Positions 1-54,439 of a DNA stretch of 54,439 bases are shown here, piece after piece (the first letter of the stretch is position 1; the number at the start of each line of letters is the position of its first letter). Where the stretch lies: positions 1-54,439 of the forward strand of contig JANXUX010000350.1 in NCBI GenBank assembly GCA_025351965.1. Direction: 5' to 3'. The position numbers were made by a program, and so were the translations under genes. The notes beneath the pieces were generated by a model. It had not been told where the DNA came from. It saw nothing but the letters and a program-made list of their open reading frames with translations, and did not search any database. This DNA is from Actinomycetes bacterium (lineage in GTDB: Bacteria; Actinomycetota; Acidimicrobiia; Acidimicrobiales; Ilumatobacteraceae).

Positions 1-427
1 GGTCGATGTCGTGGATGAAGATCTGGCCGATGCCGGCGCGCCGCTCGGGGAAGCGGTTGCAGAAGTCGACCAGCCACCGGTTGTGGGCGTGCACGCCGGC
101 ACGCCGACGCTCATAGTCCTCGGGCTTGGGCGGGGCGGCGAATAGCACGAAGCTGGGAAAGAACGGCGGGACGGTGTTCGGGAAGATGACCTCGCCGACG
201 ACACCGTCGGCGTCCTGTTGGGTGTTGCGCATCTCGTCGTCCCAGTTGCGGAACCGACGCTGGTCACCGAGGTCGGAGAACGGGTTCTTGTACGTGCCGC
301 GCCAGGCGTCGAACTCGTCGCGCCACTGCGGGTCGAGGAACTCGCGGTACATCGCATGGCTGCCGCCGGCGTGGGTGTCGGACGAGATCACGGTGTAGCG
401 ATCGGACGCCGCAGTGGGGTTGGTCAT
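1..427 (-). CDS. amidohydrolase (amidohydrolase-2 / TIM-barrel metal-dependent hydrolase), 3' part outside window
   Basis: Reading the minus strand from the ATG at 427 gives an open frame to the window edge (142 codons), so the C-terminus is missing. The N-terminus carries the phrase VISSDTHAGG, the first metal-binding D-x-H strand of the amidohydrolase-2 family (PF04909), followed by acidic and aromatic stretches and HDID near the cut. This family contains ACMSD-like decarboxylases and hydrolases acting on ring-derived acids. An acyl-CoA dehydrogenase lies 101 bp upstream on the same strand, so the two may be co-transcribed. The family is fairly clear; the substrate is unknown. Confidence 0.75.
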   Translation of the reverse strand, partial: MTNPTAASDRYTVISSDTHAGGSHAMYREFLDPQWRDEFDAWRGTYKNPFSDLGDQRRFRNWDDEMRNTQQDADGVVGEVIFPNTVPPFFPSFVLFAAPPKPEDYERRRAGVHAHNRWLVDFCNRFPERRAGIGQIFIHDID

Positions 428-528
428 GGCGGAACTCCTCGTGGGGATGGGTCGAGGATCGCGATGGTAGCTTGAACTGGAACCGGAATCTACTTCTGCC
501 GATGTTGCACGGGTCACGCCTGGCGTCG

Positions 529-1746
529 TCAGCGGGGCAGACTGCGGAACGGCACGTTCTTGTCGACGCGGATGTCGCCGGGTAGCCCGAGCACGCGCTC
601 GGACACGATGTTACGCTGCACTTCGTCCGTGCCGCCGCCGAGCTTGCTCGCCCACTGGCTGAGGAAGCCTTGGACCCAGCTGTAGACCTCCATGTCGGCG
701 GGGTCCGAGAGCATCCCGCTCGCACCGGCGATGCCGAGGCTGATGTCCGCGATTGCGGTGAGCTGGCGGGTGTGGGCCAGCTTGAGGACCGAGCTCTCCG
801 GCCCAGCGGCCTCGCCGCGACTGATGGCGGTCTGCACGCGCCAACCGGTGAATTGCAGCAGGCGCATCCGGATGTAGGTGGCCGCGAGCTGCTGGCGCAC
901 GTTCGCGTCGTCACGCCCGCCGAAGCGGTCGGCGAGGCGGAGCAGGTCGTGCACCGGGTTGCTCGCACCCGAGCCGATGAGCGTCCGCTCGCTGACGAGC
1001 GTCGTCATCGTCACGCCCCATCCACGGTTGACCTCGCCGACGACGTTCTCCTTGGGGATCCGTACGTCGGTGAGGAAGACCTCGTTGAAGTGCGCCGAGC
1101 CGGTGATCTGACGCAGCGGGCGGATGTCGATCCCGGGCGAGCGCATGTCGACCAGGAAGTAGGTGATGCCCTGGTGCTTGGGCACATCCGGGTCGGTGCG
1201 CGCGAGCAAGATGCCCCAATCGCTGAAGTGTGCGCTCGACGTCCAGACCTTCTGGCCGTTGACGACCCACTCGTCGCCGTCCAGCTCGGCCTTGGTGCTC
1301 AGCGCGGCGAGGTCGGATCCAGCGCCGGGCTCGGAGAAGAGCTGGCACCAGACCTCGTCGCCGCGGAGCATCGCCGGCAGGAACCGACTGCGCTGGGCGG
1401 GAGTGCCGTGCTGGATCAGCGTCGGGCCGGCCATGCCGATGGCCTGTGCGAACACGCTCGAGGGCACGTCGAACTTGGCCATCTCCTGGGCGAAGATCAT
1501 CGACTGGATCGACGTGCCGCCACGGCCGCCGAACTCCTTCGGCCAGGTGATCCCGGCCCAACCGTTGTCGTAGAGGACGTGCTGCCACGCCTTGGACTCG
1601 CGCACGTGCTGCAGCTCGGCCTCGGCGGAGATCGCAGACATGCCGCTCAGCTCGGCCTCGTCACGCTTGGGTTTGGCATGTGCCGCCAGCCAGTCGTTGG
1701 CCTCTCGGCGGAAGGCAGCTTCTTCTGGTGTGTCGTCGAAGTCCAT
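529..1746 (-). CDS. acyl-CoA dehydrogenase (FadE-type)
   Basis: A 405-aa flavoprotein expected to introduce the alpha,beta double bond into an acyl-CoA in the cytoplasm. Features seen: N-terminal helical domain, EPGAGSDLAAL with GQKVWTSSAH in the middle beta domain (the classic ACAD signature and FAD/substrate region), and a C-terminal helical domain ending in GGGTDEVQRNIVSERVLGLP, typical of the actinobacterial FadE enzymes used for branched, steroid or fatty acids. Length is normal. It is divergent from a TetR gene with 93 bp between starts, the usual arrangement for TetR control of acyl-CoA catabolism. Chain specificity cannot be assigned. Confidence 0.93.
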   Translation of the reverse strand: MDFDDTPEEAAFRREANDWLAAHAKPKRDEAELSGMSAISAEAELQHVRESKAWQHVLYDNGWAGITWPKEFGGRGGTSIQSMIFAQEMAKFDVPSSVFAQAIGMAGPTLIQHGTPAQRSRFLPAMLRGDEVWCQLFSEPGAGSDLAALSTKAELDGDEWVVNGQKVWTSSAHFSDWGILLARTDPDVPKHQGITYFLVDMRSPGIDIRPLRQITGSAHFNEVFLTDVRIPKENVVGEVNRGWGVTMTTLVSERTLIGSGASNPVHDLLRLADRFGGRDDANVRQQLAATYIRMRLLQFTGWRVQTAISRGEAAGPESSVLKLAHTRQLTAIADISLGIAGASGMLSDPADMEVYSWVQGFLSQWASKLGGGTDEVQRNIVSERVLGLPGDIRVDKNVPFRSLPR

Positions 1747-1839
1747 CGGGGGTCAGGGTAACTGCCCCCTCTCCCGCGACCCGAACTAGAGTCTGAGTCC
1801 ATTCGTACGGGGCAGGAGCCAGATGGAACGGTTGCAGCG

Positions 1840-2544
1840 GTGGTGACGGCACGGACGCAGCAGCGGTCGTCGCGCTCCGCGCGCCCGGTTCCCGTCGCCG
1901 ATGGTCCCCCGGATCCCGACTCGCTGATCCCCAGCCAGCGTCTGCGCCGTGACCGCATCGTGCACCAGGCGATGCGCATGCTCGAGCGACGCGAGTACGA
2001 GGAGATCCAGATGCGCGACGTCGCCGAGCGCGCTGACGTCGCGCTCGGCACCGTGTACCGGTACTTCGCGTCGAAGGAGCACCTCTTCGCCGCGGTGCTC
2101 GTCGAGTGGAGTGCATCGCTGAACAGCCGGGTGCAACGCGACCCGCTGACGGGCAACGACATCCCGACCCAGCTCGCCGATCTGGTCCACAGGGTGGTCG
2201 ACGCGTTCGAGCGCCTCCCCCAGTTCTTCCGGCTCCTGGTCGCGCTGGAGAGCACGCCGGACGCGCACGCCCGAGTGCTGTACGACGAGTTCACTTCGCG
2301 CACCAACGACACGTTCAAACAGCCGCTGGGCGACCTCGACCCGGGCGAGGCTGCGGGAATCATCAACGTGTTGATGGCGGTGCTCGGCGCGGTCATGCGC
2401 AGCTGGGCTCGTGGCGCAATGGCACCCGAGGCCGTCGAGGAACGACTGAACAATGCCGTGCGATTGATCTTCTCGCCGGCGCCCAAGGCCCGCCGCCGGG
2501 CGGCGATCAGCCGTCGAAGCGACCCGGATCCGACACCACGGTGA
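1840..2544 (+). CDS. TetR/AcrR family transcriptional regulator
   Basis: A 234-aa protein starting at a GTG (an upstream ATG at 1823 runs into a stop within eight codons). The first 35 residues are a disordered basic tail. A TetR helix-turn-helix follows at about residues 45-90, with DVAERADVALGTVYRYFASKEHLF, which is close in style to KstR-like lipid regulators. The C-terminal half is helical, as expected for a ligand domain. It is divergent from the acyl-CoA dehydrogenase and its last 38 bp overlap the 3' end of the convergent SDR gene. It probably represses the dehydrogenase gene in response to an acyl-CoA; I saw no clear palindrome in the shared intergenic region. Confidence 0.9.
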   Translation: MVTARTQQRSSRSARPVPVADGPPDPDSLIPSQRLRRDRIVHQAMRMLERREYEEIQMRDVAERADVALGTVYRYFASKEHLFAAVLVEWSASLNSRVQRDPLTGNDIPTQLADLVHRVVDAFERLPQFFRLLVALESTPDAHARVLYDEFTSRTNDTFKQPLGDLDPGEAAGIINVLMAVLGAVMRSWARGAMAPEAVEERLNNAVRLIFSPAPKARRRAAISRRSDPDPTPR

Positions 2545-3295
2545 CCTCACGGAGCCAGACCGGCGACGTGAGCGTGAGCAGCACGACTTCGGCTGCCTGC
2601 TCCGCCGTCATCGGTGCACCGGGCCCGTTGTCGTGCACATAGCCGAGTGAGCTCCAGGTCGCGGACAGCTCGATCATCAGCTCGCGATCCCAGTTGTCGG
2701 TGACACCTGTGCCGAGCGCGGACCCGACCCGCACGGTGGCGAAGGCGAGCTCTGGGTGCTCAGCGCGCCAGCCGCGGACCATCTCCTCCAGCGCGGCCTT
2801 GCTCGACGCGTAGACCGACATCCCCGGTAGCGGCCGACCGGTCAAGGACGCCGAGATGAACACGGCGCGTCCGCGTGACGCCTTCAGATGCGCCAGTGCA
2901 GCCCGGCAGACCAGCGACGCGCCGAACACGTTCGTCTCGAACGTGTCCCGCCAAGCATCGAAGTCGGCGTCGGCGAGGCGGACCAGCTTGTCGACCGCCG
3001 TCGAGTAGACGATGTCGTCGAGCCCCCCGAACGCGTCGACCACTTCGGCAACGGCCTGCTCGCACGATTCAGGATCGCGCACATCGAGGACCAGGCCGAT
3101 GCTGCCATGGCCGGCCGCAGTGGCGGCCTCCTGGACCAGGCTCGCCCGCCGAGCCGCGAACGCGACCGTGGCTCCGTGGCTGGCGGCCAACAGGCCGAGA
3201 TGGCGGCCGATCCCCGACGACGCACCGACGACGAGGATCCGTCGCCCTTCGAGTTCACGTGACGGCACGGCGCTGGACATGGCGACCCCTCTCAT
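2507..3295 (-). CDS. short-chain dehydrogenase/reductase (SDR)
   Basis: A classical SDR of 262 aa. It has the GASSGIG nucleotide loop near residue 25, a basic AARR after beta-2 that suggests NADP preference, the ISAS serine near residue 150, and the YASSK catalytic Tyr/Lys pair. The start may instead be the Met at residue 6 (MSSAV). The gene is convergent with, and overlaps by 38 bp, the TetR gene. The upstream 298 bp hold two structured repeats shared with the divergent ATP-grasp gene. The substrate is unknown. Confidence 0.92.
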   Translation of the reverse strand: MRGVAMSSAVPSRELEGRRILVVGASSGIGRHLGLLAASHGATVAFAARRASLVQEAATAAGHGSIGLVLDVRDPESCEQAVAEVVDAFGGLDDIVYSTAVDKLVRLADADFDAWRDTFETNVFGASLVCRAALAHLKASRGRAVFISASLTGRPLPGMSVYASSKAALEEMVRGWRAEHPELAFATVRVGSALGTGVTDNWDRELMIELSATWSSLGYVHDNGPGAPMTAEQAAEVVLLTLTSPVWLREVTVVSDPGRFDG

Positions 3296-3370
3296 GGCGT
3301 TGCCCGCCCACCCTCGCGCAGCCCGCCGACGTCCGACGAGCCGCCCGGGCGTGCGTCGATCCGCACGCCA

Positions 3371-3417
3371 CCGTCAGCACGTTCGGCGGTATTATCCGGG
3401 CTGTGAGCTGACGGCCG
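3371..3417. repeat. structured 47-bp repeat, copy A
   Basis: The outer 16 bases on each side are identical to copy B 163 bp away. The ends form an inverted repeat (CCGTCAGC pairing with GCTGACGG), and the variable centre can form a short inner stem (CGG-TATTAT-CCG). It lies in the divergent region between the SDR and ATP-grasp genes. Conserved flanks around a centre that differs in sequence but still pairs suggest selection on a hairpin or on a dyadic protein site. Not assigned to a known family. Confidence 0.7.
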
Positions 3418-3533
3418 GGCGCGCCCGGACGCGCAAACCGCGCCCACGGGTTGCGTTCGAGATGCATTGGCGCTCACAATCAAACCGCGGGCGCGATGTG
3501 CGCGGCGAACGACGGGGCTGCAGCCGCTCGCTG

Positions 3534-3580
3534 CCGTCAGCACGTTCGGGGGTGTTTCACCCGTTGTGAGCTGACGGCCG
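3534..3580. repeat. structured 47-bp repeat, copy B
   Basis: Second copy of the element, with the same 16-base flanks and CCGTCAGC/GCTGACGG arms. Here the centre forms a perfect inner stem, GGGTG-TTT-CACCC, while copy A has a different paired centre. It ends 13 bp before the start codon of the ATP-grasp gene, so it would lie in that gene's leader or promoter. The remaining bases of the 3296-3593 intergenic region hold no convincing gene. Confidence 0.7.
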
Positions 3581-3593
3581 CTAGACACTGGGG

Positions 3594-4439
3594 ATGTCGT
3601 CGCCTCGGGTGCTCTACGTCACCGACCTCGCCTACGTCGCCAACGGCCGCGTCTACCGCGACGAAGACCTGATGCTCAGCGCACGCCTCGGGGCACACCT
3701 CGACCTCGCGCTCTGCAGCCCGCTCGCTGCGGAGTCGCTGATGGCGGGCTTCGACGTCGTGGTGGTCCGCAACAGCGGGCCGGTGATCCACTACCGCGAG
3801 ACCTACGACTCGTTCCGAGCCGCGGCGATCGCGAGTGGGATCCCGGTCTTCACCGAGCTGAGCGGACGGGCGGACATGATCGGCAAGCAGTACCTGGTCG
3901 ACCTCTCCCGTGCAGGCGCCGCGGTGATCCCGACCGTGGACCGCGCCGCTGATCTCGGCCTCCTGCCACCGATGGGCCTCTTCGTGGTCAAGCCCAAGCT
4001 CGGTTCCGACTCGATCGGCATGCGGACCGTCGGCGCAACGGATCTGGCGTCGCTCGACCTCGACGGTTCGATGCTCGTGCAGCCGACCATCGACTTCGTC
4101 CACGAGGTGTCGTTCGTATTCGTCGACCACGAGTTCCACTACGCGTTGCACGCACCGGATCCGTTGCGGCGCTGGGAGCTGCAACCCTTCGCACCGTCGG
4201 AGGACGACCTGGCCTTCGCCCGGTACTTCATCGAGTGGAACACGATCGATCACGGCGTCCAGCGCGTCGATGCCTGTCGCCTGCGCGACGGCACGCTGCT
4301 GCTGATGGAGCTCGAAGACCTCAACCCGTACCTGTCACTCGATGTCGTCGACGCCTCAACGGTGGCCCGGTTCGTCGACGCCATGGAGCGCTCGATCATC
4401 GCGCTCGCCAGCGCAGGTCAGGGGCGAGCGGTCTCGTAG
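3594..4439 (+). CDS. ATP-grasp family protein, function unknown
   Basis: A 281-aa protein with the layout of a small ATP-grasp ligase. There is an N-terminal Rossmann-like part (RVLYVTDLAYV, then VVVVRNSGP), a central ATP-binding strand and loop, VVKPKLGSDSIGMR (residues about 139-152), and a C-terminal metal-binding strand, LLLMELEDLNPYLSLD, with the E-x-N type residues of RimK or glutathione synthetase folds. It probably joins an acid to an amine or thiol using ATP, but the acceptor is unknown. It stands alone, with two structured repeats upstream and a 22-bp convergent overlap with the winged-helix gene. Confidence 0.72.
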   Translation: MSSPRVLYVTDLAYVANGRVYRDEDLMLSARLGAHLDLALCSPLAAESLMAGFDVVVVRNSGPVIHYRETYDSFRAAAIASGIPVFTELSGRADMIGKQYLVDLSRAGAAVIPTVDRAADLGLLPPMGLFVVKPKLGSDSIGMRTVGATDLASLDLDGSMLVQPTIDFVHEVSFVFVDHEFHYALHAPDPLRRWELQPFAPSEDDLAFARYFIEWNTIDHGVQRVDACRLRDGTLLLMELEDLNPYLSLDVVDASTVARFVDAMERSIIALASAGQGRAVS

Positions 4440-5011
4440 CGGATCGGGGCGCGGCCGCGGCCGTTGTGCTGCGGATCCGGGCCGAGCCGCCGGACGGTGC
4501 CGTCCGCGACGAGCTGATCGACCGCCTTGCGCACCGTCATCGGGCTCCCCCCGACGGAATCGGCGATGTCGGTGAGCACGAATGGCTCGGTGAGGGTGCG
4601 GACGTGGGCGGAGATCTCGGGGACGGACACGCCGGCCGACTTGGCGCGCGGCGTTGACGTTGTCGATGCCCGGGCCGACGCCCGATTGCCGGTGATGCCG
4701 GCTTCACGGAGGACCTCGGGTGGCACGCCGAGACGGATCCATGAGGCTGCGCTGATCTCGTTCGCGTCGCCCCAGCTCTTGGCGTGAGCGAGGAACGCCT
4801 GACGTACCGATGCGCTGTCGCCGGCGCGCAGGTTCTCGACCCGACTCAGCGCCTTGAGCTTCTCGATGACGTCGGTGGTCTGGCGTACGGTCTGCTCGGC
4901 GGCGTCGATCGCGGCCGTGTCGACGATGCTGTTCGGGTCACCCAACCACTGCAGGTACCGCCGGATCGCGAGTTCGGCCTGGTCGCCGTTGGGCAGGGAG
5001 GTGTCGGACAT
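4418..5011 (-). CDS. winged-helix DNA-binding domain protein
   Basis: A 197-aa protein. I start it at the ATG at 5011 (MSDTSLPNGD); the open frame continues upstream, but only as the antisense of the NDH-2 gene. The N-terminal 110 residues are helical and acidic with no recognised domain. A linker rich in Ser, Thr, Ala and Arg follows. The last 70 residues form a winged helix (VLTDIADSVGGSPMTVRKAV with wing residues GRGRAPIRYE), like MarR or GntR modules that read start-site DNA. It is divergent from NDH-2 with 57 bp between starts, so it may regulate NDH-2 or itself. Confidence 0.7.
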   Translation of the reverse strand: MSDTSLPNGDQAELAIRRYLQWLGDPNSIVDTAAIDAAEQTVRQTTDVIEKLKALSRVENLRAGDSASVRQAFLAHAKSWGDANEISAASWIRLGVPPEVLREAGITGNRASARASTTSTPRAKSAGVSVPEISAHVRTLTEPFVLTDIADSVGGSPMTVRKAVDQLVADGTVRRLGPDPQHNGRGRAPIRYETARP

Positions 5012-5068
5012 GGAGGGGAAGGCTACCTGCGCTGGTCGCGCGCCCCGGCGGACCCGTAGGTTGGCCGG

Positions 5069-6340
5069 ATGCAGCAGCGCCATCGCGTGGTCGTCATCGG
5101 AGCCGGGTTCGGTGGCCTCGCCGTCGCGAGGGGATTGCGCGACGAGCGGATCGAAATCGTCGTGGTCGATGCCAACAACTTCCACACCTTCCAGCCGTTG
5201 CTGTACCAGGTCGCCACCGCCGGGCTCGGCGGTGATGAAATCGCCTACGCCGTACGCGGCATCTTCCGCCGACAGCGCAACGTCACGTTCCGGATGGCGC
5301 GTGTGACGGCGATCGACATCGCCACTCGCACGGTCGAGCTGAGCGCCGGGCCACCGCTCGCGTACGACACACTGATCGTCGCAGCCGGAGCGGTGAGCAA
5401 CTCCTTCGGCACGCCCGGCGTCGACGATCACGCCTTCACCCTGAAGTCGTTGGAGGACTCCGTCGCCCTGCGCAACCACGTGCTCGGCACGTTCGAGGCG
5501 GTCGCTGCCGACCCCACAACCGCCTCGGGCTCGGCACTGAGTGTCGTGGTGTGCGGTGGAGGCCCGACCGGCGTCGAGCTGGCCGGTGGGCTGATGGAAC
5601 TGTTCGACCACGTCCTCGCCAAGGACTTCCCTCGCATCGACATCGGCACAGCACGGGTCGTGCTGGTCGAGGCTGCCGACCGGCTGCTCGCCACCTTTGC
5701 ACCGAAGAGCGGTGCGCGAGCAGAGCGCACGCTGACCCGTCGAGGTGTCGAGGTGATCACCGGTGCCGGCGTGCACAGCGTGGACGCGACGTCGGTCCTG
5801 CTCACCGACGGTCGGCGGATCGAGGCCGGCACGGTCGTGTGGACCGCCGGTGTGCGCGCCAATCCTCTGGCGGCGATGCTCGGCATGCCCCTCGGACGCG
5901 GTCAGCGCATCGTGGTCGGCCCCGATCTGGCGGTGCCCGGTCACCCCGAGGTCTTCGCGATCGGTGACATCGCAGTGGATGCGGACACACCGCTGCCGCA
6001 GGTCGCCCAACCGGCGATCCAGGGTGGACGGCATGTCGCCGCCCAGATCGTCCGTCGGCTCGACGGGCGCGCGACCGAGCCATTCCGCTACCACGACAAG
6101 GGCTCGGTGGCCACGATCGGACGCCACGACGCCGTCGCCGAGCTGTCCAACGGTTTCCGCCTGTCCGGCACGCTCGGCTGGTTGGCGTGGCTCGGCCTGC
6201 ACATCCTCTACCTGATGGGCTTTCGCAACCGGGTCAACGTGGTCGTCAACTGGACCTGGAACTACTTCACCTACGACCGCGCAGCGCGGCTGCTGACCGA
6301 GGCCGACGTCGACCCCGGGCCGGGCGACGAAGCCGAATGA
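5069..6340 (+). CDS. ndh: type II NADH:quinone oxidoreductase (NDH-2)
   Basis: A 423-aa two-dinucleotide-binding flavoprotein. The FAD motif VVVIGAGFGG is at the N-terminus, the NADH motif VVVCGGGPTGVE near residue 165, and the second FAD contact FAIGDIA near residue 300. The quinone-site region AQPAIQGGRHVA follows, then a C-terminal amphipathic tail with WTWNYFTYDRAARLL that would hold it on the inner membrane face. NDH-2 passes electrons from NADH to quinone without pumping protons. Its stop overlaps the next start (ATGA), so the DUF2520 gene is translationally coupled. Confidence 0.92.
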   Translation: MQQRHRVVVIGAGFGGLAVARGLRDERIEIVVVDANNFHTFQPLLYQVATAGLGGDEIAYAVRGIFRRQRNVTFRMARVTAIDIATRTVELSAGPPLAYDTLIVAAGAVSNSFGTPGVDDHAFTLKSLEDSVALRNHVLGTFEAVAADPTTASGSALSVVVCGGGPTGVELAGGLMELFDHVLAKDFPRIDIGTARVVLVEAADRLLATFAPKSGARAERTLTRRGVEVITGAGVHSVDATSVLLTDGRRIEAGTVVWTAGVRANPLAAMLGMPLGRGQRIVVGPDLAVPGHPEVFAIGDIAVDADTPLPQVAQPAIQGGRHVAAQIVRRLDGRATEPFRYHDKGSVATIGRHDAVAELSNGFRLSGTLGWLAWLGLHILYLMGFRNRVNVVVNWTWNYFTYDRAARLLTEADVDPGPGDEAE

Positions 6341-7101
6341 CCGAACGGGATCTCATCGATCCCAGGGCGCTCGGCCGGATCGCGATCGCCGGCAGTGGCC
6401 GGCTCGGGCGCGCGTTGGCCACGGCGCTCGGGCCGCTCGCGGACACGAGCGGACCGTTCCGCCGAGGATTCGACGGTATGGGGTTCGACGTCGTGATCCT
6501 CGCGGTCCCCGATGCCAAGATCGCGACCGCAGCGGCGGCCATCACCGCGGGGCCGATCGTCGGGCACTGCGCCGGGTCGCTCGGCGTGGACGTGCTCGGC
6601 GCTCACGAGGCGTTCGCGTTGCATCCGCTGATGACCGTCACCGCCGACGGCGCGTCGTTCGTCGGCGCCGGCGCTGCCATCGCCGGCAACACCGACCGTT
6701 CCCTGGCCGTGGCGCGGTCGTTGGCCGCTGCGCTCGGCATGCACGCGCTGGAGATCCGTGACGAGGATCGGGCGGCCTACCACGCCGCTGCGTCGATCGC
6801 GTCGAACTTCCTCGTCTCCCTCGAGGACGCAGCCGAGACACTGCTCGTGTCCGCCGGCGGTGACCGGGCGATGCTCGTCCCGCTCGTGCGCGCCGCCGTC
6901 GAGAACTGGGCCGCGCTCGGTGGGCCGGCGGCGCTGACCGGGCCGATCGCCCGCGGTGATCATGCCACCGTGCAACGCCAGCGCGATGCCGTTGCGGAGC
7001 GCAGACCGGAGCTGCTCGCGCTGTTCGATGCGCTCGCCGAGCACACCCGCGCCATGGCCGCGCGACGCCCGGTCGCAGCCCCGGTCCGCCGGCAGCCTTA
7101 G
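6337..7101 (+). CDS. Rossmann-like and DUF2520 domain protein
   Basis: A 254-aa protein beginning at the ATG that overlaps the NDH-2 stop. The N-terminus has a Rossmann loop (IAGSGRLGRALATAL), and the C-terminus is helical with the DUF2520 signature region (AFALHPLMT, then YHAAASIASNFLVSL). This architecture resembles NADP-dependent dehydrogenases of the 6-phosphogluconate/F420-NADP class and is often found beside panC in actinobacteria, but no pan gene is here. It is convergent with the MBL-fold gene, overlapping by 4 bp. The reaction is unknown. Confidence 0.85.
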   Translation: MTERDLIDPRALGRIAIAGSGRLGRALATALGPLADTSGPFRRGFDGMGFDVVILAVPDAKIATAAAAITAGPIVGHCAGSLGVDVLGAHEAFALHPLMTVTADGASFVGAGAAIAGNTDRSLAVARSLAAALGMHALEIRDEDRAAYHAAASIASNFLVSLEDAAETLLVSAGGDRAMLVPLVRAAVENWAALGGPAALTGPIARGDHATVQRQRDAVAERRPELLALFDALAEHTRAMAARRPVAAPVRRQP

Positions 7102-7883
7102 GACCGCCGGTCGAGATAGTCGCGGGCGATCTCGCGCAGGCGGTCGCGACCGAAACTGGGATCGTGGCCAGCGTGCACGACGTTCACGGGCAGGGTCAGC
7201 AGCCGCTCCATCGTGCGGCAGTAGTCGCCGATGTCGGACTCGGGCAGTTCGTCGAGCAAGGCGTCGTCGTAGACAGCGTCGCCCGAGAAGAGCGTGCCCG
7301 TGGCGGCTTCCCACAGACCAATCGAGCCGGGCGAGTGACCGGGCAGGTGCAGCACCTCGAACGAGCGGTCACCGATGTCGACGACGTCGCCCTCGTCGAC
7401 GAGCCGGGTCACCCGCGCCGGAAGCTGCCGATAGGTCTCGGTCACGAATCCCTGCGGCAGGGCCGTCACGAACCAGCGGTCCTGCAACGCATACCCCATC
7501 CGGCGCAGATCTGCGAGCGTCTCCTCACCCCACGCCGCGACCGGGTCGAGCGTCCGCAGCGGCGGATCAGCCAGCAGCGCTGATTCGAGCGGGTGGACCA
7601 GACAGTCGGCGAACTCGTGGTGGTTTCCGATGTGATCGTCGTGGCCGTGGGTTGCAACGGCGGTCACGGGACCGCCGAAGAGATCGGTGGCGGCATCGAC
7701 GAGGCTGACCAGGCCCATGCCCGTGTCGACCACGAGCGAACGGTGTCGACCGCGCACGTGCCAGATGTTGCAGCGCATCAGGGGCACGACGTGGGGCTCC
7801 CACAGGAGTGTGATCGCGTCGTCCACCCGCCGACGCTCGAACCATGTCTCGACACGCGGCAGTGACTCGATGCCCTCGTCCAT
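7098..7883 (-). CDS. MBL-fold metallo-hydrolase
   Basis: A 261-aa protein from the ATG at 7883 (MDEGIESL); the open frame upstream runs into the promoter side of the divergent oxidoreductase. The dizinc motif HGHDDH is visible near residue 100, followed by LHLPGHSPGS and SGDAVYDDAL, which supply the next metal ligands, and HAGHDPSF at the C-terminus. This is the glyoxalase II/lactonase branch of the superfamily. It lies 53 bp from the divergent F420-type oxidoreductase. The substrate is probably a thioester or lactone, but this is not fixed by sequence. Confidence 0.88.
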   Translation of the reverse strand: MDEGIESLPRVETWFERRRVDDAITLLWEPHVVPLMRCNIWHVRGRHRSLVVDTGMGLVSLVDAATDLFGGPVTAVATHGHDDHIGNHHEFADCLVHPLESALLADPPLRTLDPVAAWGEETLADLRRMGYALQDRWFVTALPQGFVTETYRQLPARVTRLVDEGDVVDIGDRSFEVLHLPGHSPGSIGLWEAATGTLFSGDAVYDDALLDELPESDIGDYCRTMERLLTLPVNVVHAGHDPSFGRDRLREIARDYLDRRS

Positions 7884-7936
7884 CCCCCGAGCCTGCCAGA
7901 TCCGGCCTGCCAGAGCGGCCGCACTACCGTGACGTG

Positions 7937-8848
7937 ATGAAGTTCTCACTCTGGACATCGAACGCACGCCCCTGGTCGGAGATGGTCGACCTCGCCACCT
8001 ACGCCGACGGGAGCGGTTGGCACAGCCTCTGGTACGCCGACCACTTCATGTCGCAGACGCCCGACGACACGCCGGGCGACGGGCCGGCGCTCGAGTGCTG
8101 GAGCATGCTCGCAGCGATCGCCGCGACCGTGCCACGGCTGCGTCTGACCTCGATGGTGTCACCGGTGACGATCCATCACCCGGTCGTGCTCGCCAAGCGA
8201 GCCGCGACCGTCGACCAGATCAGCGGTGGCCGGGTCGTGCTCGGTCTCGGTGCGGGTTGGCAGGTCAACGAGCACGCCGGGTACGGGTTCGCGCTGCGTG
8301 AGCCGGCCGAGCGGGTCACCCACTTCATCGAGTCGATGCAAGTGATCCGCCACCTGCTCGACGACCAGCGGGCGACCTTCGCCGGACAATGGTACACGCT
8401 GACCGATGCGCCGTTCGAGCCCAAGCCGGTGCAGTCGCCGTTGCCGATCCTGGTCGGTACGAGTGGCCCGCGGATGATGCGCGCCACGGCCCGCTACGCC
8501 ACGGAGTGGAACACGTGGGGCGACCCGATGACGGTGCGCGAGAAGACCGCGCAGTTCGCCGACGCATGCGATGGCGTGGGCGTCGACATGGCCACCATCC
8601 GCCGGTCTGCGCAGGCCCTGCTGTTCTTCACCGACGACCAGGCCACACGCGCGAAGCTCGTCGACAAGGTGCCTCAGGGCCGGTCGCTCGTCGGGAGCAG
8701 CCAGCAGATCGTCGACCTCATCGCCCAGTATGCCGAGGCCGGCGTCGACGAGTTCGCACTCCCCGATTTCACGCTCGGCGAGAGCGCGGCCCAACGCCGT
8801 GAGGCGATCGAGCGCTTCCGCGACGAGGTCGCCGCCCACTTCATCTGA
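7937..8848 (+). CDS. LLM-class F420-dependent oxidoreductase
   Basis: A 303-aa luciferase-like TIM-barrel protein, starting at ATG 7937 (MKFSLWTSNARPW). Signature pieces are SLWYADHF near residue 37, MVSPVTIHHPVVLAKRAATV (the bacterial luciferase-like strand with the conserved His-Pro turn), GRVVLGLGAGWQVNEH, and the C-terminal PILVGTSGPRMM followed by STR-like residues. These match the F420-using hydride-transfer enzymes common in actinobacteria. FMN use cannot be excluded. It ends 77 bp before the convergent protease gene. Confidence 0.88.
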   Translation: MKFSLWTSNARPWSEMVDLATYADGSGWHSLWYADHFMSQTPDDTPGDGPALECWSMLAAIAATVPRLRLTSMVSPVTIHHPVVLAKRAATVDQISGGRVVLGLGAGWQVNEHAGYGFALREPAERVTHFIESMQVIRHLLDDQRATFAGQWYTLTDAPFEPKPVQSPLPILVGTSGPRMMRATARYATEWNTWGDPMTVREKTAQFADACDGVGVDMATIRRSAQALLFFTDDQATRAKLVDKVPQGRSLVGSSQQIVDLIAQYAEAGVDEFALPDFTLGESAAQRREAIERFRDEVAAHFI

Positions 8849-8925
8849 AGCGGACGGCGACCTGTCACGGGGGAACTGTTATCGGGCGACCGTCACCGCC
8901 ACCATCACCGTCATCGTCTGGTCAC

Positions 8926-11900
8926 TCACCGTCTGGTCACGATGACGGGCGTCGACACCGTGGTGACGCCGGCGACGACATCGGACAGCATCGAGCTCGT
9001 CAGCACCCCGTTGCCCTTGTTCTCGCCGAGCACGGTGAGCGTGTACGACAGGGACCCACCAGGCGCACCCGGCGTGGTGGTGACGGCGTACGACCCGGCC
9101 GGCGGTGTGCCCGCGGGCAGTTGGGCGCCAGCCGTGCCGGAGCTGTTCTCGGCGCCGACTGTCAGGCCGTACTCGGGCGGGGTGCCAACCCCGTCGGTAC
9201 CGGTGTCGTACTCGAACCAGGTCCCCTCGGTGGTGTCCACTCCGATCCACACCTGGGCCCGTCGGGCCTGTGATGCGTCGCCGAAGAGGTGGACGTCCCA
9301 CTGCGCGACCACCCAGTTGTCGAAACCGTCTCCGACGACGGCGACGCTCACACCGGGCGCATCCGTCCCGTCGAGATCGGTCCAGTACGGGGCCAGGACA
9401 CCGTTGGGGCGATCGGGGCTGGGCAGTGTCTGCGGCACGGCCGAGTTGTCGGCCGGGTCCTCACCGGCCCCGAGGATCGCGTACCCGTTCGAGTCGACGC
9501 CGATGCTCGAGTACGACTTGCCGCCGAAGATGTACGACACCGGCAGGTCGTAGTTCTGGATGTCCTCGTCACCGATCGTCACCGGAGCGATCCCGAAGAT
9601 GGCGAGGTCGAGGAAGCCACCACCCGGTGACGCCGTCGTCGAGGCGATCGCCGGAACGGCGTCCTTCTGGCCGACGAGGGTGACCGGGCCGGACCCGGCA
9701 GCGGTACCCCGCCGATCGACCGTTGCTCCGGTCGCTCCGACGATCTTCAGCTTGGCGTTGACGGACGTCGCCATCCCCACCGACGCGTCACCGAAGGACT
9801 GGTTCGTCGCGGTCACCGTGCAGCTCGTGGTCTGGCGTTCCTTGATCGTCGGCGGTGTGCACGTCTGGTCGAGGGTGACGCTGCCCTGCTGGTTGTAGAA
9901 GGCGACCGGTAGGTGCAGCTGCGGCACCTTCTTGCCGCCGTCGAGCACGATCTGGCCGAAGTACTGGCCGCTCGGGGCGTTCGAGGTGATGACGATCTGG
10001 AAGGTCTGGCTCGTGCCCGGCTGGATCTTGCCGCGGTCGGGGACCACCACGATCTTCGAACCCTGCGGTGCAGTGACCTGCACCGTGAAGTCGTAGGGCG
10101 AGCCCGTCACGTTCGTCGCCGTACGGGCGACCCGCACCGTGCCCGGCATCGTCGGGACGTTGATCGACGCCAGGTTGAGATCGATCGCCGTCACCGGATT
10201 GTTGCCGAGCGTCGCCATCCGCATCGCTGACTCGTCGAAGACGACAGGTGCTGCGCCGGCCTGGGTCAGGTCGACTCGACCGGCACCGTCGTCGAACGGA
10301 TCGGCGGGGGTGACGGCGTCCTCCTTGACGACGTTGTTCGACGCCGTCGTCATCAGCGCCGACTTGATCGCGCCGGGCGACCAGTCCGGGTGCAGCGACT
10401 TGAGCAGGATCGCCGAGCCGGCGATGTGCGGTGCCGACATCGACGTGCCAGCGATCGCCTGGTAGTACTCACCCGCCGGGCCCGATGCCGGCTCGTCCGG
10501 GGTCGGCGTGTTGCCGGCCAGGATCTGCACGCCGGGGGCAGTGATGTCGGGCTTGAGGAACTGGCCACCGGGCCCGCGCGAGGAGAACGAGGCCATGACG
10601 TCGCCCTGACCCGCCGTTGCGACCCCGGGGGTGAACGTCGCCGAGACCCCGGTGTGAGCCGCCATGAAGGCGACGAAATCGGTGCCGTCGGCGAGGTGGA
10701 CCGTGGGCAGGAAGTGGTTGTCGGTCTCGACGTCGGCGAGCGCCGGGTTGTAGAGGATCATCCCGACTGCGCCGCCCTTGCTGACGTTGAAACCCTTCTG
10801 GACCCGACCGTTGCCACCTCGTTCGCAGACCACGATCTGGCCCGCTGCGGCGCCGGGAGCGAGTTCTGTCTGGCACCGGCTGTTCTCGCCGGGGATCTCC
10901 TGGGCCAGCACGACCGGCGTCGATGAGGCCACGCCGGTGCCGATCGAGGCGCCATCGAAGGTCGCGGTGGAGCCGTCGGCGGCGGTGAGGCTGAGCGTGG
11001 ACTGGAACTCGCGGGTCTGGGTCGACGCAGCGACCGTGATGACCCAGGGGCTGAGGTGCTCAGCCGTCGCTGCTCCGGGTCCGGAGTTACCGGCCGACGC
11101 AGCGACCGTGATCCCGGCCTCGTAGGCATCCAGGAAGGCGAGCTCGACCGGGTCGGTGTACGGCTGGGCACCGCCGCCGATCGAGAAGTTGATCACGTCG
11201 ACGCCATCGAGGATCGCCTGCGCGACAGCCGCTGCAGAGTCGGAACTGAAGCAGCCCTGGACACCGCAGACCTTGTACTCGACGACCCAGGCGCCGGGCG
11301 CGACACCGCTGATCGGGCCGCGGTCGACGCCGAAGATCGGCGCGCTGGCGACGATGCCGCCGGCGGCGGTCGACGCCGTGTGGGTGCCGTGACCGCCGCT
11401 GTCGCGAGCAGTCTTCGCGTACACCTCGCCGCCGACGACTGCGTTGTAGGTGTCGAGGAAGTTCTGGCCGCCGATCAGCTTGTGGTTGCAGACGAACGGG
11501 TCGTCCTCCAGCGTCAGCGGGTTGTCGCCGAACTCGCAGGCCCGCGGCGTGCCGTCGGTCTTAGCCGTCGGGTCGCCGAGCGCGGCATTGTCGGCGAACG
11601 ACGGATGCTCGGGCCACACACCGGTGTCGAGGTCGCCGAAGATGACGCCCTTGCCGGCGAGCGCCTGGCCGCCTTCTTGGGACCAGAGCGTCGGCGCGCC
11701 GATGAAGGTGGTGCTCGAGTCGGTCTGGGGCTGGTTGAGTGTGTCGACCTGGACCGCAGCCACGTCGGGCAGTGACAGGAGTGTGTCGACCTGGTCGGCG
11801 GGAAGGGTCACCGCGACGCCGCCGTAGACGCGTTGCAGGCTGACGTCGGCGATGGCTGCCGGGAGCTGGGTGGCGAGATCGCTCCGGAACGTCTGGTCGA

Positions 11901-12285
11901 TGCCGGACGTGTAACCCTCGTAGGTCACCTCAGCCGGGGTGTCACCGCTCAACGGGGTGCCCGTCACGCGAGGACTCGTCGCATCGAGACCGGCAATGTC
12001 TCCGGCGTAGCTCGCCGTTGCGTCGTAGTCGAGCTTGACCACGACGTGGACGGGCGTGGCATCGGTGCGCCCGAGCAACGACGGGTCGGTCTGGGCCAGC
12101 TGACCGGTCGCCGACTTCGCTCCGGTCACCGTCGACGTGGGGCTCAGGCCGGTGGCGGTGAAGCGGCTCGGATCGACGCCGGAAGAACTGGCCTCGACGA
12201 TGTTCGTCGGTGTCCCCATGGCGATGGCGGCCATGGCGACGAACAGGGCCGCCCCGACCGTCCGTCGCTGTCTGCTGCGAAACAT
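8926..12285 (-). CDS. secreted subtilisin-like serine protease (S8) with PA domain
   Basis: A 1119-aa exoprotease. A signal peptide covers residues 1-30. A propeptide (I9-like) follows to about residue 180. The S8 catalytic triad is Asp220 (DLDTG), His299 (GHGTH) and Ser615 (GTSMSAPH), with the oxyanion Asn400 (ASAGNSG). A PA-type insert lies at roughly 455-550. After the catalytic domain come beta-rich Fn3/CARDB-like repeats to the end, with no LPXTG or clear anchor. It probably degrades extracellular protein for nutrients. A 29-bp dyad lies 75 bp upstream of the start codon. Confidence 0.94.
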   Translation of the reverse strand: MFRSRQRRTVGAALFVAMAAIAMGTPTNIVEASSSGVDPSRFTATGLSPTSTVTGAKSATGQLAQTDPSLLGRTDATPVHVVVKLDYDATASYAGDIAGLDATSPRVTGTPLSGDTPAEVTYEGYTSGIDQTFRSDLATQLPAAIADVSLQRVYGGVAVTLPADQVDTLLSLPDVAAVQVDTLNQPQTDSSTTFIGAPTLWSQEGGQALAGKGVIFGDLDTGVWPEHPSFADNAALGDPTAKTDGTPRACEFGDNPLTLEDDPFVCNHKLIGGQNFLDTYNAVVGGEVYAKTARDSGGHGTHTASTAAGGIVASAPIFGVDRGPISGVAPGAWVVEYKVCGVQGCFSSDSAAAVAQAILDGVDVINFSIGGGAQPYTDPVELAFLDAYEAGITVAASAGNSGPGAATAEHLSPWVITVAASTQTREFQSTLSLTAADGSTATFDGASIGTGVASSTPVVLAQEIPGENSRCQTELAPGAAAGQIVVCERGGNGRVQKGFNVSKGGAVGMILYNPALADVETDNHFLPTVHLADGTDFVAFMAAHTGVSATFTPGVATAGQGDVMASFSSRGPGGQFLKPDITAPGVQILAGNTPTPDEPASGPAGEYYQAIAGTSMSAPHIAGSAILLKSLHPDWSPGAIKSALMTTASNNVVKEDAVTPADPFDDGAGRVDLTQAGAAPVVFDESAMRMATLGNNPVTAIDLNLASINVPTMPGTVRVARTATNVTGSPYDFTVQVTAPQGSKIVVVPDRGKIQPGTSQTFQIVITSNAPSGQYFGQIVLDGGKKVPQLHLPVAFYNQQGSVTLDQTCTPPTIKERQTTSCTVTATNQSFGDASVGMATSVNAKLKIVGATGATVDRRGTAAGSGPVTLVGQKDAVPAIASTTASPGGGFLDLAIFGIAPVTIGDEDIQNYDLPVSYIFGGKSYSSIGVDSNGYAILGAGEDPADNSAVPQTLPSPDRPNGVLAPYWTDLDGTDAPGVSVAVVGDGFDNWVVAQWDVHLFGDASQARRAQVWIGVDTTEGTWFEYDTGTDGVGTPPEYGLTVGAENSSGTAGAQLPAGTPPAGSYAVTTTPGAPGGSLSYTLTVLGENKGNGVLTSSMLSDVVAGVTTVSTPVIVTRR

Positions 12286-12359
12286 GCAGTCTCCCTTGAT
12301 TTTCTGGTGGCGCCCGCCCTGGCGGACCTTACCGATGACGCGTGACAGCGAGAATCAAA

Positions 12360-12388
12360 CGTTCCGTCAACAATGTGTTATTGGAACG
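12360..12388. promoter_or_regulatory. 29-bp interrupted dyad upstream of the protease gene
   Basis: Arms CGTTCC and GGAACG, plus inner arms AACA and TGTT, all share one centre at 12374, with unpaired 3-bp spacers. The site lies between the response-regulator stop and the protease start, both on the minus strand. There is no T-run, so an operator is more likely than a terminator. The protein that binds it is unknown; the adjacent NarL-type regulator is one candidate, by inference. Confidence 0.5.
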
Positions 12389-12429
12389 AGCGCGCCATGA
12401 ATGTCGATCCGACCCGACTCAGAGGCCCG

Positions 12430-13062
12430 TCAGAGCAGGCGGCGGTCCGTCGCCCATGCGGTCAGCTCACGCCGGTTGGACAGCTGCAGCTTGCGCAGTA
12501 CGGCCGAGACATGGGTCTCCACCGTCTTGACCGACAGGTGCAGCTCAGTCGCGACCTCGCGATAGGTGTAGCCGCGGGCGATCAGGCGCATGACCTCCTG
12601 CTCGCGGGCGGAGAGCTGGTCGAGCTCCGGGTCGCTCGCAGGCGGAGCGTTGCCGGAGAACGCATCGAGGACGAAGCCGGCCAGGCGCGGCGAGAACACC
12701 GCATCCCCGCCGTGGACACGCCGGACCGCGTCGGCCAACTGCTCGGCGTCGATCGTCTTGGTGACGTACCCGCGTGCCCCGGCGCGGATCACCGCCACCA
12801 CGTCCTCGGCGGCATCGGAGACCGACAGCGCGAGGAACGTCGCCTCCGGCCACACGGCGAGGACGTGCTCGATGATCGCCTTGCCGCCACCGCCGGGCAG
12901 GTGCACGTCGACCACGATCACGTCGGGGCGCACGTCGAGGATCCCCGTGACGGCGTCGTCGACGGTCGCCGCTTCTCCCACGACGTCGAGCACGCGACCG
13001 AGCTCGGTGCGCACGCCGGCGCGGAACAGGGCGTGATCGTCGACCAGGAAGACGCTCGTCAT
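12430..13062 (-). CDS. NarL/FixJ-type response regulator
   Basis: A 210-aa response regulator. The receiver domain (1-120) has the acidic pair after VFLV (DD), the phospho-acceptor Asp52 in VVDVHLP, switch Ser80 and Lys102 (YVTK). The LuxR-type helix-turn-helix (about 148-205) has LSAREQEVMRLIARG and HLSVKTVETHVS. Its start overlaps the stop of the upstream kinase gene (ATGA), so the two form a two-component pair. Targets may include its own operon, the divergent PspC gene or the protease next door; none is shown directly. Confidence 0.95.
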   Translation of the reverse strand: MTSVFLVDDHALFRAGVRTELGRVLDVVGEAATVDDAVTGILDVRPDVIVVDVHLPGGGGKAIIEHVLAVWPEATFLALSVSDAAEDVVAVIRAGARGYVTKTIDAEQLADAVRRVHGGDAVFSPRLAGFVLDAFSGNAPPASDPELDQLSAREQEVMRLIARGYTYREVATELHLSVKTVETHVSAVLRKLQLSNRRELTAWATDRRLL

Positions 13063-14282
13063 GGACGTGCCGCCTCGCCACGCGCAGCGACGTCATGGGC
13101 GACCGGGACGGACAGGCGCACCTCGGTGCCGCTGCCCGGCGAGGTCTCGATCGAGGTCCGCCCGCCGATGCGCTCGATGCGGGCCTCGATCGACTGACGG
13201 ATGCCGCGACCGTCTCCCGACACGGACGCACGGTCGAAGCCGACGCCGCGGTCACGCACGAATGCCTCGACGATGTCGGTCCGGAGTTCGACGAACACCG
13301 ACACGTCGTCGACCCCACTGTGCTTGGCGGCGTTGACACACGCCTCGCGGACGGCTGCGATCACGGCGACGAGATCGGTCGTCATCGCGCCCTCGCCGAC
13401 CACCACGACCTCGATGCGGATGTCGTACAGATCCTCCACCTCGTGCGCCATTGCCTGCACTGCGCCAGACAGCATCGCCGCAGGGTCCGCGGCGCGACCG
13501 TAGAGCCACTCGCGCAGCTCGGCCTCCTGGCGGCGGGCGAGGGTGACGGTGCGCCGCGGGTCGCCGGCGCTGCGCTGGATCAATGCGAGCGTCTGCAGCA
13601 CCGAGTCGTGCAGGTGTGCAGCCATCGCATCGCGCTCGTCGAGGCGGATCCGTTGGCGGCGCTCTTCGGCCACCTCTTGGGCGGCACGGGCGAGCCATGG
13701 ACCGAGCAGTACCGACACACCGAGAATGGTCAACGCTGTCGCGTACACGCCGATGCGCAGCCCGGCCGACACACCGCCGCCACCGCCGACCAGCACCAGC
13801 CCGATCGCGATCAGGCCGGCACCGGCGATGACGCGTTGCTTGGCGTGACGGCCGCGGACGACGGCGGCCAGCGGCGACACGTCGGTGACGCGCCCGCCTG
13901 CCACAGCCACCGTCTCCGGGCGGAACACGGCGAGCAGCGTCACGCCGCTCGTGACGATGATGATTGTCGCCATCACGGCGTCGCCGAGCCACAGCCCGGT
14001 CCCGCGCATGATCAGCGCCGCGCCGAGCGCGATCGCAGCGACTGACAGGTTCCGTCGCTGGTCGGGTGCCTGGGCCGGCGCGAGATCAGCGGTCTGGGTC
14101 TCGGTGAGCAGGTGGCCGAGGACGTAGAGCACGATGCCCAGGCCGCCGGCGAACGACAGGACCACCAGTGCGGCGCGGACGACGACGACGTCGACGCCGT
14201 GTTGGTCGGCGAATCCACCAGCGACGCCGAGCAGGACGCGACGGTCCCGGCGACGGGCGAAGGCGAGCGACCTGGAGGGCAT
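13059..14282 (-). CDS. PspC-domain sensor histidine kinase
   Basis: A 407-aa kinase from the ATG at 14282 (MPSRSLAFARRRD). Residues 1-60 form a PspC domain (RRVLLGVAGGFADQHGVD plus one membrane segment). Several more membrane helices reach to about residue 200. A HisKA_3 dimerisation helix follows, with the phospho-His in AHLHDSVLQTLALI, and then an HATPase domain with VREACVNAAKHS and DRGVGFD. PspC kinases with NarL regulators sense envelope stress in actinobacteria. The divergent gene encodes a second PspC protein, which supports that role. Confidence 0.93.
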   Translation of the reverse strand: MPSRSLAFARRRDRRVLLGVAGGFADQHGVDVVVVRAALVVLSFAGGLGIVLYVLGHLLTETQTADLAPAQAPDQRRNLSVAAIALGAALIMRGTGLWLGDAVMATIIIVTSGVTLLAVFRPETVAVAGGRVTDVSPLAAVVRGRHAKQRVIAGAGLIAIGLVLVGGGGGVSAGLRIGVYATALTILGVSVLLGPWLARAAQEVAEERRQRIRLDERDAMAAHLHDSVLQTLALIQRSAGDPRRTVTLARRQEAELREWLYGRAADPAAMLSGAVQAMAHEVEDLYDIRIEVVVVGEGAMTTDLVAVIAAVREACVNAAKHSGVDDVSVFVELRTDIVEAFVRDRGVGFDRASVSGDGRGIRQSIEARIERIGGRTSIETSPGSGTEVRLSVPVAHDVAARGEAARP

Positions 14283-14414
14283 GCACGTGATTGTCGCACG
14301 CTGCTCCCCACCTGTCATCGGGGACGGACCCGCCACCCACTCAGGGTCGGTTCAGGGTCCGACCAGGGTGGAGCCCGGATGCGCCGACTGCCGATGCGAC
14401 GGATGATCGTCGGC

Positions 14415-15635
14415 ATGACCTCTGCAACTGTCACCATGGACGACGAACCGATGAACGAGCAACTGCCGCCTCCGATGCCGCCACCGCCGCCACCATTGCG
14501 GCCGTCGTGGTGGCATGTGCCGATCTCGAAGGATCGCGACGAGCGCAAACTCGGCGGTGTCGTCGCCGGCATCGCTCGGGCCTACGGGTTCGAGGTGCGC
14601 ACGACCCGCATCGCCGTCGCGATCGGCGCAGTCGCGATCCCCGGAGTGATCGCGCTCTACATCGCTGCGATGCTGCTGCTGCCGTCCGTCCCCGCCGAGG
14701 CTCGCCCACTCAGCGCGATCGTGACCGAACGCAGGCGGCGGCCGCTGATCCTGGCGATCCTCGTCGTCGCCGTGTTCACCGGGTTCGGGTCGTGGGCGTT
14801 CTTCGGTGGACTCGGGTGGGGCTTCGCCCTCGTCGCCGTCGGTGTCGTCCTCTGGCTGTCCCCGAACTTCGGCACCGGCCTCGGTCGCTCCGGTACATCG
14901 ACGACGTGGACGGCCGCTGCGTATGGCGTCCCGTCTGCGGGCGGTGAGCCGGGCACCACTGCCGGTCGCGGCGCCGAGGCGACGCCGCGACGGCGGCGCT
15001 ATCCCGTGCAGGCCGTGGGCCTCGCAGGCGCAGCACTGACGGCACTGGTGATGGGCATCGGCAACAGCGCCGACTGGTGGCACACGACGGTCTTCTCGAT
15101 CGTCGTCACCGTGCTCGCGATCCTCGTCGGCGCCACCGTGATCGGCGTGATCGTCAACCGCAGCTGGTTCGGCGCACCGATGCTGGTGATGCTGCTCGCC
15201 GTGTCAGCTGGCCTGCTCGTCACCCACCCGAACCTCGACGGTGGCTTCGGTGACCGTGCGCTGAAGCCGGTGACCGTCGCCGACGCCCAGCGCATCGAGC
15301 GGCTCGGCGGCGGACGGCTGTCCATCGACCTCACGGCACTCCCCACCGGCGAGCCGTCCGTCACGGTCGACGCCGAGGTCGGCTACGGACAGATCCGGCT
15401 CTTCGTGCCGGCCGACGTCGAGCTCCGCCTCGTCACCCGGGTCGGCGCCGGACATGTGGTCGTCGACGGCACCGAGATCACGGCCGGGATGCGCCACGAG
15501 GACGAGCGGACGATCGCCCCGGTCACGTCCATGACCAGCACGGAGAAAACCGGCACGGGCGAGGCGGCTCGCCGGACGATCACCCTCGACCTCGAGGTCG
15601 GTGCCGGCGAGATCAACATCGAGCACGTCGGCTGA
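14415..15635 (+). CDS. PspC domain membrane protein with C-terminal LiaF/toastrack-like domain
   Basis: A 406-aa membrane protein; I start at MTSATVTMDDEP, since the upstream frame overlaps the divergent kinase. A Pro-rich tail (LPPPMPPPPPPL) precedes a PspC domain at about 35-95 (RKLGGVVAGIARAYGFE, then a hydrophobic helix). Further helices span 110-145 and 200-265. The last 130 residues are beta-rich with acidic turns (IDLTALPTGEPSVTVDAEVG, VGAGEINIEH), like the LiaF or toastrack fold. It probably partners the divergent PspC kinase in envelope-stress signalling. Confidence 0.85.
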   Translation: MTSATVTMDDEPMNEQLPPPMPPPPPPLRPSWWHVPISKDRDERKLGGVVAGIARAYGFEVRTTRIAVAIGAVAIPGVIALYIAAMLLLPSVPAEARPLSAIVTERRRRPLILAILVVAVFTGFGSWAFFGGLGWGFALVAVGVVLWLSPNFGTGLGRSGTSTTWTAAAYGVPSAGGEPGTTAGRGAEATPRRRRYPVQAVGLAGAALTALVMGIGNSADWWHTTVFSIVVTVLAILVGATVIGVIVNRSWFGAPMLVMLLAVSAGLLVTHPNLDGGFGDRALKPVTVADAQRIERLGGGRLSIDLTALPTGEPSVTVDAEVGYGQIRLFVPADVELRLVTRVGAGHVVVDGTEITAGMRHEDERTIAPVTSMTSTEKTGTGEAARRTITLDLEVGAGEINIEHVG

Positions 15636-15688
15636 AGCAACGCCGGACGGCGAGCGCGGGCGCCGGTCGACCAGCCCACCCGAACCGG

Positions 15689-16711
15689 TCAGCCGGCGCG
15701 TTCCAGACGGACCGCCGGCGGCCGGTTCATCCATTCGATCAGTCGGCGACGCCACTCGACAGAGCACTTGTCAGCCTGCACGCTGACGACCGAGGTCTGG
15801 TCGAGGGGCAGCACGCCGGGCACGAGCTCGAGCATCCGCTTGTCCTCTGCCCCGATCGCGAGGTCGAAGCGGATGACCTCTTCGGCCGAGACGGAGAAGT
15901 CGTCGTTGCGCCAGATCACGAACGTGAAGTACGACGTCACGTCGTCGATCGGGGTCGAGAGCATGAGGATGATGTGGGTCAGCCCGGTGCCGTAGTAGAT
16001 GTTGCTGCGCACGTTGAACGGCAGGTTGAAGCCCGTCGACATCGCCCGCTCGACGACGCCGGCGGTCTGCCCGCTGGCAAGGCTGCCGAGGTCGCTGTTG
16101 TTGGCCAGGACCTCGTACTCGTACCCGTACCAACCCTCGTCGAGCGGCTTGAGCTCGATCTTGGGGACCCGGGTGTCCTGGGCCCGACCGAACGTGCCGA
16201 CATGCACGTACGGGAAGTGGGTGATGTCGAGGAAGTTGTCGGCCATGCGCGTCGCCGACGTGGCCCACACCTCGACCGGTGTGTTGATCCGCCGGAACGT
16301 CGCGTCGGCCTCCTGGACGATCGTCGGGATCGGGTCGGCCGGTTCGCCGATGCACAACCACACCAGGCCGTACTGCTCGGTCACGTGGTACGTCTGCAGG
16401 TGGGCGCGCGGCGGCGGTGGCACGCCCTCGCTCGACGACGGTACGTCGATGCACTTGCCGTCCTCACCGAACGTCCAGCCGTGGTACGGGCAGACCAGGC
16501 AACCGGCCTGGACGGTGCCCAGCGAGAGCGGCGCCTCGCGGTGCGGACAGCGGTCCGGCGCAGCGACCACGGGCCCATCGGCGCTGCGGTACAGCACGAC
16601 GTCACGGGCGAGCACGGTGACCTTGCTGGGGGCTGCGCCGACTTCGATGCTGCGCGCCACGACGTACCAGGCCGATGTGAAAGCGTCGTTCTGACAGAGG
16701 ATTTCGTTCAT
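15689..16711 (-). CDS. Rieske [2Fe-2S] oxygenase, VanA/NdmA-like
   Basis: A 340-aa oxygenase component. The Rieske cluster is ligated by C-x-H (CPHREAPLS) and, 17 residues on, C-x2-H (CPYHGW), at about residues 46-68. The mononuclear iron site is DITHFPYVH near residue 160. The size and the compact C-terminal domain match vanillate O-demethylase and N-demethylase oxygenases rather than ring dioxygenases. It needs an electron-transfer partner that is not found in this window. It is divergent from the amidohydrolase with 46 bp between starts, and one TGGTCnGACCA operator sits in that gap. Demethylation or hydroxylation of the island's substrate is an inference. Confidence 0.92.
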   Translation of the reverse strand: MNEILCQNDAFTSAWYVVARSIEVGAAPSKVTVLARDVVLYRSADGPVVAAPDRCPHREAPLSLGTVQAGCLVCPYHGWTFGEDGKCIDVPSSSEGVPPPPRAHLQTYHVTEQYGLVWLCIGEPADPIPTIVQEADATFRRINTPVEVWATSATRMADNFLDITHFPYVHVGTFGRAQDTRVPKIELKPLDEGWYGYEYEVLANNSDLGSLASGQTAGVVERAMSTGFNLPFNVRSNIYYGTGLTHIILMLSTPIDDVTSYFTFVIWRNDDFSVSAEEVIRFDLAIGAEDKRMLELVPGVLPLDQTSVVSVQADKCSVEWRRRLIEWMNRPPAVRLERAG

Positions 16712-16731
16712 CGTCTGGCAGCCTAACGATC

Positions 16732-16744
16732 TTGGTCTGACCAA
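16732..16744. promoter_or_regulatory. GntR/FCD-type operator 1 (TTGGTCTGACCAA)
   Basis: A 13-bp palindrome around a central T, in the 46-bp gap between the divergent Rieske and amidohydrolase genes. A -10-like TAACGAT lies at 16724-16730 for the rightward gene, so the site would cover its transcription start, and its 3' edge runs into the AGGGA ribosome site. It belongs to the set of five such sites in the window. Confidence 0.75.
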
Positions 16745-16757
16745 AGGGACGCGCACC

Positions 16758-18149
16758 ATGAACAGCCAAACCATGAACAGCCAGTCACAGCCATTTCCGA
16801 CCTCGGCCATCATCGTCCGCGGGACGGTCATCACGATGAACGCTGCCCGCGACGTCATCTCCGACGGCGCCGTCGCAGTGGTCGGCGAGACCATCGCTGC
16901 GGTCGGCACGTACGCCGACGTCTCGGCTGACCATCCGGGAGCAATCATCATCGGCAACGCCGATCAGGTCGTGACGCCCGGGTACATCAACGCCCACCAG
17001 CACGTCACCGGCGACCGGCTGATCCACTCGTGCATCCCCGACGCGATCGACTCGCAGGAGGCCATCTTCGGCTGGGCCGTGCCGGTCCACAGTGCGCACA
17101 CCGGCGACGACGACGCGCTCTCGGCGTCGCTCGCCGCGGTCGAGGCGCTCAGCAACGGCATCACGTGCACGGTCGAGGCCGGCACCGTCGCCCATCCTGA
17201 GCGCGTCGCCGAATCGCTCCGGCAGTCCGGGATGCGGGCGATGCTCGGCCAGTGGGGCTGGGACGTCGAGAACGCGCCGTTCGCCGCGCCGGCGGACGAG
17301 GTGCTGGACCGCCAGCGGATCATGCTCGACAAGCTGCCCCCGGGCAACGGCCTCGTCGAGGCATGGGTGACGCTCGTCGGCCACGACCTGATGAGCGACG
17401 CCCTCGTCAGTGGCGCGTCGAACCTCGCCCGAGAACGCGGCGTCGGACTGACGTTCCACCTCTCCCCCCACAGCGGTGATGCGGTCAGCTACCTGGCCCG
17501 CACCGGTCGCCGCCCGGTGATGCACCTCGATGACCTGGGCGTGCTCGGTCGCCACGTGCTGATCGCCCACGGCGTGCATCTCGACGACGACGAGGTCGAG
17601 ACCGTGCTGCGCACCGAGACCGCGATCGCGTCCTGTCCGTGGGCGTACCTGCGCCTTGCCCAGGGCGTGACCGTCGCCGGGCGCCACGGCGACCTGTTCC
17701 TGCGCAATGGGCGGCTCGCCCTCGGCTGTGACTCCGAGAACGCCGGCGACATGGTCGACATCCTGCGCGCCGCGGCGCTGTTCGTCGGCCTCGAGCGGGA
17801 CCGGTCGATGGACGCGTTCAGCATCACCGGCCAGCACGGCTTGGAGCTCGCCACCATCCGCGGCGCCGAGGCGATCGGCAAGGCCGACACCATCGGCTCG
17901 CTCGAGGTAGGCAAGCAGGCCGACATCGTGGTGCACGACACCCGTGGCCCGCAGTGGCTGACGATGAGCACCGACCCAGTGCTGCAGGTCGTCTGGGCCA
18001 CCGACGGGCGCAGTGTGCACGACGTACTGGTTGCCGGTCGCCACGTCGTCGCCGACGGTCGGTGCATCTCGGTGGACGTCGATTCGTTGCGCGGAGCGGC
18101 ACTCGAACGGCGTGATCACTTCCTGGCCTCACGCGCCCCGATGGTCTGA
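16758..18149 (+). CDS. amidohydrolase, AtzA/TrzN/SAH-deaminase type (copy 1)
   Basis: A 463-aa metal-dependent amidohydrolase (PF01979) with the usual split beta-sandwich and TIM barrel. Metal ligands seen: His80 and His82 (NAHQH), a third His in LTFHLSPHS, a fourth in IAHGVHL, and the Asp in LGCDSENA. Members hydrolytically deaminate or dechlorinate heterocycles (s-triazines, guanine, cytosine, adenosine derivatives). It is a paralogue of the enzyme at 22486-23898, with matching C-terminal phrases such as DGRSVHDVLV. Preceded by operator 1 and followed by operator 2 and the VOC genes. The substrate is unknown. Confidence 0.92.
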   Translation: MNSQTMNSQSQPFPTSAIIVRGTVITMNAARDVISDGAVAVVGETIAAVGTYADVSADHPGAIIIGNADQVVTPGYINAHQHVTGDRLIHSCIPDAIDSQEAIFGWAVPVHSAHTGDDDALSASLAAVEALSNGITCTVEAGTVAHPERVAESLRQSGMRAMLGQWGWDVENAPFAAPADEVLDRQRIMLDKLPPGNGLVEAWVTLVGHDLMSDALVSGASNLARERGVGLTFHLSPHSGDAVSYLARTGRRPVMHLDDLGVLGRHVLIAHGVHLDDDEVETVLRTETAIASCPWAYLRLAQGVTVAGRHGDLFLRNGRLALGCDSENAGDMVDILRAAALFVGLERDRSMDAFSITGQHGLELATIRGAEAIGKADTIGSLEVGKQADIVVHDTRGPQWLTMSTDPVLQVVWATDGRSVHDVLVAGRHVVADGRCISVDVDSLRGAALERRDHFLASRAPMV

Positions 18150-18163
18150 GGAGTTCACCTCCG

Positions 18164-18176
18164 TTGGTCTGACCAT
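18164..18176. promoter_or_regulatory. GntR/FCD-type operator 2 (TTGGTCTGACCAT)
   Basis: A near-perfect copy of the regulon palindrome, 27 bp before the first VOC gene. TTGGTC can serve as a -35 with TACGCT at about 18190 as -10, so binding would block the polymerase. A half-site, ATGGTCTGA, is formed by the last codons of the preceding gene and may be chance. Confidence 0.7.
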
Positions 18177-18202
18177 CAGTCCATCTTTGCTACGCTCCCC
18201 TC

Positions 18203-18691
18203 ATGGCCAAGCCCAACACGCTGATCTTCGTCGACTTCCCGTCCGCGGACCCCGCTGCGTCCGCACGCTTCTACGCCGAGGTCTTCGGTTGGGAGTGCGA
18301 GCCGCGACCCGCCGACGTCTTCTACCGCATCGTGCCCGGAGGGCACTTCCCGCTCGAGGACGGCTCACCGTCGCCGATCGGCAACCTGCACATGGGCATC
18401 TACGACGCCGCAAACGCCCGTCCGCATCCCGACACCGCCGGCGTCGACCCGCGTGAGATGAGCCCCGGCGGCCGCTCGGCGCGGACATGGATCCTCGTCG
18501 GCGACGACACCCAGGACCGCATCCTCGACACGGCCGAACGCCTCGGCGGCACGGTGCTCTGGCGCAACCACTACTGGGCGGAGTTCAATGGCAACAACGG
18601 GGCGTTCACCGATCCATGGGGCAACACGTTCATCCTCTGGTCCAAGCCCGGCGAGAACCCCACCGAGCAGGAAGGTTTCACCCATGAATGA
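18203..18691 (+). CDS. VOC superfamily protein (glyoxalase/dioxygenase-like), gene 1
   Basis: A 162-aa protein with two beta-alpha-beta-beta-beta modules: FVDFPSADPAASARFYAEVFGW at the N-terminus and GAFTDPWGNTFILW at the C-terminus, the pattern of the vicinal-oxygen-chelate fold. It has fewer obvious metal ligands than classic extradiol dioxygenases (His in HFPLED, Glu in WAEFNG), so isomerase, lyase or binding roles are possible. First gene after operator 2. It overlaps the next VOC gene by 8 bp, so the two are coupled. Confidence 0.85.
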   Translation: MAKPNTLIFVDFPSADPAASARFYAEVFGWECEPRPADVFYRIVPGGHFPLEDGSPSPIGNLHMGIYDAANARPHPDTAGVDPREMSPGGRSARTWILVGDDTQDRILDTAERLGGTVLWRNHYWAEFNGNNGAFTDPWGNTFILWSKPGENPTEQEGFTHE

Positions 18692-19178
18692 GCCACTTCC
18701 CGGCGCCGTCGACACGCCTGCCGCCGCCTACAAGACCGGTCCGACACAGATGCGCTGGACGCACATCGCACTGCCCTGCACCGACATCGACAAGACGATC
18801 GACTGGTACGAGCGCTTCACCCCGCTGGAACTGCTGGACCGCCGCGAGGACGCCGACGGTCAGGGCGCCTGGCTCGGTCACCCCGACCAGGGCGACAAGC
18901 CGTTCATCCTCGTCCTGGTCAGCTTCACCCGCGACCAGGCCAAGGGCCCGCAGCCGGTCATGGCCCCGTTCGCACACATCGGCCTCGAGGTCACCAGCCG
19001 CGACGAGGTCGAGGACATCGCCCGCCGCGGCGAGGCCGAGGGTTGCTTGGCCTGGCCGCCCACCGACATGCCCGCCCCGATCGGCTACATCTGCGCGCTG
19101 AAGGACCCCGACGGCAACATGATCGAGTTCTCCCACAACCAGGGCGTCTACGCCAAGGCCCAAGAGGTCTGGGGTTGA
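18684..19178 (+). CDS. VOC superfamily protein, gene 2
   Basis: A 164-aa VOC protein from ATG 18684 (MNEPLPGAVDTP). Module signatures are MRWTHIALPCTDIDKTIDWYERF, with a first His ligand, FAHIGLEV with a second His, and ALKDPDGNMIEFSHNQG with the Glu ligand. This H/H/E set is that of metal-dependent VOC enzymes such as glyoxalase I, methylmalonyl-CoA epimerase and extradiol dioxygenases. It lies between the other VOC gene and a SnoaL-like gene, with overlaps on both sides. Ring chemistry in the island's pathway is likely; the step is not assignable. Confidence 0.88.
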   Translation: MNEPLPGAVDTPAAAYKTGPTQMRWTHIALPCTDIDKTIDWYERFTPLELLDRREDADGQGAWLGHPDQGDKPFILVLVSFTRDQAKGPQPVMAPFAHIGLEVTSRDEVEDIARRGEAEGCLAWPPTDMPAPIGYICALKDPDGNMIEFSHNQGVYAKAQEVWG

Positions 19179-19552
19179 CCCCTGCTGACGTCTGCCGGGC
19201 GTACCTCGCTGCGTTCGGCACCGGTGACGCCGATGCCGTGACGTCCATGGTCACCGACGATTTCGTCAACGAGCACACCGCTGCGCTCGGCTCGGGTTGC
19301 ACCGGTAAGGACGAGTACTCGCGCCGCGTGCCGGGCTTCTTTGCCTCGATGCCCGGCCTGCGCTACGACGTCGAGGACGTGGCCGCCCAGGGCGACAACG
19401 TCTACGCCGCCTACACCCTGCACACCCATGTCAACGACCGTGATGTCGCAGTGCGTGGCGTGATGCACTTCCGCGTCCAGGGCGCGCTCATCGCCCAGCG
19501 CACCGACTACTGGGACAGCCTCGTCTTCCAGCGCCAAGCCGGCCTGGCCTGA
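19175..19552 (+). CDS. SnoaL-like / NTF2-fold protein
   Basis: A 125-aa protein that I start at a TTG overlapping the preceding stop (TTGA). No ATG or GTG gives a full domain. The sequence ADVCRAYLAAFGTGDADAVTSMVTDDFVNEHT is the first helix pair and strand of the NTF2/SnoaL cone fold. The later GCTGKDEYSRRVPGFFASMPG and FRVQGALIAQRTDYWD complete it. Such proteins act as isomerases, cyclases, hydratases or small binding proteins. Its place in the VOC-VOC-AKR operon suggests a ring or keto-enol step. The start codon is the least certain part. Confidence 0.78.
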   Translation: MTPADVCRAYLAAFGTGDADAVTSMVTDDFVNEHTAALGSGCTGKDEYSRRVPGFFASMPGLRYDVEDVAAQGDNVYAAYTLHTHVNDRDVAVRGVMHFRVQGALIAQRTDYWDSLVFQRQAGLA

Positions 19553-19604
19553 GCCGCTGACCCATCGCCATCTGACACCCGTCTCTCCCGCAAGGACACA
19601 TCCC

Positions 19605-20585
19605 ATGGACACACGTACCCTCGGCCACAGCGGCATCGAGGTCACCACCGTCGCGCTCGGCACGATGATGTTCGGCGCCTGGGGCAACACCGATGTCGAC
19701 GAATGCCACCGGATGCTGCATCACGCGATCGACGCCGGCATCACACTGATCGACTGCGCCGACATGTACGACAACGGCGTCTCCGAGGAGATTCTCGGTG
19801 ACGCATTGCGCGGGCATCGCGACCGGGTCGTGCTGGCGACCAAGTGCGGAAACCCGATGGGCGGCGACATGTCCAAGAGCGGCCTGTCCGCTTCGTGGGT
19901 CACCCAAGCCTGTGACGACAGCCTGCGCCGCCTGGGCGTCGACCACATCGACCTCTACCAGATGCACCGGCCCGACCCGAACACGCCGTACGAGGAGACC
20001 CTCGGCGCGTTCCAGGCGCTCATCGCCGCCGGCAAGATCGGCGCCTACGGAACCTCGACGTTCTCGCCCGAGCAGATCGCCGGCGTGCACGACACCGCCA
20101 TTGCGCTCGGGATGCAGCTGCCGACGAGCGAACAGCCGCCCTACTCGGCGCTCGCTCGCGGCATCGAGACTGCCGTGCTCTCGGCGTGCCGCGCCAACGA
20201 GCTCGGCGTGATCGTCTGGGCGCCACTCAACGGCGGCTGGCTGACGGGCAAGTACCAGGGCGCGAACGACGATCCCTCGTCCCGCGCGACGCGCCAGGGC
20301 GACCACTTCGACGCCCGCGAGGCCGCCGAGTGGAACGCCAAGCACGACGCCGTCGAAGCCCTCACGACCATCGCCGCCGACGCTGGCCTGACGCTCAAGC
20401 AGCTCGCCCTCGGCTTCGTGCTGGACGACCCGACCGTCACCTCGGCCATCATCGGCCCACGCACCCTCGCCCAGCTCGAGGACCTCCTCGCCGCCGGCAC
20501 CCCCACCCTGCCCGCCGGCGCGCGCGACGCCATCGACGCCGTGATCGCGCCCGGCGTCAACCTCAACCCCCGCGACGCCGGCTGA
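19605..20585 (+). CDS. aldo/keto reductase
   Basis: A 326-aa (beta/alpha)8 reductase. It opens with TRTLGHSGIEVTTVALGTMMFG, and the catalytic tetrad is visible as Asp and Tyr in DCADMYDNG, Lys in VVLATKCG and His in YQMHRPD. The C-terminal NADPH site has SAIIGPRTLAQLED. It is closest in form to the YajO/AKR11-type soluble reductases. It ends the rightward VOC-VOC-SnoaL-AKR unit, 52 bp after the SnoaL gene, with a GC-rich hairpin 19 bp past the stop. It probably reduces a carbonyl intermediate with NADPH. Confidence 0.93.
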   Translation: MDTRTLGHSGIEVTTVALGTMMFGAWGNTDVDECHRMLHHAIDAGITLIDCADMYDNGVSEEILGDALRGHRDRVVLATKCGNPMGGDMSKSGLSASWVTQACDDSLRRLGVDHIDLYQMHRPDPNTPYEETLGAFQALIAAGKIGAYGTSTFSPEQIAGVHDTAIALGMQLPTSEQPPYSALARGIETAVLSACRANELGVIVWAPLNGGWLTGKYQGANDDPSSRATRQGDHFDAREAAEWNAKHDAVEALTTIAADAGLTLKQLALGFVLDDPTVTSAIIGPRTLAQLEDLLAAGTPTLPAGARDAIDAVIAPGVNLNPRDAG

Positions 20586-20603
20586 CGCGCAGGTTCGCCC
20601 GTT

Positions 20604-20627
20604 CCCGGCCCGTCGGACGGGCTCGGG
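20604..20627. terminator. GC-rich hairpin between convergent genes
   Basis: GCCCGT-CGG-ACGGGC forms a 6-bp stem with a 3-base loop, extended by CCCG/CGGG across a one-base bulge. There is no T-run, as is usual for actinobacterial terminators. It sits between the 3' ends of the aldo/keto reductase and the sigma-factor gene, so it could stop transcription from both sides. Confidence 0.6.
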
Positions 20628-20644
20628 ACCGCGCCCGGAGTCAC

Positions 20645-20689
20645 TCTCGGTGCATCCGCCGACACACGTCCGCGCCAGATGCACCGAGA
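20645..20689. repeat. 12-bp perfect inverted repeat with 21-base loop
   Basis: Arms TCTCGGTGCATC and GATGCACCGAGA pair perfectly across 21 bases. It lies beside the GC-rich hairpin in the same convergent gap (20586-20753), which otherwise holds no gene. A second terminator, an RNA-processing hairpin or a protein site are all possible. Confidence 0.6.
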
Positions 20690-20753
20690 CACCACGCTCA
20701 GCCCGGATCGGCACGGCCAGCTCACAACGTCAAGGGACTGCAGGTCGGCGGGT

Positions 20754-22016
20754 TCAGCCAAGCGAGTCGCGACGTGACTCCAGGAACTCCCGCTCGGCGG
20801 CGTTGTCGGTGAGGGTCGCGGCGTGGGCGTAGGCCTCGGCGGCGTCGGCGTTGCGACCGAGGCGGGCCAGCAGGTCCGCTCGGGTTGCGTGGTAGAGGTG
20901 GTAGCCGTCGAGAGCCGCAATGTCGAACACCGGTCCGTCGAGGGCCGCCAGCGCGACGTCGGCGCCGTCGACCACGACGAGTGCGACGGCGCGGTTCAAT
21001 GCGACGATCGGTGTCGGCGAGAGCGCGAGCAGCTGGTCGTACAGCGTCAGGACCTGGGCCCAATCCGTGTCGGCTGCCGTCGGCGCGAAGCTGTGCACGG
21101 CGTTGATCGCGGCCTGGATCTGGAACGGCCCGGGCCGATTGCGGCGGATGCACGCCCGGACGAGGGTCTGGCCCTCGTCGATCAGCGACCCGTCCCACAT
21201 GGCGCGATCCTGATCGCGCAACACCACGATCGAACCGTCGGGCGTCACCCGTGCCGTACGCCGGGACGCCGTGAGCACGAGCAGGGCCAGCAGGCCGACC
21301 GCCTCGGGCTCGTCGGGCATCAACTCGACGAGGAGACGGGCCAGACGGATCGCCTCGTCGCAGAGGTCGTCACGCACGAGGTCATCCCCGATCGACGCCG
21401 TGTAGCCCTCGTTGAAGATCAGGTAGACGACGGTGAGCACGGCGCTCAGCCGGTCGGGCAGTTCGTGATCGTCGGGGACGCGGTACGGGATCTTGTTGGC
21501 CCGGATCTTGTTCTTGGCCCGAACGACGCGCTGCGCCATCGTCGGTTCGGGCACAAGGAACGCCCGCGCGATCTCGTCCGTCTGAAGCCCACCGAGCAGG
21601 CGCAGCGTCAGCGCGACCTGCACGTTCGTCGCGAGCGACGGGTGGCAGCACGTGAAGATCAGGCGGAGCCGATCGTCCTTCACGGGTCCCACCGGCCCGG
21701 GTGGTTCGTCGCGCTGGTGGATGAGTGCGGCCTGGGCGTGGCGGTCGTCGCGCGAGGACTCGCGACGCAGTCGGTCGATGGCACGGTGCTTCGCAGTCGT
21801 GGTGATCCAGGCCCCCGGGTTCGGCGGGACGCCGATCTCCGGCCACTTCTCGGTGGCGATGATGAGCGCCTCCTGAACCGCTTCCTCGGCGATGTCGATG
21901 TCGCCGAAGATGCGGACCAGCGTGGCAACGCATCGTCCGGACTCCTGCCGGAAGACGGCGCCGAGCGAGGCAGGATCGAACACGCTCACGAGAGTGCGGG
22001 GCCCGGAGGACGTCAC
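20754..22016 (-). CDS. ECF42-type RNA polymerase sigma factor
   Basis: A 420-aa sigma factor. I start at the GTG at 22016, which overlaps the stop of the YCII gene (GTGA). Sigma region 2 is at about 10-80 (ESGRCVATLVRIFGDIDIAEEAVQEAL), region 4 at 120-180 (ALTLRLLGGLQTDEIARAFLVPEPTMAQR), and a long helical C-terminal extension (DUF6596) fills the rest, with LPPL-type repeats and a TPR-like end. A DGPF/YCII partner directly upstream is the hallmark of group ECF42, which has no anti-sigma factor. It lies inside the catabolic island but is probably a separate unit. Confidence 0.93.
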   Translation of the reverse strand: MTSSGPRTLVSVFDPASLGAVFRQESGRCVATLVRIFGDIDIAEEAVQEALIIATEKWPEIGVPPNPGAWITTTAKHRAIDRLRRESSRDDRHAQAALIHQRDEPPGPVGPVKDDRLRLIFTCCHPSLATNVQVALTLRLLGGLQTDEIARAFLVPEPTMAQRVVRAKNKIRANKIPYRVPDDHELPDRLSAVLTVVYLIFNEGYTASIGDDLVRDDLCDEAIRLARLLVELMPDEPEAVGLLALLVLTASRRTARVTPDGSIVVLRDQDRAMWDGSLIDEGQTLVRACIRRNRPGPFQIQAAINAVHSFAPTAADTDWAQVLTLYDQLLALSPTPIVALNRAVALVVVDGADVALAALDGPVFDIAALDGYHLYHATRADLLARLGRNADAAEAYAHAATLTDNAAEREFLESRRDSLG

Positions 22017-22366
22017 TCGTTGGGCTGGAACGGGCGGACCTCGACCTTGCCCTGGCAGGCAGCCGAACCCTTGGCCGCCCACGCAAGAGCAGCGTCGAGG
22101 TCGGCGACGTCGATGATCCAGAATCCGCCGATGTGCTCCTTGGTCTCGAGGTACGGGCCGTCGGTGAGGATCGTCTCGCCGGACGACGCATCGACGACGG
22201 TCGCGGTCGAGGCGAGCTCGAGGCCGCCGCCGAAGACGAACACGCCGGCGGCGATGATGTCCTCGTTGAACGTGCCGACGTCGGCGAACATCTTCTGCTG
22301 ATCCTCGGATGAGACGGCTGAGTAGATCTCTTCGTTACCGTGGACGCAAAGCAGGTACTGGCTCAT
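22013..22366 (-). CDS. YCII/DGPF-domain protein, ECF42 partner
   Basis: A 117-aa alpha-beta barrel protein of the YCII-related family. The family motif appears as ILTDGPYLETKEHIGGFWIID (DGPF variant DGPY). The N-terminus MSQYLLCVHGNEEIYS is typical. Genes of this type sit next to ECF42 sigma factors and are often their main transcriptional targets. The stop overlaps the sigma-factor start, so the pair is translationally coupled. Its biochemical role is unknown for the family. Confidence 0.92.
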   Translation of the reverse strand: MSQYLLCVHGNEEIYSAVSSEDQQKMFADVGTFNEDIIAAGVFVFGGGLELASTATVVDASSGETILTDGPYLETKEHIGGFWIIDVADLDAALAWAAKGSAACQGKVEVRPFQPNE

Positions 22367-22485
22367 GGGATTCTCCGATTCGTGTGCTGCGGGCCGGCCC
22401 GATGCCTGCCCTCATGACTACTACGAACGGCGCTCCCGTCGATCGACAGCGTGACCCGGATTCCTCGGAGAGAACTCCCCGATCC

Positions 22486-23898
22486 CTAGAACGTCGGGAA
22501 CTTGGCCTTGTCCGGCAGACCGGATCGGGCGGTGATCGACTCGCCCATCCGCTGCGCCTTGGCCCACAGTTCGTCCTCGTCGATGGTCGTACAGTGCCCG
22601 CCCTCCACGACGATCTTGCCGTCGACGAGCACCGTGTGCACCCCTCGCCCATCGGCCGACCAGACCAGCTGGTTGATGACGTTGAGCAGCGGACGCCACT
22701 CCGGACGATCGGTGTCGTGCAGCACGACGTCGGCGCGCTTGGCGACCTCGAGCGAGCCGATCTGGTCCTGGAGCAACATCGTGCGCGCCCCGCCGACGGT
22801 GGCCATCTCGTAGGCCTTCTCGGCCGGGAACATGTGCGGGTCGCGCCGGGCGTCCTTGAACAACCCGGCCACCAGATACGTCGCACGCATCATGTCGCTG
22901 TAGTTGCTGGCGTTGTTGCCATCGGTGCCGATCGAGACGTTGATGCCGCGCTGGACCATCTCCGGGAACTTGCCGATCTGGGTGACGCCGTAGCTGACCT
23001 TCAGCGCGGTCGTCGGGCAGTGCGCGACGCTGACGTGACGGTGCGCCATGATCCCGATCTCGTTGTCGTCGACGTGCACGCAGTGCGTCATCGCGACGTT
23101 GTCGTCGAGCACCCCGATCTCGTCGAGATGGACCATCGGGCGTTGCCCGAACTCGGCGATGAACCCGTCCGGATCCATCGCGGCCGGCGACATGTGGAAG
23201 CTCATCCCGACGCCACGGTCGTCGGACAACGCCTTGGCGGCCTTCCACAGCGGGTCACTCGCGGTGGTGTGGCCAACGAGGGTGCTCCACGCCGAGACGC
23301 GTGTGTCGGGCGCAGACGGGTGGTGGTCGAGCTGGCGCTCGATCCGTGCGATCGCATCATCGGTCGCCTGGCGGTACACCGACGGCTCGGGCGGGAGGTC
23401 CCAGATCCATGCGCCGACGCGCCCGCGGATGCCGACACCGTCGAGTCCTTCGATCACGTCGTCGAGGAAGCGGATCGTGCCGGCTTCGAGGAAGCACGTC
23501 GTGCCCGAGCGCAGCATCTCGACCGCGGCGAGCTCAGCAGAGGTCTTCTCCTCCTCGGCATCGAACACCGAGTAGAGCGGCGTCAGCCACTCGAACACGT
23601 TCTCGACAAACGGCGTGTCGTCAGGGACATAGCCGCGGGTCAGCGGCTCACCGGTGATGTGGATGTGCGTGTTGACCATCCCCGGCGTCACCACGAAGCG
23701 GTCGCCGCCGATGGTGCGGGTCGCGGTGTAGCGGCGCTCGATGTCGGCGGCCTTGCCGACCGCGACGATGACACTGCCGCGCACGGCGACTGCGCCGTTG
23801 CGAATGATGTCGCGAGTCGCGTTCATCGTCACCACGTACCAACCCTTGACGATGAGATCGACCTGCTCGGTCATCCGGCCGCTCACGTGTTCGGTCAT
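22486..23898 (-). CDS. amidohydrolase, AtzA/TrzN/SAH-deaminase type (copy 2)
   Basis: A 470-aa enzyme from the ATG at 23898 (MTEHVSGRMTEQ), which overlaps the methyltransferase stop (ATGA). Metal ligands seen: His78 and His80 (NTHIH), a His in MSFHMSP, one in THCVHVDD and the Asp in IGTDGNN. These match the deaminase/chlorohydrolase branch of PF01979. Its layout and C-terminal phrases (DGRGVHTVLVDG) mark it as a paralogue of copy 1. It is the last gene of the 16-gene minus-strand run. Two related hydrolases in one island suggest two successive C-N cleavages; the order is unknown. Confidence 0.92.
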   Translation of the reverse strand: MTEHVSGRMTEQVDLIVKGWYVVTMNATRDIIRNGAVAVRGSVIVAVGKAADIERRYTATRTIGGDRFVVTPGMVNTHIHITGEPLTRGYVPDDTPFVENVFEWLTPLYSVFDAEEEKTSAELAAVEMLRSGTTCFLEAGTIRFLDDVIEGLDGVGIRGRVGAWIWDLPPEPSVYRQATDDAIARIERQLDHHPSAPDTRVSAWSTLVGHTTASDPLWKAAKALSDDRGVGMSFHMSPAAMDPDGFIAEFGQRPMVHLDEIGVLDDNVAMTHCVHVDDNEIGIMAHRHVSVAHCPTTALKVSYGVTQIGKFPEMVQRGINVSIGTDGNNASNYSDMMRATYLVAGLFKDARRDPHMFPAEKAYEMATVGGARTMLLQDQIGSLEVAKRADVVLHDTDRPEWRPLLNVINQLVWSADGRGVHTVLVDGKIVVEGGHCTTIDEDELWAKAQRMGESITARSGLPDKAKFPTF

Positions 23899-24983
23899 GG
23901 CTCGCTCCTGTCTCGCTCGGGCCGTTCGGCCACGTACACCTGGTTGAAGCCGATCGGTTCCATCAGCCGGATCGACTCGAAGCCCGCGTCGCGCAGCCAC
24001 CCCGAGACCTGGGCGTGGGTCAGCATCCCGCCCCGTGCGGTGCTGGCGAGCATGGTCATGCCCATCTGCACGCCGAACGGGTTGAACTTGCGATCATTGT
24101 CGGCGAAGTAGTCGGTGAGCAGCAGCTGCCCGCCGGGTGCCAGGGCCTGGAATGCGCGGCGGACGAGGCTGACGGCGCGCTCCTCACCCTCGGTGCGGCA
24201 GACGTGACCGAGCACGACGATGTCGTAGGTGTCGCGCTCGAACTCGATCTCATGGAAGTCGCCTCCCCACAGCTCGACCCGGTCAGCGAGGCCGTGACGG
24301 GTGACAGTCTCGGTCGCGAGTTCGAGGACATCGGACAGATCGTTGATCACCGCAGTCGAATCCGGTGACTGGCCGAGGATGCCGATGGCCCACGGAGCTT
24401 GGCCGGCGCCGAGGTCGAGCACGCGCAGACCGGGACGACGCGCCCAGCCGAGTGCGACGCCGAGCCGCCCCGCCGCGCGCAGCTGCGTCGGGAACGTGGC
24501 CTGCACGAGCGGTCCGTAGAACGCCTCGGGGTCGTCCTCGATCGGCGTCGCGACATGACCGGTGCGAATCGTGTCGGCGAGGTGGGTCCAGTTGCTGTGC
24601 GGGCCGGTGGCCACCGAAACCAGCGCGGCCATCGACGCGGCGCCGTTTGTACAGAGATAACGCTCCGCCGTCTCGGTCAGTTCGTAGACGTCGTCGACCT
24701 GGTCGAGGAAGCCGAACGAGACCATCGCATCGAGCAGGTGAGCGAGATGCGGTTCGGAGACATTGAGCTGTGCGGCGAGCGGCCCGGCGGCGACCCCGCC
24801 CGCCGACTCGATCGCATCGAACACGCCGAGCTCGACTGCGGCGACGAGCATCCAATACGAGCCGAAGCCCTGGATGATGCCCCAGACGGGCGCGGAAGGC
24901 GGTGGTTTGAAGTCGCGCCACGGCCGCCCGGTGCGGGCCATCGTGTGGGTCTTCTTCAGTTCCGGGAACGGTGAGTCGGCCAT
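23895..24983 (-). CDS. SAM-dependent methyltransferase with N-terminal winged-helix dimerisation domain
   Basis: A 362-aa protein from ATG 24983 (MADSPFPELKK). An N-terminal winged helix (about 35-110: LLVAAVELGVFDAIE-like, then LLDAMVSFGFLDQ and ELTETAERYL) is the dimerisation domain of plant-type O-methyltransferases. The Rossmann part has motif I LRVLDLGAGQAPWAIGIL near 195 and GHVCRTEGEE, LAPGGQLLLTDYF downstream. It could methylate oxygen, nitrogen or carbon, and some homologues act as decarboxylases. It overlaps the amidohydrolase and follows the MDR gene by 4 bp. Confidence 0.88.
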   Translation of the reverse strand: MADSPFPELKKTHTMARTGRPWRDFKPPPSAPVWGIIQGFGSYWMLVAAVELGVFDAIESAGGVAAGPLAAQLNVSEPHLAHLLDAMVSFGFLDQVDDVYELTETAERYLCTNGAASMAALVSVATGPHSNWTHLADTIRTGHVATPIEDDPEAFYGPLVQATFPTQLRAAGRLGVALGWARRPGLRVLDLGAGQAPWAIGILGQSPDSTAVINDLSDVLELATETVTRHGLADRVELWGGDFHEIEFERDTYDIVVLGHVCRTEGEERAVSLVRRAFQALAPGGQLLLTDYFADNDRKFNPFGVQMGMTMLASTARGGMLTHAQVSGWLRDAGFESIRLMEPIGFNQVYVAERPERDRSEP

Positions 24984-24987
24984 GGCT

Positions 24988-26022
24988 CTACGGTTCCAGC
25001 AGGATCTTGCCGAAGAAGTCGCCGCGCAGCATCTTCTCCTGCGCCTCGGCACCATCGGCCAGTGCGTAGACGCTGTCGATCGGCGTGTGAAAGTTTCCCT
25101 CGACGAACTCGCGCCACACTGCGCCGAACTCGCCGTACCGGTAGGGGTCGGAACCGATGATCGAGATGCCCATGTGGAACAGATGGCCGAGTGAGGCAAT
25201 GGTGGCTGTGTCGCCGGTGGTGTTGCCGCAGTTGACCAGCCGGCCGCGTGGCTTGAGCGCAAACAGGGACGGCGCGAACAACGCGGGGCCGACGTGATCG
25301 AACACCATGTCCACGCCACGTCCCTCGGTGACCCCGAACGCCCAACCGGTGATGTCGGTGTCTCGGTTGTTGGTGGCGAAGTCGGCGCCGAGGGCCAGGG
25401 CGCGCTCGCACTTCTCGGCCGAGCCGGCGGTGGCCAGCACTGTGGCGCCGTGGGCCTTGGCGAGTTGGATCGCGGCGGTGGAGACACCGCTGCCGGCCGC
25501 ATGGATCATGACCGTCTCGGCGGACACGAGCCCGCCGCGATCGAACATCGCATGATGCGCAGTGAGCCAGGCCGACGGGAAGGCCGCGGCCGCATGTGTC
25601 TCGATGTGTTCGGGGATCACATGCACGTGAGTGTCGGGTGCGAGGCACAGCTCGGCGTAGCCACCGGCGACGGTTCCGCCGATCACGCCGAGCGCACCGT
25701 AGAGATCGCCCATCCCGGCCAGCGTCGAGCCCTCCGGGACCTCGGCCAGCGACGGATCGATCACGACTCGCTCGCCGATGTGCACGTGAGTGACGTCGCT
25801 GCCGATCGCCACGATGGTGCCGGCCACATCCATCCCGGCGATGTGCGGCAGGGTGAACCCATCCATCTGGAACCAACCGTTGCGCTGGACGACGTCGAGA
25901 TGGTTCAGCGAGGTGGCTGCGACCCGCACCACCACGTCGCGCGGACCCGGTTCCGGATCGGCGACGTCGACGTACTCGAGCACTTCGGGGCCACCGGGCT
26001 GGTGATAGAGCAGCGCTTTCAC
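24988..26022 (-). CDS. MDR-family zinc-type dehydrogenase/quinone reductase
   Basis: A 344-aa medium-chain reductase starting at GTG 26022 (first residues MKALLYHQPGG). GroES-like domain to about 130 with LPHIAGMDVAG; Rossmann domain with ETVMIHAAGSGVSTAAIQLA. The four-Cys structural zinc loop is missing, which points to the quinone oxidoreductase/enoyl reductase branch. It resembles the MDR protein at 48702-49739 (shared VDHVGPALF and FFGKI ends). Eleven bp separate it from the flavin reductase stop. It probably reduces a double bond or carbonyl with NADPH. Confidence 0.92.
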   Translation of the reverse strand: MKALLYHQPGGPEVLEYVDVADPEPGPRDVVVRVAATSLNHLDVVQRNGWFQMDGFTLPHIAGMDVAGTIVAIGSDVTHVHIGERVVIDPSLAEVPEGSTLAGMGDLYGALGVIGGTVAGGYAELCLAPDTHVHVIPEHIETHAAAAFPSAWLTAHHAMFDRGGLVSAETVMIHAAGSGVSTAAIQLAKAHGATVLATAGSAEKCERALALGADFATNNRDTDITGWAFGVTEGRGVDMVFDHVGPALFAPSLFALKPRGRLVNCGNTTGDTATIASLGHLFHMGISIIGSDPYRYGEFGAVWREFVEGNFHTPIDSVYALADGAEAQEKMLRGDFFGKILLEP

Positions 26023-26032
26023 AGTTCGTCCC

Positions 26033-26698
26033 TCACAGGTCTGACGGCGTGTCGGTTGGCAGGTACGGCACCCGTTCCTGGTGGTACACCGCCTCGGGGA
26101 CGGCGCGCACGAAGCTGCGCGCGCCCGATCGCCCGATCGGCCCGAGCGCGAGCAGATCGATGCGCGGGTGATCGAGATCCGGCGATGCCAGCACGGAGTC
26201 GGCGATGACTGCGCACACGACCTCAGCCACCACGAGCACGACGCGGGCGAGGTCGCTGCCGAGGGGGATGGTCTGGTGCACCACGCACTCCAACCGGGCC
26301 GGCGCCTCGGCGACCGATGGCGAGCTGACCCGGCGCGAATCGATCCACTCGAAGCCGTGCATCGCTGCCTCGTCGACACCGTGCGGGTACTCCTTGGCGA
26401 TGCTCTCGATGTGGTCGGCGAAGACCTCCGAGCACACGTTGATGACGAAGTCGCCGGACGCGATGAGGTTCACGTACGAGCCTTTTGGATCACCGTCGGA
26501 TTCGCGCATCCCGAACGCGATGCCGATCAACGGCGGATCACCGGTGATGGGCAGGTAGTAGCTGAACGGGGAGAGGTTGCCCCGACCCTGCGCATCGCGG
26601 GTGGACACCATCGCGATCGGGCGGGGCACGACCAGCTGCGAGAGCAGGCCCTGGTTGGTGCCGGGCCCGTGCTCGGCGAAGTGGTAGACGTGTTCCAT
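26033..26698 (-). CDS. flavin reductase-like FMN-binding protein
   Basis: A 221-aa split-barrel protein. The ATG at 26698 overlaps the permease stop (TGATG); a GTG one codon earlier is also possible. FMN-binding elements include VPRPIAMVSTRDAQGRGNLSPFS and KGSYVNLIASGDFVINV, as in the DIM6/NTAB and HpaC-like family. Such proteins supply reduced flavin or carry out flavin-dependent reactions. With two Rieske oxygenases and no dedicated reductase in the window, an electron-transfer role is tempting but unproven, since it has no iron-sulfur cluster. Confidence 0.87.
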   Translation of the reverse strand: MEHVYHFAEHGPGTNQGLLSQLVVPRPIAMVSTRDAQGRGNLSPFSYYLPITGDPPLIGIAFGMRESDGDPKGSYVNLIASGDFVINVCSEVFADHIESIAKEYPHGVDEAAMHGFEWIDSRRVSSPSVAEAPARLECVVHQTIPLGSDLARVVLVVAEVVCAVIADSVLASPDLDHPRIDLLALGPIGRSGARSFVRAVPEAVYHQERVPYLPTDTPSDL

Positions 26699-27648
26699 CA
26701 CGTGAGCCCGCGAACGAAGGGTCGGCCGAGCGAGGCCGGCTGACGACCGCGCCGGGCGAAGAGGATCATCGTCGTGATCGCCATCACGTAGGGCAACGCA
26801 CCGAGCACCTGCGGGTTGGCGTCATACCCGAGGGCTTGGAACACCGAGCCGAAGGCGAGGAAGAAACCGAACACGACGGCGCCGCCAACGGCACCCTTGA
26901 GCACCCATCCGCCGAAGATCACTGCGGCGAGGGCGATGAACCCGCGGCCACTGACGCCGTCAGCGCCGAAGCTGCCGACCTGGCCGATGGTGAGGTACGT
27001 GCCGGCGAGCCCGGAGCACATCCCGCACACGTAGACCGCTTGGCGTCGACGCTTGTTGACATCGATGCCGCTGACGTCGGCAGCTTGCGGGTTCTCACCG
27101 GCGCAGCGCAGATCGAGGCCCCAACGGGTGCGGTACACCGCCCACCAAGCGAGCGGGATCAGCGGGTACAGCAGGTACAGCAGCCAGGCCTGGGCGAACA
27201 GCGCCTCACCGATCAGCGGGATGCGCGACAGCAATGGCACGCGGATGATGCCGGCCCGGGTGACCACCGGATCGATCTCGGCCGCGAGGAAGGCCGTGAT
27301 GCCGACCGCGAGCACGTTGAGGGTGAGCCCGACCACGAACTGGTTGGCGCCGAAGCGGTGGGACATCACGCCCTGGATCAACGCGATGAGGAACCCACCT
27401 GCGATGCCGAAGAGCAGCGCGATCCAGACGTTGCCGGTGAGGTCCGATCCGAGCGCCGATGTGAACGCCGCGGTGAGGATCATCCCTTCCAGCGAGATAT
27501 TCATCGTGCCGGCGCGCTCCGCGATCCACTCCCCCGTCGCTGCGAACACCAGCGTGGCCGCGAACCGCATCGTCGAGGAGTACGTGGACTTCGAGGACAG
27601 CACATCGAAGATCGAGCCACCGAAGCCGAGCACGGCGAACGCGCTCAT
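26698..27648 (-). CDS. BMP-type ABC importer permease (second subunit)
   Basis: A 316-aa membrane protein from ATG 27648 (MSAFAVLGFGGS), overlapping the other permease gene by ATGA. It has about 9 hydrophobic helices and the BPD_transp_2 signature GEWIAERAGTMNISLEGMIL, with LRCAGENPQAADVSGIDV as the coupling loop. This is the nucleoside-type YufQ/RbsC relative that pairs with a larger permease in PnrA/BMP systems. Together with the adjacent genes it forms a complete importer in the inner membrane. Confidence 0.93.
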   Translation of the reverse strand: MSAFAVLGFGGSIFDVLSSKSTYSSTMRFAATLVFAATGEWIAERAGTMNISLEGMILTAAFTSALGSDLTGNVWIALLFGIAGGFLIALIQGVMSHRFGANQFVVGLTLNVLAVGITAFLAAEIDPVVTRAGIIRVPLLSRIPLIGEALFAQAWLLYLLYPLIPLAWWAVYRTRWGLDLRCAGENPQAADVSGIDVNKRRRQAVYVCGMCSGLAGTYLTIGQVGSFGADGVSGRGFIALAAVIFGGWVLKGAVGGAVVFGFFLAFGSVFQALGYDANPQVLGALPYVMAITTMILFARRGRQPASLGRPFVRGLT

Positions 27649-28778
27649 GCCGATCCTCCTCGGGGGCGGCGCCGGCGTTGCACCGACGCGATCGCAGGTG
27701 GCACCAACAGGGCCAGCACCAGCATCGCCTGGACGACGTCGGTGATCCGGCGATCGACACCGGTGGCGGCCAGGAAGCTGGACCCCGTGCGCAGCGCAGC
27801 GAACACGAACGCCATCGGGATCGCCAGCGACGCCCGATCTCTCGCGAGCAGCGCAACGAGCAGCCCCTGCCAACCGATGTTCGAGGACACGTTGGTGGTG
27901 AACCGGTCGCCCGCCGAGCCGCCGGTCATCCACAGCCCGCCGGCCAGGCCGGCCGCGGCTCCCGACACGACGAGGGCACCGCCACCCACGATCGCCGCCG
28001 ACACACCGGCTCGCCGGGCCGTGCGCGAGTTGTGGCCGAGGGCGCGCAGCCGGAAGCCGATGGTGGTGCGGCGGAGCACGAACGAGATCAGGATCGTGAC
28101 CACGAGCGCGATGATCACGCCCCACGACACCTCGTTTCCGAACAACGTGAACGTCGGCATCTTGGCCCGGTCGGGCAGCGGCTCGCCGTTGTTGACGCGC
28201 GATGTGTTGTTGGTCGCGAGCAGCAGCCACTTGCGGGTGAGACCGAACGTGGTCAGCTGAGCTGCGACGAAGCCGAGCAGAAGCGTGGACATCACTTCGG
28301 GCACCTTGCGGGTGAACTTCATCAGCGCGGCGAGGCCGGCCCACATCCCGCTGAGCACCATCGCGCCGAGGAACGAGAGCACGATCACCATCGGGGCGGG
28401 CAGGTCGGCCCGGGTCCCGATGAACGCGGTCGCTGCACATCCGAGCAGGAGTTGCCCCTCCTGGCCGATGTTCGACAGTCCGGCCTTGGCGGCGACGATG
28501 GTTCCGGCGGCGACGACGAGCAGTGGCGCCGCGGTGGAGAGGGTGAGCCCCCATGCGCCGGGCGAACGCACGCTGCCATCGAGCAGCGCCGACATGACCT
28601 TGCTCGCCGATCCACCGGTGACCTCGACGAGGATGCCGCACAGGGTCAGCGCGACGGCGATGGAGATCAGGTACTGGGCGAGGACGGGAAGCGAGCGGAA
28701 CACGGTGCGCAACCGCTGCGCGGCGGCCGACGGAGCGCGGACCACAGGCGTCTCAGTGACGTTCGCCGCGGCGGTCAT
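27645..28778 (-). CDS. BMP-type ABC importer permease (first subunit)
   Basis: A 377-aa membrane protein of the BPD_transp_2 family with about 10 helices. The signature TIVAAKAGLSNIGQEGQLLLG is near residue 100 and the coupling-loop phrase LRALGHNSRTARRAGVSA near 240. The N-terminal 30 residues are cytoplasmic and polar. It overlaps the ATPase stop at its start and the second permease at its end. The pair is of the nucleoside-uptake YufP/YufQ kind. Confidence 0.93.
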   Translation of the reverse strand: MTAAANVTETPVVRAPSAAAQRLRTVFRSLPVLAQYLISIAVALTLCGILVEVTGGSASKVMSALLDGSVRSPGAWGLTLSTAAPLLVVAAGTIVAAKAGLSNIGQEGQLLLGCAATAFIGTRADLPAPMVIVLSFLGAMVLSGMWAGLAALMKFTRKVPEVMSTLLLGFVAAQLTTFGLTRKWLLLATNNTSRVNNGEPLPDRAKMPTFTLFGNEVSWGVIIALVVTILISFVLRRTTIGFRLRALGHNSRTARRAGVSAAIVGGGALVVSGAAAGLAGGLWMTGGSAGDRFTTNVSSNIGWQGLLVALLARDRASLAIPMAFVFAALRTGSSFLAATGVDRRITDVVQAMLVLALLVPPAIASVQRRRRPRGGSA

Positions 28779-30379
28779 GCTGCCATACCTCCGATGAGCA
28801 TCCCGAGCCGCTCGAGGTTGGCGTCGTGGCGAGACATCTCACCGACGATCTGGCCGGCATGGATGACACAGATGCGATGGGACAGGGTGAGCACCTCTTC
28901 CAACTCGGTGGAGATCAGCAGGATGCCGACGCCCGCTTCCGCGGCGGCTCGGAGACGGGCGCTCATGTACTCGATCGCGCCGACATCGAGCCCGCGTGTG
29001 GGCTGCGCAGCGATCAGCACCTTCGGGTTGGCCGAGAGCTCGCGGGCGAGCACGACTCGCTGCTGGTTGCCGCCGGACAACGACCGCATCGGTGCGTGTG
29101 GTGAACGGGCCTGGATGTCGAAGGCCTGCATCAACTCGCGGGCGCGGCGTTCGATCGCGCGCCGATCGAGCAGCCCGCCGGTGCTGACCGCGCCGAGATC
29201 AGTCAGCGCCAGGTTCTCCGCGACGGAGAGGTCGAGAACGCAGCCCGAGTCGTGGCGGTCCTCGGGGATGATGCCGATGCCGACCCGGCCGAGCGCACCG
29301 GGACGGCTGAGATCGACCTCCTCGCCGGAGACGAGCACCGATCCGGATTCGAGGTCGAGCAGGCTGGAGAGCATGTCGGCGAGGGCTCGCTGGCCGTTGC
29401 CCTCGACCCCGGCGAGACCGACGATCTCGCCGGCGCGGACGGTGATCGAGAAGTCATCGAGCAGGGGATGACCGTCGACATCGAGGACTCGCGCGTTGCG
29501 GACCTCGAGCACCACCGGAGCAGCCTCGATCACGACGGCATCAGGCACGCCCTCGGGTGCATCGGAATCGCCGATGGCGGCGGCAACGGTCTCGATCAAC
29601 CCGAGTGCCGCAGCTTCGGAGCGCAACGAGACAGGCCGGCCGACCACGGCCTGGGCGAGGCTCGAGGCTGTCGCTGCGCTGGTCGGTGAATGGCCGACGA
29701 CACGGCCGCCACGCATGATGGTGATCTCGTCGGTGGCGTGCAGGATCTCGTCGAGCTTGTGCGAGACGAGCGCGACGGTGCGGCCTTCGTCGACCACCAC
29801 GACGCGGAGCACGGAGAAGAGCTGTTCGCTCTCGGCCGGGGTGAGCACGCTCGTTGGTTCGTCGAACACGATGATGCGCGGCTCGCGGCGGAGGCACTTG
29901 ATGATCTCGACCCGCTGGCGCTGGCCGGCGGTGAGATCGGAGACGCGGGCCAGCGGATCGACGCCGAGCCCGTAGCGATCGCTGAGCGCGGCGACACGCG
30001 CGCAGGCCGCCGCGCGGTCGAGCCGGACCCGCTCGCCGAGGACGACGTTCTCCCAGACAGTGAGCGGCTCGACGAGGCTGTAGTGCTGATGCACCATCGC
30101 GATGCCGAGGTTGGAGGCGGCCACAGGATCGGAGATCCGGACCGTGCCGCCGTTGATGACGATGGATCCCTCGTCGGGCTGGATCAGTCCGATCAGGATC
30201 TTCATCAGGGTGGACTTGCCAGCCCCGTTCTCACCGAGCACGCCATGGATGCGTCCGGGGTGCAGAGCCAGGTTCACGTCGTTGCACGCGACGACCGAGC
30301 CGTAGCGCTTGGTGATCCCGGTGAGGAGAACCGACGGGGTGGCGGCCGAAGCCGCCACCCCCTCTGTTGCAATCGTCAA
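28775..30379 (-). CDS. BMP-type ABC importer ATPase (two nucleotide-binding domains)
   Basis: A 534-aa double ATPase. I start at the TTG that overlaps the stop of the binding-protein gene (TTGA); a GTG eight codons later is possible. The first domain has Walker A GENGAGKST, signature LTAGQRQR and Walker B IIVFDEPTS. The second has a degenerate Walker A, GVEGNGQRA, signature LSGGNQQRV and AAQPTRGLD, the usual asymmetry of RbsA/YufO-type carbohydrate and nucleoside importers. It powers uptake with the two permeases. Confidence 0.93.
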   Translation of the reverse strand: MTIATEGVAASAATPSVLLTGITKRYGSVVACNDVNLALHPGRIHGVLGENGAGKSTLMKILIGLIQPDEGSIVINGGTVRISDPVAASNLGIAMVHQHYSLVEPLTVWENVVLGERVRLDRAAACARVAALSDRYGLGVDPLARVSDLTAGQRQRVEIIKCLRREPRIIVFDEPTSVLTPAESEQLFSVLRVVVVDEGRTVALVSHKLDEILHATDEITIMRGGRVVGHSPTSAATASSLAQAVVGRPVSLRSEAAALGLIETVAAAIGDSDAPEGVPDAVVIEAAPVVLEVRNARVLDVDGHPLLDDFSITVRAGEIVGLAGVEGNGQRALADMLSSLLDLESGSVLVSGEEVDLSRPGALGRVGIGIIPEDRHDSGCVLDLSVAENLALTDLGAVSTGGLLDRRAIERRARELMQAFDIQARSPHAPMRSLSGGNQQRVVLARELSANPKVLIAAQPTRGLDVGAIEYMSARLRAAAEAGVGILLISTELEEVLTLSHRICVIHAGQIVGEMSRHDANLERLGMLIGGMAA

Positions 30380-31638
30380 GACGCGTAGGCCTTGCCCTTG
30401 ATCTCGCCGAACTGAGCAGCCAGGCTGCCATCGGCAATGTCCTTGTAGGCCTTCGCCATCGCGGCGGTCTCGTCTGCGGTGGGATTGCAGATGACTGCGC
30501 CACCCTGCGGATCGACACCGACGTGGAAGGCACGGGTCTCGCCACGCTTCAGCTTGCCCTCGAGGATCTCGTCGAGGATCGTGTCGAGGTAGTCGCCGGC
30601 ATCGAAGCGGACAGCGATGTCGTACTTGAGGTCGGTGCGCGCGCAAGCCTTCGACGACCCGGCGCTCATCGTGATGATGCCGGCCTCGTTGGACAGCTTG
30701 ACGACGGCCTCATGGGCGCCACCGAGGTACGGCCAGATGGCCCCGACACCCTGGTCCTTGAGGTTGTTGAAGGCTTCCGTGGCGGCGGCGACGTCGTTGA
30801 AGGAGTTGGTGGCCACATAGGTCCACTCGAACGACGGATCGATCGATGCCAGGCCCAGCTTGAACGACTCGAACGCCTCGACCTCGAAGTTGAAGTTGTT
30901 GTTGCCGATCATCGCGGCCTTGGTGACGCCCTTGGCCTTCATCAGCAGACCGGTGGCAACACCAGCGGAGTAGCCCATCTCGGAGCCGTCGTCACCGGAC
31001 TGGATCAGGTTCGGCAGCGCTTCGTGGCCGGCACCGCAGTTGCAGTACCAGACGATCTTGTCGTACTTGGCAGTGAGGTCCTTGAGCGGATCTCCCAACT
31101 CACCGGCACCGACGGCGATCATGTCGACGTTCTGGCGGGCAAGTGCGTCGAGCTGGCTCTCGGCCTCTTCGGCCTTGATGTTGTCGACGATGATCGGGGC
31201 CTCGAAGCCATGCGCCTTCGAGAACGCGGTCACGCCATCGACGAGGGCCTGGTAGTAGGCGCCGTCGTTGCGCGGGCCGGGAGTGGCGACGCCGATGACG
31301 ATCTTGCCGTCACCGTTGGTGTCGAGATCGAACGGCGTCGTTGTCCCCGTGTCGGCTGTCGAGGCGGCGGTGGTCTCGGCAGTCGAGGCAGCGGTGGTCT
31401 CCGCCGTCGAGGCAGCGGTGGTCTCGGCCGTCGAGGCAGCGGTGGTCTCGGCGGTGGACGCAGCCGTGGTCTCGGCGGTGGACGCCGCAGGCGCGGCGGT
31501 GCTGGCCGACGATGTGCTCTTGTCGCTGCCGCATGCGGCGGCAACGAAGGTCATCGCAACGAATGCGGCGACGCCGGCGGTGATCCGCCGGTGCCGTGAG
31601 TTACGGCCGGGTGGCCTGTTGCTGTGGTTGTTGGTCAT
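30376..31638 (-). CDS. BMP-family ABC substrate-binding lipoprotein (PnrA/TmpC-like)
   Basis: A 420-aa lipoprotein from ATG 31638, with a strong AAGGGGGA ribosome site upstream. A twin-basic/hydrophobic signal ends in a VAAACGS lipobox. A linker built from 8-residue repeats (AETTAAST) follows, then the two-lobe BMP domain (GKIVIGVATPGPRNDGAYYQ, DMIAVGAGELGDP, AIWPYLGGAHEAVV). BMP proteins mostly bind nucleosides or purines, so the imported compound may be a purine-like or other heterocyclic solute; this is family knowledge, not proof. The RraA gene ends 88 bp upstream. Confidence 0.93.
   Translation of the reverse strand: MTNNHSNRPPGRNSRHRRITAGVAAFVAMTFVAAACGSDKSTSSASTAAPAASTAETTAASTAETTAASTAETTAASTAETTAASTAETTAASTADTGTTTPFDLDTNGDGKIVIGVATPGPRNDGAYYQALVDGVTAFSKAHGFEAPIIVDNIKAEEAESQLDALARQNVDMIAVGAGELGDPLKDLTAKYDKIVWYCNCGAGHEALPNLIQSGDDGSEMGYSAGVATGLLMKAKGVTKAAMIGNNNFNFEVEAFESFKLGLASIDPSFEWTYVATNSFNDVAAATEAFNNLKDQGVGAIWPYLGGAHEAVVKLSNEAGIITMSAGSSKACARTDLKYDIAVRFDAGDYLDTILDEILEGKLKRGETRAFHVGVDPQGGAVICNPTADETAAMAKAYKDIADGSLAAQFGEIKGKAYAS
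31358..31477. repeat. 24-bp tandem repeat (5 units) in lipoprotein linker
   Basis: Five successive 24-bp units, each encoding AETTAAST on the minus strand, with a few silent or near-silent differences between units. They form the flexible tether between lipid anchor and binding domain. Such arrays can change length by slippage. Confidence 0.85.
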
Positions 31639-31726
31639 GGCTGTCTCCCCCTTGGAGATGTACGTGCTGGTGTGATGGGCAATCGGTGAACTGTGCAATC
31701 GGATCAACGTGGGCGCAGTTGCCCGG

Positions 31727-32374
31727 TCACCTCCTCAGCTCGTCGACAATGGTCTTCTTGTGCAGGTACGCACTCGTCAGCGGTTCTCCCGCGGCGAGTG
31801 CCTGCACGACACGGTCCTCGGCAGCCGCGTAGCGCGCGGAGGCCTCGAGGACGTCGTCCAACTCGGCGTGGGGGATCCGCACGCATCCGGTGTCGTCGGC
31901 CACGACCGAGTCCAGCGGGTCGATGACGACCCCGTCGATACTGACTGGTGCGCCGACCTCGACGACGTGCGCCGTTCCGTTGGGACCAACGACGCATTGC
32001 GCCGAGGCGTAGACGGGAAGGCCGATCGCGGCCATGGTCGGGCGGTCGCGTACGAAGCCGTCGACGAGCACGCCGCTCGCATCGTTGGCGTGCGCGGCCG
32101 TCGACATGATCTCGCCCCACACTGCGCCATGCACCTGCGCGCCACCGCCGACGACGACGAACCGGTCGGTGAGATCGCGCGAGAGCATCGAGTACAGCGG
32201 TGCCAGTCCGGGACCCGCCAAGGCGGTGACGATCGAGACCGTCACGACCTTGCCGATGGTTGGTGTGGTGGCGGCCACGATCGGGTACAGCGACGGTGTC
32301 AGCCAGCCGTCGAGGCTCCAGAGTTTGAGGACGTCGGCGATCGCCGACACCGGCGGGATGACGTGGCCGGTCAC
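31727..32374 (-). CDS. RraA-family protein (HMG aldolase / oxaloacetate decarboxylase type)
   Basis: A 215-aa protein starting at a GTG that overlaps the Rieske stop (GTGA). The fold signature is VVVGGGAQVHGAVWGEIMSTA, followed about 20 residues later by VDGFVRD, whose Arg-Asp pair binds substrate and metal in class II pyruvate aldolases of this family. True RraA RNase E inhibitors lack a full catalytic set, so an enzyme is likely. It could split a 4-hydroxy-2-oxo acid into pyruvate or oxaloacetate at the end of the pathway. Last gene before an 88-bp gap and the importer genes. Confidence 0.87.
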   Translation of the reverse strand: MTGHVIPPVSAIADVLKLWSLDGWLTPSLYPIVAATTPTIGKVVTVSIVTALAGPGLAPLYSMLSRDLTDRFVVVGGGAQVHGAVWGEIMSTAAHANDASGVLVDGFVRDRPTMAAIGLPVYASAQCVVGPNGTAHVVEVGAPVSIDGVVIDPLDSVVADDTGCVRIPHAELDDVLEASARYAAAEDRVVQALAAGEPLTSAYLHKKTIVDELRR

Positions 32375-33552
32375 GACTCGGCCTCGGCGCTCGTCGGCCA
32401 GTGCTGGCGGTACCGCTTGACCAGCCAGCGGTTGAACTGGACGTGGCAATCCTCCTGCCACGAGTAGCGACCTCGGGCGGCGTAGCGGCTGTGCATGCCG
32501 CGCTGCACCTTCGTGGTCGCGTCCTGATCCTGCTTGACGAAGACCTGCACGCCGGCATCGCTGATCGCGAACAGATGGTCGAACATCGGGTGCTCGAGCG
32601 CCGAAGGATCGAAGAGGTAGCCGATCTCGACATCGATCGTGTCGGCGGTCTTCGGGCGGACGATGAAGAAGAACGCCTGATCCGGTGCGGTCCCGAAGCA
32701 CAGCGTCGGCGGCATCAGCGCGAACGTGGAGCGCCAGCGCTCCTCCTCGGTCAGCTTGGGAAAGATCGGCATCAGCGCCTTGGTCGTTGCGTTGAAGCCG
32801 CCATCGATGTGCGTGTAGCCGTTGGTCCGGAACATCACGTTCGAGGTCTCCGAGTACGGCACCGGAAACCCGGCCAGCTCGCTGGGGCAGAAGTCCTGGA
32901 TCGTGTGGTGCAATCGGTTGGCGTGGTAGCCGTCGTTGAAGTTCTCGAACATGACCTTCCAGTTCCAGGGAAGATCGGTGAGCGTGAACGTGCCCGGACA
33001 GACCGCCGTCTCGAGGTCGTAATTGGCGAGGTACGGCTCGTACGACCCGAGCGTCGGAGCAAGCGGCTCGGCGTCGAGATCGAAGTGGACGAACACGAAG
33101 CCCTGCCACAGCTCGACTCTGAGCGGGGGCAGCGGGAAGTCCGACTTGGCGAAGTTCTCGGTGCGCTCCATCGCCGGTGCGCCGAGCAGGCGACCGGTGA
33201 GGTCGTAGCTCCACAGGTGGTAGAGACACGTGAACTTGGTGCAGTTGCCCTCGCCCTCCGCGACCTGCATACCGCGGTGCTGGCAGATCGAGGAGAAGGC
33301 CCGGATCGAGGAGTCCTTGGCGCGGGTGATGATGATCGCCTCGTTGTTCACGGTCGCGGTGAAGTAGTCACCGACGTTGGGGATGCGGCTGGCCCGGCCG
33401 ACACACAACCACTCGTGGGCGAACAGCGCCTCGCGCTCGAACTCGAGGAACTCGGCCTCGGTGTAGATCACCGGCGGCATCGTGACCGCATTGGCGACAT
33501 CGACGACGGACGCGTCGAAGGACGCGAGGAGTTGAGGATTGAGCATGGTCAT
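32371..33552 (-). CDS. Rieske [2Fe-2S] oxygenase, alpha-subunit type
   Basis: A 393-aa oxygenase. Rieske ligands are in SICQHRGMQ (C-x-H) and, 17 residues later, CLYHLWSYD (C-x2-H). The mononuclear iron site is ENFNDGYHANRLHH. The size and the C-terminal SRPBCC domain match ring-hydroxylating alpha subunits and the choline/carnitine/betaine monooxygenase group. No beta subunit, ferredoxin or reductase gene is adjacent. It overlaps the acyl-CoA ligase (upstream) and RraA gene (downstream) by 4 bp each. Oxidation of the imported compound is likely. Confidence 0.93.
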   Translation of the reverse strand: MTMLNPQLLASFDASVVDVANAVTMPPVIYTEAEFLEFEREALFAHEWLCVGRASRIPNVGDYFTATVNNEAIIITRAKDSSIRAFSSICQHRGMQVAEGEGNCTKFTCLYHLWSYDLTGRLLGAPAMERTENFAKSDFPLPPLRVELWQGFVFVHFDLDAEPLAPTLGSYEPYLANYDLETAVCPGTFTLTDLPWNWKVMFENFNDGYHANRLHHTIQDFCPSELAGFPVPYSETSNVMFRTNGYTHIDGGFNATTKALMPIFPKLTEEERWRSTFALMPPTLCFGTAPDQAFFFIVRPKTADTIDVEIGYLFDPSALEHPMFDHLFAISDAGVQVFVKQDQDATTKVQRGMHSRYAARGRYSWQEDCHVQFNRWLVKRYRQHWPTSAEAES

Positions 33553-35069
33553 ACAGGAATCCGTCCTTCGGGCGCGCTCTCCGCGGCGTCGTCACGCAGC
33601 AGGAACTTGCGGATCTTGCCGACGCTCGTGTGTGGCAACTGGTCGACCAACGTGATGTCACGGGGACGTTTCGCCTTCGTCAACCGTTGGGCGCACCACG
33701 CGTGGAGTGCATCGAGATCGGGTGGCGAGGCGGGATCGGAGGCAACCACGAACGCCACCGGAACCTCGTCGCGGATCTCGTCGGGATGGCCGACGACCGC
33801 GACCTCGAGCACACCGGGGAAGCCGGCGATGACCTGCTCGACCTCGACGGTCGACACGTTCTCGCCAGCCACCTTGAGCACGTCGGAGCGTCGTCCGTCG
33901 AACACGAAGCGCCCGTCGGCGGAGCGATGGGCGCGGTCGCCGGTCAGGAACCAACCGTCGCGAAAGCTCGCGTCCGTCGTCGCCGGGTCGTCGAGGTAGC
34001 CGGCGAAGAGGGTGATGCCGCGATCGCCGCCGACGACGATCTCGCCGCCACGCAGATCGACGACGCAACCCGACGTCGGGTAGCCCATCGCCTCGGGCAA
34101 CGGACCCTCGGCGGGTTCGCTCAACACGGCCGGGATGGTCTCGGTCATCCCGTAGAGCTGACGCGGTGCGCAGCCGAAGAGACCCTTCAGCGTCGCGTGC
34201 TGGTCGCGTGTGATGTTCATCGCGTACCAGCAGTGCTGCAGCGCGACATCGGCGACGGGCGTCGCGCCGCGGCTGAGGATCATCCGGATCGGTGCGGCGA
34301 ACAGGCTTGCGTGCGTCGCCCGGTGGCGAGCCACCTGGGACAGGAAACCACTCGCCGAAAACGTGTGCATCAAGGCCACCGACGCGCCGGCCCAGATCGC
34401 CGAGGCGAAGCTGTAGAACTGCGCGTTCGCGTGGAACAGCGGCAGCACGACGAGTTGGCGGTGCTCGGCGCGCAGTCCGCTCGCCGCCGCCATCGTCGCG
34501 CCGGCGAAGGCATAGTTGGCCTGGGTGATCTCGACGCCCTTGGGCACACCGGTCGTGCCGGACGTGAACATCACCGCGGCACGATCGGTCAGCGCCGGGG
34601 TCGGCCACGTCGAGAGGGCGTCGCCGGCGAACATCGCGAGCACGGTGTCGGCCTCGTCGATCTCGATGATCGTCACGTCGGTGCCGGCCGCCGCAGCACG
34701 GTAGGTCTCGGCTCGACCGGGCGCGCAGAACCCCACGACCGGTCGAGTGCGGCGGATGTGGCCGGCCAGCTCTGGCCCGGCGGCCATTGGATCCGACGGC
34801 ACCAGCCACGCGCCGAGACGGACCGTCGCGATCCAGATCGCGACGAAGCCCGGTGAGTTGGTGAGTGCCACGCTGACCGCGCAGCCGGGCTCGACGCCGA
34901 GCGTGCGCAGCACGTGCGCGCAGCGCGACGTGAGCTCGTCGAAGGCCGCGTAAGTCCACTCGGTGACAGTGCCGTCGGCCCCCTCGAAGACGAGGAAGAT
35001 GTCTGTCGGTGCGCGTTCCACCGAACGCTCCCACGCGTGGTTCAACGTGACAGCGTCCGGCCAGCTCAC
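33549..35069 (-). CDS. AMP-forming acyl-CoA synthetase/ligase
   Basis: A 506-aa ANL-superfamily enzyme. P-loop MFTSGTTGVPKG is near 170, the A5 phrase YGMTETIP near 300, A8 hinge FVFDGRRSDVLKVAGENVS near 400, and the C-terminal catalytic Lys in TSVGKIRK. It is similar in size and order to crotonobetaine/carnitine-CoA ligase CaiC and to 3-hydroxybenzoate-type ligases. It activates a carboxylate to its CoA thioester, probably a ring-cleavage or side-chain acid. Coupled by overlaps with HyuB and the Rieske gene. Confidence 0.93.
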   Translation of the reverse strand: MSWPDAVTLNHAWERSVERAPTDIFLVFEGADGTVTEWTYAAFDELTSRCAHVLRTLGVEPGCAVSVALTNSPGFVAIWIATVRLGAWLVPSDPMAAGPELAGHIRRTRPVVGFCAPGRAETYRAAAAGTDVTIIEIDEADTVLAMFAGDALSTWPTPALTDRAAVMFTSGTTGVPKGVEITQANYAFAGATMAAASGLRAEHRQLVVLPLFHANAQFYSFASAIWAGASVALMHTFSASGFLSQVARHRATHASLFAAPIRMILSRGATPVADVALQHCWYAMNITRDQHATLKGLFGCAPRQLYGMTETIPAVLSEPAEGPLPEAMGYPTSGCVVDLRGGEIVVGGDRGITLFAGYLDDPATTDASFRDGWFLTGDRAHRSADGRFVFDGRRSDVLKVAGENVSTVEVEQVIAGFPGVLEVAVVGHPDEIRDEVPVAFVVASDPASPPDLDALHAWCAQRLTKAKRPRDITLVDQLPHTSVGKIRKFLLRDDAAESAPEGRIPV

Positions 35070-36661
35070 GCGCTGGACTCACTCAGCGCAGGGGCGCCGT
35101 AGCCGCCGCCACCGGGGAGGTCGAGGCGGACGTGATCGCCCGGGGCGAGCGTGACACGGGCCTGGGTGGTGACGTTCTCACCGTTGACCGTGAACGATCC
35201 GGCGGCACCGGCGTCGCCCCCGAAGATGCCCTCCGGTGGCACGGCGAGGCGAGACGTGACTGCGTTCAACTGCCACGGGCGCTCGGTGTCGACGGTGAAC
35301 TCGATCGTCTGGCCGAGGCCACCGATCTGTTGGCCGTTGCCGCCGCTGCCGGTGCGCAGTTCCTTACGGTGGAAGTAGATCGGTGCGGATGCCTCGACGA
35401 CTTCGATCGGCACGGCCGCGATGCCGGTCGGGAACGAGCACGCCGACAGGCCCGACTTGTGGGCACGGGCACCGACGCCACCGGCGTAGGTGAACATCGC
35501 AGTGATGAACGGCCGGCCGTCGGGATGGTTGCCGCTGACCTGCATCGTCCACACCGCACCCGAACCCTCGGCCATCGACTGGTCGGGCTTGATCTGCGCC
35601 AACGCCTTGAGCAGCGCATTCGGCAGGAACATCCCGACGACGTGACGGGCGGTGCACGGCTGCGGTGAGACGGCGTTGACGATGGAGCCGACCGGCGCTT
35701 CGACCTTGATCGGCTCGAGGCTGCCGTGGTTGTTCGGCAGTTCCGGGTTGAGCACCGCTCGGATCGTGAACGTCGTATAGGCGTGGGTGTAGTTCTTGAC
35801 GACGTTGATGCCCGACGCGCTGGCCCCCGACGAGCCCTCGTAGTCGACGAGGATCTCGCCCTTGACGGGGTCGACGGTGATCGCACAGACGATCAGGATC
35901 CGGCTGCCGTCGGTGAGGTCCAGCTCGGCCTGGGCGCGGTACGTGCCGGCCGGCAGCTCGCGGATGCTGGCCCGCGTCGCGGCCTCGGAGCGGGTGATGA
36001 TCTCGTCGGCCAGGGCCTCGATGTCGTCGAGCGAGTGACGATCGCAGAGCGACCGCAGGCGCTGCGCACCGACCTCGCCGGAGGCCATCTGGGCATGGAG
36101 ATCGCCGGCCATGTGGTCGGGCTGGCGGACGTTGGAGAGGATGAACTTCCAGACGTCGGTGTTGCGCTCACCCTGGATCATCAGCCGGCAGATGGGGATC
36201 CAGAGACCCTCCTCGAACACGTCGCGGCCGCCGGCGCCGATGCCGTAGCCGCCGACGTCGGTGTGGTGGATCGTCGAGCCGAAGAACGCAATGACCCGTC
36301 CCTTGCGGAACACCGGGTACAGCACCGTGACATCGAGCAACTGGCCGGCCGTCTTGTAGGGATCGTTGGTGATCAGTACGTCGCCTTCAGCAAGCGAATC
36401 GGTGGGGTACTCCTCGAGCATGGCCGATGCGGCCCGAGCGAGGGAGTTGATGTGACCGGGCGTGCCGGTGACGGCCTGGGCCACCATTCGGCCGCGACGG
36501 TCGAAGACGGCGTTGGCGAGGTCCCCGGCCTCACGCACGATCGGGGAGAACGCGGCGCGCTGCAACGCGCGGGCTTGCTCGTTGACCGTGGCGATCAGGC
36601 TCTGCCAGAGGACTTCGAGCTCGATGGGGTCGAATGTGGGGCTCATGCCTGACTCACTCAT
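35066..36661 (-). CDS. hyuB: hydantoinase/oxoprolinase family, B subunit (HyuB)
   Basis: A 531-aa HyuB-family protein: IELEVLWQSLIATVNEQARALQRAAFSPIVREAGD at the N-terminus, HINSLARA, GDVLITNDPYKTAGQLLD, and GGGGYGAP at the C-terminus are all family marks. With HyuA it forms the ATP-dependent enzyme that opens N-methylhydantoin or 5-oxoproline, or carboxylates ketones (acetone and acetophenone carboxylases). The gene order HyuA then HyuB is the usual one, with an ATGA overlap. Which of these reactions applies is not visible. Confidence 0.93.
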   Translation of the reverse strand: MSESGMSPTFDPIELEVLWQSLIATVNEQARALQRAAFSPIVREAGDLANAVFDRRGRMVAQAVTGTPGHINSLARAASAMLEEYPTDSLAEGDVLITNDPYKTAGQLLDVTVLYPVFRKGRVIAFFGSTIHHTDVGGYGIGAGGRDVFEEGLWIPICRLMIQGERNTDVWKFILSNVRQPDHMAGDLHAQMASGEVGAQRLRSLCDRHSLDDIEALADEIITRSEAATRASIRELPAGTYRAQAELDLTDGSRILIVCAITVDPVKGEILVDYEGSSGASASGINVVKNYTHAYTTFTIRAVLNPELPNNHGSLEPIKVEAPVGSIVNAVSPQPCTARHVVGMFLPNALLKALAQIKPDQSMAEGSGAVWTMQVSGNHPDGRPFITAMFTYAGGVGARAHKSGLSACSFPTGIAAVPIEVVEASAPIYFHRKELRTGSGGNGQQIGGLGQTIEFTVDTERPWQLNAVTSRLAVPPEGIFGGDAGAAGSFTVNGENVTTQARVTLAPGDHVRLDLPGGGGYGAPALSESSA

Positions 36662-38787
36662 TGCGGTGCCTTCCAGTCGGCGATCAGGGATCCGTCCGGG
36701 GCGACGACAACGGTCCAGTTCGGTCGGATCACCGCGGTCGTCTCACGCTCTTCGACGATGACCGGACCAACGATGGTCTGGCCGACGCCGAGGTCGGTGC
36801 GCCGGTAGACCGGCGTCTCGTGCAGTGCCCCAGCCCGGGTGAACCGCACGAGACGCCGGCCTGTGGCGGCACCCACGGTCGTACCGACGGTTGCCGTCGG
36901 CTCGACCGGGTGTGCGGCTGCGAACGCCGAGAGCCGCCAGGTGACCGCCTCGATGCCGACATCGGGGATCGTGAGCCCATAGATACGCCGATAGTCGGTC
37001 TCGAATTGCAGGGTCACCTGGGCGTCGGTCGCCGGCCACACGTCGCCCTCGCCGAACCAGAGCGTGATCTCGTTGCCCTGGCCGAGGTAGCGGGCGTCGA
37101 GGCCGTAGCGGAAGTTGATCTGCTCGAGACGCACACCGGCGGCGCTGAGCACGCGGACACCCTCGGCGCGCAGCTCGTCGAGCAACGCGTCACGATCTGC
37201 TGGCGAGATGGTCGCCAACGGACGGACCATGCTGCGCGCGAGGTCGATGCGCACCGGGGTGACGAGCGTGCCGAACGCAGAGAGCACGCTGGCGTTGGTC
37301 GGGAACACCACCCGGGTGGACTCGAGTAGCTCGGCCACGCCACACGCGTGGATCGGGCCGGCACCGCCGAACGCGAGCACGGTCACGCCGCGCAGGTCTT
37401 CGCCCTGCTCGACGGCGTGCATACGCGACGCGGCCGCCATGTTCTGGTTGACGAGCTCGTGGATGCCGGCGGCGGTGTCGCCGATCGGCAGACCGAGCTG
37501 GGCCGCCACCGAGGCGAGTGCGGACCGGTTGGCCTCGAGGTCGAGGGGCATGTCACCACCGAGGAAGTACTCGGCGTCGAGCAGGCCGAGCTCGAGGTCG
37601 GCGTCGGTGACCGCTGGGCGGGCACCGCCGCGGCCATAGCAGGCGGGGCCGGGATCGGCGCCGGAGGACTCCGGGCCGACCTTGAGCAGACCCAGCTCGT
37701 CGAGCCGGGCGAGGCTGCCCCCGCCGGCACCGATTTCGACGAGGTCGACGGACGGTACCGACACCGGGAAGCCGGAGCCCTTCTTGAAGCGGTAGATGCG
37801 GGCGACCTCGAATGTGTTCGTCAGCTGGGGCTCGAAGTCGGTGATCAGGCACGACTTGGCGGTGGTACCGCCCATGTCGAAGCACAGCAGTCGCTCCTCG
37901 CCGAGGCGGCGGGCGAACCAGCTGCCGGCCAGCGCGCCGGCCGCGGGACCGGATTCGACGAGACGGATCGGCGACTGCGCGGCATCTTCGGCGGCGACCA
38001 CGCCGCCGTTGGACAGCATCATCAGCACCGAACCGCCGAAGCCTTCGGCGGCGAGCCACTTCTGCAGTTCGTCGAGGTATGGCCCGATGACCGGCATCGT
38101 CGCTGCGTTGCACGCTGTCGTGATCATGCGCGGGTACTCGCGGATCTGCGGCGAGATGTCCGACGAGATGCACACCGGCACACCGAGCTCGCGACGCAAG
38201 TGCTCGGCGATCACCCGCTCGTTGGCGGGGTTGGCGTAGGAGTTGATCAGGCAGACGCCGACGGCCTCGACGCCTGCGGCGCGGAGCTGGTCGGTGATGA
38301 GGTTCATATCTTCGGCGGAGGGGACGGCCACGACCTGGCCGAGGGCGTTGGTGCGCTCGGCGATCTCGACGACGCGGTCACGCGGGACCGGGGGCGCCGG
38401 GAACTCGATCTGGAGGTCGTACATGTCGTAGCGGTGCTCGTCGCGGATCTCGAGCGTGTCGCCGAAGCCCGATGTCGTGACGACGCCAGCCTTGCCGATC
38501 TTGCCCTCGATCAGTGCGTTGGTGATCAGTGTCGTCGCATGCACGATCGGCGCGGTGATGTCCGCGGGACGAACGCCGGCCTTGGCGAGCAGTTGGCGGA
38601 CACCCGTGCGCACACCGTCGAGCGGCGCCCTCGGTGTCGTCAGGGTCTTCTCCACGACGACGCGCCCGGACGTGGCATCGAGCAGGACGAGGTCGGTGAA
38701 CGTGCCACCGATGTCGACGGCCAGACGCCAGTCCGGCGAGACGCCGGACGTGGTCGGAGTGCTGACGGCGATGGTGACGTCGCTCAT
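36658..38787 (-). CDS. hyuA: hydantoinase/oxoprolinase family, A subunit (HyuA)
   Basis: A 709-aa ATP-binding subunit. The ASKHA-type phosphate-1 loop VDIGGTFTDLVLLD is at residue 25, HATTLITNALIEGK near 90, CFDMGGTTAKSCLI near 310 and AFGGAGPIHACGVAELL near 480. The length fits the bacterial HyuA group. It uses ATP to activate a lactam, imide or ketone for hydrolysis or carboxylation by HyuB. Placed between the cupin and HyuB genes with 4-bp overlaps at both ends. Confidence 0.94.
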   Translation of the reverse strand: MSDVTIAVSTPTTSGVSPDWRLAVDIGGTFTDLVLLDATSGRVVVEKTLTTPRAPLDGVRTGVRQLLAKAGVRPADITAPIVHATTLITNALIEGKIGKAGVVTTSGFGDTLEIRDEHRYDMYDLQIEFPAPPVPRDRVVEIAERTNALGQVVAVPSAEDMNLITDQLRAAGVEAVGVCLINSYANPANERVIAEHLRRELGVPVCISSDISPQIREYPRMITTACNAATMPVIGPYLDELQKWLAAEGFGGSVLMMLSNGGVVAAEDAAQSPIRLVESGPAAGALAGSWFARRLGEERLLCFDMGGTTAKSCLITDFEPQLTNTFEVARIYRFKKGSGFPVSVPSVDLVEIGAGGGSLARLDELGLLKVGPESSGADPGPACYGRGGARPAVTDADLELGLLDAEYFLGGDMPLDLEANRSALASVAAQLGLPIGDTAAGIHELVNQNMAAASRMHAVEQGEDLRGVTVLAFGGAGPIHACGVAELLESTRVVFPTNASVLSAFGTLVTPVRIDLARSMVRPLATISPADRDALLDELRAEGVRVLSAAGVRLEQINFRYGLDARYLGQGNEITLWFGEGDVWPATDAQVTLQFETDYRRIYGLTIPDVGIEAVTWRLSAFAAAHPVEPTATVGTTVGAATGRRLVRFTRAGALHETPVYRRTDLGVGQTIVGPVIVEERETTAVIRPNWTVVVAPDGSLIADWKAPQ

Positions 38788-39206
38788 GATCCGGTCACCG
38801 TCCGCGGCGGTGCGAAGACATCGAGGATCCAGACTTCGTTCATCTCGTCGTCCCCGATGAACTTGCTGTCGCCGTGCCAGATGTTGACCCCGGCGAGGTA
38901 CGCCTCTCCGGCGCCGAGAGTCACCCGGCGGTCGTCGTCCGGATCACCGATCCGGAAGTCGAGTGCGCCGCGCATGATCACCCCGAGCTGCTCGTTGGCG
39001 GTGTGGCTGTGCAGGATCGATCCAGCGGAGCCGCCGGTGATCCGCCAGAACCACAGCTCGAGGTGCTCACCGATGATGACGCGACGGCGGAAGCCGGGGC
39101 GGTCGGTCTCGATGAACTCGTCCTCCTCGAAGAAGTAGCAGTAGTGCTCGGCGCCAGGTCCCGTCGGTGGGTTGCCAGGCGTGTCGTTGTCGGTTTCGGT
39201 AGTCAC
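38784..39206 (-). CDS. cupin-domain protein
   Basis: A 140-aa single cupin. The first motif is SILHSHTANEQLGVIMRGALDFRIGD, with His-x-His and Glu/Gln-type metal residues, and the second is AYLAGVNIWHGDSK with a His. This supports a metal-bound small-molecule enzyme or sensor. Family members beside ring-oxidation genes include isomerases, dioxygenases and lyases. It overlaps GntR and HyuA genes by 4 bp each, so it belongs to the operon. Step unknown. Confidence 0.87.
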   Translation of the reverse strand: MTTETDNDTPGNPPTGPGAEHYCYFFEEDEFIETDRPGFRRRVIIGEHLELWFWRITGGSAGSILHSHTANEQLGVIMRGALDFRIGDPDDDRRVTLGAGEAYLAGVNIWHGDSKFIGDDEMNEVWILDVFAPPRTVTGS

Positions 39207-39907
39207 AACAGACGCTCCACCATGCGACGTTCGACATCGTCCAGGTGGGCCACGACGGCTGAGACAGCCTTACGGGTGTGGCCTTTGACGACGGCGTCTG
39301 CAATGGCTTGATGGGCCACCAGCGACGAGGTCACGATGTCCGTGACCTCGCTGCGGTTGACCTCTGCGTACAGCAAGGACGCGAGGTCGCCGGAGCGGAA
39401 GAGTGCGGCGAGGGCCTTGCTGTGGACCTCGTTGAGCAAAGGGTTGCCACAGGCCCGGCCGAGGGCGGAGTGGAAGCGGTGGTCGAGCTCGCGGAACACC
39501 TCGAGATCGGTGGTCATCTGTTCGGCGATCGAGGCGATCTCCTCACGCTGGTCGTCTGTCGCCCGGCGTGCGGCGAAGTCGGCGATGGCCGGCTCGATGA
39601 CCTGACGGACCTCGAACAGCTGGGTGACGAGCGTCTTGCGGTCATCCCCGGTGAAGTTGACGTCGGGGAGGCGCTCGGCCACGACGGACCGGTTGCCGCG
39701 GCGCTCGATGTAGCCGGCGATGACTAGACCCTGGATGGCTTCGCGCACCGAAGTGCGCGCGACGCCGAACTCCTGGCAGAGGACGCGCTCGGCCGGTAGC
39801 GGTGTGCCGGGGGCGAGTTGGCCGGTGTGGATCGCGTCGGCGAGGCGCTGGCGGATCTCCGCCGAGACGGTCACGCGCGCGACAGGGTCGAACGAGGAGC
39901 CGCTCAC
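39203..39907 (-). CDS. GntR-family regulator, FCD class
   Basis: A 234-aa regulator; I start at a GTG that overlaps the VOC gene stop (GTGA). The N-terminal winged helix (15-80) has LPAERVLCQEFGVARTSVREAIQGL and IERRGNRSVV. The C-terminal 150 residues are the all-helical FCD ligand domain, with ELDHRFHSALGRACGNPLL carrying metal/ligand His residues. FCD GntR proteins bind TGGTCnGACCA-like palindromes, and five such sites are present here, two directly upstream of this operon. It probably represses the island until a pathway intermediate binds, including its own synthesis. Confidence 0.93.
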   Translation of the reverse strand: MSGSSFDPVARVTVSAEIRQRLADAIHTGQLAPGTPLPAERVLCQEFGVARTSVREAIQGLVIAGYIERRGNRSVVAERLPDVNFTGDDRKTLVTQLFEVRQVIEPAIADFAARRATDDQREEIASIAEQMTTDLEVFRELDHRFHSALGRACGNPLLNEVHSKALAALFRSGDLASLLYAEVNRSEVTDIVTSSLVAHQAIADAVVKGHTRKAVSAVVAHLDDVERRMVERLL

Positions 39908-40401
39908 GATGCGCTCGAGTCGGCGAGCAGCGGATCGAAGTGAGCGCGCTCTGCGGCGATGTCCAGTGGGCGGACGATGGCCTGGTGCTCGGCCTCGCCC
40001 CAGTGCGCTGCGGGGACCAGCCACATGACCTCGAACTCGAGGCCGTCGGGATCCATCGCGTAGAGGCTCTTGTTCGCGCCGTGGTCACTGGCGCCCTTCA
40101 ACGCGCCGGCCGCGGCGAGGCGCTCGCGCATCTCGTCCAACTCGGCGAGGGTGGGCACCTCCCAGGCGATGTGGTACATCCCGACCGTACGCTGACCGGC
40201 TTCGCTGGGCGCTGCACCGTCGCCGATGCTGAAGAACGCGATGTCGTGGTGGTTGTCCGACGCCGGAGCACGCATGAAAACGAACGCTCCGGTCGGGTGA
40301 TCGACGACAGTGGAGAAGCCGAGCACCTCCTCGTAGAACCGCTGGGTGCGACGCGCATCACGCACGTACAACACTGCGTGGTTCATGCCTGTGATCGGCA
40401 C
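39904..40401 (-). CDS. VOC-family extradiol-dioxygenase-like protein
   Basis: A 165-aa VOC protein. I start at GTG 40401, which has a GGGAGG ribosome site five bases upstream; an ATG five codons later is the other option. Metal ligands seen: His in MNHAVLYV, His in MYHIAWEV and Glu in LEFEVMW, the H/H/E set of type I extradiol dioxygenases. The C-terminus is longer than in glyoxalase I. It is the first gene of the main minus-strand operon, after two operators, so it may perform an early ring-opening step. Confidence 0.88.
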   Translation of the reverse strand: MPITGMNHAVLYVRDARRTQRFYEEVLGFSTVVDHPTGAFVFMRAPASDNHHDIAFFSIGDGAAPSEAGQRTVGMYHIAWEVPTLAELDEMRERLAAAGALKGASDHGANKSLYAMDPDGLEFEVMWLVPAAHWGEAEHQAIVRPLDIAAERAHFDPLLADSSAS

Positions 40402-40420
40402 ACTTCCCTCCCAAAGGCTC

Positions 40421-40467
40421 GGACTGCCACTGTTGGACTGCCACTGTTGGACTGCAAGGTTGGACTG
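40421..40467. repeat. tandem GGACTG repeats in the main operon's leader
   Basis: Two identical 14-bp units (GGACTGCCACTGTT) are followed by a diverged third (GGACTGCAAGGTT) and a fourth GGACTG that runs into the operator. They lie between promoter and start of the VOC gene, so they would be transcribed. The four-fold repeat of a half-site-like hexamer suggests either slippage or extra contacts for a regulator. Confidence 0.75.
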
Positions 40468-40480
40468 ATGGTCAGACCAT
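40468..40480. promoter_or_regulatory. GntR/FCD-type operator 3 (ATGGTCAGACCAT)
   Basis: A perfect 13-bp palindrome. It overlaps the predicted -10 of the leftward promoter, so bound repressor would exclude polymerase. Its centre is 40 bp from that of operator 4, close to four helical turns, a spacing that allows two dimers on the same DNA face. Confidence 0.8.
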
Positions 40481-40504
40481 AGTCGCGGACTCCGAGTCGC
40501 GCAA
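40476..40504 (-). promoter_or_regulatory. predicted sigma-A promoter of the main catabolic operon
   Basis: On the minus strand TTGCGC (40499-40504) and TATGGT (40476-40481) are 17 bp apart. The -10 hexamer overlaps operator 3 and operator 4 is just upstream of the -35. The leader to the VOC start is about 70 bases and contains the tandem repeats. Confidence 0.6.
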
Positions 40505-40507
40505 GGC

Positions 40508-40520
40508 TTGGTCAGACCAA
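40508..40520. promoter_or_regulatory. GntR/FCD-type operator 4 (TTGGTCAGACCAA)
   Basis: A perfect 13-bp palindrome in the gap between the acetamidase stop and the main operon's promoter. It is the reverse-complement equivalent of operator 1. With operator 3 it makes a tandem pair. Confidence 0.8.
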
Positions 40521-40537
40521 CATCGCAAGGCGGCGGG

Positions 40538-41611
40538 TCAGATGAAGATGTTGCGGGCGATGCCGGCGTGGCAGCCGAGCGTGCCGTCCACGACCTGGGT
40601 GACGCCGAGGTCCATCGCCACAGACGACAGCGAGTAGGCGTCATCAGCGGTGAGGTCGAGGTGGGTCTGCATCAGCCACAGCATCTGCTCGGCGGCCATC
40701 TTCATCGCTTCGTTCAAGTCCACTCCGAAGCCGTGGGTGTACCAATGACTGGCGGTCTCGAGCAGCGGCGAGGTGATGCCGATGCCCTTGACGACCGAGA
40801 CCTGGATGGTGGCGGTGAGCGACGCCTCGATCGCCGTACCGCAGATCTCGCCGTCGCCCTGGGCGAAGTGCGGATCTCCGACGTACAGGTTCCCGCCCGG
40901 GGTGAACACCGGGTAGCACATCGTCGCTCCGGGGCCGACACGCCAGTTGTCGACGTTGCCTCCGTACACGCCCGGCGGTATGGACGACAGCTTGCCGCTC
41001 TCGGCCGGGGCCACACCCATCACGCCGAAGTGCGGGCGAACGGGCACGCTGACGACGCGACTGAACGGTTGGCGAGCCTCGGCGTTCGGCTCGCTGATCA
41101 CACCCGGCAGGTCGTACATCGGTCGCGCCGTGAAGTCGAAGGCGAACTCGGGATGGGCATGTGCGCAGAAGTCGGGGCCCATCTCGTCGAGCCCGTAGAT
41201 GGTGATCCGCTCCTTGGCGAACGTGGAGTAGAGCAAGCCCCAGTTGGCAGCACAGTTCGAGCCGTGCGGCAGCCGTGGCTTCATGTCGAGAATGCGCACC
41301 ACGAGCGTGTCGCCGACCTCGGCACCCTCGACCGCGACCGGGCCGGTGAGGATGTGTACGCCCGGCCCGCGCTCGACTTCGGGGATGGCCGCCCAGATCG
41401 CCGTGATGCCGTCGTCCATGAGCAGGTCCGGGGCGTCGCCTGCGTGGTGGGTGATGGCCTCGATCTCCACCGTGTCGCCGCTACGGATCGTCAGCCGCGC
41501 CGGCTCGTCCCGGTCGATGTAGCCCCAGTACACCGTCTCCGGCGTGGCCGGCAGGTGATGGTGCGTGCCCGAGGCGCGGTGCGGCACAGATGCAGTGATG
41601 TCCAGAGCCAT
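40538..41611 (-). CDS. acetamidase/formamidase family hydrolase
   Basis: A 357-aa FmdA/AmdA-family enzyme (PF03069): GYIDRDEPARLTIRSGDTVEIEA, HILTGPVAVEGAEVGDTLVV, MGVAPAESGKLSSIPPGVYGGNVDN and VGDPHFAQGDGEICGTAIE are the family landmarks. It hydrolyses formamide or short amides to an acid and ammonia in the cytoplasm. Operator 5 lies 56 bp upstream. It stops just before operator 4, on the same strand as the main operon but probably with its own promoter. A role in freeing nitrogen from a ring-cleavage product is an inference. Confidence 0.94.
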   Translation of the reverse strand: MALDITASVPHRASGTHHHLPATPETVYWGYIDRDEPARLTIRSGDTVEIEAITHHAGDAPDLLMDDGITAIWAAIPEVERGPGVHILTGPVAVEGAEVGDTLVVRILDMKPRLPHGSNCAANWGLLYSTFAKERITIYGLDEMGPDFCAHAHPEFAFDFTARPMYDLPGVISEPNAEARQPFSRVVSVPVRPHFGVMGVAPAESGKLSSIPPGVYGGNVDNWRVGPGATMCYPVFTPGGNLYVGDPHFAQGDGEICGTAIEASLTATIQVSVVKGIGITSPLLETASHWYTHGFGVDLNEAMKMAAEQMLWLMQTHLDLTADDAYSLSSVAMDLGVTQVVDGTLGCHAGIARNIFI

Positions 41612-41666
41612 GGGCGATCACGGTAAGACGCGCAGATGAACGGCGTGTTTCCCACCCTTGAACGCC

Positions 41667-41679
41667 GTGGTCTGACCAT
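41667..41679. promoter_or_regulatory. GntR/FCD-type operator 5 (core TGGTCTGACCA) upstream of the amidase
   Basis: The 11-bp core is a perfect palindrome about a central T. An extra half-site, TGACCAA, follows at 41681-41687. The site stands between the amidase start and the diguanylate cyclase stop, so it most likely controls the amidase gene. Confidence 0.72.
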
Positions 41680-41711
41680 CTGACCAAGACGGATGGTGCT
41701 CCGCGACGCGA

Positions 41712-43631
41712 TCAGGAGTCGAACGTACGCTCGACCGGATCGTCGTCGCTGGCAAGGCTGGCGAGCACGCCCACGCTGGTGGACCTGACCTTGTCCGCGA
41801 CGCGGATCGTGCTCGGCCCATTCGTGCTGCGCGCGGCGACGTCGCTGTCGGCGATGATCGAGCAGTTGCGGCCCTGGGCCTTGGCCGCGTAGAGCGCATC
41901 ATCGGCGAGCCGGACGGCGTCTTCGAGGCTGGCGCATCGCTCGGCAGCGACAATTCCGTAGCTCGCCGTGAAACCCGGGAGATCGCTGGTGGACAGCCGC
42001 GCTGCGAGTTCGAGCCGGATCCTGTCGATGACTGCGGTGGTGTCGGTCGGGTCGAGGTCGGCGAACGCGAACGCAAACTCCTCGCCTCCCCAGCGCGCCA
42101 TCAGGTCGTTCTGTCGCAGCGTGCTCTTGGCGACGTCGCAGAACGTCTTGATCGCACGATCGCCGGTTTCGTGACCGTAGGTGTCGTTGACACGCTTGAA
42201 GTGGTCGATGTCGGCCATGACGAGCGCGAACGGAGTGTTGTTGCGTCGCAGCGACCGGATCCGGGTTTGGAACGTGCGCCGGTTGATGAGTCCGGTGAGC
42301 GAGTCGGTGGATGCCTGCTCGGACGTGCGGACCATCGTCCGCAACATGCCGATCCGTGCGCCTGCCTGCGTCGACAGCATCGACACGGCCTCGATCTCTG
42401 CGGGCGTCGGGACCTGGTGTTCGATGCCCACTGCATGGATCACACCCATTGCGCGGCCCATGAACGTCACCGGCACGCAGACCGCCGAGCACGGATCGAC
42501 ACCACGGTTGCGCAGGTGAGGGCACGCGTCGAGCGCTGTGCTCGAGGCAAACGTGACCGCTGAACCGCTGCGAACGGCGACACACGAGAATGGTGACGCG
42601 ACCGGGCATCCCGGACCATCCGGGTTCTCGCCGGCGACAACGGCTTGTTCGAGGTTCGACTTGCTGTTGTCCGCCAGGAGCAGTTCCGACGATCGACCTG
42701 GGAGCACGTCGGCGAGCGTCAGCCCGACCACCTCGAGCGCGGTGGGTTCGTCGTCGGACATCTCCAAGGCGCGCTGCACCTTGCTCGACGTCTCCTGCCG
42801 ACGGTGCTCGGACACCAGCGCTTGTTCCCGCAGACGAAGCTTGCTGAGCATGCTGTTGAATGCCCGCGCCAGTCGCCCGGTCTCGTCGTCGCCGTGGACG
42901 TCGGCCTCGGCTTCGAGATCTCCCTCGGCGGCGCGTTCTGCGGCCTGTTGGACGCGATGGAGTGGGTCGCGGATCAGCTTGGTGATGATCCAGCTCGAGA
43001 CGATCATCACGATCAACGCGATGACCCCGAGGATGACACCGAGCACCCGGGCCTGGTTCGACGTGTCGTGGAAGGCGGCGACCGCGTCGGCACGGCTCAT
43101 CTCGGAGATGGCCGCGAACCGTGCGGCGTCATCGGCCATGAATCCGAACGCCAGGGATTCTGCGCCGAGCGTGAGGTTGCGCGCGAGCACGGGACGTCCG
43201 GCTTGGAGTGCCTCCCAGATCAGCTGATCGGTCTGCAGGAACGTCTGGTAACCGGTCGCGATCTTCTGGACGAGCGCTTGGGCAACCGCGTTCCCATTCC
43301 GTTGACGCAGTGTTTGCAACGACGACTCGAACTGGCCGGCCGCTTCGTCGAAGGATTGACGCGTCGACGGCCATGCCAGCACGTACGCCTGCTGGGCGGC
43401 GCGGAGCTCGGACGCAGCGAAGCGAAGGTGGTCGGCGGCCTGCGACCTCGCTGCGGCGACGTCGACGATCTGGTCGTTGGCGGTCCCGAGGCGGGCCACG
43501 GTGAGGAAGAGGCATCCGATCACCATGACCAGTACACCCGTGAGGGCTGCGAAACCGTGGAACAGCTTGCGTCCCACTGGCAGGTCGACGATCCGCTGGC
43601 GCAACGTCCGCGACTCAATCGAGGTGCCCAT
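41712..43631 (-). CDS. membrane diguanylate cyclase (sensor-HAMP-GAF-GGDEF)
   Basis: A 639-aa signalling enzyme. Membrane helices near 25-50 and 195-220 bracket a helical extracytoplasmic sensor of 4HB type. A HAMP domain (220-275) follows, then a GAF domain (290-420, with several Cys), and the GGDEF domain (450-610). The active site reads RWGGEEFAF, and RQND five residues upstream is the RxxD inhibitory site, so it should make c-di-GMP under product feedback. There is no EAL domain. It overlaps the upstream lipoprotein gene by 17 bp. Confidence 0.94.
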   Translation of the reverse strand: MGTSIESRTLRQRIVDLPVGRKLFHGFAALTGVLVMVIGCLFLTVARLGTANDQIVDVAAARSQAADHLRFAASELRAAQQAYVLAWPSTRQSFDEAAGQFESSLQTLRQRNGNAVAQALVQKIATGYQTFLQTDQLIWEALQAGRPVLARNLTLGAESLAFGFMADDAARFAAISEMSRADAVAAFHDTSNQARVLGVILGVIALIVMIVSSWIITKLIRDPLHRVQQAAERAAEGDLEAEADVHGDDETGRLARAFNSMLSKLRLREQALVSEHRRQETSSKVQRALEMSDDEPTALEVVGLTLADVLPGRSSELLLADNSKSNLEQAVVAGENPDGPGCPVASPFSCVAVRSGSAVTFASSTALDACPHLRNRGVDPCSAVCVPVTFMGRAMGVIHAVGIEHQVPTPAEIEAVSMLSTQAGARIGMLRTMVRTSEQASTDSLTGLINRRTFQTRIRSLRRNNTPFALVMADIDHFKRVNDTYGHETGDRAIKTFCDVAKSTLRQNDLMARWGGEEFAFAFADLDPTDTTAVIDRIRLELAARLSTSDLPGFTASYGIVAAERCASLEDAVRLADDALYAAKAQGRNCSIIADSDVAARSTNGPSTIRVADKVRSTSVGVLASLASDDDPVERTFDS

Positions 43632-44184
43632 CGAGGGTCACCGCCTCGTCGCCGATCGTCACGGTGAGCGTCAGATCGCTGTCGCCCGTGACTCTGACGT
43701 TGTTGCCGTAGTGGAGATCCGGGGTGCCCAGCGTGACGTCCTGCATCAGCGTCGGCGCGACCTCGATCCGCTCTCCGGTCGTCCGGTTCAAGATCTCTAT
43801 CGAGGGCGCGATGTCCGACAGTGGCAGTCCCGTGATCCGGTCGTAGATGTGCGCTTCGACGTGGCGAACGTCCGCGCCGAGGGGGCTGCTGGCACCCGAG
43901 ACGATCAGTTCACCCTCGATCGGATGTTGGGCGTCAGCTTGAGCCCGGGTGAACATCTGCTCTCCGGGGAGCACGTTGGCGACAACGAAGTAGCTCGCAC
44001 TCGTGGCGATCCGGGTCCAGCCGGCAGCCGCGACCACATCCTGCTCGGACACGGCGCGTGCGTCCGCCGGCGAACTGACCAGTCGACAGCCGGCCAGCAG
44101 CGTCGACACGGCAACCGCGCAAGCCGCTCCTGCCCACCTTCGCTGCGCATCAACTCGGCTTGGCGACCACAATCTGTTCACCAC
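43615..44184 (-). CDS. lipoprotein with beta-sandwich domain, function unknown
   Basis: A 189-aa lipoprotein. I choose the GTG at 44184, with AGGA seven bases upstream; the frame is open further upstream without a signal. The basic N-terminus and hydrophobic stretch end in the lipobox LLAGC. The C-terminal part (VEAHIYDRITGLPLSDIAP, then LHYGNNVRVTGDSDLTLTV) looks like a small beta-sandwich with a HYGNNV loop, somewhat like iron-binding p19/Tp34 proteins. It overlaps the cyclase gene by 17 bp, so it may act as its extracytoplasmic ligand partner. Confidence 0.65.
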   Translation of the reverse strand: MVNRLWSPSRVDAQRRWAGAACAVAVSTLLAGCRLVSSPADARAVSEQDVVAAAGWTRIATSASYFVVANVLPGEQMFTRAQADAQHPIEGELIVSGASSPLGADVRHVEAHIYDRITGLPLSDIAPSIEILNRTTGERIEVAPTLMQDVTLGTPDLHYGNNVRVTGDSDLTLTVTIGDEAVTLDGHLD

Positions 44185-44280
44185 TTCGCGTTCCTGTTCG
44201 CCGGCACGAAGTTCTGTCGGCCAGATTTGCCGGAAACTTGAGACATCACCCGCGCTGGACAGCGCGGAAGCTCTCACCCG

Positions 44281-44988
44281 TCAGGTCACCGTCGCAGCGC
44301 TCAGCAACCAGTGATCGAACGCATCGGCGAACGTCGGCGTCGCTGCGGGCAACGAGCTGAACTCCATCATCTGGCGCATCGAGCGCTCGAAGGCGGCGCG
44401 GCTGTCCAGCCAATCGAGATGGTGATTGACCTCGAGCGTGACGAAGCCGTGAAAGCCCGCCCAGAGCCCGACCAACGTCTGCTGGTGCTCAGCGACAGCC
44501 GCAGCGAGGTCGTCGCCCGGCGGCGGCCAGCCCATTGCCTCGCCGACCACGGCTGCCATCGGGGCGAAGACCAGGGTCTGGGCCGACACCGTCGGGCCGC
44601 CCGGTTCGGCGGCGTAACCGGGCAACTGGTCGGTGAAGATCAGGTTGAAGTCCGGCCGATGGGTCAGCGCCCAGCGGCGGTACGCATACGGCCCGACCAG
44701 CAGACGATCACCGAGCGGAGCGTCGGCGAACGCCATGGCAGCCTGTTGCACAGCGGACGCGAGGTCTGCGTACGTGCGCAGGATCAGCTCGGTGAGCAGT
44801 TCGTCGATGTTCGCGAAGTAGGTGTACAGCGAGGCCGGGCTCATCCCGACGGCGCGCGCGAGACCGCGCCAGGTGATGCTGCCCGTGCCACCCACGGCCA
44901 GCTGTCGGCGCGCCTCGACGCACAGATCGTCGACGAGCTGGCGGCGCTGGCGGCCTCGACGCGTCTCGCCCGATGTCGCAGTGGTCAT
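44281..44988 (-). CDS. TetR/AcrR family regulator
   Basis: A 235-aa regulator from ATG 44988 (MTTATSGETRRGRQ). The helix-turn-helix lies at about 20-65, with ITWRGLARAVGMSPASLYTYFANIDELL. The C-terminal part contains the WHG-type ligand domain (LWAGFHGFVTLEV). It is divergent from the epimerase gene, and a perfect 31-bp palindrome between them covers both promoters, so it very likely represses both. Ligand unknown. Confidence 0.93.
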   Translation of the reverse strand: MTTATSGETRRGRQRRQLVDDLCVEARRQLAVGGTGSITWRGLARAVGMSPASLYTYFANIDELLTELILRTYADLASAVQQAAMAFADAPLGDRLLVGPYAYRRWALTHRPDFNLIFTDQLPGYAAEPGGPTVSAQTLVFAPMAAVVGEAMGWPPPGDDLAAAVAEHQQTLVGLWAGFHGFVTLEVNHHLDWLDSRAAFERSMRQMMEFSSLPAATPTFADAFDHWLLSAATVT

Positions 44989-45014
44989 GTGACTGAGACT
45001 ACACCGCATGATGA

Positions 45015-45044
45015 TTGATTTCCGAACATTGTTCGACTTATAGT
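45015..45044 (+). promoter_or_regulatory. predicted leaderless promoter of the epimerase gene
   Basis: TTGATT (45015-45020) and TATAGT (45039-45044) are 18 bp apart. The expected start falls at about 45051, which is the A of the ATG, so the mRNA would be leaderless. The palindrome covers the -10 and the start. Confidence 0.65.
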
Positions 45045-45055
45045 CGAACAATGTT
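45025..45055. promoter_or_regulatory. perfect 31-bp palindrome, TetR operator
   Basis: Arms AACATTGTTCGACT and AGTCGAACAATGTT are separated by TAT, giving 14-bp perfect arms. It lies between the divergent TetR and epimerase genes and includes the epimerase start codon. This length and symmetry are typical of TetR-family operators that bind one or two dimers. Confidence 0.85.
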
Positions 45056-46025
45056 TGAAACACGTACGACAGTTGAACCAGTCATCCCGAGCGCCGGGCG
45101 CCACGTGATCCTCGGCGCCGGTCCGGTCGGCCAAGCGCTCGTCGACACGCTCGCCGGTCAGGGCGTGCGCCCGACCGTGGTCACTCGTTCGGGTGCCGGT
45201 TGCCAGGGGGCCGATGCCGTTGCAGCGGACCTCACCGATCCGGCAGCCGCGGAGACCGCACTGCGCGACGCTGCGGTGGTCTACCAATGCGCCCAGCCCG
45301 CGTACCACCGTTGGCCGGAGGAGTTCCCCGGGCTGCAACGTTCGATCGTCGCCGCGGCACGGCAATGCGGGGTGTCCGTGCTGGTCGCCGTCGAGAACAT
45401 GTACGGCTACGGGCAGGTCTCGGGACCGATCCACGAGGGTCTGCCACTGTGCTCCAGCGGCCGCAAGGGGGCCGTCCGAGCGGCGATGTGGAACGAACTG
45501 CGCGAGGCCCACGAGTCCGGCGCGCTCAACGTCGTCGCTGCGAGGGCGTCGGACTTCTACGGTCCCCGGGTCACGGCGTCTGCGTTCGGTGAGCGGTTCT
45601 TCGAGCCACTCATCGCCGGCAAGAAGCCGTCGGTGCTCGGTGATCCGGCTCGCCTGCACACAGTCACGTACGTCCCTGATCTGGCGCAGGCGATGGTGCA
45701 ACTGGGCACCGCTCCCGACGCCTGGGGCAAGGCCTGGCACGTGCCGAACGCCCCGACGGTCTCGACCGCGGAACTGGTTGCTGTGGCAGCGGCCGCTGCA
45801 GCGACGGGCAGCACCCGCCGTGCTCGCGTCACGCCTGCATGGCAGCTGCGTGTTGCGGGCCGATTCTCGCCTGCCATCCGGGAGCTGGTGGAGTTGCTCT
45901 ACGAGTTCGATGAGGACTTCGTCGTCGACGACTCCCGTTTCACGACGCGGTTCGCAGGATCGGCAACGTCGCTGCCCGACGGGCTCCGGGCGACCGTTGC
46001 CTGGTACCGGGCGCGGGCGTCATGA
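45051..46025 (+). CDS. NAD(P)-dependent epimerase/dehydratase-like (atypical SDR)
   Basis: A 324-aa protein from the ATG inside the TetR operator (MFETRTTVEPV). The dinucleotide loop is HVILGAGPVGQALVD near 18, with a later VVYQCAQPAYHRWPEEFPG and VAVENMYGYG. The C-terminal region has LHTVTYVPDLAQAMVQLG, the substrate-side motif of extended SDRs. The usual YxxxK is replaced by a loop around NMYGYGQ, so the catalytic set is atypical. It is the likely sole target of the divergent TetR. Its stop overlaps the start of the broken cupredoxin gene. Confidence 0.88.
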   Translation: MFETRTTVEPVIPSAGRHVILGAGPVGQALVDTLAGQGVRPTVVTRSGAGCQGADAVAADLTDPAAAETALRDAAVVYQCAQPAYHRWPEEFPGLQRSIVAAARQCGVSVLVAVENMYGYGQVSGPIHEGLPLCSSGRKGAVRAAMWNELREAHESGALNVVAARASDFYGPRVTASAFGERFFEPLIAGKKPSVLGDPARLHTVTYVPDLAQAMVQLGTAPDAWGKAWHVPNAPTVSTAELVAVAAAAAATGSTRRARVTPAWQLRVAGRFSPAIRELVELLYEFDEDFVVDDSRFTTRFAGSATSLPDGLRATVAWYRARAS

Positions 46026-46706
46026 CGCTCCCGACGTCGTTCGCCCGAGCAACTCCCCTGCACCGGGCCACCGCTGTGGCGATGTGGTCTCCGGGCTCAG
46101 CCTGGCCATCTCGGCGCTCGTGGTCCAAGCACACCCGGACTGGACATTCGCGGCTCTACGCGGCGGACGCTGGGTGGCGGCCCTGGGCATGCTCGGCCTG
46201 CGCCAACGGTGGTGCTTCCTCGCCGGCGTCGTTCCCCTCAGCGGCCTCGTCCCAGTGGCCGGACCCATCGTCGCGTTCGATCTGTTCCGACCGGGACAAT
46301 CAGCTCGCTTCCTGCTGACGGCCTTGATCACCGTCAGCGCGGCGTTCTCGGCAGTCCTCGGCATCGCTGCCGCGCTCATCCCATCGCGCGTCGGCCGACG
46401 CGTCGTACTCGGCGTAGATCACTCACCGCCGCCCAACGGGGGACTGCGATCGAGATCGACCGGCACGACTTCCGAGTCGAACTGCAGGCGAGTTCGGTAC
46501 CGAACGGCGCCGTCATCCACCTCCGCAACCTCGGACGGCTGCCCCACAACTTCACGGTCGCCGACCGCGGCCTCTCCGTTTTCGTTCCAGCCCGTCGCGA
46601 CACCTACTTCCGCCTCCCGACAACGGATCAACCGACCATCGGGGCGATCTGCACCGTCGGCGACCACGCCGCGCTCGGCATGGGCATCTCAATACCTCTC
46701 GACTGA
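46022..46706 (+). pseudogene. broken membrane-cupredoxin gene (two frame breaks)
   Basis: An ATG overlaps the epimerase stop and begins MTLPTSFARATPLHRATAVAMW. The reading then continues in a second frame as hydrophobic helices (AISALVVQAHPDW, LAGVVPLSGLVPVAGPIVAF, LLTALITVSAAFSAVL) and in a third frame as a cupredoxin domain (GTAIEIDRHDF, RLPHNFTV). The cupredoxin part retains the type-1 copper set: His in PHNF and C-x4-H-x4-M in ICTVGDHAALGM. No single frame covers all three, and the last has no good start, so the gene is frameshifted or the sequence has two indels. Confidence 0.65.
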
Positions 46707-46748
46707 GAGGCGCGATTTGCTCGACCACAGATCGCCGATGGCAGGCGG

Positions 46749-46784
46749 TGTCAATGGCCGCCGGAAACTGCCCACTGATGGCCA
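46749..46784. mobile_element. possible IS21-type terminal fragment
   Basis: The 36 bases from TGTCAATGGCC through GAAACTGCCCACTGATGGCCA have the GGCC-spaced GAAACTGCCCAC phrase I associate with multiple terminal repeats of IS21-family elements. There is no transposase and no matching second end nearby, so at most this is a scar. It lies in the gene-free gap 46707-46872, which shows nothing else. Confidence 0.28.
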
Positions 46785-46872
46785 ACGGATCGCTCACCGT
46801 GGTGGCTCTGGAATCGGGCTGCGTCGGGAACTGGCCGTTCTTGTGTTGGGGTTCGAGGTGTCCAGTTCTGTG

Positions 46873-47520
46873 CTATTTCGATCGGACTCCCGGCCGAGGC
46901 GTTTGGCGTGGAAGGAGTTCGCTTGTCATGGTGTCGCCAAGCCATTGTTGGTAGTCGTCGAGGCTCCAGTTGCTGACGCGAACGAGGTGGTGGAATGTCG
47001 CCGGGCTGTTCAAGAGCGCAAGGATGTCGGCTGCTCGTTCGGGATCGAGGCCATCTCGCAGGACACCGACAGTGAGCACGGAGGCGATGATCGATCGGGC
47101 ACCAGCGCGGCGTCGCCTTTCCGTCGTTTCGGCGAGATCGACGAGCTCAGGATCGACGGTGGCAGCGGTCGCGACTACGCGGAACATGTCTCCAGCGCCA
47201 GTCATTATCCGTCGGACGGCACCGGCGTAGGCGGTGAGACGGGCGGTGGAGGTAGGCGCTTCGAACACTTCGCGCATCCAGTCGCGGGCGTTGACGACGA
47301 TTTCTGCGTCGTCGCCAGCGATGGCTTGATCGAGTGCTGCGGCGAGGATGGCGTGTTTGGTCCCGAACGCGGCGTACACGGTCTGGACGGCGACGCCGGC
47401 ACGTGCGGCGATCGCCGCGATGGAGCTCGATCCATACCCGTCCCGCACGAACAACTCCGTAGCGGCGATGACGATTTTGCGGCGCGTCCGCCGGGAGCGC
47501 TCGTGTCGCCCGTCCGACAC
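46873..47520 (-). CDS. TetR/AcrR family regulator
   Basis: A 215-aa regulator that I start at GTG 47520 (first residues SDGRHERSRR), preceded by AAGGGG at five bases; an alternative GTG lies five codons upstream. The helix-turn-helix is at 20-60, with SSIAAIAARAGVAVQTVYAAFGTKHAIL. The C-terminal domain is helical. It is divergent from a cupin gene, with an AT-rich promoter and a 9-bp palindrome between them. It probably controls the cupin gene. Confidence 0.88.
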   Translation of the reverse strand: MSDGRHERSRRTRRKIVIAATELFVRDGYGSSSIAAIAARAGVAVQTVYAAFGTKHAILAAALDQAIAGDDAEIVVNARDWMREVFEAPTSTARLTAYAGAVRRIMTGAGDMFRVVATAATVDPELVDLAETTERRRRAGARSIIASVLTVGVLRDGLDPERAADILALLNSPATFHHLVRVSNWSLDDYQQWLGDTMTSELLPRQTPRPGVRSK

Positions 47521-47529
47521 GGCGACCCC

Positions 47530-47559
47530 TTGCACGCCATCACCATAGCGAAGTATATT
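47530..47559 (+). promoter_or_regulatory. predicted promoter of the cupin gene
   Basis: TTGCAC (47530-47535) and TATATT (47554-47559) are 18 bp apart in an unusually AT-rich patch. The palindrome AGTGTCACT at 47563-47571 sits at the expected transcription start and may be the TetR operator. Confidence 0.55.
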
Positions 47560-47587
47560 TAGAGTGTCACTACGGAAAGGAAGAGCG

Positions 47588-48055
47588 ATGAATGCTCGCA
47601 GTGCAGTCACCGAACGGGACCGGTGGTTCGTCGGCACGCTGCTGACGTTGGTCGCCACCGGCAGCGACACCGACGGACGGATGGCGCTGATGGAACAGCA
47701 AGCCCGCGCCGGGTTCTCGCCGCCCCGTCATGTGCACCGGCGCGAAGACACCGCGATGTACGTCATCGACGGTGAGTTGACCATCGACATCGACGGCCAC
47801 CAGAGCGACCTGGGCTGTGGTGGATTCGTGTGGTTGCCACGAGATGTGCCACACACGTTCCGCGTCGACAGCGACACGGCCCGGTTCTTGGAGATCGTTA
47901 CGCCGCCGGGGTTCGAGCAATACCACGTCGATACCAGTGATCCCGCACCCTCGCTGTCTCTACCGCCTTCGACGGCACCCGACATCGGTCGCCTCGTGGG
48001 CGCGATCGCCCCATACGGTGCGGAGATCATCGGACCACCGCTCACTGCTGGATAA
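47588..48055 (+). CDS. cupin-domain protein
   Basis: A 155-aa cupin from ATG 47588, with AAGGAAG five bases upstream. Motif one is RHVHRREDTAMYVIDGELTIDIDG with His, His and Glu metal residues; motif two is WLPRDVPHTFRV with a further His. It resembles quercetinase-like or sugar-isomerase-like mononuclear cupins. Alone, divergent from a TetR, it may detoxify or isomerise a small molecule. Function unknown. Confidence 0.87.
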   Translation: MNARSAVTERDRWFVGTLLTLVATGSDTDGRMALMEQQARAGFSPPRHVHRREDTAMYVIDGELTIDIDGHQSDLGCGGFVWLPRDVPHTFRVDSDTARFLEIVTPPGFEQYHVDTSDPAPSLSLPPSTAPDIGRLVGAIAPYGAEIIGPPLTAG

Positions 48056-48701
48056 GCACGCACCGACAGCGGTGCAGCGACGGTGCGGTCGATAGGTGTC
48101 GCGCCATCACATCGGGGAACGTTGTCACGATCGCCGGCGGCGCCCCGTTATGTCGGCGCACCGGGCGCGTTGCGTAGCCGCCGTTTGGTCCGGATCGACG
48201 TCGAGGACTGAGCCGTCTGGTTCAACACCGGCGCCGACACGCTCAAATGGTCGCAATCTGGCGCTTACCGGAAGGGCGACCTCCATCAGGTCTGGGAGTC
48301 GAAAGGTGGCCCGTGATCGGCGTGTCACATCTGCCAATCGTTGACTCGCCAGGGAGTCTTGATTCAGTTCATCGAACCGCTCCGGGGCTCACCCGTTTGC
48401 CGGGGAGCCATACCGGACACTCTTCCTGTTCCGGCCAAGGGTGGATCTCGACGACGAGATCCGATGGCATCTCGATGATGCGAGGTCGCCCAGAGTCCGG
48501 GACCCTGCCGTGGCACCACATCCGCACCCTGAGCGCTGCGAGCTGAGGATCAGTCGAGCGGGGATCACTGCACCCCGCGTGATCCTGCTGGGCCTCTGGG
48601 CATTGGTGTTCCGAAAGACATCGCGAACGTCGCCTTCGGTCGCACACCGCTCGCTCCACGGCACCGCCGGCACCGCGACGCCTCGACGACGTCGGCAGTG
48701 C
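48056..48701. other. gene-free 646-bp stretch with short broken coding traces
   Basis: No full-length gene is convincing on either strand. On the plus strand short runs look protein-like in different frames: AVWFNTGADTLKWSQSGAYR around 48210-48270 (after a stop), and EPYRTLFLFRPRVDLDDEI around 48405-48465. They are interrupted by stops and frame changes, as in decayed coding DNA. I could not name the ancestor. No tRNA or strong terminator was seen. Confidence 0.5.
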
Positions 48702-49739
48702 TCAGATCTCGACGACGATCTTGCCGAAGAAGGCGCCCTCGCGCATGGCCCGTTGTGCGTCCAGCAATTGCTCGAACGGCCAGACACTGTCGATCACCGG
48801 CGAGCGCTCGGCGGCGGCCATCGCGTCGAGCATCAGCGGAAAATCGGCGGCGAGGTAGCCGCCGGCGCCGATCAACGAGCGGCCCCAGTGGTACACGTCG
48901 GTGAGCGAGAGCGTGGCCTCGCTGCCGGTCGTGGTCCCACAGAAAACCATCCGTCCACCGATGGCGAGCGCGGCAATCGAGGCACCGAACAGCGCCGGCC
49001 CGACATGGTCGACGACGAGGTCGACCCCGCGTCCGCCGGTGATCGCGGTGACCGACGCGGCGACGTCCTCGCTGCGGTAGTCGACGGCGTGGTGGTAGCC
49101 GGCAGCGAGGGCTCGCGCGACCTTGGCCTCGCCGCCCGTGGTGGTGATGACCGTCGATCCGTCGGCGAGCAGCAACGTCAGCAGCGCACACGACACTCCC
49201 GACGCGGCACCGTTGACGAGCACCGTCTCGCCGGGGACGTGTCCGCCGGCTCGTAGCGCGTGGAACGCTGTCATCGCCGCAACCGGCAGGGTCGCAGCGT
49301 CGACGAAGGACATCTCACCTGGGATCTCGTAGGTGCGGTCGGCCGGTACGACCACGAGCTCGGCGAAGCCGCCGGGCCGGGTCGAGCCGACGGTGCGCAG
49401 GTTCTCGCAGTACGGGGCGAGGCCCGACATGCAGCGCACGCAGACGCCACACGTACTCACCGGATCGACCATGACGCGCGCGCCGACGGGCGGGCCAACG
49501 GTGTCACCGAGGCTCGGGTGCCGGGACACGACGATGCCGGCGACATCCATGCCAGCGATGTGCGGCAGCGAGAAGCCGCGCACCACGGGCGCGGTCAGCT
49601 GGAGCAGATCGAGGCGGTTCAGGGCGCACGCCGCGACCTCGATCAGCAACTCGCCGGGACCTGGTTCGGGATCAGCGACGGTCTCGAGGGCAACGACATC
49701 GTCGCTGCCCCCGAAACCGCGCTGGACACATGCTCTCAA
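48702..49739 (-). CDS. zinc-dependent alcohol dehydrogenase-like MDR protein
   Basis: A 345-aa MDR enzyme with LPHIAGMDVAG in the GroES-like domain and the structural-zinc loop intact as four Cys (CGVCVRCMSGLAPYC, spaced 3-3-8). Rossmann domain: ETVLVNGAASGVSCALL. The C-terminus FFGKIVVEI and VDHVGPALF resemble the MDR protein at 24988-26022, which lacks the zinc loop. It is likely to be an NADPH-dependent reductase or dehydrogenase. It is 44 bp upstream of the transporter's binding-protein stop only by convergence of coordinates; both genes run leftward. Confidence 0.92.
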   Translation of the reverse strand: MRACVQRGFGGSDDVVALETVADPEPGPGELLIEVAACALNRLDLLQLTAPVVRGFSLPHIAGMDVAGIVVSRHPSLGDTVGPPVGARVMVDPVSTCGVCVRCMSGLAPYCENLRTVGSTRPGGFAELVVVPADRTYEIPGEMSFVDAATLPVAAMTAFHALRAGGHVPGETVLVNGAASGVSCALLTLLLADGSTVITTTGGEAKVARALAAGYHHAVDYRSEDVAASVTAITGGRGVDLVVDHVGPALFGASIAALAIGGRMVFCGTTTGSEATLSLTDVYHWGRSLIGAGGYLAADFPLMLDAMAAAERSPVIDSVWPFEQLLDAQRAMREGAFFGKIVVEI

Positions 49740-49782
49740 CGGATCAGCCGAAACTCGTCAGCCCAAAGTCGTCAGCCGGTCC

Positions 49783-51054
49783 TCAGCCGGCCGGCCAGAT
49801 GACCTTGCCGTCGGCGTCGTACAGCGACTTGGCGAGAGCCGCGTCGTAGTCCTTGCCGTCGGTCGGTGCACCGTCGGGCCACACACCCGCCGCGTCGTAT
49901 GCGGCGTACTCTGCCTCGAACACCGACGGGTCGATGAGGCCGATCGGCTCACCGGTCGGCGTGCTCTCGGTGACGACCTTGATCTCGGCCTTCCAGCGAT
50001 ACAGCTCGCCGGCCTCGGTCAGGTAGTTCTGGTTGCCGGCGGCGTCGATCGCGGCGACGGAGATCTTCACGGCACCCTCGGGATCAGCGATGGCGTCCTC
50101 CATGCCGTGCAGGGCGGCACGGGCGAAGTCCTCGACCACCGTCGGGTGCTCCGCGGCGTAGGACTTCGAGGTGTAGATCAGGCCGAACGATCCGGGGGTG
50201 TCGCTGCTGACCGGATCGAACAGGTTGTACTTGACGCCTGCAGCGTCGAGCTGACCCGGCTCGTTCGACTTGTAGACCGGCAGGGCATCGATGCCTTGGG
50301 CGAGCTGCGCCACGGGGTCGTACCCGTCGAGGAGGATCTCCTTGTAGTCGACGCCACGCTTCAGGCCGGCCTTGGCGAGCATTGCGACGATCGACGGGGG
50401 CAGGTCGCCCTTGACGCCGATGGTCTTGCCGTTGAGGTCCTCCAGCTTGGTCGCACCACCATCGGGGGTGACGAGGGCTTCGATGGGGGCCTTGCCATAG
50501 TCGACGAGGGCCACGTACTCGGCGCCGTCGACGCTGTAGTTGAGGATCTCGCTGTAGCTACCGGCCGAGGAGAACTGGGCGGTCCCGGCGGCCACGAGTG
50601 GATAGTTCGAGGTCGAGAACCCGGGAGTGAGCTCCACGTCGAGGCACATCTTGTCGAAGTAGCCCTTGTCCTTGGCCACGACGACGTCGACGATCGACGC
50701 AGACGCGGCGAAGTCGAAGCTGCTGATGTAGCTGATCTTGCCGGCGGCCTTGTTCTCGGCGCAGCGTGCGTCGGAGATGCCCTTGGCGGTCACGCCGTCG
50801 CCGGTCGCCATCGTGTCACCGGTCGCCATCGAGTCACCGGTCGCCATCGTGTCGCTCGTGGCGGTCGCATCGCTCGTCGCCGTTGCATCGCTCGTCGCCG
50901 TTGCATCGCTGGTCGCCGTTGTGTCGGCAGTGCTGGCCGCTGGTGCGCTGGTTGCGGCAGTGTCGGTCTTGGCGTCGCTGCCGCACGCCGTTGCGGCGAG
51001 GGCGAGTACGGCGAGTACTGCTCCGGTCTTGATCCGCTTGTTCACGCTGATCAT
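49783..51054 (-). CDS. NMT1/SsuA-type ABC substrate-binding lipoprotein
   Basis: A 423-aa lipoprotein from ATG 51054, with AAGGAG upstream. The signal ends in LAATACGS, followed by a linker of 6-residue repeats (TSDATA, then TGD-type). The ligand domain has ISYISSFDFAASASIVDVVVAKDKGYFDKMCLDVELTPG, as in NMT1/THI5-like proteins for nitrate, sulfonates, taurine or pyrimidine precursors. It is the last gene of the run ureF-ureG-ureD-ATPase-permease. The ligand cannot be assigned; a nitrogen compound is plausible from context. Confidence 0.92.
   Translation of the reverse strand: MISVNKRIKTGAVLAVLALAATACGSDAKTDTAATSAPAASTADTTATSDATATSDATATSDATATSDTMATGDSMATGDTMATGDGVTAKGISDARCAENKAAGKISYISSFDFAASASIVDVVVAKDKGYFDKMCLDVELTPGFSTSNYPLVAAGTAQFSSAGSYSEILNYSVDGAEYVALVDYGKAPIEALVTPDGGATKLEDLNGKTIGVKGDLPPSIVAMLAKAGLKRGVDYKEILLDGYDPVAQLAQGIDALPVYKSNEPGQLDAAGVKYNLFDPVSSDTPGSFGLIYTSKSYAAEHPTVVEDFARAALHGMEDAIADPEGAVKISVAAIDAAGNQNYLTEAGELYRWKAEIKVVTESTPTGEPIGLIDPSVFEAEYAAYDAAGVWPDGAPTDGKDYDAALAKSLYDADGKVIWPAG
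50803..50928. repeat. 18-bp tandem repeat (7 units) in lipoprotein linker
   Basis: Seven 18-bp units encode the linker on the minus strand in two sub-types, one giving TSDATA and one giving TGD-M-A variants. This is an independent array from the 24-bp one in the BMP lipoprotein, though the result (a Thr/Ala/Ser tether) is similar. Confidence 0.85.
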
Positions 51055-51113
51055 GGTGCTCCTTGATTGTCTGGTGGTGGGTTTGCTGGGTTTGGGAGAA
51101 CTGGGTGGGTACT

Positions 51114-51988
51114 TCAGCGGCGCTGGCTGCTGTGCCAGTGCAGGACGAATCGCTCGACGGTGCTGATCAGGATCGTGGCTGCGGCGCCGATGAAGGCGAG
51201 GACGTAGATCGAGCCCCACAGCTGCATGCGCAGGGTCGGGCGGGCCTGGGCGAGCTTGATCGAGTAGCCCAGGCCGGAGACACTGCCGGCGTAGATCTCG
51301 CCGAGGACGGCACCGATCAGCGCCAGACCAACAGCGATGCGCGCCGCGGAGAACAGGTTCGGCAGCGCCGACGGCAGACGGAGACGGACGAAGACCTCGC
51401 GCCGACTCGCATCGACGGAGCGGGCCAACTCGATCAGGTTCGGGTCGACCGAACGCATCCCGGCGACACCGTTGATGAGGAACGGTACGAAGCAGACCAG
51501 CGAGGTCATCACCAGGATCGACTTGAGGCCGAAGCCCTGCCAGATCACGATCGCCGGCGCGTAGGCGATGATCGGTGTCACCTGGACGAGCACGACGAGC
51601 GGCATCGACGCGCGTTCGATGAAACGGGAGTGGGCCATCACGGTCGCGCCGATCATCGCCAGCACGAACGCGATCGCGAAGCCACAGAACGCCTCCCACA
51701 GCGTCGTGCGCGCGTTACGGACGTAGTACGACTTGTCGCCGTTGATGCTCGACAGGATGTCCGACGGCCGGGGCAGCACGAACTTCTGGATGTCGAAGAT
51801 CTTGACCCCGAACTGCCAGATCAGGAAGAACGCGATCACCCCGACGACCGGCGCGGACATCAACACGATGCGGCGGACGTTGGCCAAGCCGTTCGCGACC
51901 TCGGTGCCATCCGGACTGTCGCTGGACGGCGCGTCGGGACCCGGCAACATCGCCGCGCTCGACATGCTGAACGTGCTGCCGACGCTCA

Positions 51989-51989
<1 letters not shown>
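51114..51989 (-). CDS. ABC permease, SsuC/TauC-type
   Basis: A 291-aa inner-membrane permease from ATG 51989, overlapping the ATPase stop (TGATG). About six helices; the EAA coupling loop reads ELARSVDASRREVFVRLRLPSALP near 190. An Ala/Ser/Asp-rich cytoplasmic tail precedes the first helix. It forms a transporter with the adjacent ATPase and lipoprotein. Confidence 0.93.
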
Positions 51990-52798
<809 letters not shown>

Positions 52799-52847
52799 CG
52801 ACTTCCCCCCTCTGCTCGATCGATCATTCGGTTATATCAAGGAATTG

Positions 52848-53645
52848 TCACGCCGAGGTTTCATATCGGTCAAATGCCGTCGCAGGGTCATCGAGGATGC
52901 CGGAAGCCCGCTCGAGGCCGAGACGGGCCAGGGCGTCGCGGGCCCGGTCGAGATCATCGCCGAGAGCGATCCACGCTGTGCACGCTGGGTTGAGTGGATA
53001 CCTTACGACGCGCAGACCGGCCTCGATCGACGATGCTGCGGTCAGTACCGGTCCACCGACCGCGACGGCTGTCACGGCTACCCGAGCGCTGCCGTGGCGT
53101 CCGATCCCAGCGGTCGCCGGGTCGAAGGTGACGCTGTGGCGCAGTATGGGACGGCCGCCGACGGAGAACCGCTGATGCATGCTCAACCGTCCACCGACCT
53201 CGTCGTGGCGGCCGAGGACCACTTCGTCGACCCAGCGGACCGGCCCCGCGTCGACGTCGATGTCCACGGTCGTGGTCAGGGTGTGATCACTGCCGCGCAC
53301 GGACACGAGCGGCTCCGGCCACCAGTCGAGCGATGCCCCGGCGGCCAAGACCGCGCCGACCGTCGCGGTCGAACCCGATGACCCGCAGGGGCCCGGTTGG
53401 GCCAGCGATGCCGCAACCGAGCGGACCGTGAGCGCAGCGCCCGCGCCGACGTCGATCGAGGTCCGCAATCGGTCGCCGCAGAGCGGTCCGGCGGCTCCAC
53501 CGACGAGGTGCACCTCCAGCCCGGAGCCGGCGCCGGTGTCCTCGGACGTCACGCGGAGCAGCAACGGCGCCTCGCCGAACAGCGTCGTCGGGACAGTGCG
53601 GCCACGTCCGTCGAGCGCAGCGACCAGCCGCGCGGTGGAGTCCAC
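52848..53645 (-). CDS. ureD: urease accessory protein UreD
   Basis: A 265-aa UreD/UreH-family protein. The landmarks are LHLVGGAAGPLCGDRLRTSIDVGAGAALTVRSVAASLAQPG-like order (given here in short pieces), WWPEPLVSVRGSDH, and VDEVVLGRHDE. UreD binds apo-urease and helps load nickel with UreF and UreG. It follows UreG on the same strand by 18 bp. The protein is diverged and short, typical of actinobacterial UreD. The urease structural genes are not in the window but would be expected just beyond its right edge. Confidence 0.87.
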   Translation of the reverse strand: MDSTARLVAALDGRGRTVPTTLFGEAPLLLRVTSEDTGAGSGLEVHLVGGAAGPLCGDRLRTSIDVGAGAALTVRSVAASLAQPGPCGSSGSTATVGAVLAAGASLDWWPEPLVSVRGSDHTLTTTVDIDVDAGPVRWVDEVVLGRHDEVGGRLSMHQRFSVGGRPILRHSVTFDPATAGIGRHGSARVAVTAVAVGGPVLTAASSIEAGLRVVRYPLNPACTAWIALGDDLDRARDALARLGLERASGILDDPATAFDRYETSA

Positions 53646-53663
53646 GATCGATCCCGCGTGTCG

Positions 53664-54398
53664 TCAGCGCTGCGGCTGCGGCGCACGCCAGCGGTCGAGG
53701 CAGGCGAGCACCCATTCGGCCACGGCGCTCGCACCGTCGGGCTGGACGAGCGAGGTGAACGCGATCGGCAGCGCGCCACGGCGCAGTTTGGCGTCACGGT
53801 CCATCACGCCGAGATCGGCGTGCACGAGCGGGGCGAGGTCGGTCTTGTTGATCACCAGGAGGTCAGCCGTGGTGACGCCGGGACCGCCCTTGCGGGGCAC
53901 CTTGTCGCCGCCGGCCACGTCGATCACGAATATCTGCTCGTCGACGAGGGCGCGGGAGAAGATGGCCGTGAGGTTGTCGCCACCACTCTCGAGCAGGCTC
54001 AGCTCGACACCCGGGTGCGACGCCTCGAGTTGCTCGAGCGCGTCGAGGTTGGCCGAGATGTCGTCGCGGATCGCTGTGTGCGGGCACGCGCCCGTCTCGA
54101 CCGCGACGATGCGGTCGTCGGACAGCACCGCCATCCGGCGTAACGCCTCGGCGTCCTCGGTGGTGAAGATGTCGTTGGTGACGACCACCATCGAGACCCG
54201 CTCGGCGAGCAGCCGGCAGAGCGCGGCGACGAGCGCCGTCTTGCCGCTGCCGACGGGTCCGCCGATACCGATCCGCAGCGGACGACCGACGGGGTCCGCC
54301 GGCATCTCCGCCTGATCGGAGTGGTGATCGTGATCGTACTGGTGGTCGTGCCCGTGGCCGCCGAGGGCAGACGAGCTCGGTAGGTGATCAGGAGGCAA
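53664..54398 (-). CDS. ureG: urease accessory GTPase UreG
   Basis: A 244-aa GTPase starting at a TTG five bases after GTGAGG; no ATG or GTG gives the His-rich N-terminus. That region ([12 protein letters not shown]) can hold nickel. P-loop GGPVGSGKT covers residues 46-54, the metal-binding CPH motif is in [11 protein letters not shown], and the G4 motif is NKTD. UreG hydrolyses GTP during nickel insertion into urease. It overlaps the end of UreF by 11 bp. Confidence 0.95.
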
Positions 54399-54439
54399 AG
54401 AGCCTCACCTCCCAGGTGCCGTGGTGCTCGGCGAGCACG
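54388..54439 (-). CDS. ureF: urease accessory protein UreF, C-terminal end only
   Basis: The last codons read [16 protein letters not shown] and then stop; the rest lies beyond the window edge. The EVRLFAS ending is the usual C-terminus of actinobacterial UreF. It overlaps the UreG start, in the normal ureF-ureG order. UreF bridges UreD and UreG in the nickel-loading complex. Confidence 0.7.

Follow-up and report, generated by a model that had tools for sequence, protein, structure and literature searches.

The FadR (FCD) subfamily of GntR regulators recognises a palindromic consensus, TKGT-n3-ACMA (Suvorova et al. 2015, PMC4494728), in which the G/C pair of the TKGT box goes with Arg 28, Ser 40 and Gly 59 of the HTH. 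The extracts of that paper used here also discuss divergently transcribed regulated operons, and report extra half-boxes, 7–12 nt from the site centre in 13 FadR-subfamily groups, which are called weaker and whose function is left open. Further literature matches listed for half-sites in GntR operators deal with an archaeal YtrA and with IclR.

In E. coli, the LldR box AAnTGGTCnGACCAnTT (PMC10272880, in extract) carries an 11-bp core identical to the TGGTCnGACCA palindromes described below, and LldR uses two boxes per binding region, as is seen at the main operon here. However, the flanks differ, with a third half-site present here, as do the targets, and our regulator reaches 83.7 bits against the LldR equivalog cut-off of 311. 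The core string also occurs in PMC3626644.

The E. coli NanR operator is (GGTATA)3, according to the extracts of PMC8012715. NanR is the best NCBIfam match of our regulator, although at 95.6 bits it falls below the cut-off of 260, and it is the second Foldseek hit; PdhR (65.1 versus 330), GlcC (54.2 versus 301) and FadR (47.1 versus 189) are also below their cut-offs. The NanR repeat is written TGGTATAW in the extracts of PMC4494728, eight letters like the 8-bp repeat here, a likeness of letter count rather than of measured spacing. Whereas NanR binds repeats, a full palindrome is also present here, and the 32-residue N-terminal extension that serves NanR cooperativity (PMC8012715, in extract) is absent from our regulator, where the first helix is preceded by some 14 residues. 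Neither the orthologous group of this regulator nor its targets appear in the extracts of PMC4494728, and none of the literature matches listed appeared relevant to this gene set or regulon.

The catabolic island and its proposed regulator

The window, the whole 54,439-nt stretch analysed here, contains the features collected in Table 1. As the earlier note had proposed, the GntR-FCD gene sits inside the main operon, second after VOC0, whose stop its GTG start overlaps (GTGA). An N-terminal GntR wHTH (Pfam, 62.7 bits; cut-off 27) followed by a C-terminal FCD domain (76.4 bits; cut-off 24.3) places the protein in the GntR family, FCD/FadR subfamily. It shares with the FadR-subfamily regulators of PMC4494728, as far as the extracts go, both this wHTH-FCD arrangement and the 3 nt between GT and AC of the predicted operator. 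The structural model (mean pLDDT 86.7, pTM 0.65) has a helical C-terminal domain, and a first wHTH helix beginning at residue 15 that is preceded by a short conserved F7/R12/T14 segment; the best matches in a fold search were FCD-type structures, generic only, with a TM of about 0.5. D143, H147, H200 and H222 are invariant in 27/27 aligned homologues and form a putative FCD metal site, an Asp with three His being the pattern of such sites. R42 and S54 (each in 26/27 homologues) and G72 (24/27) presumably correspond to the G/C-pair residues at HTH positions 28, 40 and 59, on our own reading of the alignments with FadR numbering.

The predicted pathway comprises two Rieske oxygenases, HyuA/HyuB-like enzymes, a CoA ligase, a formamidase and an amidohydrolase. 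All NCBIfam matches listed for the island fall below their cut-offs.

Table 1. Coordinates of predicted genes and operators of the island within the window.
Feature	Position	Strand	Remarks
VanA-type Rieske oxygenase	15689..16711	-	
Predicted core operator TGGTCTGACCA	16733..16743	.	Rieske/amidohydrolase divergent gap; without third half-site
Amidohydrolase, TRZ/ATZ / 5'-deoxyadenosine deaminase-like	16758..18149	+	below curated NCBIfam cut-offs
Predicted 19-bp operator TGGTCTGACCATCAGTCCA	18165..18183	+	core 18165-18175 plus third half-site; upstream of VOC1
VOC1	18203..18691	+	Glyoxalase_6
VOC2	18684..19178	+	Pfam Glyoxalase, on longer ORF 18588-19178
Aldo/keto reductase (AKR)	19605..20585	+	possibly in VOC operon
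BMP/PnrA-type ABC importer	26698..31707	-	binding protein, ATPase, two BPD_transp_2 permeases
Rieske ring-hydroxylating oxygenase alpha subunit	32371..33552	-	final gene of overlapping run
AMP-binding acyl-CoA ligase-like enzyme	33549..35069	-	
Hydantoinase/oxoprolinase B (HyuB-like)	35066..36661	-	
Hydantoinase/oxoprolinase A (HyuA-like)	36658..38787	-	
Cupin-like protein	38784..39206	-	Cupin_2, 26 bits, just under 27.2 cut-off
GntR-FCD regulator, proposed autoregulated repressor	39203..39907	-	Pfam GntR 2.6e-17, FCD 3.3e-21
VOC0, glyoxalase/dioxygenase superfamily	39904..40401	-	first gene of main operon; Pfam Glyoxalase 1.3e-15
Predicted 19-bp operator TGGTCTGACCATCAGTCCA	40461..40479	-	core 40469-40479; upstream of VOC0-GntR main operon; overlaps TATGGT -10-like hexamer of minus strand
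Second, distal predicted core operator of main operon	40509..40519	-	without third half-site
Formamidase/acetamidase family enzyme	40538..41611	-	
Predicted operator TGGTCTGACCATCTGACCA	41668..41686	+	core 41668-41678; upstream of formamidase; third half-site on side away from gene

Five cores and a third half-site

The earlier note had claimed five intergenic copies of TGGTCnGACCA beside island genes and none elsewhere in the window. This stands in full for the exact core, which occurs five times and no sixth time in the whole window; the 13-bp spans first given are these 11-bp cores with one base on each side. All five are intergenic by our own gene calls: one between the divergent starts of the Rieske gene (16711) and the amidohydrolase gene (16758), one upstream of VOC1 (start 18203), two in the gap that separates the end of the formamidase gene (stop 40538) from the VOC-GntR operon (start 40401 GTG or 40386 ATG), and one upstream of the formamidase (start 41611). 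Each has A or T at its centre, and the FCD-type site shape ascribed to them also proved right, since all five fit TKGT-n3-ACMA (PMC4494728, in extract). The supposed VOC-AKR operon fared less evenly, as the site upstream of VOC1 is present but AKR membership is uncertain, its gene starting 427 bp after the end of VOC2. The window has no separate site for the importer, the distal ADH or the second (distal) amidohydrolase.

One reading of the palindromes is as chance occurrences or recent repeats with no regulatory role. A 14-bp tandem repeat in the main-operon leader (40421-40467) indicates that local duplication does happen there. Against this reading, five exact cores were found where 0.06 were expected, and 0/100 shuffles of the window contained five. 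Cores with up to two mismatches (32, the five exact ones included) are at background (33.8 expected), and mismatched sites were dropped as additional targets.

Across the draft genome (4.84 Mb, 93.5% complete) there are 11 exact cores, five of them in the 1.1% of the assembly that is the window, while cores with at most one mismatch (179) are near the control (156). The scan for equal sites far from catabolic genes thus returned only six more exact copies and leaves the regulon standing. Five of these are internal to ORFs that belong to other families (enoyl-CoA hydratase, lipoate ligase-like, PLP enzyme, DMFA2_C protein and PucR-type regulator), and all but one of the five have a G/C centre. 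The remaining copy (C186, L013:3077) is 187 bp from a Usp-like ORF and has no evident target, which lends the chance reading some support; no Rfam family reached its gathering score on that contig. None of the six has a third half-site, and they were not counted as regulon targets.

This third half-site, G(A/T)CCA in the same orientation as the core arm, had been missed in the earlier description of the operator, which was right as to the core but not as to the full extent. Its distance from a core arm is exactly 8 bp in 67/80 sites, and no other offset between 5 and 30 accounts for more than three sites, a fixed spacing that again speaks against chance; two of the five window sites are without this half-site. 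Compared with the half-boxes in the extracts of PMC4494728, the one described here stands at a constant 11 nt from the core centre in those same 67/80 sites, and is often identical to a true arm. A role as a -35 element was also considered; since the half-site is downstream of the -10-like hexamer at the main operon, and has the same sequence as the palindrome arm, this reading was rejected.

On the opposite strand, the operator reads as an 8-bp direct repeat, TGGWCTGA-TGGTCWGA. It is possible, and put forward here tentatively, that the whole forms a fused palindrome and direct repeat (TGGWCTGA-TGGTCWGA-CCA) on which two dimers, the first on the palindrome and the other on the third half-site, would bind cooperatively on overlapping DNA.

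Conservation with the regulator and its predicted targets

The core is present in 13/13 of the loci found with an orthologue of the island GntR-FCD protein, beside the regulator operon or the same targets despite differing gene order, while the neighbouring intergenic columns are little conserved. One such orthologue, in L025, is 81% identical to the island protein. The comparison of sites next to GntR orthologues therefore bears out the link of core, regulator and targets, and already contradicts the chance or recent-repeat reading, which would have needed random placement of the core in relatives and is now barely credible. Among more distant regulator-holding loci the core was found in 20/23. 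Apart from the genome described here, 25 are GntR-positive, and in three of them the regulator locus (L087, L088 and L111) has no exact core; one-mismatch cores are present at L088 and L111 only.

In 40 related loci, 70/75 cores lie no more than 250 bp upstream of an island-gene homologue (66/70 when the motif-fetched L100, L104, L106 and L108 are set aside), against 7/35 for a control of 29 scrambled palindromes. These loci are not independent, as near relatives sharing 252 to 5852 60-mers were kept (L025/L027, L032/L033, L092/L093 and L104/L106). L094 and L095, on the same contigs as L028 and L032, were dropped before counting, L036 and L037 (29-35% partial identity, no core) were left out of the counts, and L137, also motif-fetched, is outside the 40.

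The 19-mer occurs in 12/298 genomes of the order, and 12/12 of these belong to the group of 26 genomes that have a close homologue of the GntR protein, an overlap with a hypergeometric probability of about 1e-14 if the genomes were independent. The sums 108 and 30 were added by hand over these 26 of the 298 genomes. The 19-mer by itself also picked out a genome of another order, in which a GntR homologue with 38% identity lies 127 bp from the site and homologues of the importer genes adjoin the site; the BMP-type importer probably belongs to the predicted pathway.

The sites could instead be operators of a different FCD regulator, with the operon's GntR gene merely a target. The genome holds five FCD genes, the core fits a consensus common to many FCD proteins (PMC4494728, in extract), and the L026 island has a second GntR-FCD gene, 42% identical. 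However, no TKGT-n3-ACMA is found near the other four FCD genes, in loci of roughly 3.4 kb (three weak partial matches to the regulator and one without a match), 19-mer presence tracks this GntR group across the 298 genomes, and 26/75 cores are within 250 bp upstream of a GntR homologue itself, which together make a different regulator very unlikely.

The regulon was originally described as self-contained, with its own repressor. In favour of this, the sites travel with the regulator and its targets, and the same switches following the same genes and regulator gene in relatives very probably reflect a real circuit of a familiar, ordinary regulatory type. By itself the core does not diagnose the regulon: five to eight scattered copies also occur in some genomes that lack a close regulator homologue (G071, 8; G016, 7; G155, 6; G273, 5; G027, 5), and other proteins may use it.

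Putative promoter overlap and the predicted circuit

In promoter-site lists compiled by hand (24, 10 and 4 sites), the core overlaps a conserved -10-like TATGGT in 23/24 main-operon sites. TA precedes the core in 23/24 of these versus 0/10 VOC1 sites, and a TAnnnT stands 4-20 nt after the site in 10/10 VOC1 promoters. A sigma-70 consensus scan of three site regions, other than that at 16733, gave no promoter; conservation is therefore the basis of the -10 reading. The overlap at the main operon suggests that the GntR-FCD protein represses its own operon.

In the proposed mechanism, a regulator dimer would bind TGGTCWGACCA, and at most promoters the third half-site would hold a second or shifted dimer alongside the first. 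With TATGGT or TAnnnT near the sites, bound protein would block RNA polymerase at the promoters of its own operon, the formamidase, the Rieske/amidohydrolase pair and VOC. A pathway metabolite, probably an organic acid near the FCD Asp/His site, would release the regulator, which would switch on the import of a nitrogen-containing compound and its oxidative breakdown. The sites, the gene families, the conservation, the half-site spacing and the overlap with TATGGT are observed; regulator binding, repression rather than activation, the ligand and the substrate are all as we infer them.

Alternatively, the regulator may activate, or act site-dependently, for example repressing the main operon and activating VOC1. 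The position of TAnnnT after the site in the VOC1 promoters is compatible with an activator, but a core on the -10-like hexamer at the main operon is a repressor position, and the FCD regulator NanR represses and is weakened by its ligand (PMC8012715, in extract); activation, or action that differs by site, is thus rather unlikely. Taken as a whole, the best explanation, and one considered highly probable, is that the five sites are predicted operators of one local GntR-FCD-controlled regulon with a metabolite-released repressor.

Regulator, operator and targets can thus be predicted with good confidence for uncultured bacteria, and joined in one predicted pathway. The fixed spacing of the third half-site provides a clean system for testing the role of extra GntR-family half-boxes. 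If true, the fused operator would be an intermediate between the classical FadR/LldR palindromes and the direct repeats of NanR, with conservation across two or more orders within a single bacterial class, and the extra half-boxes left open by Suvorova et al. 2015 would gain a function. The circuit itself would represent an undescribed Acidimicrobiia regulon for the uptake and oxidative breakdown of a nitrogen compound.

Palindromes and genes of the island

The earlier note had described five exact TGGTCnGACCA palindromes (cores), all intergenic, and a GntR-FCD regulator gene inside the main operon of the island; each of these observations was upheld, with the cores at the positions it gave, no further copy anywhere in the 54,439 bases, and intergenic placement confirmed by gene calling from codon GC and Pfam. 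Shuffled sequence is expected to contain 0.06 exact cores, and as the number of cores with up to two mismatches is at background (32 vs 33.8), the signal lies only in the exact form.

Features of the window (core positions are starts)
Feature	Position	Context	Third half-site
Core	16733	intergenic, between divergent VanA-type Rieske gene and amidohydrolase	absent
Core	18165	intergenic, upstream of VOC1	present
Core	40469	intergenic, upstream of VOC0-GntR operon	present
Core	40509	intergenic, upstream of VOC0-GntR operon	absent
Core	41668	intergenic, upstream of formamidase	present
GntR-FCD regulator	39203..39907 (-)	second gene of main operon; GTG start overlaps VOC0 stop	
Main operon	40401 down to 32371	VOC0, GntR, cupin, HyuA, HyuB, AMP-ligase, Rieske ring-hydroxylating oxygenase	
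Tandem repeat	40421-40467	main-operon leader; 14-bp unit GGACTGCCACTGTT, 3.4 copies	
Sigma-factor pair	20754-22366	DUF6596 ECF-type sigma factor and YCII-domain gene, inside island; no palindrome	
Right-end genes	49783-53645	NMT1/THI5-like binding protein, ABC ATPase, UreD-like gene	

The genes of the main operon overlap by four bases each and are very likely a single transcript, so the regulator would control its own expression. Within the window no site belongs to the importer, the ADH or the second amidohydrolase, which may be expressed by read-through from the main operon or be under some other control. The genes near the right end hint that a distinct cluster connected with nitrogen lies there.

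The draft assembly comprises 4.84 Mb in 456 contigs and is 93.5% complete. It contains 11 exact cores, five of them in the window, compared with three matches to the reversed control pattern. Clustering to this degree has an in-genome probability of ~1e-7, which is descriptive only, since the window was chosen for having sites; the real test is provided by the relatives.

Sites beside regulator homologues

A search of genome contigs with the regulator gave 15 matches: 13 orthologues of 69-90% identity (the 90% match, at locus L035, covers residues 2-82 only) and two distant partial matches. The orthologues derive from metagenome-assembled genomes titled Acidimicrobiales, Ilumatobacteraceae (class Acidimicrobiia), Acidimicrobiaceae, or just Actinomycetes, Actinobacteria or Actinomycetota. 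The exact core occurs at all 13 orthologue loci (22 cores in total), beside the same genes, and at neither of the two partial-match loci. Once the window's proteins are mapped, the cores are seen to track genes rather than map order: they lie upstream of formamidase (L025, L027, L033), between divergent VOC1 and VanA-type Rieske genes (L026, L028, L030, L035), or immediately before GntR with no VOC0 match ahead of it (L023, L024). The island at L026 also carries a second GntR-FCD-like gene (7923-8609), 42% identical to the window's regulator.

Across the order, 26 of 298 genomes, the window's own counted, have a regulator homologue at E <= 1e-40. In the loci taken from all 25 others the regulator is mostly 44-53% identical, and the site is still found at the same targets. 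Three of these loci lack an exact core: L088 and L111, which have one-mismatch cores, and L087, which has none. At L088:4657-10207, the matches to HyuB, HyuA and GntR are each broken in two, suggesting either frameshifts from sequencing or gene decay.

When 40 loci were pooled, 70 of 75 cores lay upstream of an island-gene homologue by no more than 250 bp (66 of 70 with the four loci fetched by motif left out), vs 7 of 35 copies of 29 control palindromes with permuted half-site letters; 18 of the 35 control copies fell inside island genes. On visual inspection, four of the five cores outside the 250-bp rule have island genes close by (L026:14880, L029:9586, L102:3533, L109:18057), leaving L100:3552 as the sole unexplained case; one counted core, inside HyuB at L097:4657, is probably there by chance.

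W-centred cores total 108 across the 26 regulator-positive genomes, vs 30 control matches. The core alone is not diagnostic, as five inspected genomes from the order that lack a close regulator homologue contain 5-8 cores, mostly one per contig. Three of these five (G071, G016, G155) have 6-8 W-centred cores, mostly on separate contigs, and may employ a different FCD regulator using the same core.

A third half-site

Alignment of 27 sites, five from the window and 22 from close relatives, revealed conservation extending beyond the core as TCAGTCCA. The added element, G(A/T)CC(A/G), lies exactly 8 bp past one arm in 67 of 80 sites, and at any other offset from 5 to 30 in 0-3 of them. Six of the 13 sites without it are C/G-centred and adjoin GntR genes of the more distant type; on visual inspection, these sites have a weak half-box on either side. 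Core pairs occur beside such genes (L085:10172, L089:9859, L092:9714, L093:10491, L098:1661, L102:19395), the GntR-proximal member being of this C/G-centred type, giving four half-sites in 8-bp steps. The leader repeat of the window's main operon contains further GGACTG copies resembling the third half-site.

A full-genome scan for equal sites far from the island found six more exact cores, five within ORFs of other families and one of unclear context, and none has the third half-site. The one of unclear context, an A/T-centred core at L013:3077 (C186 of the window's genome), lies where no gene could be called with confidence; a partial universal-stress-protein ORF is 187 bp away. The 19-mer of core plus third half-site, TGGTCWGACCATCWGWCCA, has three copies in this genome, every one in the window. 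Throughout the order it is present in 12 of 298 genomes (reversed control, 0), all among the 26 regulator-positive; the other 14 positives lack the exact 19-mer. The chance of this overlap is ~1e-14 assuming independent genomes, which they are not, though the 12 span six families. In a draw from the phylum, a slightly looser 19-mer was found in 6 of 396 genomes. Five belong to the window's family and the sixth to another order in the same class; in this sixth genome a 38% regulator homologue lies 127 bp from the site, adjoined by VOC2 and BMP importer genes.

Promoter position and known systems

TA directly precedes the core in 23 of 24 main-operon sites, but in 0/10 VOC1 and 0/4 formamidase sites. 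The resulting TATGGT matches the TAnnnT form of the -10 element, so at the main operon a regulator bound to the core would sit on the promoter itself. At all ten VOC1 sites TAnnnT follows 4-20 nt after the site; a consensus promoter scan of three site regions gave no match. We infer that control is by repression and that the ligand is probably an organic acid; the invariant regulator residues D143, H147, H200 and H222, which correspond to the pattern of metal-binding FCD domains, are consistent with such a ligand.

Suvorova et al. (PMC4494728) give the FadR-subfamily consensus as TKGT/ACMA with a 3-nt gap and list accompanying residues, which the window's regulator has. They also report additional, weaker half-boxes at 7-12 nt from the site centre, without settling their function; in the present sites, 11 nt separate the centre of the added box from that of the core. 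The core of the E. coli LldR box (PMC10272880) is identical to the present one, and NanR binds GGTATA repeats as three cooperative dimers (PMC8012715). A literature search, thin on subscription journals, found no papers on the island gene set. The circuit would be a new member of an already known type, with the third half-site as an operator detail worth testing.
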